Virus record (IMG/VR): IMGVR_UViG_3300042691_017783
Span: 1 to 29,544 of that record
Direction: 5' to 3' (one strand)
Source: a virus
Length of the DNA: 29,544 nt
Shown: piece after piece, positions 1 to 29,544 of the stretch
Numbering within the stretch: position 1 is the stretch's first letter
Layout of the letters: each line of letters starts with the position of its first letter
The notes under the pieces: model-generated
The model's input: the letters and a program-made list of their open reading frames with translations, nothing else
Told to the model about the DNA's origin: nothing
The model's database searches: none
Translations under genes and position numbers: made by a program

Positions 1-2
1 AA

Positions 3-1439
3 GATGCCGGTGGAAAATCTCCATTTAATTATGGGCAGAAGGTGGATATAATGACGAAAATGTTTGATATACCAGAAGACATGATTGTCAAAGTAAAGAA
101 TCCATACAAAGCGGATGAATTTAAAGAAACGTTACCAGAAAATACTCCAGTTGTATTTGCCTTATCCGAAAAAGATAAAGATCGTATGGTTGGTAAGTAT
201 TTTAAACCGTATGATCCATCGTCTGACCTAAAAGGATATTCAGAGGAAGGTTATTATTGGATAAAACCACAAATTGAAGGCAAACAGGAATTATCTGGTA
301 CACAAATACGCAGCGCATTTGGAAATCCAAACATTGCAGATGAAGCCAAGCAAGAATTTTTTACGTTAGTATATGGTAAATTTGATAGAGATATGTTTGA
401 TATGATTACCAAAGTGTCTACACAAGCAGAAGAAGATCGTAATATTACTGCTACTCATAAAGAAAAGAAAAAATCAGATGATGTGGAGGATACTGAACCA
501 CAACAACCTGTATCTCCACAAAACGTATCTATTGCAAAGTCTGTATTGAATAGAAGAATAAAAAATCCTGACACTGGTAGAATGATTTATGTAGCATCTG
601 CGTTGAAGCTTGATCCAAAAGCAGATGCACATAAAGCTGCAAGAGCTATGGTGGACTCGGCAATTCGTGCAGGTAAAAAACAAACTGCTGAAACTGTGCA
701 ATATGTCACCGAAAACACTGCATCCGATGACCTTAAGTTATATGTATTTGTGCGTCAGTTTAATGACGAAGAACTTGCCGATGAAGTTCGTGAATATTTT
801 GAAAATGAAGATTTATTCAAACCATTTCCAGACTTGGCGAAGAGTGCAAATGAATTAGTTGGCATGATTAAGGATGCACCTACTGTGACGTTGGACACCG
901 ACGCATTAAAAAATTTATTACACAGCAATGTTCCGGAAATAATGCGGAGTTCTGCTCCTAGAAAAATTATACAAAAGATTGCGGAAAAAGATAAGAAATC
1001 AGTTTCCGATTTATTGCATGCTGTGAAGAATGAAGAAGAATTACCGATGCCTGTTGTTATAAAATTCCCTAACGGCCATTTCTTATTTTCTGGAAATAAG
1101 CGACTTTCTATATTAGCGGCTACTGGAATGACAATGCCTGTGAAGTTATTGAATTATGACAAAGCACCGGCAATAAATATGGGAATGTACGGATCAACAG
1201 AACAACCAGTTAAACAAGATATAGAAGATAAGGGCAAGGCATCTGGTAAAGATATTATGAATAGAATATTACAGATGAAAATCACAAATCCAGAAACAGG
1301 AAATATGATTAAGGTTGACACTGCAATGGATTATAATAAAAATCATCCCGCCCATAAAATGGCATTAAATATGATACGTCAGCACATGCGCGGCGTTTCA
1401 ACGAGAGCCGGAATACCAAAAAACAAAAAACTATCATAA
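3..1439 (+). CDS. Multidomain protein, 5'-truncated: nucleotidyltransferase-like + NPxTG motifs + ParB-like domain
   Basis: The frame is open from base 3, so the gene starts upstream of the window. The GTG at 42 is unlikely to be the start, because the preceding codons read KSPFNYGQK, which fits the 'NPL-Y-xK-xxM' segment of phage cytidylyl/nucleotidyltransferases. Numbering from that GTG, LSGTQIR (84-90) resembles the (S/I)GTxxR motif of the same fold; the N-terminal HxGH-type motif would lie outside the window. Residues 335-372 (PVVIKFPNGHFLFSGNKRL then PVKLL) resemble the GxxRL core of ParB-like domains. NPDTG (175-179) and NPETG (416-420) each begin a 35-40 residue mini-domain, of the same kind found again in the protein at 5294-5683. 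Family reading is inference from motifs. Possible roles are nucleotide or DNA/RNA end chemistry; the substrate is unknown. Confidence 0.7.
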   Translation, partial: DAGGKSPFNYGQKVDIMTKMFDIPEDMIVKVKNPYKADEFKETLPENTPVVFALSEKDKDRMVGKYFKPYDPSSDLKGYSEEGYYWIKPQIEGKQELSGTQIRSAFGNPNIADEAKQEFFTLVYGKFDRDMFDMITKVSTQAEEDRNITATHKEKKKSDDVEDTEPQQPVSPQNVSIAKSVLNRRIKNPDTGRMIYVASALKLDPKADAHKAARAMVDSAIRAGKKQTAETVQYVTENTASDDLKLYVFVRQFNDEELADEVREYFENEDLFKPFPDLAKSANELVGMIKDAPTVTLDTDALKNLLHSNVPEIMRSSAPRKIIQKIAEKDKKSVSDLLHAVKNEEELPMPVVIKFPNGHFLFSGNKRLSILAATGMTMPVKLLNYDKAPAINMGMYGSTEQPVKQDIEDKGKASGKDIMNRILQMKITNPETGNMIKVDTAMDYNKNHPAHKMALNMIRQHMRGVSTRAGIPKNKKLS

Positions 1440-1448
1440 GAGGGTTAT

Positions 1449-2021
1449 ATGAATCACGAAATGATTAATGATGCGCGTAAAAAAATTAATGAAGTATTAA
1501 AAAAAGACGAACAGCGAATTGTCGTTGGTTGGCGTCCGGAATTTGTTGAACGAAAAGAAGGGGATGTGTGGGAAGACGATTCTGGTAGACAGTGGACTAT
1601 TAAAAATGGAATACGTCAAACTGTAACTAAACTTGATGCTGCAAAGACACCATGGTTTTGTCCAGAATGCAATAAATCCATGTCACATAGATTTGATATG
1701 AAATTTTGGAGAATTCGTGGAAAATGTATGGACTGTGTTGCTAAGGAAGAAACTAAAATGAGAGCAGAGGGTAAATGGGAAGAGTATGAGCTGTCAGTTA
1801 TGAAAGCAAATTATATAGCGGCCTTGAAAGATAGAATTGCCGAATTACAAGACTATCATGATACGCTAAGTCTTCCTGAATTTATTGACGCAGATGATAG
1901 ACAAATATTGAACATTGAAAGGTGGAATATAGATTTGAATACGGTCAAACTGGATATTTTGAAAGAAATCTCCCAGTTGAAAGAAAACTTAGAGGCGGCA
2001 GAAGCGGATGATTCTATATGA
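1449..2021 (+). CDS. Zinc-finger phage protein, unknown function
   Basis: 190 aa protein with a CPEC...CMDC zinc-binding pattern (Cys71, Cys74, Cys93, Cys96), set in a Trp-rich N-terminal half (GWRPEF, VWEDDSGRQW). The C-terminal half is charged and probably helical or coiled-coil, ending in an acidic tail. The start is supported by GAGGG about 6 bases before the ATG. The stop overlaps the next start in an ATGA junction, so translation is probably coupled to the TM/coiled-coil protein downstream. The zinc ribbon resembles conserved hypotheticals I recall from T4-like phages near the terminase, but I know of no assigned function. DNA or RNA binding is possible but unsupported. Confidence 0.75.
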   Translation: MNHEMINDARKKINEVLKKDEQRIVVGWRPEFVERKEGDVWEDDSGRQWTIKNGIRQTVTKLDAAKTPWFCPECNKSMSHRFDMKFWRIRGKCMDCVAKEETKMRAEGKWEEYELSVMKANYIAALKDRIAELQDYHDTLSLPEFIDADDRQILNIERWNIDLNTVKLDILKEISQLKENLEAAEADDSI

Positions 2022-2695
2022 AAAATAATATATTAAATTCTGTAATAAAATTTGGCTCCTCATTTAGTAAACTTTCTTGGATAGGAAGACTTGCTGTACT
2101 TGGAGGACTGATATATGTCGCATTTATGTTTGGTAACTGCAATGGACAGTCTGAGATAGACAAATTTTTGGTAGAATATAAGGAATATGAAACGCAAGCA
2201 AAAAATGCAGTAACGTATGGTGATTCATTAAAAGCAGAAATACGTCAGTTGGAAGATTCTGTTGCAACAAAAAATTCTTTAATAAAAGAATTTAATGTGA
2301 GTATAACGTTTAGTGAGCAAAAGAGAAAAGCGTTGAACACAAAGTTGCATACATTAGAAGAGCGTTTAGAAGTTGCAAAGAGTGAAAAAAACGATACGTT
2401 GATAATTGCAACACAAGATACAATTATCGGTAATTTGAAATCTCAGTTAACAGAGGCAGATAGTGTGATTGGTAAGCAGAAGCAAGTAATTGAATTAAAA
2501 GATTCACAAATTGTGTTATTAACATCTGCACTAGAGCTTTCAAAAACTAGAGGCGATAGTTTAACAACAATTTTAAATAACATACCAAAAGCACCGCAAA
2601 CTAAACCTAAATTTATGGGTATAACATTACCAAGTAGAAAGGCAACGGCAATTGCTGCATTTACGCTTGGTGTAGTAGCTGGGGCTAGTTTCTAA
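2018..2695 (+). CDS. Two-TM coiled-coil membrane protein, unknown
   Basis: 225 aa. A hydrophobic segment at about residues 21-39 (WIGRLAVLGGLIYVAFMFG) is followed by a long charged region (about 45-185) with heptad-like spacing, then a Pro-rich linker (IPKAPQTKPK). A second, Ala/Gly-rich hydrophobic stretch forms the C-terminus (AIAAFTLGVVAGASF). The start overlaps the preceding stop (ATGA). The arrangement of a membrane anchor plus coiled coil resembles inner-membrane spanins or membrane-tethered virion proteins, but the terminal hydrophobic helix is not typical of Rz. Its place just before the terminase suggests late expression. No specific family is recognised. Confidence 0.7.
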   Translation: MKNNILNSVIKFGSSFSKLSWIGRLAVLGGLIYVAFMFGNCNGQSEIDKFLVEYKEYETQAKNAVTYGDSLKAEIRQLEDSVATKNSLIKEFNVSITFSEQKRKALNTKLHTLEERLEVAKSEKNDTLIIATQDTIIGNLKSQLTEADSVIGKQKQVIELKDSQIVLLTSALELSKTRGDSLTTILNNIPKAPQTKPKFMGITLPSRKATAIAAFTLGVVAGASF

Positions 2696-2703
2696 GAGGA
2701 ATT

Positions 2704-4278
2704 ATGACTGAATTAAAAGAACTGATAAAAAGAGAGTATGCAAAATGTGCAGCATCTCCTGAATACTTTTTATCCAGATATTGTTATATTCAACATCCGG
2801 TTCGTGGTAGAATGTTGTTTGATTTGTATCCGTACCAAAATAATGCAATTAAAGAATTTAAAACAAATCAATATAATATTGTATTAAAGGCCAGACAGCT
2901 AGGGTTTTCTACTCTAGTTGCTGGCTTTGCGTTGCATGAAATGATTTTTCATTCAGATAAAAATATTTTAGTTATTGCTACTAAACAAGAAACTGCTAAG
3001 AATCTTGTTACAAAAGTTGCGTTTATGAATAAAAATTTACCAACTTGGTTACGTGGAAAAACTGTAGAAGATAATAAGTTGTCCATGAAATTTACCAATG
3101 GATCACAAATCAAAGCTGTTGCATCTAGTAAAGATGCTGGACGATCTGAAGCATTGTCTTTATTAATTCTTGACGAGTGTGCATTCATTGACGATGCTGA
3201 AATTATTTGGACTGCCGCATCATCAACATTGTCAACTGGTGGTAATGCCATATTAATTTCTACTCCAAATGGTATGGGAAATTTTTTCCATAAAATGTGG
3301 CAGGGTGCTGTAGACAAAACTAATGGATTTAATCCTATTTTATTGGATTGGAAAGTGCATCCTGAACGCGATCAAGCGTGGCGAGATAGGCAAACGGATA
3401 TTCTTGGTTCTGTAAATGCAGCTCAAGAACACGATGCATCATTTATCTTTTCTGGTAATCCTGTTATTGATGCAGAGGTACTAGAATTTTATAAAAACAC
3501 ATATATAATTGATCCAATATCTAAACAAGGATTCGACGGCAATTTGTGGATTTGGGAGTATCCAGATCCATCAAAAACGTATATCGCAGCGGCTGACGTT
3601 GCAAGAGGAGACGGTGAAGATTATAGTACGATTCATATAATAGATGCAGAATCATCTGCACAGGTTGCGGAATATAAAGGTAAAATTACAACGAAAGATT
3701 TTGGAAATCTTATGGTATCGTTGGCAACACAATACAACGATGCTTTACTAATACCAGACAATTCTTCTATTGGCTGGAGTGCAATCCAGCAGGTCATAGA
3801 TCGTGGATATAAGAATTTATTTTATATGTCAGCAGACTTGCATTACATAGATGTTGAAAATCAAATGGTTAATAAAAATGTTATATCAGAAAAAAATCTA
3901 AAACCAGGATTCACCATCAGTATGAGAACTCGTCCTCTCATTATTGAAAAGATACAAAGTTATATGAGAGAAAATTCTATTATAATACGCTCATCCAGAA
4001 CACTTTCTGAATTTGAAACGTTTATTTGGAAAAACGGTAGAGCGGAGGCATTACAGGGATATAATGACGATTTGGTTATGGCGCTTGGCATAGGTCTATG
4101 GGTGCGAGATACCGCTCTGCGGTTACGACAACAAGGTATAGAATTGACCAAGTTTTCAATCGACCACACCAGTTTTAATTCCATGCCGTTTGTTAATACT
4201 AATAATAGAAAACAAAATGACTATGAAATGCAAATTGGTCATAATCAAATAGAAGATATTCGCTGGTTACTTTCGTAA
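2704..4278 (+). CDS. terL: Terminase large subunit (gp17-like packaging ATPase/nuclease)
   Basis: 524 aa motor that translocates DNA into the prohead and cuts concatemers. ATPase motifs in order: Walker A KARQLGFST (62-70), Walker B LLILDE (153-158) and coupling motif STPNG (186-190). RNase H-like nuclease motifs: Asp298 in AAADVARGDGEDYS, Asp352 in IPDNSSIGW and Asp455/Asp456 in GYNDDLVMAL, which matches the third acidic motif of T4 gp17. Somewhat shorter than T4 gp17 (610 aa), with less sequence before the Walker A. AGAGGA precedes the ATG. No small terminase (gp16) is recognisable beside it. Unlike in T4, the next core gene is the portal, not the sheath. Confidence 0.97.
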   Translation: MTELKELIKREYAKCAASPEYFLSRYCYIQHPVRGRMLFDLYPYQNNAIKEFKTNQYNIVLKARQLGFSTLVAGFALHEMIFHSDKNILVIATKQETAKNLVTKVAFMNKNLPTWLRGKTVEDNKLSMKFTNGSQIKAVASSKDAGRSEALSLLILDECAFIDDAEIIWTAASSTLSTGGNAILISTPNGMGNFFHKMWQGAVDKTNGFNPILLDWKVHPERDQAWRDRQTDILGSVNAAQEHDASFIFSGNPVIDAEVLEFYKNTYIIDPISKQGFDGNLWIWEYPDPSKTYIAAADVARGDGEDYSTIHIIDAESSAQVAEYKGKITTKDFGNLMVSLATQYNDALLIPDNSSIGWSAIQQVIDRGYKNLFYMSADLHYIDVENQMVNKNVISEKNLKPGFTISMRTRPLIIEKIQSYMRENSIIIRSSRTLSEFETFIWKNGRAEALQGYNDDLVMALGIGLWVRDTALRLRQQGIELTKFSIDHTSFNSMPFVNTNNRKQNDYEMQIGHNQIEDIRWLLS

Positions 4279-4283
4279 TATTA

Positions 4284-4291
4284 TATTTATT
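4284..4291 (+). promoter_or_regulatory. Candidate late promoter motif (TATTTATT)
   Basis: ATTATATTTATT lies in the gap after the terminase gene, 29 bases before the ATG at 4321. It belongs to the recurrent TATTTATA set seen in other gaps of this window. Promoter function and direction are inferred from position only. Confidence 0.45.
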
Positions 4292-4320
4292 AATGTTGTA
4301 CTTATTTTTTGGAGAATCCC

Positions 4321-4683
4321 ATGAAGCGTAGTGAATTAGAAGAAATTATACGTGAAGAGATAGAGAAGTACTTGCAAGAAAATTCTGTTTCTCTTGAAGA
4401 AAAATATGATTCTGATGGAACTGTTCCTCGCGTACATAATAGAACAATGACACCTGCACAGATCAAAAAAAGAGAAAGTATCGGTAAAAAGATACTTAAG
4501 GCAATTAGTAATGGCGATGATAAGAAAAATCCACTACGCCGCGCATTTATTCGTTGGGCTGCAAAAAATGATAAGCCAATCACATCGGAAAAGACTATGA
4601 ATTCATATGCATGGGCAATGGCAAGTGATTATGCTATCAAAGGCAAGACGTTTGCTACAAAACGATCACGAAAGAAACAATAA
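4321..4683 (+). CDS. Small conserved phage protein, IREEI-type N-terminus
   Basis: 120 aa. The ATG at 4321 is preferred over an upstream in-frame TTG because GGAGA sits 5 bases before it and overlaps the TTG. The N-terminal helix carries the motif IIREEIEKYLQE, with an L-x-E at 18-20 that would fit a gp21-type cleavage site. The middle contains MTPAQIKKRESIGKKIL, a basic segment I have seen in other phage hypotheticals. The C-terminus is very basic (KRSRKKQ), which would suit nucleic-acid contact inside the head. First gene of the small-protein cluster between terminase and portal, behind a candidate promoter. Function unknown. Confidence 0.75.
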   Translation: MKRSELEEIIREEIEKYLQENSVSLEEKYDSDGTVPRVHNRTMTPAQIKKRESIGKKILKAISNGDDKKNPLRRAFIRWAAKNDKPITSEKTMNSYAWAMASDYAIKGKTFATKRSRKKQ

Positions 4684-4701
4684 TTTACACGGAGATAACC
4701 C

Positions 4702-5292
4702 ATGATACGTTTAATTGGCTTAGTGGATCTTAAAAATATTGCACCGTTCAACACGGAAGCATTAGATCCAGTTGGTAAGGAAGATTCTGACATTGATAAC
4801 GATGGTGATGTAGATTCTTCTGACAAATATTTGAAAAATCGCAGAAATGCAGTTGAAAAAAATCTCAAAAAAGAATCAACTACATTGAAAGAAGAGAACC
4901 CAGATAATCCAGATATTGTTGATGATCACGAAGGTCAGATGGCAAAAGCAGATTTGATGTCTATTCACAAAAAAGCTGCTGAGATTTATAATATGCTCGG
5001 TGACAATGAAGAGTTGGAAGGCTGGGTACAAGCTAAGATTACAAAAGCAGCAGAGTATATCAATGCAATTCATAACAATTTGAGTTATGAAAAGTCTAGC
5101 CCAGGATCATTGGGTTCTGGTGATGGTACACCAGCAGACAAGACCATGGGAGTTGACGAAGTTACCTTAAGCGAAAAGGCTCCTGCCGGTTGGGAAAAGA
5201 CTGTGAAGTCTATGAAAAAGCACAAAGAAATTGATAATCCATTTGCCCTAGCCCAGTATATGAAAAAGAAGGGCTATACTCCACATAAGTAA
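4702..5292 (+). CDS. Small phage protein with EF-hand/dockerin-like Ca2+ loop
   Basis: 196 aa, preceded by GGAGATAACCC. Residues 30-41 ([12 protein letters not shown]) place Asp at loop positions 1, 3, 5 and 12, as in an EF-hand or dockerin calcium site, followed by KYLKNRR. The middle, around [19 protein letters not shown], is a helical segment I associate with other T4-like small proteins. The C-terminal [20 protein letters not shown] with KKKGYTPHK is another widespread phage tail piece. So it looks like three mini-modules in series. Calcium binding is inference; the function is unknown. The next gene starts one base after the stop. Confidence 0.75.
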
Positions 5293-5293
5293 T

Positions 5294-5683
5294 ATGAAAA
5301 ATCCAATTTCATTACTAGAAACCCAGTTAAATAATTTGATTGCAGAAATTGAAGAGCTTTTATCGGAAGATATAACGCCATCAGTAACCAATCCAAAAAC
5401 TGGAAAGCAAATAAAAGCAACCAGTGCCTTGAAACCAGATCATCCGGCATATGCTGCTGCCAAGAGATTGTTGCAAGGTAAAAAGATGAGTGCTGGGCAA
5501 CGCCGTGGTTTGAAAAAGCTTGCAACAGCAGCTCTGTCAAAGACCAGACCAAAGAAAGGACCATCCAAAATGAGTAAGGCGACAAAAAGTCCAGCTCAGG
5601 CTGCATTTAAAAAACAACGTGGTATGGAAAGAAAGGGAGCTAAGTCAGATACAGCATACTCTGTATTTGGACCAGATAACTGA
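5294..5683 (+). CDS. Small basic protein with NPxTG mini-domain
   Basis: 129 aa, starting one base after the preceding stop with no SD, so probably translationally coupled. The N-terminus MKNPISLLE ends in an L-x-E (7-9). Residues about 33-65 contain NPKTGKQIKATSALKPDHPA, the same mini-domain as the two copies in the protein at 3-1439. The second half is Lys/Arg-rich (RPKKGPSKMSK, KKQRGMERKG) and probably nucleic-acid-binding or disordered. Function not recognised. The basic composition would suit a DNA-associated virion protein. Confidence 0.7.
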   Translation: MKNPISLLETQLNNLIAEIEELLSEDITPSVTNPKTGKQIKATSALKPDHPAYAAAKRLLQGKKMSAGQRRGLKKLATAALSKTRPKKGPSKMSKATKSPAQAAFKKQRGMERKGAKSDTAYSVFGPDN

Positions 5684-5690
5684 GATTGTT

Positions 5691-6053
5691 ATGGAATCAA
5701 TTGCAAAGTTTTTAGGAACGCTTATGTCTAGTAGGACACAAGCACATGTATTCCACCTACAAACACCGTCATATGCCGCACATAAAGCATTGGATGAGTA
5801 TTATAGTGGAATAGTAGATTTAATAGATTCATATGCAGAAATGTCTCAGGGTAGATATGGTATCATTCGTGGATACCAAATGTCTGCACAGATATTAGAA
5901 GATGATTCTGCATTAAAATATTTTATGGGATTGCAAAAGTTTGTAGATGGAATTCGTACACAATTGCCACAAGATGGTGAACTGAACAATACAGTTGATG
6001 AAGTATCTGGTTTAATTTCGTCAACTATTTACAAGTTGAAATTTTTGAGATAA
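5691..6053 (+). CDS. Helical protein, DUF5856-like (ferritin-like helical fold suspected)
   Basis: 120 aa from the ATG at 5691, just after the previous TGA. A longer in-frame version starting at 5619 would overlap the previous gene by 65 bases and is less likely. The all-helical sequence, with MSSRTQAHVFHLQTPSYAAH, the DLIDSYAEMSQGRYGIIRGY stretch and the C-terminal STIYKLKFLR, matches my memory of the phage family DUF5856. Paired His/Glu/Asp positions along helices are reminiscent of Dps/ferritin-like bundles, but I cannot confirm a metal site. Weak SD, so probably coupled to the upstream gene. Role unknown. Confidence 0.65.
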   Translation: MESIAKFLGTLMSSRTQAHVFHLQTPSYAAHKALDEYYSGIVDLIDSYAEMSQGRYGIIRGYQMSAQILEDDSALKYFMGLQKFVDGIRTQLPQDGELNNTVDEVSGLISSTIYKLKFLR

Positions 6054-6055
6054 GT

Positions 6056-6643
6056 ATGCCAAATAAATCTAACGAACAGTCATTTAGTGCTCCACAACCG
6101 GATTTTTCTAGGTATGATAGTTACAAAACTACCGGATTCAAAGGAGCAGAATTAGATGTCAAGGGATATAATCCACGAGGAGTAGTAGATCCAGAAGAAC
6201 AATGTACGGATTGTATTGATGAAAAAGCACCTTGTTGGAAAGGATACGAGCAATATGGTACTAAGATGAAGAATGGTAAGGAAGTACCAAACTGCATACC
6301 TGTAAAGGAAGCGCAGCAATATGCTATAGACGATGTATATGATTTTTGTCCACGTTGTTTAGCAAAAGAAATACTTCGTGCAAAGAAGGGACCATTAGAG
6401 GAAGCAGAATATCAAGGTCGCAAAGTTCCCCTCGGTAAGCCTATGCGTGGCGATGTAAAGAAATTTAAAGTATTCGTTAAAGATCCATCGACCGGAAATG
6501 TGAAAAAAGTAAATTTTGGTGATCCGAATATGAAAATTAAGAAATCCAATCCGGCTAGAAGAAGAAGTTTTAGAGCAAGACATAATTGTGATAGTCCTGG
6601 TCCAAGAACAAAAGCAAGATATTGGTCATGTAGGAAGTGGTAA
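6056..6643 (+). CDS. Cys-rich modular phage protein
   Basis: 195 aa. It starts 3 bases after the preceding stop without an SD, so coupling is likely. First module: CTDCIDEKAPCWKGYEQYG followed by KNGKEVPNC, a Cys-rich piece common in phage structural-region proteins. Next is a short CPRC (YDFCPRCLAKEIL), completing a likely zinc site. Last module: DPSTGNVKKVNFGDPNMKIK, then RRRSFRARHNCD, ending in ARYWSCRKW, a distinctive C-terminal domain I recall from many T4-like phages. The arrangement looks like mosaic assembly of mini-domains. Function unknown. Confidence 0.75.
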   Translation: MPNKSNEQSFSAPQPDFSRYDSYKTTGFKGAELDVKGYNPRGVVDPEEQCTDCIDEKAPCWKGYEQYGTKMKNGKEVPNCIPVKEAQQYAIDDVYDFCPRCLAKEILRAKKGPLEEAEYQGRKVPLGKPMRGDVKKFKVFVKDPSTGNVKKVNFGDPNMKIKKSNPARRRSFRARHNCDSPGPRTKARYWSCRKW

Positions 6644-6644
6644 A

Positions 6645-6926
6645 ATGATACGTTTGTTAAAACTTCTAGAAGATATTGATAAAAAAGATACTCCATATAT
6701 GAGCGGTGATACTTATATAGGAAAAGAAGATGGTAAGCGCATATATGATTATATGGGCTACGACTTTGATTTTTCTGAGTTTCTTGTCGGTATGAACGTG
6801 GAACTGGAGCATCAAGACGTAACTGATGGAAGCTTAATAAAAACGGCAATGATCGCCGCATCCCATTTAAGAGAAAATCCAAAATATTATACTTTGCTAA
6901 AAAAGTATGTGGAGAAATCAAAATGA
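6645..6926 (+). CDS. DUF5661-like small protein
   Basis: 93 aa from the ATG at 6645, immediately after the previous TAA; an upstream in-frame start at 6588 would overlap that gene and is rejected. The C-terminal half (FLVGMNVELEHQDVTDG, KTAMIAASHLRENPKYYTLL) fits the 'GMxxExEH...A..HLxExPxYYxxL' signature of DUF5661 from memory. The N-terminus MIRLLKLLE ends in L-x-E (7-9). The stop overlaps the next ATG (ATGA). No biochemical role is known to me. Confidence 0.7.
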   Translation: MIRLLKLLEDIDKKDTPYMSGDTYIGKEDGKRIYDYMGYDFDFSEFLVGMNVELEHQDVTDGSLIKTAMIAASHLRENPKYYTLLKKYVEKSK

Positions 6927-7261
6927 TTAGAATGAAAGATATTCTTTTGGAAAATATAAAAGAAAATCGTGTGAGCTTAGTGAAGCTACAAACTATTTTA
7001 GAAAAAATAGTGCCCGAATTAACAGATACACAAACAAAAGGCTTGATGGAAATATTTAGTGAATTGACCATGCTTTCATCTGCCATGAATTCTTTACCAT
7101 TTACAGTAAAAGAATATAAGTTAAATGAATGGCAATTAGTTGTTGCTTCATTTAACACAAAGCTTTTGGAAATGAAACAAGAAGTTGGTAAAATTTCTGA
7201 AAATGACAAGATAAATTGCAATTCATTAATGAAAGCAATTGATGAATTATTACTTCAATAA
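6923..7261 (+). CDS. Small helical protein, unknown
   Basis: 112 aa, translationally coupled to the upstream gene through an ATGA overlap. Predominantly helical by eye, with no Cys, TM or known motif. The N-terminus MIRMKDILLE again ends in an L-x-E (8-10). Last of the seven small proteins before the portal gene. Family not recognised; a small virion or assembly factor is possible from context only. Confidence 0.65.
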   Translation: MIRMKDILLENIKENRVSLVKLQTILEKIVPELTDTQTKGLMEIFSELTMLSSAMNSLPFTVKEYKLNEWQLVVASFNTKLLEMKQEVGKISENDKINCNSLMKAIDELLLQ

Positions 7262-7272
7262 CGTGAGGAGTT

Positions 7273-9168
7273 ATGGCAGATACTAGTATTTATGGTAGAC
7301 TGAAGAAGCTGTTTTCTACTAACACAGTAGTTAGAAATATTGGTGGAAAAAAACTTCGTATCGCAGATACAGATCAAATACAAAGCTTTGTAAACAGACG
7401 AGGTGTTGATAGATATCATAGAGTTTATCAATCACAAACCGGTGGATATGGGTCGCAACATGGAAGATATGAGGCAGCAGCAGCGTTTCAAGGCGCAAGA
7501 TTGCAGTTGTTTCGTGATTATGACATGATGGACAACGATCCTATAATTTGCTCTGTGTTAGATATTTATGCTGATGAATCTACTGTAAAGGATGAATTTG
7601 GTAAAATACTTAGTATCAAAACCGATAATACTCAAGTTCAAGAAATATTACAAAATTTGTTTTATGATATCCTAAACGTAGAATTTAATCTCTGGCCGTG
7701 GATACGAAACATGGCAAAATACGGAGATTTTTTCTTACATTTAGACATTCATCCGGAATACGGAATAATAAATGCAATACCGTTGTCTGTTTATGAGACT
7801 ATACGTGTTGAAGGAGAAGATCCAAACAATCCATTTAGTGTAAGTTTTAAGATTGAAAATGATTTCCTAAATTTAGGAAAGAAAGATTTTGATAATTATG
7901 AGGTTGCACACTTCCGTTTGTTAGCAGATACGAATTTTCTACCATACGGAAAGGCAATGATAGAAGGTGGGCGGCGCGTTTGGAAGCAACTTCAACTCAT
8001 GGAAGATGCGATGTTAGTACATCGTATCATGAGAGCACCAGATAAGCGCAAATTCAAGATTGATATTGGAAATATCCCACCGAATGAAATTGAAACCTTC
8101 ATGAACAGAATTATCGACCGTATGAAAAAGACGCCGTTGGTCGATCCAAAAACAGGCGATTATAATCTTCGCTACAACATGATGAATATCACCGAAGATT
8201 TCTACCTACCAGTTCGTGGAAAAGAAAGTGGCACGGATATTGAAACGATGCAAGGATTGCAATTCAATGCGATTGAAGACATTGAATACCTTCGTAAGAA
8301 ATTATTAGCCGCATTCAAAGTACCGAAATCATTTATTGGCTACGAAGAAGATATCAATGGTAAAGCAACACTCGCCGCACAAGATGTACGATTTGCACGA
8401 ACAATTGAACGTATTCAACGTATTGTCGTTTCTGAATTAACAAAAATTGCGATTGTGCATCTATATGTGCAAGGATTTACTGATGAAACTCTTGTTAATT
8501 TTGAATTATCATTGACAAATCCATCTACGTTAGCGGAACAAGAAAAAATAAACATTTGGAAAGAAAAATTTGCACTAGCACAACAAATGACAGGTGGGCA
8601 AGCACAATTACTTTCACAAGATTGGGTATATAACAACATTCTTGAAATGTCAGATGAAGATGTCGTTGATGAACGTAGAAAAATTGAAGAAGATATCAAA
8701 CGTGTTCAACAACAGATGGCAGCGGCACAGCCAGACCTTGGAAATATGGAGCAGGGAGGAGAACAACCAGCAGTTTCTCCGGAAACGGGTGAATCTCCTG
8801 AAGAAACAGAAGCTCCATCCGATGAAACTGAACCGGGTGATGAACAAGAAGCGCAAATTGACACCGTAGATAAGATTTTACAGAGTTTGGAAGACATTCC
8901 AGACGAAGATGAAGAAGATTTAGAAGAATCGTTGGTGAAAAAGAAAGGTGGTAGACCAAGGGAAGGATTAAAGTTTGCAACAGATCGCCATCCTCTCGGT
9001 AGAGATCCTCTTGGTCATAAAGAAAACAAAAAAATGACTAAGCGGACATCGTTATCATTTGAATCTGCCGATTTTATAAGGAAATTGTCTGATAAGTTTA
9101 CAAATCAGTCACAATACAAAAAAATTATATCTGAAAGTATCTCAAATGATGAAAAAACAGAATGTTAA
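7273..9168 (+). CDS. 20: Portal vertex protein (gp20-like)
   Basis: 631 aa, behind a strong GAGGAG SD. Portal proteins form the dodecameric ring on which the prohead initiates, DNA enters and the neck attaches. T4 gp20 family signatures include LYDPIIC-like DNDPIICSVLDIYADEST near 90, YGKAMIEGGRRVWKQL, IMRAPDKRKFKIDIGN, MQGLQFNAIEDIEYLRKKLL and VPKSFIGYEEDINGKATLA. The core resembles T4 gp20 (524 aa), but a C-terminal extension of about 140 residues follows. That extension is Gln/Pro/Glu-rich (about 480-560), strongly acidic, then basic with GGRPREGLKFATDRHPLG and a final Lys-rich tail. The tail may be disordered and could interact with scaffold or terminase (inference). Confidence 0.97.
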   Translation: MADTSIYGRLKKLFSTNTVVRNIGGKKLRIADTDQIQSFVNRRGVDRYHRVYQSQTGGYGSQHGRYEAAAAFQGARLQLFRDYDMMDNDPIICSVLDIYADESTVKDEFGKILSIKTDNTQVQEILQNLFYDILNVEFNLWPWIRNMAKYGDFFLHLDIHPEYGIINAIPLSVYETIRVEGEDPNNPFSVSFKIENDFLNLGKKDFDNYEVAHFRLLADTNFLPYGKAMIEGGRRVWKQLQLMEDAMLVHRIMRAPDKRKFKIDIGNIPPNEIETFMNRIIDRMKKTPLVDPKTGDYNLRYNMMNITEDFYLPVRGKESGTDIETMQGLQFNAIEDIEYLRKKLLAAFKVPKSFIGYEEDINGKATLAAQDVRFARTIERIQRIVVSELTKIAIVHLYVQGFTDETLVNFELSLTNPSTLAEQEKINIWKEKFALAQQMTGGQAQLLSQDWVYNNILEMSDEDVVDERRKIEEDIKRVQQQMAAAQPDLGNMEQGGEQPAVSPETGESPEETEAPSDETEPGDEQEAQIDTVDKILQSLEDIPDEDEEDLEESLVKKKGGRPREGLKFATDRHPLGRDPLGHKENKKMTKRTSLSFESADFIRKLSDKFTNQSQYKKIISESISNDEKTEC

Positions 9169-9182
9169 ACTTAGTTGATATA

Positions 9183-9190
9183 TATTTACT
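9183..9190 (+). promoter_or_regulatory. Candidate late promoter motif (variant TATTTACT)
   Basis: GATATATATTTACTTATATATGC lies in the 62-base gap after the portal gene, about 40 bases before the next ATG. It is the poorest match of the intergenic set, and the AT repeat could equally form a weak AU hairpin. Confidence 0.3.
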
Positions 9191-9230
9191 TATATATGCT
9201 AGTTGTTTACTCGTTTAATACGGATAACAT

Positions 9231-10103
9231 ATGAATATTAAGCACAACAAAATTAAAAATACAGGCATCCTTTTTGAACTTTTAGTTAGAAAGGTGGCAT
9301 CCGATGTCTTGGATGGAAAATCAGATAGCTTCGCAGTGAAACTTATGCGAGAGCACTTCCATTCAAAGACTGAATTAGGGAAAGAACTGCAATTATATCG
9401 TTCTTTCTTCAATTCTAACATCTTATCTGAAGCAAAATCATTTAATATGCTTGATTTGATTCTTGAAAAGCGTAAGACATTGAATGAAAAACTACTCACT
9501 GCTCAAAAATTTCTTTTGATAAAAGAAATTAAACAGCATTGTGACATAAAACAGTTCATGTCTGGTAGAGTTCCATCTTATAAAGTATATGCATCTGTAT
9601 ATAAATTATTTGAATCTGTTACAAGAACAGATGACGATTCAATTTTTAATATAAATGATATAGTTTCTTCTAGATTTGTCGTAGTAGAGCATCTAAAAGG
9701 CGAACTGAAAGAAGAACAGATTATAAAAGACTCAAATTATTCTCAGATACTAAAAAACCAACCGGAAGAAATACGATATTTGTCTTATAAAATTTTATTA
9801 GAGAAATTTAATGACAAGTATAGCGTATTTAACGATAAGCAAAAGATACTGCTTAGAGAATATATAAATAATGGCACAGATGTAGATACATTTAGTAAGT
9901 TTATTACAAAAGAATCTACAGATTTGATAAATTCCATACAGTTAAACTCTCATAAAATCAAAGACAACGTTACCAAGATAAAAATTAACGAAGTTTTGTC
10001 TCAATTAAAAAATATTAAGAGCAAATCGTCTGTAAAAAGCAACCATATAACTGCGTTGTTGATTGCATACCAAATTTCCCACGAACTAGATAAGCTGAGT
10101 TAA
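9231..10103 (+). CDS. Conserved T4-like head-region hypothetical protein
   Basis: 290 aa, largely helical. The N-terminus NTGILFELLVRKVASDVLDG followed by KTELGKELQLY is a signature I recall from hypotheticals beside portal and protease genes in aquatic T4-like phages. There is no clear SD before the ATG, only GGATAAC. The next gene begins 4 bases after the stop. It has no T4 name that I can assign; position 67/68 in T4 (prohead core proteins) lies in a comparable place between gp20 and gp21, but those are much smaller. A role in prohead assembly is a contextual guess. Confidence 0.75.
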   Translation: MNIKHNKIKNTGILFELLVRKVASDVLDGKSDSFAVKLMREHFHSKTELGKELQLYRSFFNSNILSEAKSFNMLDLILEKRKTLNEKLLTAQKFLLIKEIKQHCDIKQFMSGRVPSYKVYASVYKLFESVTRTDDDSIFNINDIVSSRFVVVEHLKGELKEEQIIKDSNYSQILKNQPEEIRYLSYKILLEKFNDKYSVFNDKQKILLREYINNGTDVDTFSKFITKESTDLINSIQLNSHKIKDNVTKIKINEVLSQLKNIKSKSSVKSNHITALLIAYQISHELDKLS

Positions 10104-10107
10104 TTTT

Positions 10108-10563
10108 ATGGAAAAAATGGAACGTCTTAGAGAAATCATTCGTAAAGAAATTGTTAATGAAATAAGTACAACGGGTGGCGTTGCTGGATATTTGACTCCA
10201 AACGCATTTGTTGGAGATAAGCATGACAATAAGAAGCACATGGATTCTTTGGTAAAGAGAATTGGATACACGATAACGTCCAGAGGAAAGTCCGATCTCA
10301 AAAAGGGCGACACGCTTTCAGAAAATTATTATCAATATAGAAATGACACTACAAAATTACCTCATCAAAAAATAGGTAATGCTATATCTGAGCTTAATCG
10401 TCAGTTAAAACTCATAGAGCGCGCATTGCGAATGAATAGCAGATTGAAAAAGGAATATGGAGTTTCTAATGAAAAATTATGGAAACGAACCATGAATCAA
10501 ATGACAAAGTTAGAAGGTAAACTGGTTGAATTGGCCGGTAGACTTCGTGAAATGAGAGGATAA
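10108..10563 (+). CDS. Conserved 'STTGGVAGY' phage protein
   Basis: 151 aa. The N-terminal charged helix (MERLREIIRKEI) resembles the IREEI-type N-terminus of the protein at 4321. It is followed by EISTTGGVAGYLTPNAFVG, a motif I know as recurrent in marine T4-like phages. The C-terminal half is a helical, probably coiled-coil segment (IGNAISELNRQLKLIERALR to KLEGKLVELAGRLREM). ATG 10108 and an internal ATG at 10117 are both possible; neither has an SD. It sits between the portal-proximal hypothetical and the prohead protease, so a prohead-core or scaffold-associated role is plausible but unproven. Confidence 0.75.
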   Translation: MEKMERLREIIRKEIVNEISTTGGVAGYLTPNAFVGDKHDNKKHMDSLVKRIGYTITSRGKSDLKKGDTLSENYYQYRNDTTKLPHQKIGNAISELNRQLKLIERALRMNSRLKKEYGVSNEKLWKRTMNQMTKLEGKLVELAGRLREMRG

Positions 10564-10565
10564 TC

Positions 10566-11150
10566 ATGGGATTGCTATGTGAATTTACCGAATTGCAATA
10601 CAACAGAGATTTATTGTCTGAATCGTTAGATAGCAATAAGCCATTGGTATTGAGAAACGTAGTGCTTCAGCGTGCAAATGCAAAAAATCAAAATGGAAGA
10701 GTGTATCCTAGAGATATATTGATGCGCGAAGCTCAAATATATAAGAAAAACTTTGTTGATTCCAGAAGAGCGGTAGGAGAACTAGATCATCCAGAAAGTC
10801 CTGTTGTTAATTTGAAGAATGTTTGTTGCAACATTGTTGGTTTATGGACAGATGGTGACGATGTTCGTGGGGACATTGAAATATTAACAACTCCAACTGG
10901 AAATATAGTAAAAGAGCTTATAAAAAATAATATACGTCTTGGTGTAAGCTCGCGTGGAATGGGATCGGTTCGTCAGATGGGAGAAAATACAGTTGAAGTG
11001 CAAGAAGATTTCTCGCTTATCTGCTTTGATATCGTTAGTAACCCTTCTACGATTGGCGCATTCATAACAGAAAATACACAGCAGCAAACCGTTTCTAAAT
11101 ATGATGTGGTTGATAAATTAATTCACGATTTCTTGAGTGAACTTAAGTAA
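10566..11150 (+). CDS. 21: Prohead core protease (gp21-like)
   Basis: 194 aa serine protease that matures the prohead by cutting scaffold, capsid and internal proteins. RNVVLQRANAKNQNGRVYPR (30-49) is the family N-terminal signature. The catalytic His is His75 in GELDHPES, and the catalytic Ser lies in GVSSRGMGS (Ser128 or Ser129). ICFDIVSNPSTIGAF (152-166) completes the fold, which is related to herpesvirus assemblin. Length is close to T4 gp21 (212 aa). AGAGGA lies before the ATG, and the gene follows the STTGGVAGY protein by 2 bases. Known family specificity is after (L/I)-x-E. Confidence 0.95.
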   Translation: MGLLCEFTELQYNRDLLSESLDSNKPLVLRNVVLQRANAKNQNGRVYPRDILMREAQIYKKNFVDSRRAVGELDHPESPVVNLKNVCCNIVGLWTDGDDVRGDIEILTTPTGNIVKELIKNNIRLGVSSRGMGSVRQMGENTVEVQEDFSLICFDIVSNPSTIGAFITENTQQQTVSKYDVVDKLIHDFLSELK

Positions 11151-11151
11151 T

Positions 11152-11505
11152 ATGAACACAGTCAATACAAAAATTTTGGAATCAATAATACAATATCATA
11201 ATGAACAGGGAAATGCATTCCCGTCATACATAAAATTATTGGCTTCAAAAATATCAGAATCAGATGCGAAGGCGTATTTACAAAATGAAAATTTTGATAT
11301 CAATAATATATTGAAACCATTGAAATTAAAATCTATTGTCGAACACAGTAGACCGATGATTATTGATGACCATGTAGTGGATGTATTTACTGCAAAATTG
11401 CTATTAACTACATCTGATAAATTATCAACCGATAATAAAAAGAAATTTTTTAACGAATCTATTGCAACTATGGTAGCACTATCATATAAAATGTTAACAT
11501 ACTAA
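11152..11505 (+). CDS. Small helical protein between gp21 and bS21, unknown
   Basis: 117 aa from the ATG at 11152, one base after the gp21 stop; an in-frame GTG at 11137 inside gp21 is an alternative that adds 5 residues. No SD, so probably coupled to gp21. Helical, Asn/Lys/Ile-rich, without motifs I recognise; KNKKKFFNES-like charged segments lie near the C-terminus. It intervenes between protease and scaffold, where T4 has none. Confidence 0.65.
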   Translation: MNTVNTKILESIIQYHNEQGNAFPSYIKLLASKISESDAKAYLQNENFDINNILKPLKLKSIVEHSRPMIIDDHVVDVFTAKLLLTTSDKLSTDNKKKFFNESIATMVALSYKMLTY

Positions 11506-11517
11506 TTTGGGGGTATA

Positions 11518-11733
11518 ATGTACGTAAAGGTAAATGAGGGTAAAGACGAGTTACAAAAAGCATTGAAGCAATTTACGAAATTGGTAAAGAAATCTGAGTT
11601 GATTCAAGAACTTAAAAACAGAAAGCATTTTTTAAAGCCATCAAAAAAGAAAATCTTTAAACAACAGGAAGCTTTACGTAGACGAAAGCGAGAAGAGCGC
11701 CGAGTTGCTAGACAAAAAAAATACGACAATTGA
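11518..11733 (+). CDS. rpsU: Phage-encoded ribosomal protein bS21 homologue
   Basis: 71 aa, the length of bacterial S21. It follows the S21 pattern: short beta start (YVKVNEG), ALKQF, then KKSELIQELKNRKHFLKPS, then a Lys/Arg-rich C-terminal helix (EALRRRKREERRVARQKK). In bacteria bS21 sits at the 30S platform near the anti-SD and is needed for initiation on many mRNAs. Phage-borne bS21 genes are an established phenomenon. The SD (GGGGG, 6 bases before the ATG) is strong. It ends the gp21 transcription unit, followed by a hairpin at 11771. Replacing or adding to host S21 to favour phage late mRNAs is inference. Confidence 0.85.
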   Translation: MYVKVNEGKDELQKALKQFTKLVKKSELIQELKNRKHFLKPSKKKIFKQQEALRRRKREERRVARQKKYDN

Positions 11734-11754
11734 TGTTTTTCAAAACAAACAATA

Positions 11755-11762
11755 TATTTATA
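11755..11762 (+). promoter_or_regulatory. Candidate late promoter motif (TATTTATA)
   Basis: Exact TATTTATA core within AATATATTTATATTAG, 21 bases after the bS21 stop. Unusually, a hairpin follows 8 bases downstream, so a transcript starting here would meet it at once. Confidence 0.35.
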
Positions 11763-11770
11763 TTAGTAAA

Positions 11771-11794
11771 ACACCAATTTAATAATATTGGTGT
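11771..11794 (+). terminator. Putative terminator after bS21
   Basis: ACACCAAT (11771-11778) pairs with ATTGGTGT (11787-11794), an 8-bp stem with an 8-base AT loop, followed by TATTATTTATAT, which is U-rich but interrupted. It probably ends the portal/protease/bS21 unit. Moderate strength. Confidence 0.55.
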
Positions 11795-11797
11795 TAT

Positions 11798-11805
11798 TAT
11801 TTATA
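11798..11805 (+). promoter_or_regulatory. Candidate late promoter motif for scaffold/capsid unit (TATTTATA)
   Basis: Exact TATTTATA directly after the hairpin at 11771-11794, 53 bases before the scaffold ATG. The longer leader holds a second inverted repeat (11814-11833). Confidence 0.45.
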
Positions 11806-11813
11806 TCAAAAAT

Positions 11814-11833
11814 AACAGATGCTAATATCTGTT
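11814..11833 (+). repeat. Inverted repeat in the scaffold-gene leader
   Basis: AACAGAT (11814-11820) and ATCTGTT (11827-11833) form a 7-bp stem with a 6-base loop, followed by TTGTTAAT. It stands 10 bases before the SD AGGGGAG of the scaffold gene. It could be an mRNA-stabilising 5' hairpin or a weak attenuator. Confidence 0.4.
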
Positions 11834-11858
11834 TTGTTAATACAGGGGAGTAACCTTT

Positions 11859-12923
11859 ATGGCAGAAATAACAAATAAGCTTTTAAGAGAAGCTATTGCA
11901 GACGCAGAAGCAGTTCGTGAAACTGCTGTTGCTAATGCAAAAATGGTTTTAGAAGAAGCCATCACACCACAGATCCGTGACATGATTGCTCGTCGCCTTC
12001 GTGTAGAAGCAGAAGGAGCAGTTGCACACGAATCTGCAACGGAAAAGCCATTAGAAGATGCTGATGCTGAACATTCAGCAGAAACACCACAAGATACATC
12101 AACTATTGGTGGTGCTGAAAACAAGGAACCATCAGATGACGCATTTGACACATCTGCTATTGGCGATGGTGGAGAAAACAAAGAAGATAGTCATACAGAT
12201 TGGTATGATGATTGGTCAGAAAGTGACTTCGACCTTGATGAAGTTATCAAGGAATTAGAAGAAGACATTGCTGCTTTGTCAGAAACAGAGCACGAAGAAG
12301 GTGAAGAAAAGCATGCAGGTGAAGGCGAACCAGGGCACGAAAAGAAGGAAACTGGTGACGAAGAACATGCTGAAATGAAGAAAGAAGGCGAAGTCGCTGG
12401 TCATGAAGACGACGACGAAGCAGACAAAGAAATTGATCTTGAAGAAATTCTTGCAGAACTTGACGCCGAAGACGATGAAGACGAACTTGCTCCAGAAAAA
12501 CATTCTGGTCAGGAAGAAAAGAAAGTAATGGCTGCTGAACTTGCTAGAATCAAGAACGACTTAGCTCAGTATCGGGAGGCTGTAAATACTCTCCGTGAGC
12601 GTTTACAAGAAGTAAATCTTTTAAATGCAAAATTACTCTTCACTAACAAAATGTTCCGTAAGGAAGGTTTAAACAACGAACAAAAGGTTCGCATCGTAGA
12701 ATCGTTTGATCGCGCAACAACTGTTCGTGAAGTGAAGCTGGTCTACACTGCATTGGTTGAAAATCTTTCAACTGCAGCTAAGACGTTCGCTGCATCACGC
12801 AAGAAAGTAGTTGCAGAGGGTCTTGCTTCAAAGGCAACCCCAAGCACAGCACCAAAGGCGGAAGTTATTGTTGAAAATACAGTAGCAAAGCGCCTCCAAG
12901 AACTCGCAGGAATTATTTCATAA
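11859..12923 (+). CDS. 22: Prohead core scaffold protein (gp22-like)
   Basis: 354 aa, behind AGGGGAG. Forms the internal core on which capsid protein assembles and is degraded by the gp21 protease. The N-terminal helix (LLREAIADAEAVRETAVANA) is followed by a very acidic, Glu/Asp/His-rich region (about 60-220), then a coiled coil (ELARIKNDLAQYREAVNTLR). Last is the family signature VNLLNAKLLFTNKMFRKEG and ESFDRATTVREVKLVYTALV. The C-terminus KRLQELAGII is also typical. Longer than T4 gp22 (269 aa), largely from the acidic insert. Several L-x-E sites (such as LRE 9-11) would serve the protease. The capsid gene follows 18 bases later. Confidence 0.93.
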   Translation: MAEITNKLLREAIADAEAVRETAVANAKMVLEEAITPQIRDMIARRLRVEAEGAVAHESATEKPLEDADAEHSAETPQDTSTIGGAENKEPSDDAFDTSAIGDGGENKEDSHTDWYDDWSESDFDLDEVIKELEEDIAALSETEHEEGEEKHAGEGEPGHEKKETGDEEHAEMKKEGEVAGHEDDDEADKEIDLEEILAELDAEDDEDELAPEKHSGQEEKKVMAAELARIKNDLAQYREAVNTLRERLQEVNLLNAKLLFTNKMFRKEGLNNEQKVRIVESFDRATTVREVKLVYTALVENLSTAAKTFAASRKKVVAEGLASKATPSTAPKAEVIVENTVAKRLQELAGIIS

Positions 12924-12941
12924 TATAGGAGATAAATAAAT

Positions 12942-14516
12942 ATGTCAGATGTACAATCATTTATCAATGAAGCTAACCACGCACACGAAGCTATCATTGC
13001 ACAAACCCGTAAGCTTTCGGGAAAGTGGGAACGTTCAGGTCTTCTTGAAGGCTTGAAGGGATATGAGAAGCAAGGTATGGCTGTTATGCTTGAAAACCAA
13101 GCAAAGCAACTCCTTGACGAAAGTAGTAAGACGAATTCAGCCGGTTCAGCCGGTGAAAACTGGGCAGGTGTTGCACTTCCATTAGTCCGTAAGGTTTTCG
13201 GAAGTATTGCAAGTAAGAACTTCGTTTCTGTACAACCAATGAATCTTCCAGCCGGTCTTGTGTTCTACATGGACTTCAAGTACGGTAACACTGTAAATGG
13301 AAAGACAGCAGGACAGTCACTTTATGGTAGTGCATTAAGCTCACCATACACATCATTCGGTAACCAAACTTCAGGTGGTCTATATGGCCCAGGTGCATTT
13401 GGATACACTGTAAATGATGCAAGTGTAACTGGCTTAACAGCAGCAACTGCATCTGTAGCATTTGCAGATGTCAACTTCAACGCTGATTTTGTTACAACTG
13501 GCTCGTACAGAAAGTTCACAGTAACAGGTTCAGCATTCACGAATGCAGACTTCTTAGCATCACGCGCATTCATTCCAAGTGGATCTGGTGCAAACTTTGG
13601 CACATTAGTTCTTCCTGAGTTCACAAAGTACGATGGACAAAACTTGACATTCGTTGTTAACACAACAGCAAATGCAGTATTGACAAGTGTACAATACGTC
13701 AAGCAACCGGTTGACACAGATCGTGGTGACTTTGAAGATCGTGATGGTTCAACAGATTTGCAAATTCCACAAATTGATTTGGAACTCAAGAGTGAAACAA
13801 TTGTTGCTAAGACACGTAAGTTGAAGGCCGTATGGTCACCAGAACTTGCACAAGACTTGAATGCATACCACAGTGTTGATGCGGAAGCAGAATTAACAGC
13901 AATGTTAAGTGATTACATCGCAACAGAAGTTGACCTTGAAATTCTTGACATGTTAATTCAAGCTGCACCATCAGTAAACACTGAATACTGGTCAGCAGAA
14001 ATTGGTTCAGTATGGAACGGTACATCGTTTGGAACTCCAACCTTCTCAGGAACGGCATGGACCAACCAAACATGGTTCCAAACTCTTGGTCAGAAGATGC
14101 AAAAGGTCAGTAACAAGATTCACCAAGCAACAATGCGCGGTGGTGCTAACTTCGCAGTAGTTTCACCAACAGTTGCAACAATTCTTGAAACAATCCCTGG
14201 CTTCCAAGCTGGTACAGATGGTGACAAGATGGAGTTTGCAGGTGGCGTTACAAAGGTTGGATCATTCGTTAACCGCTTCACAATCTACAAGAACCCATAC
14301 ATGACAGAAAATGTAATGCTCATGGGCTTCCGTGGTACACAATTCTTGGAAACTGGTGCAGTATATGCTCCATACATTCCATTAATCATGACACCACTTG
14401 TGTATGATCCACAAAACTTCACACCACGTAGAGGTGTAATGACACGTTACGCTAAGAAGATCGTTCGTCCGGAATTCTTCGGCAAGATCTACATCGACAA
14501 GCTTAACTTAGTCTAA
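12942..14516 (+). CDS. 23: Major capsid protein (gp23-like)
   Basis: 524 aa, nearly the size of T4 gp23 (521). HK97-fold shell subunit. Signatures: SGKWERSGLLEGL, GENWAGVALPLVRKVFGSI, LKAVWSPELAQDLNAYHSVD, TMRGGANFAVVSPTVATIL, YAPYIPLIMTPLVYDPQNF and a C-terminus typical of the family (KKIVRPEFFGKIYIDKL). The T4 prohead protease removes about 65 N-terminal residues; LLDE at 57-60 followed by Ser is the matching (L/I)-x-E candidate here (inference). A Ser/Thr/Gly-rich stretch at about 125-250 is probably the insertion domain. The SD is TAGGAG. Codons favour TTC, AAC and AAG by eye, unlike the small genes, as expected for a very abundant product. Confidence 0.97.
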   Translation: MSDVQSFINEANHAHEAIIAQTRKLSGKWERSGLLEGLKGYEKQGMAVMLENQAKQLLDESSKTNSAGSAGENWAGVALPLVRKVFGSIASKNFVSVQPMNLPAGLVFYMDFKYGNTVNGKTAGQSLYGSALSSPYTSFGNQTSGGLYGPGAFGYTVNDASVTGLTAATASVAFADVNFNADFVTTGSYRKFTVTGSAFTNADFLASRAFIPSGSGANFGTLVLPEFTKYDGQNLTFVVNTTANAVLTSVQYVKQPVDTDRGDFEDRDGSTDLQIPQIDLELKSETIVAKTRKLKAVWSPELAQDLNAYHSVDAEAELTAMLSDYIATEVDLEILDMLIQAAPSVNTEYWSAEIGSVWNGTSFGTPTFSGTAWTNQTWFQTLGQKMQKVSNKIHQATMRGGANFAVVSPTVATILETIPGFQAGTDGDKMEFAGGVTKVGSFVNRFTIYKNPYMTENVMLMGFRGTQFLETGAVYAPYIPLIMTPLVYDPQNFTPRRGVMTRYAKKIVRPEFFGKIYIDKLNLV

Positions 14517-14545
14517 TACCGATACTGAGTAGTGATAAATAAATT

Positions 14546-14570
14546 GGGGTGGCGAAAGCCACCCCTTTTT
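14546..14570 (+). terminator. Strong rho-independent terminator after capsid gene
   Basis: GGGGTGGC (14546-14553), GAAA tetraloop, GCCACCCC (14558-14565), then TTTTTATTT. Perfect 8-bp GC-rich stem with a GNRA loop, 29 bases past the capsid stop. Ends the gp22-gp23 unit. Confidence 0.95.
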
Positions 14571-14606
14571 ATTTCACATAAAAATGAGTTATGTTTATTA
14601 AAATGA

Positions 14607-14614
14607 TATTTATA
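14607..14614 (+). promoter_or_regulatory. Candidate late promoter motif (TATTTATA)
   Basis: Exact TATTTATA, 25 bases before the ATG at 14640 and about 40 bases after the capsid terminator. Would drive the small protein and the gp13-14-15 genes. Confidence 0.55.
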
Positions 14615-14639
14615 TGTGTACTTTTATATGGAGAGTTGT

Positions 14640-14852
14640 ATGAATTACCTAAAATATTTACAGGAATATAGAAAAACTACATTTTCCGATTCGGTTATAG
14701 TTTTATATAAAGTTGTTGTAGATGATGTTGGTGAATTATTTAAGCAAGAAACATTATCCGATCTTGCTTTGATAGATGCGGCACAGTTAAAAGGAAAAAG
14801 TACATGGGATGAAGAAGAATTATGTGAGGCGTTGGGACTAGAACCAGTATAA
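14640..14852 (+). CDS. Small protein after capsid gene, unknown
   Basis: 70 aa. The ATG at 14640 is chosen over an in-frame GTG at 14616 because GGAGAG lies 4-5 bases before it and the GTG abuts the promoter-like motif. The N-terminus MNYLKYLQEYRK resembles the short capsid-targeting peptides of T4 internal proteins (M-K-T-Y-Q-E-F-I-x-E type), with L-x-E at residues 7-9. The remainder is acidic, with the C-terminal WDEEELCEALGLEPV. Placed between capsid and neck genes. An internal head protein or minor decoration is a speculation from the N-terminus and position. Confidence 0.65.
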   Translation: MNYLKYLQEYRKTTFSDSVIVLYKVVVDDVGELFKQETLSDLALIDAAQLKGKSTWDEEELCEALGLEPV

Positions 14853-14866
14853 ACTAGAGAATTTTA

Positions 14867-16030
14867 ATGCAAAATCGTGAACCAATTGTTTTTGAAGAAA
14901 ATCCAATCAGTCCAGTAAATATTACTCCGTTTGGATTTTACGATAGCGACCAAATTTTTCAAAACGAAGCTCCAAACGTGGCATCATTTGTTGCACGGCG
15001 GTTGGGATATCCAGTTGTTGATGTGGAGTTAACACATAAACAAATATATGCTTGTTTTGAAGAAGCAGTAACAACGTACAGTAATCAAGTAAATCAATTT
15101 AATGCCAGAGAACACATGCTGTCATTACAAGGCTTGAGTACGTCTGTAAACGCTACACAACGAAATATAGTATCTAGTGCTATACCACAATTGGTAAAAC
15201 TTTCTGCACAGTATGGAACCGAAGCAGACAGTGGAGGTAACGTTACTGTAAAAAGAGGATATATTAGTGCATCTGCGAATGTACAGGCATATGATCTGAA
15301 GCAATGGGCAGATCAAAATGAAAGTGGTTCTGCCATTGAAATTCGTAGAGTATACCATTATATGCCACCGGCAATTGCAAGATACTATGATCCGTTTGCT
15401 ACAACCGGTCTTGGTCTTACAAATTTGATGAGCGAATTTGGATTTGATGGATATTCGCCACCGGTCATGTTCGTAATGATGCCAGCATATGAAGATTTAC
15501 TTCGTATTCAAGCAATTGAAATCAATGATATGATTCGTAAGAGTCAATATAGCTTTAGTATATCAAATAATGTGGTGAGATTTACACCAATTTTTACCAG
15601 AAATCAACTTGTATATTTTGATTATATTGTGGTTGATGATAAAACATCATTGAATGCTTTATTTCAATCGGGATCGGAAAATAGTGTAGTTTCTGATTTT
15701 TCAAATATACCATATCAAAATATACAATATAAAAATGTTAATAGTATTGGTAAACTTTGGATTTATAAGTATACCTTAGCATTGGCTAAAGAATTATTGG
15801 GAACTATTCGTTCTAAATATGAAAGTATCCCAATACCAGATGCACAAATTCGTTTAGATGGTGATACATTGAGAAGAGAGGCATCTGAAGAAAAGGATTA
15901 TCTAATAAAAGAAATTAGAGAAACATTAGATCAAACTGGATATTATGCACAGTTGAAAAAACAAGTTGAAAATTCCGAAGCTATGCAAAATATTTTCTTG
16001 AAGATACCTACGCAAATTTTTATTGGATAA
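14867..16030 (+). CDS. 13: Neck protein (gp13-like)
   Basis: 387 aa (T4 gp13 is 309). Family signatures: FGFYDSDQIFQNEAPNVASF with VARRLGYPVVDVEL near residues 25-55, EEAVTTYSNQVNQFNAREHM, and EIRRVYHYMPPAIARYYDPF near 165. The C-terminal helical region contains LGTIRSKYESIPIPDAQIRLDG, also typical. T4 gp13 sits on the portal after packaging, and with gp14 forms the neck that receives the tail. GAGA precedes the ATG. The next gene starts 3 bases after the stop. Confidence 0.88.
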   Translation: MQNREPIVFEENPISPVNITPFGFYDSDQIFQNEAPNVASFVARRLGYPVVDVELTHKQIYACFEEAVTTYSNQVNQFNAREHMLSLQGLSTSVNATQRNIVSSAIPQLVKLSAQYGTEADSGGNVTVKRGYISASANVQAYDLKQWADQNESGSAIEIRRVYHYMPPAIARYYDPFATTGLGLTNLMSEFGFDGYSPPVMFVMMPAYEDLLRIQAIEINDMIRKSQYSFSISNNVVRFTPIFTRNQLVYFDYIVVDDKTSLNALFQSGSENSVVSDFSNIPYQNIQYKNVNSIGKLWIYKYTLALAKELLGTIRSKYESIPIPDAQIRLDGDTLRREASEEKDYLIKEIRETLDQTGYYAQLKKQVENSEAMQNIFLKIPTQIFIG

Positions 16031-16033
16031 TTT

Positions 16034-16492
16034 ATGCCACGATTTGTTAGTGAACGAGACTTTTTATTTTTTCAACACATTAACCGAGAAATTGTGGTTG
16101 ATGTGGTTGATGTAGAAGTTATATTGTACAAAATCATTAATGATGTTGTGAAAGTAAATATTTACGGCGAATCAACGGAGAAGATTCAGTACCGTGGCAT
16201 AAGTTTAAATGCATTGATAAAATATACAAAAACATCACCGATTTCGGATGGATTTGGATCGGACATTGTACAACAAAATGTTGAATTTAGATTTGTTAGA
16301 AAAATACTACAGGATGTGAATGTATATCCAGAGATAGGTGATATTATTTCATATAATGGAAATTATTATGAAATTGATAACACGAACGAGGCACAATTGA
16401 TAGCAAGTAGACCTGAATATAATCAAACTATCGTTTGTGAAACACATTTAACACGCTTGAGTAGTTTAAATATTGAGGACACACACATATGA
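16034..16492 (+). CDS. 14: Neck protein (gp14-like)
   Basis: 152 aa, shorter than T4 gp14 (256). Features fitting the family: the opening FQHINREIVVDVVDVEVILY, then VNIYGESTEKIQYRGI, ISDGFGSDI, VYPEIGDIISYNGNYYEIDN near 105-122, and a C-terminal ETHLTRLSSLNI. No SD, and it follows gp13 by 3 bases, so probably coupled. Its stop overlaps the next ATG. Predicted to complete the neck with gp13. The assignment rests on motif recall plus the conserved 13-14-15 order. Confidence 0.8.
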   Translation: MPRFVSERDFLFFQHINREIVVDVVDVEVILYKIINDVVKVNIYGESTEKIQYRGISLNALIKYTKTSPISDGFGSDIVQQNVEFRFVRKILQDVNVYPEIGDIISYNGNYYEIDNTNEAQLIASRPEYNQTIVCETHLTRLSSLNIEDTHI

Positions 16493-17277
16493 GCATACCT
16501 GAATTCAATCCAAATGCTCCACGGTCATCCACGTACAATCGTGGAAATGATAACAAAACAGAAGAGGGGGTAACAATTCCTGTATCAGTTGGATTGGAAA
16601 CTATAGATACGGCTATACTTGGATTTTTACAAACAAAAATAAAACCTATAGTCACTCAGGATGGAAAACAAATACAAGTTCCTGTGTTGTATGGAAATCC
16701 TGAACGATGGAAAAGTGCACAGCAAGATGGTGGTATACGTGACAAAAACGGTAAAATATTATTACCAATTATGATGTTACGTAGAACTACGATGAAAAAG
16801 AATACAATAAATTCTCCAGTTAACAAGTATAATAATTATATTTTTAAAGCTGGATGGAATGCAAGAAATGTATACGATAAGTTTGCTGCGCTGAATAACA
16901 TATCTCCTAGTCAGGTATACCATTCTAGCATGATACCAGATTATTATGATATTTCATATGATGCAATGATATGGACGGAGTATATGGAGCAAATGAATAA
17001 AATTGTAGAAAATGTTTCTTATGAAAGTGATGAATATTGGGGAGATAGTAACAATTATAGATTTATAACATCAATAGATCAGTTTGAACAAATCACGGAA
17101 TTGCCTAGTGCCGGTGACAGATTGGTTAGAAGTAAATTTGCTATTAATGTAAAAGCATATATTTTACCAAAATCTGCACTGGACAAGAATGGTAATAGAA
17201 CACAAGTAACTAAAATGGTTTATTCTCCCAAGAAAGTGGTGTTTGATACCGAAATTATTACTTCTATAATAAAATAA
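16489..17277 (+). CDS. 15: Tail terminator/sheath stabiliser (gp15-like)
   Basis: 262 aa (T4 gp15 is 272). Matching positions include a membrane-less N-terminus with LETIDTAILGFLQTKIKPIV, then QVPVLYGNPERWKS (equivalent to T4 'RVPITYASKEHF'), LPIMMLRRTT, YHSSMIPDYYDISYDAMIWT, and EYMEQMNKIVENVSYESDEY (equivalent to T4 'RYEDDMFQIVEQ'). T4 gp15 caps the finished tube and sheath and joins them to the neck. GAGGAC serves as SD, and the start overlaps the gp14 stop by 4 bases. A weak terminator follows. Confidence 0.85.
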   Translation: MSIPEFNPNAPRSSTYNRGNDNKTEEGVTIPVSVGLETIDTAILGFLQTKIKPIVTQDGKQIQVPVLYGNPERWKSAQQDGGIRDKNGKILLPIMMLRRTTMKKNTINSPVNKYNNYIFKAGWNARNVYDKFAALNNISPSQVYHSSMIPDYYDISYDAMIWTEYMEQMNKIVENVSYESDEYWGDSNNYRFITSIDQFEQITELPSAGDRLVRSKFAINVKAYILPKSALDKNGNRTQVTKMVYSPKKVVFDTEIITSIIK

Positions 17278-17300
17278 TCATATTTTCGGAATGATTTTTT
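17277..17300 (+). terminator. Weak putative terminator after gp15
   Basis: ATCAT (17277-17281) pairs with ATGAT (17291-17295), with one further pair past a bulge and a TTTCGG loop, followed by five Ts. Low stability, but it follows the pattern of terminator then promoter motif seen elsewhere here. Confidence 0.4.
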
Positions 17301-17301
17301 A

Positions 17302-17309
17302 TATTTATG
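17302..17309 (+). promoter_or_regulatory. Candidate late promoter motif (TATTTATG)
   Basis: TTATATTTATGATATG, 31 bases before the ATG at 17341. Would drive the coiled-coil protein and the sheath gene. Confidence 0.45.
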
Positions 17310-17340
17310 ATATGTATACTAGTTTATAGAGAGGTTATAT

Positions 17341-17601
17341 ATGAAAGTTGTATCTGAACAAGAATTAAAGGCTGTACAAGACATGCGAAATTCGTTAGTA
17401 GAAATAATAACTAAAATAGGTGAATTGCATCTTGGTAAATTTCTTTTAGAAAACGAGATCAAGCAAATAGAAAAGAGCACCACTGACGAAGAAAATAAGT
17501 TTGTACAGATTCAAGAACAAGAAAGGGTTTTATATGAAAGTTTACAGCAAAAATATGGAACCGGTAATATAAATTTTGATACTGGCGAAATACAGGAATA
17601 A
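17341..17601 (+). CDS. Small coiled-coil protein before the sheath gene
   Basis: 86 aa, with an AGAGAGG SD. Nearly the whole length is a predicted two-helix coiled coil (ELKAVQDMRNSLVEIITKIG; QIEKSTTDEENKFVQIQEQE), ending in YGTGNINFDTGEI. That C-terminal piece recurs in small proteins next to sheath genes of other T4-like phages as I remember them. Function unknown. Co-transcription with the sheath suggests a tail-assembly helper. Confidence 0.75.
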   Translation: MKVVSEQELKAVQDMRNSLVEIITKIGELHLGKFLLENEIKQIEKSTTDEENKFVQIQEQERVLYESLQQKYGTGNINFDTGEIQE

Positions 17602-17624
17602 TATAACCCATTTGGAGGATTCGT

Positions 17625-19964
17625 ATGGCAAATGAAAGAATTGTTTCTCCTGGTGTATTCACTAGAGAACGAGACTTGAGTTTTTTGACTCAAGGCATCA
17701 GTGAAATCGGGGGCGCATTTATTGGACCAACGCCAAAAGGTCCAGCGTTTATACCAACAATTGTAAGAAGTCAGCAAGAGTACGTTACCCGTTTTGGCGA
17801 AGCCGATGCGAGTCACTATACTGGGTTGACTGTAAAAAATTATTTAAGAGAAGCTGGCGTTGCAACTGTAGTCAGAGTGCTTGGGTTGGAAGGATATAAC
17901 CCATCAACTACGACATCTGCGGTAATTTATGCTTCCGGCTCAAACGGAAGACGAGTATTTGCAGTATTGCATCCAACAAGTACTGGAAATACGTTAACAA
18001 ATGCGGCTGCGGGCGGCACAACGGCAAGTATTAGTTTGGTGCTATCCGGTTCGGGTGGTGCAAACATATCTGCTAGTGGATTTAGTCCATTTGATTCATC
18101 TACTTCATATATTGGAGACTTTTTCTCAACATCTCCTTCAAGCACAAGAAATGCATACATTTATGCAATATTCCCAACGGCAGTATCTTCAAGTCTTGGA
18201 GCAAGTATCAGCTTCCTAGCAGAAACATCAAGTGCAATCTTGAATTTCTCAGGATCTACTTTCGGCGCATACTCACATGCATCAACACCTTGGGTACAAT
18301 CACAAACCATTGGTGGAACAAAAGTTGATTTGTTTAAACTTCACACATTAAGTGATGGAAATGCTGCAAATAAAGAAGTAAAGGTATCATTTATCAATAT
18401 GAAGCCAAGTGATGATGTTGATAATAATTACGGTACATTTACTATGTTGATTCGTAGATATGATGATACCGACTCAAAGTTGGAAATATTAGAACAATAT
18501 GACAACTTAAATCTAGATCCAAACAGTCCACAATATATTGCTAGAGTAATTGGAAACAGTGCACCAACAGAAGATACGGTCACTGGTGAAATGTATTATC
18601 AAGGAGATTTCCCAAATCGTTCACAATATGTTTGGGTAGAAATGAATGATATACCTCTTCCAGAGTCAGCATTGCCGTTTGGGTTCCAAGCAGTGCTATC
18701 TACAGTTAACGTACCTTCGTCAGTTCTAGTTTCTCCATCATACGTAACTACACGTTGGCTTGATGGATCAACCGCTGGATATACTACACAGTCTGTTGAT
18801 AAGAAATTCTATTATGGATGGGAGTTCGACAGTTCCAATGAAGTAAATTCTTCATACTTGAATGCCATTCCATCTGGATCACCGCAAGTTGGATCAGTAT
18901 TTAATCTAGAAAATGTAGTAGACGTTCCTAACGGAAGTACTGCTAAGGCAATTAGTTTAACTGATACAGACAGTTTGGCATATCGTAAGTTTACCGTTCC
19001 ATTCCAAGGTGGATTTGATGGATTGAATCCAGCAAGAGATATTAGTCTAGGTGGAGATATCGTTGCTACAAATTCACAAGGGTTCAACCTAGCAACCTCA
19101 GTATCACCAGGATCAAAAGCATATAAGAAAGCTCTTAATGCCATAAGTAATCCTGACCAATATGACTTCAACTTGTTAGTTCTTCCTGGTGTAATCTATG
19201 AATTGCACTCATATGTTGCCAATGAAGCATTAAGCTTGTGTGAAGATCGTGGAGATGCATTCTATATCATGGATACTGTTGGATTAAATGCTACACTAGT
19301 AACAGCAACTGGTAAGGCTGCGGAAATTGATAGTAATTATGCAGCAACTTATTATCCTTGGTTGAGAGTCATTGATACTAATACTAACAAGCTGTTGTGG
19401 GTACCGCCGTCAATAATATTGCCAGAAATATATGCATATAATGACAATGTTGCCGCAGAATGGTTTGCTCCAGCAGGATTGAATCGTGGTGGTATTGCAA
19501 GTGCTGTTGGTGTGAAGGTACGTCTTCCACAAACAAGTAGAGATACGTTGTATGAAGGAAAAGTAAATCCAATTGCACAATTCCCAGGACAGGGTATCTG
19601 TGTGTGGGGTCAAAAGACATTACAACGTAGATCTTCTGCACTTGATCGTGTAAACGTTCGACGCTTATTGATCGCGTTGAAGAAATTTATTGCTAGCTCT
19701 TCACGTTATCTAGTATTTGAACAAAATGTAGAAGCGACAAGAAATCGTTTCTTGAATATAGTAAATCCATACTTGGCAAGTGTACAAGAACGCAGTGGTT
19801 TGTATGCATTCCGTGTCATCATGGATGAAACTAATAACACGCCTGACGTAATTGATCGTAACGTATTGTATGGTCAAATCTACTTGCAGCCAACTAAGAC
19901 CGCTGAATTCATAGTTCTTGATTTCAACGTGCTCCCAACGGGCGCAGTATTCCCAACGGCGTAA
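17625..19964 (+). CDS. 18: Tail sheath protein (gp18-like)
   Basis: 779 aa contractile sheath subunit; T4 gp18 is 659. N-terminal signature SPGVFTRERDLSFLTQGISE followed by GAFIGPTPKGPAFIPTIV. A Ser/Thr/Ala/Gly-rich insertion (about residues 100-240, including SGSGGANISASGFSPFDSST) probably forms surface domains. The conserved C-terminal half has SLCEDRGDAFYIMDTVGLN, YYPWLRVIDTNTNKLLWVPP and EWFAPAGLNRGGI. It ends with QTLQRRSSALDRVNVRRLL-type sequence and VFEQNVEATRNRFLNIVNPY, all standard for phage sheaths. Strong TTGGAGGA SD. The tube gene follows after a terminator and a new promoter motif. Confidence 0.97.
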   Translation: MANERIVSPGVFTRERDLSFLTQGISEIGGAFIGPTPKGPAFIPTIVRSQQEYVTRFGEADASHYTGLTVKNYLREAGVATVVRVLGLEGYNPSTTTSAVIYASGSNGRRVFAVLHPTSTGNTLTNAAAGGTTASISLVLSGSGGANISASGFSPFDSSTSYIGDFFSTSPSSTRNAYIYAIFPTAVSSSLGASISFLAETSSAILNFSGSTFGAYSHASTPWVQSQTIGGTKVDLFKLHTLSDGNAANKEVKVSFINMKPSDDVDNNYGTFTMLIRRYDDTDSKLEILEQYDNLNLDPNSPQYIARVIGNSAPTEDTVTGEMYYQGDFPNRSQYVWVEMNDIPLPESALPFGFQAVLSTVNVPSSVLVSPSYVTTRWLDGSTAGYTTQSVDKKFYYGWEFDSSNEVNSSYLNAIPSGSPQVGSVFNLENVVDVPNGSTAKAISLTDTDSLAYRKFTVPFQGGFDGLNPARDISLGGDIVATNSQGFNLATSVSPGSKAYKKALNAISNPDQYDFNLLVLPGVIYELHSYVANEALSLCEDRGDAFYIMDTVGLNATLVTATGKAAEIDSNYAATYYPWLRVIDTNTNKLLWVPPSIILPEIYAYNDNVAAEWFAPAGLNRGGIASAVGVKVRLPQTSRDTLYEGKVNPIAQFPGQGICVWGQKTLQRRSSALDRVNVRRLLIALKKFIASSSRYLVFEQNVEATRNRFLNIVNPYLASVQERSGLYAFRVIMDETNNTPDVIDRNVLYGQIYLQPTKTAEFIVLDFNVLPTGAVFPTA

Positions 19965-19975
19965 TACTATAAAAA

Positions 19976-19999
19976 GTGGAGGGATTAGCCTCCCTCCAC
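19976..19999 (+). terminator. Rho-independent terminator after sheath gene
   Basis: GTGGAGGGA (19976-19984), loop TTAGCC, TCCCTCCAC (19991-19999), then ATTTTATAAT. Perfect 9-bp GC-rich stem 11 bases past the sheath stop. The A-run before the stem and the U-rich sequence after it fit a terminator. Confidence 0.9.
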
Positions 20000-20016
20000 A
20001 TTTTATAATATCATTA

Positions 20017-20024
20017 TATTTATA
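20017..20024 (+). promoter_or_regulatory. Candidate late promoter motif before tube gene (TATTTATA)
   Basis: ATTATATTTATAGC with an exact TATTTATA, 26 bases before the tube ATG and immediately after the sheath terminator. This terminator-motif-SD-gene order is the cleanest in the window. Confidence 0.6.
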
Positions 20025-20050
20025 GCTAGATATCCTTTCGGAGATTATAC

Positions 20051-20539
20051 ATGCCAAACATAGTATCAGAACAAGAGCTATTCTTCACCGCGTTTGAACC
20101 AAAGATGACAAATCGTTTCATCCTATACATGGATGGAATTCCTTCATATTTGGTTAAGAAAGTAGCTCGTCCATCAATAACACAAGAAAAGAAACCAATT
20201 GATCACATTAACGTACAGCGTTATGTAAAGGGCAAGACTATTTGGGGAGAAATGCAAATGACATTGTATGATCCAATAGTTCCGTCAGGTGCTCAGGCTG
20301 TAATGGAATGGGTTCGTTTACATCACGAATCTGTAACTGGTCGTGACGGTTATCTTGAGTTCTATAAGAAAGATTTAACACTCAATATTCTAGGACCAGT
20401 AGGCGATAGAGTTGAAGAGTGGATTATCAAGGGTGCACAAATTACTCAAGTTCAATTCGGTGATATGGATTGGTCACAGGACAATCCTGTAGAATTCACA
20501 ATGACAGTACAACCAGATTACTGTATACTAAACTACTAA
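20051..20539 (+). CDS. 19: Tail tube protein (gp19-like)
   Basis: 162 aa, matching T4 gp19 (163). Forms the hexameric rings of the inner tube through which DNA passes. Signatures: MTNRFILYMDGIPSYLVKKV, ARPSITQEKKPIDHINVQRY, KGKTIWGEMQMTLYDPIVPS, WVRLHHESVTGRDGY, and the C-terminal DWSQDNPVEFTMTVQPDYC. Preceded by CGGAGATTATAC. It stands as a single-gene unit with its own promoter motif and terminator, which suits the high copy number of tube subunits. Confidence 0.96.
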   Translation: MPNIVSEQELFFTAFEPKMTNRFILYMDGIPSYLVKKVARPSITQEKKPIDHINVQRYVKGKTIWGEMQMTLYDPIVPSGAQAVMEWVRLHHESVTGRDGYLEFYKKDLTLNILGPVGDRVEEWIIKGAQITQVQFGDMDWSQDNPVEFTMTVQPDYCILNY

Positions 20540-20555
20540 TAGTACTTTGGTTTTA

Positions 20556-20588
20556 AAAATCCTCCGTGACCAAATCACGGAGGATTTT
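20556..20588 (+). terminator. Strong terminator after tube gene
   Basis: A 14-bp perfect stem, AAAATCCTCCGTGA (20556-20569) and TCACGGAGGATTTT (20575-20588), with a CCAAA loop, followed by GTTTTTG. The A/T-flanked design could work in both directions. The 133-base gap 20540-20672 holds only this and the next promoter motif. Confidence 0.95.
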
Positions 20589-20635
20589 GTTTTTGTATAA
20601 ACATAACAAAACCATCATATTACCTCTTAAATTTA

Positions 20636-20643
20636 TATTTATA
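20636..20643 (+). promoter_or_regulatory. Candidate late promoter motif before fibre genes (TATTTATA)
   Basis: TTTATATTTATACAAGG with an exact TATTTATA, 29 bases before the ATG at 20673. Confidence 0.55.
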
Positions 20644-20672
20644 CAAGGGGTGTCTTATATTGAGAGATATTT

Positions 20673-21023
20673 ATGGTAGAATCTACGAAATTTGAAATTG
20701 GTCAAGGGGAAACGTTTAAAATACACGTTCAATTAAAAAACCAAAATCAAAATAACACGCCGGTAGACATAACTAGCTATGCATTTGTTGGTCAAGTTCG
20801 TGAAAATTATACGACCGATGAAATTGCGGCTACATTTACATTTACAAAAAATTTACCATATTCTTCTGGAAGTATTTTTATAGAATTAACTCCAGCCGAC
20901 ACATTGCAATTAACTCAGCGAAATTATGTATATGACGTATATCTTACGAGTGGATCTGTTGTTCCTGTAACTCGTAGAATATTAGAGGGAAGTATGGTAG
21001 TTCGTCCTGCTGTAACGAGATAA
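20673..21023 (+). CDS. Small beta-rich fibre/baseplate-associated protein (BppU N-domain-like)
   Basis: 116 aa. Begins FEIGQGETFKIHVQLKNQNQ and continues with PVDITSYAFVGQVRENYTTD, then GSIFIELTPADTLQL, YVYDVYLTSGSVVPVTRRIL, EGSMVVRPAVTR. This follows the 'F.I..G.TF.I...P.DLTGY....R...I.L.L.A..T....YDL.......R...G.V.V.P.VTR' pattern of a common small phage protein that resembles the N-terminal domain of BppU-type receptor-binding assemblies. Probably a beta-sandwich adaptor between baseplate and fibre. SD is GAGAG. The fibre gene starts 3 bases after its stop. Confidence 0.7.
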   Translation: MVESTKFEIGQGETFKIHVQLKNQNQNNTPVDITSYAFVGQVRENYTTDEIAATFTFTKNLPYSSGSIFIELTPADTLQLTQRNYVYDVYLTSGSVVPVTRRILEGSMVVRPAVTR

Positions 21024-21026
21024 TAA

Positions 21027-22769
21027 ATGAGTGGTTCAATAGATACTAGTGATATTCTCGTTGTTGTTGATAAAGGTGAACAATATAATGTAAATCTACA
21101 ACCACCCGACCAATATGGAGTCTCCATACAGGCGGGTGATACCTACATTGTGAATATAGATTTACCCACCACAGCAGTTAATACCAATGTATCCACTTAT
21201 TATAGAGTGGCAGATTATGCCGCGTTCGCTGTCACGGCTGCTACCGCCAGTTTTTTGGGAGGGGCATCTGCTTCAATTCCTTGGGACAGTGTGGGAAACA
21301 AGCCCACGGGTTTATTATCATCTTCACAACAAATTAACGAGTTAGCAAACGTATCGGCATCGTTCGCCACCACTTCCAGTTATGCATTAAACGCGGGTTC
21401 TGGTGTAGGATTTCCATTCAGTGGATCGGCAATTATAACTGGTTCCTTGCTCGTTTCTGGTGGGAACATAATTGGTACATCTTCACTAGCCAGAGCAGTT
21501 ATAGGTGGTCTATCACGATACGTACCTTTATGGACCGGTTCTTCTGGCAATGAATTAACATCAAGTATTATATATCAACTACCAACAGGTATTTTTATTG
21601 GGTATGATACTCACCCACATACACATTCATTGGAAGGTGAAACATTAGCCGTACATTCGGGTGAAACTGGTGTTAAAAATGTTATCTATGCACATGGTAC
21701 AATAGATAATGATTATAGAATAAATATACGAAATATTAGTAATGGTGTTTCGGCATCTACAAACTACAAAGCAACTTCCGATGTAGGAAATGATTTTGGT
21801 GGGTATGTGCAATTTGGTATCAACTCTAGTACATATTCAAGAACAGATCAGATCGGTTCGTCACTAGATGCATATTTGTATGCAACCGGAAGTGATTTGT
21901 TAATAGGAAATGCTTCTCCCGATAAAAATATTATATTATTTAGTGGTGTTGGTAATGGTTTACAAAATGCTAGAATATTAATTTCACCAAGTGGTAGTGT
22001 TGGTATTAATTCAAGCTTCGTAGATCCTGTCGCTCCAGCAGCACTATTCATTCAATCACTAAATGAAAATACATATAACGTTGTCGTTGCCGAAGGCAGT
22101 GTAGACAACTATATGCAATTCAATTTAAGAAATGATAACACAGGTACATCGGCGTCTGCGGATTATGTTATAACTGCGGATAGCGGTACAGAAACAAGTA
22201 ATTATACTGACATGGGTATGAATAATAGTCAGTATAGTATTGAAGATGGTATAGGTGAGGCGCTTGACGGATATTTCTATACAACTGGTAATAATCTAGT
22301 ATTAGGAACTGCCACTGCTGATAAGGAAGTAAAAATATTTGCTGGTGGTTTTAGCTCAAATGAAAATAAAAAACTAATACTTCGTGCAAATAATCAACAC
22401 GAATTATCTGGATCATTGAGTGTATCTGGAAGTATACGTGTACTTGGTGCTATAATCAATGAATTAACTTCGTCGCATGCTATAACGGCATCGTATGCAC
22501 CAACGATATTACCGTCTGGAGTAGTGTCATCGTCCACACAGGTTAATTACGCTCAGTTACAAAATATTCCTAGTGGGATTGTTAGTAGTTCTGCACAAGT
22601 AATAACATTATTACCTTCCGGAACCGTATCTTCATCTGCACAAATAAACACTGGAAGTTTTAGTGGATCTTTTGTTGGTACATTTACTGGAACCGGTAGT
22701 TGGTCTAGAAATGCTGTATCAGCATCATATGCAATAACTGCTAGCTATATTGACGGTGGATTTTATTGA
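21027..22769 (+). CDS. Fibre-type structural protein with internal duplication
   Basis: 580 aa, starting 3 bases after the previous stop without an SD (coupled). The N-terminus GEQYNVNLQPPDQYGVSIQA is beta-rich, probably an attachment domain. ATASFLGGASASIPWDSVGN with KPTGLLSSSQQ follows, the low-complexity linker class shared with the next two genes. Two imperfect copies of a domain of about 105 residues follow (about 205-312 and 337-442), sharing DxY, RN...G.SAS, Y.....D.IG..LD.Y.Y.TG..L..G.A..DK. The C-terminus returns to linker repeats with LPSGVVSSSTQ and INTGSFSGSF. Probably a trimeric tail fibre or whisker subunit; the receptor is unknown. Confidence 0.75.
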   Translation: MSGSIDTSDILVVVDKGEQYNVNLQPPDQYGVSIQAGDTYIVNIDLPTTAVNTNVSTYYRVADYAAFAVTAATASFLGGASASIPWDSVGNKPTGLLSSSQQINELANVSASFATTSSYALNAGSGVGFPFSGSAIITGSLLVSGGNIIGTSSLARAVIGGLSRYVPLWTGSSGNELTSSIIYQLPTGIFIGYDTHPHTHSLEGETLAVHSGETGVKNVIYAHGTIDNDYRINIRNISNGVSASTNYKATSDVGNDFGGYVQFGINSSTYSRTDQIGSSLDAYLYATGSDLLIGNASPDKNIILFSGVGNGLQNARILISPSGSVGINSSFVDPVAPAALFIQSLNENTYNVVVAEGSVDNYMQFNLRNDNTGTSASADYVITADSGTETSNYTDMGMNNSQYSIEDGIGEALDGYFYTTGNNLVLGTATADKEVKIFAGGFSSNENKKLILRANNQHELSGSLSVSGSIRVLGAIINELTSSHAITASYAPTILPSGVVSSSTQVNYAQLQNIPSGIVSSSAQVITLLPSGTVSSSAQINTGSFSGSFVGTFTGTGSWSRNAVSASYAITASYIDGGFY

Positions 22770-22808
22770 TACACTTAAAAATAGAAGTGGTAAGTTTACT
22801 GAATGGAC

Positions 22809-22816
22809 TATTTATA
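22809..22816 (+). promoter_or_regulatory. Candidate late promoter motif (TATTTATA)
   Basis: GGACTATTTATAATAG with an exact TATTTATA, 28 bases before the ATG at 22845. No convincing terminator precedes it; only a weak CACTT/AAGTG hairpin lies at 22772-22789. Confidence 0.5.
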
Positions 22817-22844
22817 ATAGTATTTATTTGATAAAAAGGAACAT

Positions 22845-25457
22845 ATGGCAGATACAATTCTTATAAAACGCAGTTTAACATCGGGATCAATACCATCAAC
22901 TTCCTCCTTGGAAGTTGGTGAACTTGCAATAAATGTACCCGACGCTAAACTTTTTTTAAAACAATCTGGCAGTAATGTAGAAACCATTAGATCACTTTTG
23001 ACATTGGATGCTCCAATGTCTGGAAATATTTTATTAACTGGATCTATTACATTATCACCAAATAGAGTTGTTCAGGCTACTGCTTTTAGTGGATCATTAT
23101 TTGGTACAGCAAGTGCAGCGAATAGTATTACTTTTATACCAGCAACTGCATCGTTTGCAACCTCCGCATCTTTTGCACCTACTATATTACCGGCAGGAAC
23201 GGTTTCTTCGTCTACACAAATAAACACTGGAAGTTTTAGTGGGTCATTCTCAGGAACGTTTACTGGAACTAGTAGTTTTGCTACATCTGCATCCAGAGCA
23301 ATTACCGCATCATTTGTATTACCATCGGGATTGCCATCTGGAGTGGTCAGTAGTTCTGCACAAGTGGTGTCATCGCTCCCAACAGGAACGGTATCTTCTT
23401 CTGCTCAGATCAACACTGGTAGTTTCAGTGGCTCTTTTATAGGAACATTAGTTGGTACTGGAAGCTGGGCAAGTAATGCAGTAAGTTCGTCATTTGCAAC
23501 CACAGCAAGCGCAGCAACGAGCATCACGTTTACACCAGCAACTGCATCATTTGCTACATCGGCATCGTATGCACCAACGATATTGCCCTCTGGAGTAGTG
23601 TCGTCTTCCGCACAAATAAATACCGGTTCATTTAGTGGATCATTTATAGGAACAGGTAGTTGGGCACTCAATGCAGTGTCTGCGTCATTTGCAACTACTG
23701 CAAGTGCGGCAACAAGCATTACGTTTACTCCATCAACAGCTTCGTTTGCAATTACTGCAAGTTATGTGTCCGGTGCAGCAAGTACATGGGATAGTATATC
23801 AAATAAACCAAGTGGATTGGTATCTAGTTCTACACAAGCTACTACGTGGACGGTTGCAACCGCGTCATATGTGTCTGGTGGAGTGGTGATTATAGGAACT
23901 CCAACGGATGGTGCATATGGTGGAAGTGCTGGTAATGTGTCAGGGATTAGTTCCGGTGACAAGGCAGAGGATGCGTTTGACAAAATAGAAGTTATTTTGG
24001 GAAGATTGGCACCCGCCAAGCCAGCAAATTTAAGTACACGAACACTTACAACTAACGCTACGGTATACACAGCATTTACTGCAAGTGGAGCTACTCCAAC
24101 ATTGTTTGGAAATGTCACAACAAATGCTAGACCAACGGCAAGTTGGACGTTTGTTGCAGCAACCAGTGGTTCTGGTAGCACGTTGTCATTTGATGCCGAT
24201 AGTGGAATTCTACAAGCAGAAGTTGATGGCGTAGTCACAGTAGCATCGCAGGATAGTTTAACAACGGCATCTGATGTAGGAACGTTTGGAAATCTTATTA
24301 TAACCACGGATTCAGATCCGTATGGTGGAACATTTGGTCAGCAAGGTTTCTGGAAAGGATTTATAGCATCTGTTGCACCTACTGCTAGTTTAGCACTGGG
24401 GCCACACAATGCACGATTAATACATTCTACTACCGGTGCTACTCCGTTATTCTCATGGTCGTTGGATAATCCAACGACACCTTCTATAACGTCAATAACA
24501 GGCTCATCTGCCGGTGGAACTACGAGATACGTGTCTGGTGTACCTACGTTAGCTACCGGCGAAACCGTAGTAATATTAGTAACTGGTTCAAATGCAGTCA
24601 GCCAATTTTATAATCAGACAAGAATATTTTCTGCAGTGGGAAATAATTCAGTTGCATCTTCTGTAAATGCAACATTACCAGCATCTCCACCAGTGTCAGC
24701 ATCAACCACAAGTGCATCTATAACATTAACGATAGCGTCAAACGCATATACAACAGCAAGTACATATACTGGAACAATATTTAATTCAGCAGGAACTTCT
24801 GGGACATCTACTTGGGTTCCACCGACATCAATTCGTGTAGATACAATTAGTAATGAATCCGCGCGTTGTCGTTCTGGAATTGGTTGGTATCCAAGTATAA
24901 ATGGTACAGTATCCGGTGCGGGTGCTATATGGACTGCATCTGCAAATCTAACAGGTAGTAGAGAGTTGCAGATGACTAATAATGTTTATCATTATCCTAG
25001 TAGCAGCAATTATACCGCAAATTATCCACTTGCTGGGCCAGATTATAGAGGATTAGTAGCAGAAACCACATCGTCATTCCCTAGTGAAGCTGTTCGTTGG
25101 GTTACATTCAGTGGATCACTAAGTGCGGCGTCAAACGTAAGTGTTGCGTTCAACAATACAAACGCGGCGTTTGTTGGAATTCAAACTACAGGTTCCATGA
25201 GATTATATGTATTAGTGTCTGGTTCTAGCCCAACCACAGGATGGATAGATGGGGCAACCGCATATCCAGGAACAGGTAATCCAATAAATAATGGAGATCC
25301 TGCCTTGGTAGTTGGCAGTAGTACAGCAACAACAAAAATTATTACATTTGGTGGTTCTGTAAAAACTGGAACTGTATTTGTTAGAGTCGGTATACCGTCA
25401 TCATCATTGGCAGGTAGTACACGAACATTCTCTGGCGTAACGATTACTCAAGTATAG
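22845..25457 (+). CDS. Fibre-type structural protein with Mtd-like N-terminus
   Basis: 870 aa, with an AAAAGGAACAT SD. The N-terminus (ILIKRSLTSGSIPSTSSLEV, then GELAINVPDAKLFLKQSG) matches the 'KRS...P....L..GELA.N..DGKL..K' start of many phage fibres, including the Bordetella phage Mtd N-domain. Residues about 75-350 are Ser/Thr/Ala repeats (FATSASYAPTILPSGVVSSS, three INTGSFSGSF copies), probably a repetitive triple-stranded shaft. From about 365 a non-repetitive region follows (DKAEDAFDKIEVILGRLAPA, PLAGPDYRGLVAETT, RWVTFSGSL), perhaps Ig-like or jelly-roll domains. Role in adsorption is inferred from composition, N-terminus and position after the tube gene. Confidence 0.75.
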   Translation: MADTILIKRSLTSGSIPSTSSLEVGELAINVPDAKLFLKQSGSNVETIRSLLTLDAPMSGNILLTGSITLSPNRVVQATAFSGSLFGTASAANSITFIPATASFATSASFAPTILPAGTVSSSTQINTGSFSGSFSGTFTGTSSFATSASRAITASFVLPSGLPSGVVSSSAQVVSSLPTGTVSSSAQINTGSFSGSFIGTLVGTGSWASNAVSSSFATTASAATSITFTPATASFATSASYAPTILPSGVVSSSAQINTGSFSGSFIGTGSWALNAVSASFATTASAATSITFTPSTASFAITASYVSGAASTWDSISNKPSGLVSSSTQATTWTVATASYVSGGVVIIGTPTDGAYGGSAGNVSGISSGDKAEDAFDKIEVILGRLAPAKPANLSTRTLTTNATVYTAFTASGATPTLFGNVTTNARPTASWTFVAATSGSGSTLSFDADSGILQAEVDGVVTVASQDSLTTASDVGTFGNLIITTDSDPYGGTFGQQGFWKGFIASVAPTASLALGPHNARLIHSTTGATPLFSWSLDNPTTPSITSITGSSAGGTTRYVSGVPTLATGETVVILVTGSNAVSQFYNQTRIFSAVGNNSVASSVNATLPASPPVSASTTSASITLTIASNAYTTASTYTGTIFNSAGTSGTSTWVPPTSIRVDTISNESARCRSGIGWYPSINGTVSGAGAIWTASANLTGSRELQMTNNVYHYPSSSNYTANYPLAGPDYRGLVAETTSSFPSEAVRWVTFSGSLSAASNVSVAFNNTNAAFVGIQTTGSMRLYVLVSGSSPTTGWIDGATAYPGTGNPINNGDPALVVGSSTATTKIITFGGSVKTGTVFVRVGIPSSSLAGSTRTFSGVTITQV
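23217..23650 (+). repeat. INTGSFSGSF shaft repeats within the 870 aa fibre gene
   Basis: Three copies of INTGSFSGSF, starting near 23219, 23410 and 23610, alternate with FATSAS/FATTAS and LPSGVVSSS segments. Codons differ between copies (AGTTTTAGT, AGTTTCAGT, TCATTTAGT), so the protein repeat is older than the DNA identity suggests and is kept by selection. Confidence 0.85.
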
Positions 25458-25466
25458 GAATAGCAC

Positions 25467-28400
25467 ATGGCATTAACTACCGCTCAACAAGCACTACTAC
25501 TTTTTAAGAAATGGTTGGGGTTAGGTCAAACGACGGCCTCCCGTGAATTTTTTAACGAAACTGGGTTTCCTGGCCGCGTTGCAGTATATACAAATCAGAT
25601 TTGGACTCAGGCAAATCAAATACCAACAACTGCACCTGCATTAACTAATGGTCAAACCAGTGGTGTTGTGCAATATTGGCAAGATGTTACATTAGGCGCA
25701 GTTGCCGGTACTACGAACGCATTTACTAGTTCATTGCTAGTTGACACTATTCCGTTTAATTACGGAGATGGTACGTCATACAATTATACAATAAAAGATA
25801 GTACAAATGCATCAATTGCATTCGGCCAAGGTGATTGGATTCTTGACACCGATGCAGGATTGTTAACATTTTATAGTACAGTTCCTGCAAATATGCCACC
25901 AAAAGTTTCTTTTTACAAATATGTTGGTGCAAAAGGATTTACTTCATCCTCTGTAGCTATTACTGCATCGTTGTTTGGAACAAGTAGTTGGGCAAATAAT
26001 GCTACATCAGCATCATATGTTGAATATACGAACCTAGCAAATAAGCCAACATTGGTATCTGCATCTTCACAAATACAACTAGATGCTATCACCGGTGCCA
26101 CGTTTTCCAATGCAAGTTTTCTGTTTCCTCAAAATTTACGAGTAGAAGGTACATTAACTGCACAAGAACTCCGTACAGAATTAGTAACATCTTCAATAAT
26201 TTTTGAAAGTGGATCAACAAAGTTTGGAGACAGTGTTGATGATACACATCAATTTACCGGATCATTAAGTGTATTTGGAACTATAAGTGGTAGTATAGTT
26301 TTACCAACTGGTATTATTAGTAGTTCCACACAAGTTGTGTCAGCTCTACCTACAGGAACAGTATCAAGTTCTCAGCAAATTAATACCGGAAGTTTTAGTG
26401 GATCATTTACAGGAAATTTTATAGGAACTAGTAGTTTTGCAACATCGGCATCCTTTGCAATTACAGCAAGCTACGTTTCTGGTGCCGCTAGCACATGGGA
26501 TAGCATATCAAATAAACCAAATGGATTAGTATCAAGTTCTCAGCAAATTAATACAGGAAGTTTTAGTGGATCATTTATCGGTGATGGATCGCAATTAACT
26601 GGTGTAGTTGCATCTGGTGTTGCTGTTACCGTTGCAGACGATGGGATAGTACAAGGAAATGCCGGTAGATTAGATTTTGGAAATTTTGTAACTGCCACAG
26701 TTTCTTTAAATACAGCATCTATTTCTGTAGCTTTACCAACTGGCACTGTATCTAGTTCAGGACAAATTAATACCGGAAGTTTTAGTGGATCATTTACAGG
26801 AAATTTTATAGGAACTTCCAGTGTATCAAACACATCTTCATATGCAATAAACGCAGATCTATTAGATGGACTAAATTCTACTACATTTGCAACTACTGGT
26901 TCAAACATATTTATTGGAAATCAACGTATAACCGGATCATTAATATTATCTAGTAGTGCTATTATTGAACTACAGGTTATTGGTGATACAGAACTCACTG
27001 GTTCATTACGATTAGAATCTGGTGGAATTACAGGAAGTTTACTCGGAACAGCTTCATTCACGTCCACGGCGTCCAGAGCAATTACTTCATCTTTCGTATT
27101 ACCGACCGGATTGCCGGTTGGTGTAGTTTCTAGTTCTCAACAAATCAACACTGGAAGTTTTAGTGGATCATTTGCGGGAACTTTTGCTGGAACCGCATCG
27201 TTTGCATCAACTGCATCTAGAGCAATTACCGCTTCGTTTGTATTACCAAGTGGATTGCCGGTGGGAGTTGTATCAAGTTCACTACAAATCAACACCGGTT
27301 CATTCAGTGGCTCCTTTACAGGCGCATTAATTGGTACAAGTAGTTGGGCAAATAATGCAACATCTGCCTCATATGCACCTCCAACGTTTATAGACAATTT
27401 TATAACGGTGGGGCAGGTAGGTAGTACTACACAGTTTAATTCTATTAAAGCCGCAGTTGATAGTATCACAGACGCGGCGGTAAATAATACGTATACAGTT
27501 AAAGTATATCCCGGTATATATATTGAAGATACGATTACCTTAAAATCGTTCGTATCTGTTATCGGGTCAGGTCCAGAGTCTACTGTAGTTTCTGCCTCCA
27601 ACCCAAGCGCCAGTTTATTCTTGGGAGCCGACCAATCTCTTATAAGTGATATGAAGATACAAGGTGTTACCGCACCAAGTCAGTCGGCTATATTATATCT
27701 CACATCACAATCGGTGGCATCCCAAGGCATCGTATATGTAGAAAATGTTAGATTTGGTTCTAACTACACCCACGCAAAGATGTATCCGGTGTCGGGTGGC
27801 AATGCCGCAATGCAATTAACGAATGTGAAATACGGAGCACAACCGTTTACATTAGGATTCTATATTACCAGTGACGGTCTTAGTACGGGTAGAATGTTAC
27901 TACGAAATGTCACAACGACTGCTGGAGGTATACAATCAACAACAGGATTGGTATTTGCTAAAACAGACCAACCAAATTGTACATTACTAGCTAATCTTGC
28001 GGGGTTGACTAAGGTTGGGTCTGGACCAGCACAAGGAACAGGATTCTGGGTTGAAAATGGTGGATTGTTACGAATCAATACTGCAAACTTACAACGATTT
28101 GCCACCGGTATTTATGCTCCACAAACTGGGTCTGCACCAACTATTGATGCCGTTGGATTAAATTTTGAAAACTGTACAACGGACGTATTAATTGAACACA
28201 CAGGTTCTTTGGGAAAAATTGCGGGTACCGATAATTTCTTAAAGACACAAATTGCGTTAGACGCACCGTTATACGAAGTCGGTCAAGACCCACGAAAGAT
28301 TTCGGTTGCGAAGAAAGGGGGAGACTTCAGTTCTATTAGTGCATCAGTTGCATACATCACCGATTCTAATGAAGATAATCGGTATGTAATTGAAGTCGGT

Positions 28401-29544
28401 CCTGGCCAATATACGGAAAATATTATTGACCTTACTGGCAAACCATATGTGAGTATCGTTGGTAGTAACATCCAAACTACAGAAATTTTCCCAAGTCAGT
28501 CTAACCATCCCATCATTAAGATGGGTATTAACAATGAAATATCATTTTTAACATTAGCAAACGCTGGTGCTGGGCAAGCTGCAATTTATGTAGATGATGT
28601 TGGGGACTTTGCCCAAGCTCATAAAATTTCCATTTATGATTCGGATATTGGTGTGTATGTTAATGCCAGTACAACGGACACGCAGTTCTACGGTGAATAT
28701 ATTGATATTAATGGAACATTTAGTTATGGTACATTTGTCTCATCATCTAATGGAGCAACTTCGCAATGTAATTTAGAAAACTATTACCTCTTCCCATCTG
28801 CTAGTGCAGCAATCGGTAATTACGCAGTGGGACCAAGTTCTAGTCTCAGCTTATATACGACAAAATTTCAAGGTGATGGAACCGCCGGATCTATTGCAAT
28901 TAAATTGGAAAATGGACCGGAACTAGAATCTACGGGACTTGATATCCAAGATGCTGATTATGGTCTAGTAATTCCTGTGGGTGGTGACGGGCCAAACTTT
29001 AGAATCGTTGGTGGTATGATTCACGATTCGGCTACGTATGATTTTGATATTCAAAATGCAAATACCCGTGGACGATATCAAGGCGTTTCTGACCATACAA
29101 AAATCAATAATAATAGTCAAGATTTTTATTGGAATTTCTTGGACGATACAGACGGTGAAAATGACGTAACCCGTAAATTGTCCGTTACCTTTGCTGATGG
29201 TACCCATACGGACGCAACGACTCTTATCTTCAAGGGTTCACCGATGGGTGTCATGCAAGGTGGGACCATTACTACTGGAAGTGGATTTGGTATCACTGCT
29301 GCTAGTGGGTTTGGATATTTACAAGATACCATAGATACGGATGTATACAAGAGATTGGATTGGGTGGATGGTTCTCTTACATTAACGGCAAATTCCAATA
29401 ATTACATTTACATTACCGATGCTGGAACATTAACATCGGGCGGCACCATTCCTGATAATGAAACAAATATTATCCTTGGAAGAGTTGTCACCAACGATAC
29501 AAAGGTAGAATTTATTGACCAAACGTTGTATAACGGTGAACACA
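25467..29544 (+). CDS. Giant beta-helix tail fibre/adhesin, 3'-truncated by window end
   Basis: The ATG at 25467 opens a frame that stays open to the last base: at least 1359 codons, no stop. It starts 9 bases after the previous stop with TAGGAATAG upstream. Residues 1-150 are unique (FKKWLGLGQTTASREFFNET). About 155-640 hold shaft repeats with five INTGSFSGSF copies. At about 645 (TTQFNSIKAAVDSI ... YTVKVYPGIYIEDTITLKS) and 945 (GGDFSSISASVAYITDSNED ... YVIEVGPGQYTENI) two pectin-lyase-like beta-helix domains begin. The last visible part (SGFGYLQDT, DWVDGSLTLTANSNNYIYIT, NIILGRVVTND) is a motif region seen in other T4-like fibres. Likely the main receptor-binding or glycan-active fibre; enzyme activity is not shown. 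Confidence 0.88.
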   Translation, partial: MALTTAQQALLLFKKWLGLGQTTASREFFNETGFPGRVAVYTNQIWTQANQIPTTAPALTNGQTSGVVQYWQDVTLGAVAGTTNAFTSSLLVDTIPFNYGDGTSYNYTIKDSTNASIAFGQGDWILDTDAGLLTFYSTVPANMPPKVSFYKYVGAKGFTSSSVAITASLFGTSSWANNATSASYVEYTNLANKPTLVSASSQIQLDAITGATFSNASFLFPQNLRVEGTLTAQELRTELVTSSIIFESGSTKFGDSVDDTHQFTGSLSVFGTISGSIVLPTGIISSSTQVVSALPTGTVSSSQQINTGSFSGSFTGNFIGTSSFATSASFAITASYVSGAASTWDSISNKPNGLVSSSQQINTGSFSGSFIGDGSQLTGVVASGVAVTVADDGIVQGNAGRLDFGNFVTATVSLNTASISVALPTGTVSSSGQINTGSFSGSFTGNFIGTSSVSNTSSYAINADLLDGLNSTTFATTGSNIFIGNQRITGSLILSSSAIIELQVIGDTELTGSLRLESGGITGSLLGTASFTSTASRAITSSFVLPTGLPVGVVSSSQQINTGSFSGSFAGTFAGTASFASTASRAITASFVLPSGLPVGVVSSSLQINTGSFSGSFTGALIGTSSWANNATSASYAPPTFIDNFITVGQVGSTTQFNSIKAAVDSITDAAVNNTYTVKVYPGIYIEDTITLKSFVSVIGSGPESTVVSASNPSASLFLGADQSLISDMKIQGVTAPSQSAILYLTSQSVASQGIVYVENVRFGSNYTHAKMYPVSGGNAAMQLTNVKYGAQPFTLGFYITSDGLSTGRMLLRNVTTTAGGIQSTTGLVFAKTDQPNCTLLANLAGLTKVGSGPAQGTGFWVENGGLLRINTANLQRFATGIYAPQTGSAPTIDAVGLNFENCTTDVLIEHTGSLGKIAGTDNFLKTQIALDAPLYEVGQDPRKISVAKKGGDFSSISASVAYITDSNEDNRYVIEVGPGQYTENIIDLTGKPYVSIVGSNIQTTEIFPSQSNHPIIKMGINNEISFLTLANAGAGQAAIYVDDVGDFAQAHKISIYDSDIGVYVNASTTDTQFYGEYIDINGTFSYGTFVSSSNGATSQCNLENYYLFPSASAAIGNYAVGPSSSLSLYTTKFQGDGTAGSIAIKLENGPELESTGLDIQDADYGLVIPVGGDGPNFRIVGGMIHDSATYDFDIQNANTRGRYQGVSDHTKINNNSQDFYWNFLDDTDGENDVTRKLSVTFADGTHTDATTLIFKGSPMGVMQGGTITTGSGFGITAASGFGYLQDTIDTDVYKRLDWVDGSLTLTANSNNYIYITDAGTLTSGGTIPDNETNIILGRVVTNDTKVEFIDQTLYNGEH
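26376..26429 (+). repeat. 54-base direct repeat, copy 1
   Basis: Identical over 54 bases to 26763-26816, both coding INTGSFSGSFTGNFIGT in the giant fibre gene. Nucleotide identity here contrasts with synonymous divergence of the other shaft repeats, suggesting recent duplication or gene conversion. Confidence 0.9.
26763..26816 (+). repeat. 54-base direct repeat, copy 2
   Basis: Second copy of the identical 54-base unit at 26376-26429, about 390 bases downstream and in the same reading frame, so recombination between them would delete or add about 129 residues without a frameshift. Confidence 0.9.

Follow-up and report, generated by a model that had tools for sequence, protein, structure and literature searches.

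Is the motif TATTTATA, which recurs upstream of structural genes in a viral DNA stretch of 29,544 nucleotides (the window), the T4 late promoter TATAAATA lying on the opposite strand, as an initial annotation proposed, or an element that is read toward the genes it precedes? The late transcription of phage T4 is a textbook case. A motif count over the window places exact copies of TATTTATA on the + strand at 11755, 11798, 14607, 20017, 20636 and 22809. These copies, their variants and the adjoining genes and hairpins are as follows.

2704..4278, + strand, terminase large subunit (PHROG match 3.2e-43)
4284..4291, + strand, late-promoter-like element TATTTATT before ORF 4321 (TATTTA in 3/3 unique upstream regions of the gene)
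7273..9168, + strand, portal protein (PHROG match 2.9e-69)
9183..9190, + strand, variant TATTTACT before ORF 9231 (TATTTA in 19/20 unique upstream regions)
11755..11762, + strand, TATTTATA, 104 nt 5' of ORF 11859 and upstream of a hairpin, unconserved (motif count)
11770..11795, + strand, terminator-like hairpin 5' of the TATTTATA at 11798 (hairpin scan)
11798..11805, + strand, TATTTATA, 61 nt 5' of ORF 11859, poorly conserved (motif count, ortholog comparison)
12942..14516, + strand, major capsid protein (PHROG match 7.3e-68)
14546..14565, + strand, terminator-like hairpin 3' of the capsid gene (hairpin scan)
14607..14614, + strand, TATTTATA before ORF 14640 (motif count, ortholog comparison)
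17302..17309, + strand, TATTTATG before ORF 17341 (TATTTA in 36/41 unique upstream regions)
17625..19964, + strand, tail sheath (PHROG match 6.2e-77)
19976..19999, + strand, terminator-like hairpin 3' of the tail sheath gene (hairpin scan)
20017..20024, + strand, TATTTATA before the tail tube gene (TATTTA in 34/34 unique upstream regions)
20051..20539, + strand, tail tube (PHROG match 2.4e-26)
20556..20588, + strand, terminator-like hairpin 3' of the tail tube gene (hairpin scan)
20636..20643, + strand, TATTTATA before ORF 20673 (TATTTA in 18/33 upstream regions)
22809..22816, + strand, TATTTATA before ORF 22845 (TATTTA in 3/9 upstream regions, orthology uncertain)
22821..22828, + strand, second TATTTATT copy with an ATG 24 nt downstream, additional to the nine copies first noted

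Six of those nine copies are exact, as had been stated, and TATTTATT at 4284, TATTTATG at 17302 and TATTTACT at 9183 make up the rest. The 8-mers before ORFs 4321, 14640, 17341, 20051, 20673 and 22845 do end 25-31 bases 5' of the ATG; of the 'fixed distance' ascribed to them the narrow range holds, but one fixed spacing does not, since the exact spacing matched a single site. Counted against a shuffled control, as had been suggested, TATTTATA is not significant over the whole window because the window is AT-rich (7 copies on both strands vs 3.98 expected; 10 of 100 shuffles reach 7), so a test restricted to gaps was needed. Within the window's 8 gaps of at least 30 bases, TATTTATA is found 6 times vs 0.52 expected (0 of 2000 shuffles), TATTTAT 9 times vs 1.39 expected, and TATAAATA 0 times. 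The + strand coding sequence of the window (24.7 kb) contains TATTTATA 0 times and TATTTAT twice; on the - strand a single TATTTATA is present, at 9863. The motif is real in the window, and the original observation is confirmed. Terminators had also been noted ahead of several sites: the hairpins at 14546-14565, 19976-19999 and 20556-20588 precede three of them, and that at 11770-11795 lies just before 11798 (16 hairpins vs 6.7 expected in a scan that covered 11000-23000). Late operons of this kind would tend to be laid out as terminator, late promoter and start codon.

Megablast of 20673-29544 against named phages gave no match, and upstream gaps were counted in a set consisting of 80 relatives and the window. 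In these gaps TATTTATA occurs 153 times in the sense of the gene and its reverse complement, TATAAATA, 3 times; in deduplicated upstream regions the counts are 81 vs 0. Its density in the relatives is 3.36/kb in gaps vs 0.031/kb in coding sequence, and the commonest 8-mers in their gaps are ATATTTAT and TATTTATA. For 90 of 173 cases, 31-36 nt separate the first base of the motif from the ATG; for TATAAATA in a T4 region, this distance is 32-36 nt in 8 of 11. Flavobacterium phage immuto, at 15 vs 5, and phage Mel-JY01, at 16 vs 3, show the same strand bias.

Conservation depends on the gene. Besides the 34/34 regions of the tail tube gene, TATTTA precedes the neck gene (ORF 14867), which the site of 14607 directly adjoins in relatives, in 44/46 unique upstream regions; among the regions listed for gene 20673, several that do not have TATTTA carry TACTTATA. 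The copy at 9183, which had been graded weak, is among the well-kept ones, whereas 11755 and 11798 are unconserved, with TATTTA within 62 nt of the orthologs of ORF 11859 in 2/39 regions. TATTTA is found in 0 of 20, 28, 42 and 47 regions before ORFs 7273, 10108, 12942 and 16489, respectively, and is low before other genes that have no upstream gap. Neither a comparison of six orthologous groups nor a profile of 169 sites gave a common upstream (-35-like) element. The sequence TGATGTTT, with 57 copies in gaps, was considered for this role; it turned out to be specific to the gene 17341 group, where 21 of 36 anchored sites have it, while none of the five other groups has it at that place, and therefore it is not a general promoter part. 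Strand bias, spacing and conservation among orthologs together argue that the motif is a directional, promoter-like element and is not flipped.

When TATTTATA and TATAAATA are read in the same direction, only two positions differ, with AA changed to TT at -10/-9; the likeness to the reverse complement arises because the motif is near-palindromic. The description as a reverse-complemented T4 late promoter therefore gives way to a forward reading with two changes. What survives of the initial interpretation, which as a whole is partly supported, is a late-promoter-like element that is directional and lies at a short range of T4-like distances before late structural genes, along with a gp55-like protein encoded by relatives as its candidate reader. 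Beside the 81 exact sites, variants are few at -13 (3), -12 (7), -9 (2), -8 (0) and -7 (8) and many at -11 (30), -10 (13) and -6 (60), a profile that comes from related sequences and is readable within the window's clade only. The pockets of T4 gp55 are described as taking up bases -12, -9 and -8 (PMC7892883), and the substitutions in the relatives mostly spare these positions.

Canonical T4 late promoters on the opposite strand, which would fire antisense transcripts or be read by a flipped sigma, would explain why every exact site reads TATAAATA when reverse-complemented. We regard this as highly improbable, given the nearly exclusive gene-sense orientation and an ATG spacing similar to that of T4; RNA polymerase would head away from the gene, and in the relatives reverse -8 would receive 30 variants (T to C) and reverse -9 another 13, of which 11 are T to G, at the pocketed adenines A-8 and A-9 of T4. 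The sequence comparisons gave no sign of antisense firing. Another reading places the function in RNA, where the element would act within the leader as an AU-rich signal, either for translation or for the processing of mRNA. Its position close 5' of start codons fits such a signal, as do the terminator-like hairpins ahead of several copies. However, genes that have no upstream gap rarely or never carry the element, the flanks of orthologous sites are rewritten while the 7-mer is kept, and the strict and loose positions match sigma pockets, all of which make an RNA signal quite unlikely.

The sites might instead be a variant host promoter, either a -10 element or a Bacteroidota -7 box, used by the host sigma. 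The Bacteroidota sigma-A consensus has TTG at -33 and TAnnTTTG as the -7 box, which like the present motif is AT-rich and contains TTT; it differs in its -33 TTG and TTTG ending, and it occurs separately in Mel-JY01. Some observations on immuto favor a host promoter: TATATTTA, which is frequent there, resembles TAnnTTTG, and many small, presumably early genes have TATATTTAGGTATC after TTG-like blocks. Against it, the close relatives G002 and G001 use TTGACA-type promoters (5/37 gaps vs 0 reverse and 13/74 vs 7 reverse, respectively), while Mel-JY01 uses TTG-N-TAnnTTTG (17/81 gaps vs 2 reverse). Furthermore, gaps with both TTG-N-TAnnTTTG and TATTTAT number 0 in G002, 1 in G001, 0 in immuto and 1 in Mel-JY01, so in these four genomes the sites do not fit the Bacteroidota sigma-A promoter. 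A host promoter is thus unlikely. The motif is used by phages with sigma70-like as well as Bacteroidota-like early promoters, and the sharing of one late motif across different classes of host promoter suggests that its reader is encoded by the phage. A point against late promoters is that some TATTTATA sites in immuto lie 5' of genes that are not known as structural.

Relatives encode a previously unlabelled protein family that matches gp55 by profile (hhalign of the family against 8 gp55 sequences: probability 92%, E 6e-7, 110 columns). The search for gp55 homologues that had been recommended has thus yielded a candidate that could read the motif. The late sigma profile phrog_234 matches 4/31 family members (best 1.2e-4). 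Its search of immuto gave E 0.008, the same search at a loose limit of E 1 having matched 7/14 unrelated control genomes, and the immuto sigma, immuto26A_153, scored weakly against it in a plain hmmscan (E 0.5). Sigma70_r2 is the Pfam family touched by most members (7/31, best 0.037). Another late sigma profile, phrog_12791, matched T4 alone, and the family profile gave chance matches only, and no sigma, among PDB sequences. By sequence comparison, the family qualifies as a distant homologue of gp55.

The residues that form the T4 pockets have fared differently in this family. Y97 (-12 pocket) is Y in 84/84 sequences, and T99 (-8 pocket) is S in 83/84, a conservative change, and Q in 1. N13 (-9 pocket) is N in 1/84 (T in 40, G in 32, S in 7), compared with 7/8 canonical gp55 proteins. 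The F86 position is aromatic in 84/84. Among the clamp-helix contacts, E70 is acidic in 84/84, D74 in 60/84 and E77 in 0/84, so that this core-polymerase contact is lost throughout. H95 is F in 84/84 and was considered as a cause of the code change; F is also present in 5/8 canonical gp55 proteins, and H95 therefore explains nothing. The whole-sigma model (pTM 0.42) scores E 2.2 against T4 gp55 in Foldseek; by title nearly all of the matches listed are sigma or RNA polymerase entries; VIA against 7d7c_F gives Z 9.8 and rmsd 6.4 over 116 residues, within the chance range for helical models. Family members are 221-256 aa long and have an extra C-terminal helical domain, which folded alone reaches pLDDT 86 and pTM 0.78. 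This domain has no clear structural match in Foldseek (best E 1.7) or VIA (best Z 5.3), and its assignment as a sigma-4-like helix-turn-helix, being unproven, was dropped. As to a C-terminal clamp-binding motif, many members end in aromatics (FVYK, SGSFF), but gp45 itself is undetected.

We infer promoter activity and late timing for TATTTATA, which is probably the late-promoter -10-like element of a distant T4-like myovirus lineage, oriented in gene sense and read by a phage-encoded, very divergent gp55-type sigma. This sigma, with a sigma-2 domain and recognition of the -10 element only, would bring host RNA polymerase to TATTTATA. The element would span -13 to -6 in T4 numbering, which would put the start of transcription about 20-25 nt 5' of the ATG. 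Relative to TATAAATA, A would have become T at -10 and -9; a plausible cause is that the sigma rebuilt its shallow -9 pocket, losing N13, and retained the pockets for -12 and -8.

Sigma and motif do not always coincide. The window, a fragment of 29.5 kb, does not contain the sigma gene. Among the relatives, 5/14 contigs have it, and it went undetected in 4/8 contigs >80 kb, including that of G001 (164 kb), which may be incomplete. In LR756508, which does have the sigma, the 46 gaps of the 73 kb examined contain no TATTTATA. RM378 likewise encodes the sigma or a weak sigma relative; its element is palindromic and TATTTAAATA-like (TATTTA 33 vs TAAATA 20). The companion search for gp33 came out empty: gp33 (PF16805) and gp45 (PF09116), both found in T4, gave no match in 10/10 non-T4 records, several of which are fragments and in which divergence may hide them. 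In controls with canonical gp55, mostly too small, gaps contain TATAAATA/TATTTATA at 3/0 (S-RIM8), 1/0 (Cr30), 0/0 (phiN3) and 0/0 (Moby).

Like the T4 late promoter, which is TATAAATA used with gp55, gp33 and gp45, the element is an 8-bp -10-like sequence that has no shared -35 and lies ~35 nt 5' of late structural genes; variants are few at -12, -9 and -8, the virion genes are T4-like, and relatives encode a gp55-like, putative sigma-2 protein. Unlike T4, it has TT for AA at -10/-9 and does not follow the TATAAATA consensus on the coding strand, and -13 is strict, whereas T4 tolerates A(-13) (PMC2988020). The sigma departs from T4 gp55 (185 aa) in its length and added domain and in the replacement of N13 and E77, and gp33 and gp45 homologues are undetected in the 10 non-T4 records. 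PMC2988020 describes T4 late promoters as having no -35 element and their consensus as tightly adhered to in T4; for Aeromonas phage Aeh1 it describes a variant in which a/gC replaces TA at -13/-12. Aeh1 is thus likewise a T4-family lineage with an altered late consensus, but the change here is at -10/-9. No prior report of TATTTATA or TATTTAT as a late motif was found in the literature on T4-like late promoters, gp55, Flavobacterium phages, immuto and Mel-JY01, judged at listing level for sources beyond PMC2988020 and PMC7892883.

More tentatively, it is conceivable that an unannotated, large branch of T4-like phages rewrote its late code from TATAAATA to TATTTATA through one base pocket of the gp55-type sigma and, by fusion, gave this sigma a new C-terminal domain as a replacement for the missing gp33, perhaps altering clamp coupling, with a code independent of host sigma70 or Bacteroidota promoters. 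A changed code together with a candidate reader provides a natural experiment on how base specificity changes in a minimal sigma factor. The motif and its candidate reader would allow late operons to be annotated in many metagenomic phages, and an unlabelled sigma-family protein gains a testable function; in one viral collection, at least 599 stretches encode this family.

The window is an entire viral record and, at 29.5 kb, probably a fragment. The + strand encodes a late structural module: terminase, portal, prohead protease, capsid, neck, tail sheath and tail tube. Among phage records, the sheaths nearest to that of the window belong to Microcystis phage Mel-JY01 (45.9% identity), Flavobacterium phage immuto (51.0% over 58%) and LR756508, an uncultured phage of 484 kb (42.4%); a megablast of 20673-29544 against phage records gave no match. 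Because of these gene and sheath matches, we place the window within the wider T4-like myoviruses. A homologue of ribosomal protein bS21 lies at 11518-11733, between the prohead genes and ORF 11859 (ORFs are named by start position); in Mel-JY01, such a homologue likewise separates the prohead protease gene from the capsid gene. A protein encoded inside the structural module (5619-6053) matches phrog_858, 'starvation-inducible transcriptional regulator' (E 1.6e-26).

The initial annotation had located nine motif sites in the window, six of them exact copies of TATTTATA, and both the positions and this number were confirmed. Across the whole window the count of TATTTATA is not striking (7 compared with 3.98 expected), because the sequence is AT-rich. 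Among the gaps between accepted genes, eight are 30 bases or longer, and these contain six copies of TATTTATA compared with 0.52 expected. None of 2000 dinucleotide shuffles reaches six; the shuffled control that had been proposed, applied to these gaps, shows enrichment. TATTTAT is present in seven of these gaps and TATTTAC in the remaining one, and the T4 late promoter consensus, TATAAATA, is found in none of the eight. A small ORF (14640-14852) between a putative late promoter and the neck gene is without a match in the 80 relatives' loci.

A capsid-protein scan yielded 80 loci from relatives, which together with the window comprise 1.09 Mb and 452 upstream gaps of at least 40 bases (duplicates retained). 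In this set, gaps hold 153 copies of TATTTATA and coding sequence 32, compared with 3 and 7 for its reverse complement; the commonest gap 8-mers are ATATTTAT (190, reverse 0) and TATTTATA. Of the copies of TATTTATA, 173 lie no more than 150 nt from a gene start, and the distance from the first base to the ATG is 31-36 nt in 90 of them (mode 34 nt), 41-43 nt in 19, and 96-105 nt in 24, so the positional preference that was to be sought in relatives is present. Conservation was assessed by grouping unique upstream regions by orthologous downstream gene and scoring TATTTA within 62 nt of the start.

Unique upstream regions with TATTTA, by downstream gene
Tail tube gene: 34 of 34
Neck gene (ORF 14867): 44 of 46
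ORF 17341: 36 of 41
ORF 9231: 19 of 20
ORF 4321: 3 of 3
ORF 20673: 18 of 33
ORF 25467: 11 of 28
ORF 22845: 3 of 9
ORF 11859: 2 of 39

Before gap-less genes, TATTTA is absent for ORFs 7273, 10108, 12942 and 16489 (20, 28, 42 and 47 regions, respectively) and infrequent for the remainder, with a maximum at ORF 16034 (10 of 51, one being TATTTAT). Given the low value for ORF 11859, the two window copies ahead of it (11755 and 11798) probably do not represent a general feature. The six orthologous groups tested have no block in common ahead of the motif. TGATGTTT is confined to one group, lying 22-23 nt ahead of TATTTA in 22 of 36 anchored gene-17341 regions (for example, L055, L056 and L059), and is absent at that place in the five others; in the window it is seen at 11731-11738, ahead of the 11755 copy.

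The motif had been read as the T4 late promoter in reverse complement. In the T4 numbering, a passage of PMC2988020 gives T(-13), placing TATAAATA at -13 to -6; read in the same direction, TATTTATA mismatches it at -10 and -9 only. According to an excerpt of PMC7892883, T4 gp55 pockets nontemplate A-12, A-9, and A-8 using Y97, N13/H95, and T99, respectively. Every one-letter variant of TATTTATA lying 27-48 nt from the ATG was counted across the window's clade, using the 296 upstream regions left after deduplication. There were 81 exact copies and 0 reverse complements, and substitutions at -13 to -6 numbered 3, 7, 30, 13, 2, 0, 8, and 60 among these related sequences, with much of the C variation at -11 probably arising from one orthologous gene; the counts in other clades are too few to judge. 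A forward reading renders -12, -9, and -8 strict, along with -13 and -7, whereas a reverse reading would leave T4's -8 and -9 loose. The late-promoter part of the original proposal is supported, with a gp55-like candidate reader in relatives, but the reverse-complement orientation is not borne out. Our verdict is that TATTTATA is a putative T4-type late promoter, read forward, with a changed code, and that its reader is most likely a divergent gp55-type sigma.

The same strand bias as in the window's relatives is seen in immuto (TATTTATA 15, reverse complement 5) and Mel-JY01 (16 and 3). Genes preceded by the immuto sites include those for the sheath and the tape measure and the one following the sheath gene; some of the others have an unknown role. 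As a control, the same analysis of a T4 late region gave 11 TATAAATA and 5 TATTTATA in 21 regions, with TATAAATA 22-36 nt from the ATG (32-36 nt in 8 of 11). In other canonical phages the TATAAATA/TATTTATA numbers are too small to judge (S-RIM8 3/0, Cr30 1/0, phiN3 0/0, Moby 0/0); for the shorter words, TAAATA versus TATTTA, they are 9 versus 3, 3 versus 0, 7 versus 4, and 4 versus 0, respectively. In gaps of Rhodothermus phage RM378 (L104, L192, L193), both strands carry a palindrome resembling TATTTAAATA, an element different from TATTTATA.

The T4 late sigma profile, phrog_234, matches an immuto ORF annotated as hypothetical (78174-78872; E 0.008), at a limit loose enough to give matches in 7 of 14 control genomes. 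The case for a gp55-like reader rests on the family to which the ORF belongs. Homologues are present in Mel-JY01 and 5 of 14 relative contigs (37-40% identity), in LR756508 (40.5%), and in the viral collection, where at least 599 stretches encode one and 80 of these were retained. When a profile of 31 members was aligned with one of 8 gp55 sequences, the probability was 92% (E 6e-7, 110 columns). Of the 31, four match phrog_234 (best 1.2e-4) and seven weakly touch Sigma70_r2, the Pfam family touched by most (best 0.037). An AlphaFold2 model (pLDDT 75, pTM 0.42) resembles sigma factors, including T4 gp55 (7d7c; Z 9.8 over 116 residues, Foldseek E 2.2), a likeness that supports a sigma fold without proving it. 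Sigma-bearing loci have more TATTTATA than TATAAATA (12 versus 2 in 33 loci; 61 versus 3 in 47 loci). Against the proposed reading, LR756508 has the homologue but no TATTTATA in 46 gaps of the 73 kb examined. The sigma gene is located outside the window and was not found in 4 of 8 relative contigs longer than 80 kb. No homologue of gp33, which had also been named as one to look for, or of gp45 was found among 10 non-T4 records.

In an alignment of 84 sigma sequences with 8 gp55, the E70 position is acidic and the F86 position aromatic in all 84; the D74 position is acidic in 60 and the E77 position in none. The H95 position is F in all 84 and in 5 of 8 gp55. Y97 is kept in all 84, T99 is replaced by S in 83, and N13 is kept in 1 (versus 7 of 8 gp55). 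The pocket residues for the two unchanged bases are thus kept, and for the changed base one of the two is replaced, a relation that is correlative. An additional C-terminal helical domain, confidently modelled, is present in the family, and structural comparison gave no clear match for it. The C-termini (L105-L184) have invariant NKKA-Y and R-T residues, and many end in aromatics, such as SGSFF or FVYK.

Other promoter elements differ among these phages. TTG-N15-24-TAnnTTTG precedes 17 of 81 gaps in Mel-JY01 (2 on the reverse strand), and TTGAC-17/19-TAnnnT is found in 5 of 37 gaps (reverse 0) of G002 and 13 of 74 gaps (reverse 7) of G001, both close-relative contigs; we infer that these elements serve early genes. 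Shine-Dalgarno-like blocks precede 45% of genes in the window, 48% in G002, 36% in G001, 35% in Mel-JY01, and 4% in immuto. That the late motif stays the same while host promoter types differ favours a reader encoded by the phage. Mel-JY01 (L002, L087-L090, PP395634.1) has Microcystis as its labelled host, although its TTG/TAnnTTTG promoters are of Bacteroidota type and a Flavobacterium phage is among its relatives; this host label may be worth checking. In immuto (L085, MW353175.1), at about 60-76 kb, many small genes have TATATTTAGGTATCAATAATTAAA or close variants just ahead of the ATG, often downstream of a TTG-like block, a putative second promoter class. A long Shine-Dalgarno-like GGAGGTGATC is present in eight loci (L112, L113, L115, L117, L119, L123, L124, L125), in six of which it is directly followed by an AACAGTTA block; in some loci it lies near a small membrane-like ORF.

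Follow-up and report, generated by a model that had tools for sequence, protein, structure and literature searches.

The window (the whole 29.5-kb virus fragment that was analysed) comes from a T4-like myovirus and carries its late region. Genes for neck, sheath and tube come after that of the major capsid protein. Several proteins of this region begin with a short segment ending in L-x-E, and related sites occur within others. In the features below, + denotes the strand and a slash marks a predicted or aligned cut.

2704-4278, terminase gene
4321-4380, +, 20-residue N-terminal helix MKRSELEEIIREEIEKYLQE of a basic 120-residue protein, predicted cut after E20
4702-5292, +, protein with a calcium-site-like DxDNDGDVD segment and a C-terminal module C (APAGWEKTV...) after LSE-158
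5294-5320, +, MKNPISLLE of a basic 129-residue protein with net charge +16, a weak case from sequence only
6056-6643, +, multi-module basic protein, predicted cuts after IDE-56, VKE-85 and LEE-116
6404-6640, +, module B (AEYQGR...CRKW), 79 residues, net charge +18, predicted release by the cut after LEE-116
6645-6671, +, tag MIRLLKLLE before the DUF5661 domain of gene 6645-6926, predicted cut after E9
6923-6952, +, tag MIRMKDILLE of the 112-residue protein encoded at 6923-7261, predicted cut after E10
7273-9168, portal gene (phrog_213)
10108-10161, +, N-terminus of a 151-residue protein between portal and protease, conserved candidate cut after VNE-18
10566-11150, +, gp21-type prohead protease (Peptidase_S77; PF03420, E=2e-24; phrog_207, E=3e-49)
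11859-12923, +, scaffold gene (gp22-like)
11859-11891, +, scaffold N-terminus, LRE-11 followed by A
12942-14516, +, major capsid protein gene
13113-13121, +, candidate maturation site LDE-60, followed by S, in the major capsid protein, aligned with VSE/A and ISE/A in phages immuto and Mel-JY01
14640-14666, +, MNYLKYLQE of a 70-residue protein, a weak case on the same basis as 5294

In capsid protein sequence, identity is about 50-56% with Flavobacterium phage immuto and Microcystis phage Mel-JY01, and 36% with Rhodothermus phage RM378. The protease scores 86.6 bits against PF03420 (cut-off 27), and its candidate catalytic residues, H75 (GELDHPES) and S128/S129 (SSRG), are invariant among three homologues compared. 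It has a candidate self-site, LSE-19 followed by S, and an N-terminal [IL]xE/[SA] near residue 19 is present in 79 of 92 homologues. Judged from its sequence, this site probably serves self-processing, which has been suggested for T4 gp21 (PMC9026906). The T4 gp23 counterpart of the capsid site is LTE/A. Candidate L/I-x-E substrates in the same genome are the capsid protein (LDE/S), the protease (LSE/S) and the scaffold (LRE/A).

A gene for a 71-residue ribosomal protein S21-like product (11518-11733, phrog_21469) has the protease on one side and the scaffold on the other, as it does in Mel-JY01. Inside the small-gene cluster, an untagged DUF5856 protein (5691-6053) carries the PHROG name 'starvation-inducible transcriptional regulator', which T4 rI.-1 also bears. 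An unnamed repeated domain, NP[DKE]TG(x)2I...SALK...HPA(x)nA, has two copies (564 and 1287) in the nucleotidyltransferase-like first gene of the window (3-1439) and one copy (5390) in gene 5294-5683. Farther downstream, at 21027-29543, a fibre-type repeat with a segment like LPSGVVSSSAQINTGSFSGSF occurs in many copies across three large proteins.

The N-terminal motif and its association with the protease

The earlier note had pointed out seven L-x-E motifs, and all were found at the positions given: MKNPISLLE (5294), MIRLLKLLE (6645), MIRMKDILLE (6923), MNYLKYLQE (14640), ...YLQE at residues 18-20 (4321), LRE at 7-9 (10108) and LRE at 9-11 of the scaffold (11859). The internal sites in 4702 and 6056 are absent from its list. 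ATG is the start codon of all seven genes, and a start-choosing gene caller, whose choices agree with 28 of 30 annotated starts in Mel-JY01, selects exactly these. Those of 6645 and 14640 are slightly less sure because both lie within longer GTG-initiated open reading frames, and that of 5294 because a clear Shine-Dalgarno sequence is absent.

With internal positions of the proteins themselves as background, 5 of the 29 window genes have an LxE whose E is residue 9 or 10, where 0.55 would be expected (P=2e-4). For residues 9-11 the count is 6 (0.83 expected; P=1.4e-4), and for residues 7-11 it is 7 (1.36 expected; P=3e-4). A strict T4-style pattern requires hydrophobic residues at 4 and at 7/8 and an E at 9-11; its residues 4, 7, 8 and 10 were taken from the T4 literature, and it was refined partly on the same data. 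It fits 6 of the 29 genes (P=7e-6), the background rate being 1.6%. Two of these matches are outside the earlier list, FTE in the protease and INE in the capsid protein. Hydrophobic residues are M4, I7 and L8 in 6923, and L4 and L7 in 6645; neither 5294, which has P at 4, nor the scaffold conforms. The same pattern fits 9 of 237 T4 genes, including ipII, ipIII, alt and gp24.

The 6923 tag keeps [LIV]xE in 34 of 35 distinct homologous N-termini, where E at P1 is invariant, P3 is L, I or V, and P2 is variable (3.2 bits). In the 4321 family, [LIF]xE at residue 20 is present in 7 of 8 homologues. The body of the 6645 protein is a DUF5661 domain (PF18905, E=1.7e-11), and its proposed tag has equivalents such as MIRLRDLLTE in 11 of 36 homologues, but DUF5661 is untagged in many relatives, which mostly start MKVSRKIS... 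or the like. Because these relatives are mostly untagged from the start of the protein, the tag was apparently gained or lost as a unit. For 5294 and 14640 the motif is where it was said to be, but homologues are absent: the search with 5294 returned none beyond one identical contig, and that with 14640 returned none. Chance is possible for single genes such as these two.

The 10108 protein lies at the position of T4 gp67/gp68. Its orthologues keep [LIVM]xE just before [IM][ST]TTGxVAGY, whereas LRE-9, which had been put forward as a tag, is often LRA, LRQ or IKQ; VNE-18 is therefore the better candidate. The scaffold site is largely kept (40 of 52 distinct homologues, the remainder having mostly Q, D or K at P1), but this is expected of any cleaved scaffold and need not denote a targeting tag. 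The suggestion that much of the small-gene cluster would encode injected proteins was too broad, as 5691, 9231 and 11518 are without a convincing tag.

Because counts from one window are small, relatives were needed for a test. Eighty contigs with a related gp21-type prohead protease, analysed by start-aware gene calling, provided 346 non-redundant proteins shorter than 250 residues. In 35 of these, with 6.4 expected, the E of an LxE is residue 9 or 10, and none of 2000 shuffles exceeded 16; the count falls to 5 at residue 11. With a 5.5-fold enrichment at residues 9-10, LxE is by far the strongest of thirteen triplets. LxN, the highest control, reaches 3.2-fold, and ExL (2.4) and LxK (2.0) are mildly enriched too; LxD (1.9), LxR (1.2), LxQ (0.9), AxE (0.8), KxE (0.5) and SxE (0) have no peak of this kind.

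In protease-less phage loci, LxE at residues 9-10 is found in 1 of 179 proteins (3.4 expected) versus the 35 of 346 (Fisher P=5e-6), a comparison in which composition could contribute and lineage is not fully separable from protease presence, the control phages being of other lineages and of a smaller-genome group. PF03420 was found in none of ten control-phage contigs checked. Five long contigs carry modules or tags yet no gp21. On checking, gp23 proved absent from them as well, which means that they do not include the head genes.

The earlier note had proposed comparing the frequency of the motif with that in non-structural genes. In nine whole or long contigs of relatives and Mel-JY01, 21 of 219 genes within 10 kb of the protease are tagged, against 35 of 1355 elsewhere (odds ratio 4.0, P=6e-6), which bears out the enrichment. 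Some tagged genes are far from the head genes, and these outlying matches are often in clusters of their own. Tagged genes also lie side by side (14 pairs, 4.8 expected); BLAST detected no similarity between the bodies of adjacent tagged genes in four gene clusters.

Sites at module boundaries

Module B forms the C-terminal end of gene 6056-6643 and matches PF19058 (weakly) and phrog_7595. Its contexts were found by profile; a first regular expression was discarded because it caught terminase (QVAEYKG). Among 92 non-redundant upstream contexts, 83 are fused. In these, P1 is E in 83 of 83 and P3 is L, I, V or M in 81, and the entropy at P2 and P4-P8 is 3.5-4.1 bits. Module B begins with Met exactly at P1 in 8 of the 92 contexts. 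In 11 complete phages examined, module B is free-standing in all seven that lack PF03420, with Met exactly at P1 in five, and stands behind [LM]xE in all four that have PF03420. The other two of these seven, CRP-2 and CRP-3, have a free-standing module B with diverged N-termini. Since the start Met of free-standing copies occupies P1, a cut after E would yield the same N-terminus as that of the free-standing protein after Met removal. In one contig a T4-like tag is fused straight onto the module (MKTYREFVTE/AEYQGR), and phage C48C1 has MKKFKQYIDE...LTE/AEYQGK. For the cultivated phage immuto the exact predicted neo-N-terminus is GEYRGKDVPLNKPK, and for Pelagibacter phage HTVC008M, also cultivated, it is AEFQGKK, behind LEE; the free-standing module constitutes a natural experiment.

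In immuto, a partial copy of module B's own start lies just upstream of the predicted site (MYEGQKVPLDLPM...LDE/GEYRGKDVPLNKPK), and Melnitz likewise has a partial copy upstream of its site (TYNGEHVPLDCPMMESEYQGKDVELNKPK). They look as if they were a decoy or a duplication remnant. A structure model of module B alone has a pLDDT of 80, and neither a PDB sequence search nor Foldseek found relatives. The model of the whole 6056 protein (mean pLDDT 47) was not usable.

Module C of the 4702 protein is preceded by E in 23 of 23 non-redundant contexts and by a hydrophobic P3 in 20 of 23, a set that includes no free-standing control. Three further modules were rejected as boundary tests, and the ambiguous results for F and A count against a cut-site reading. 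Module F (DLRKWF) has the E also in copies starting MNE/DL, so that site and module residue are indistinguishable. Module A (CWxGY) has [LIVMF]xE directly upstream in only 17 of 51 contexts, and the tag before module H (CPxATQ) ends several residues upstream, without a fixed junction.

Probable capsid-targeting propeptides and alternative explanations

According to PMC9026906 (Mullaney and Black 1996 cited therein), T4 IPI, IPII, IPIII and Alt carry a capsid targeting sequence that is cut by gp21. The cut follows L/I-x-E, ten residues of IPIII are enough for targeting, and residues 4 and 7 act in targeting and residues 8 and 10 in processing (PMC9026906). The tags described here have the consensus M-[IKR]-[KRST]-[LF]-x-x-[LIFY]-[LI]-x-E (for example MIKLKDLLSE, MIRLTDILIE and MKTFAEYLTE). 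They resemble the T4 sequence in comprising about ten N-terminal residues, in having hydrophobic positions 4, 7 and 8 and E at 10, and in standing before proteins that are not related to one another, with a homologue of gp21 encoded in the genome. They differ in reading MI[KR]LxxLLxE, whereas T4 has MKTYQEFIAE. Also, many more families are tagged here, with enzymatic cargo, and the candidate sites bound internal modules as well. The capsid-targeting sequence and gp21 are long established in T4; the clade, its differing consensus, the wide range of proposed cargo and the role of the site as a module boundary are new.

In phiKZ and SPN3US, head-protein propeptides are cut by gp175 and gp245 at S/A-x-E or A-x-E (PMC9026906, PMC5694885). 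There, a diverged relative of gp21 processes many internal ejection proteins by cutting after x-E, much as is predicted here, but several of the propeptides exceed 100 residues and P3 is S or A, whereas it is L, I, V or M here. Polyvalent proteins that phages package and inject (PMC5512222) are similar in being multi-domain, in combining ADP-ribosyltransferase with other effector domains and in lying near packaging genes. In contrast, those proteins are long multidomain chains, and the modules described here are small, stand behind candidate prohead-protease sites and are predicted to be released separately.

The tags are quite probably T4-type capsid-targeting propeptides that the gp21-type prohead protease of the phage itself cuts at their LxE ends. 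The sequences show the presence of the protease, the positional motif, the link between the two, conservation, and the match between sites and module boundaries. By analogy with T4, we infer that tagged proteins bind the core and are cut, packaged and injected. The hydrophobic face of the roughly ten-residue N-terminal helix would bind the prohead scaffold core. The protease, active once the prohead has closed, would then cut after the E of [LIVM]-x-E and free the cargo from the core. Where a protein has several modules, as do those of 6056-6643 and 4702-5292, this cut would release folded basic modules. The trimmed cargo would remain with the packaged DNA and exit with it at infection. The data suggest that tagged small proteins are loaded into the head, trimmed there and, on this analogy, probably brought into the bacterium together with the DNA. 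Literature searches found no published virion proteomes of the clade. The earlier note had read its motifs as candidate capsid-targeting peptides, and this reading is partly supported: the protease-linked enrichment, the gp21-type protease and the T4 register favour it, but several of the cases it listed fail or are weak.

Alternately, the N-terminal helix might direct proteins to a membrane, the tail or another phage structure, with LxE being part of the helix and not a cut site. The peptide is indeed short and an amphipathic helix, and some tagged genes are distant from the head genes. However, E is invariant, P3 is only L, I or V and P2 is free, sites of this type also lie inside proteins, at the edges of modules, where there is no N-terminal helix, and the motif goes with the presence of gp21, so this explanation is unlikely. 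Descent of the tagged genes from one duplicated gene, which would make the N-terminus a fossil, would fit their frequent adjacency. It is quite improbable, because the mature parts lack mutual BLAST similarity and belong to differing Pfam families, and because variants such as MKTFxEYLxE and MLLRELFE are unlike in most residues yet keep the pattern. Chance deserves the least credence: LxE is frequent in helical, E-rich N-termini, and LxN, ExL and LxK are mildly enriched at residues 9-10, but neither shuffles nor internal positions approach the 5.5-fold excess of LxE, and the control phages have no peak. The case made earlier from position and recurrence thus holds under statistics, and the doubt raised with it, that LxE is common by chance, is right in principle only.

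For module B, the E might be a residue of the module proper instead of the end of a protease site, since A, E, Y and G, which follow the junction, are conserved too. This is unlikely, because the Met of free-standing copies falls exactly at the E position and because conservation jumps past P2 to P3, as in a protease site.

If the tags are capsid-targeting propeptides, a ten-residue pattern beside a gp21 gene would pick out, in a large group of aquatic T4-like phages, the hypothetical proteins that travel in the head and enter the host as infection begins. It would also assign function classes to many unannotated genes and show where tests for early effectors should begin. A broader proposal, to which we give even chances, is that the prohead protease is a general cargo processor. 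Any gene could then be enrolled by a tag of about ten codons, and multi-domain precursors would be cut at [LIVM]xE inside the prohead and their modules co-injected, including ones that are free-standing in other phages.

Predicted cargo among the tagged proteins

Alignment of 73 tagged proteins gives the consensus MIKLxxLLxE, with almost nothing in common beyond the tag. They match 17 Pfam families, including cytidylyltransferase-like, NUDIX, zeta-toxin-like/AAA kinase, ADP-ribosyltransferase of polyvalent proteins, Mom, CCA-adding-like nucleotidyltransferase, superoxide dismutase, DUF5661 and DUF5872. Two of the 73 have a match in a PHROG of virion structural proteins. Phages package and inject effectors of such kinds (PMC5512222). 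The ADP-ribosyltransferase and similar members are of kinds seen among injected proteins, which by analogy would favour injection. Superoxide dismutase and the CCA-adding-like enzyme are not obvious injected effectors and count against it.

Short tags are also frequent on phage nucleotidyltransferases with the motif GRFNPPxxGH (seven loci, with examples such as MLLRELFE/, MYIREVVE/ and MNELSNYLVE), and these N-termini suggest that this enzyme is packaged too. In T4 itself, gene 61.1 (NC_000866, 18966-19130), of unknown function, encodes an N-terminus, MKTFKEFIKE, that fits the capsid-targeting pattern and has MKTFKEF in common with IPI. From this resemblance, its product may be an unrecognised internal protein.
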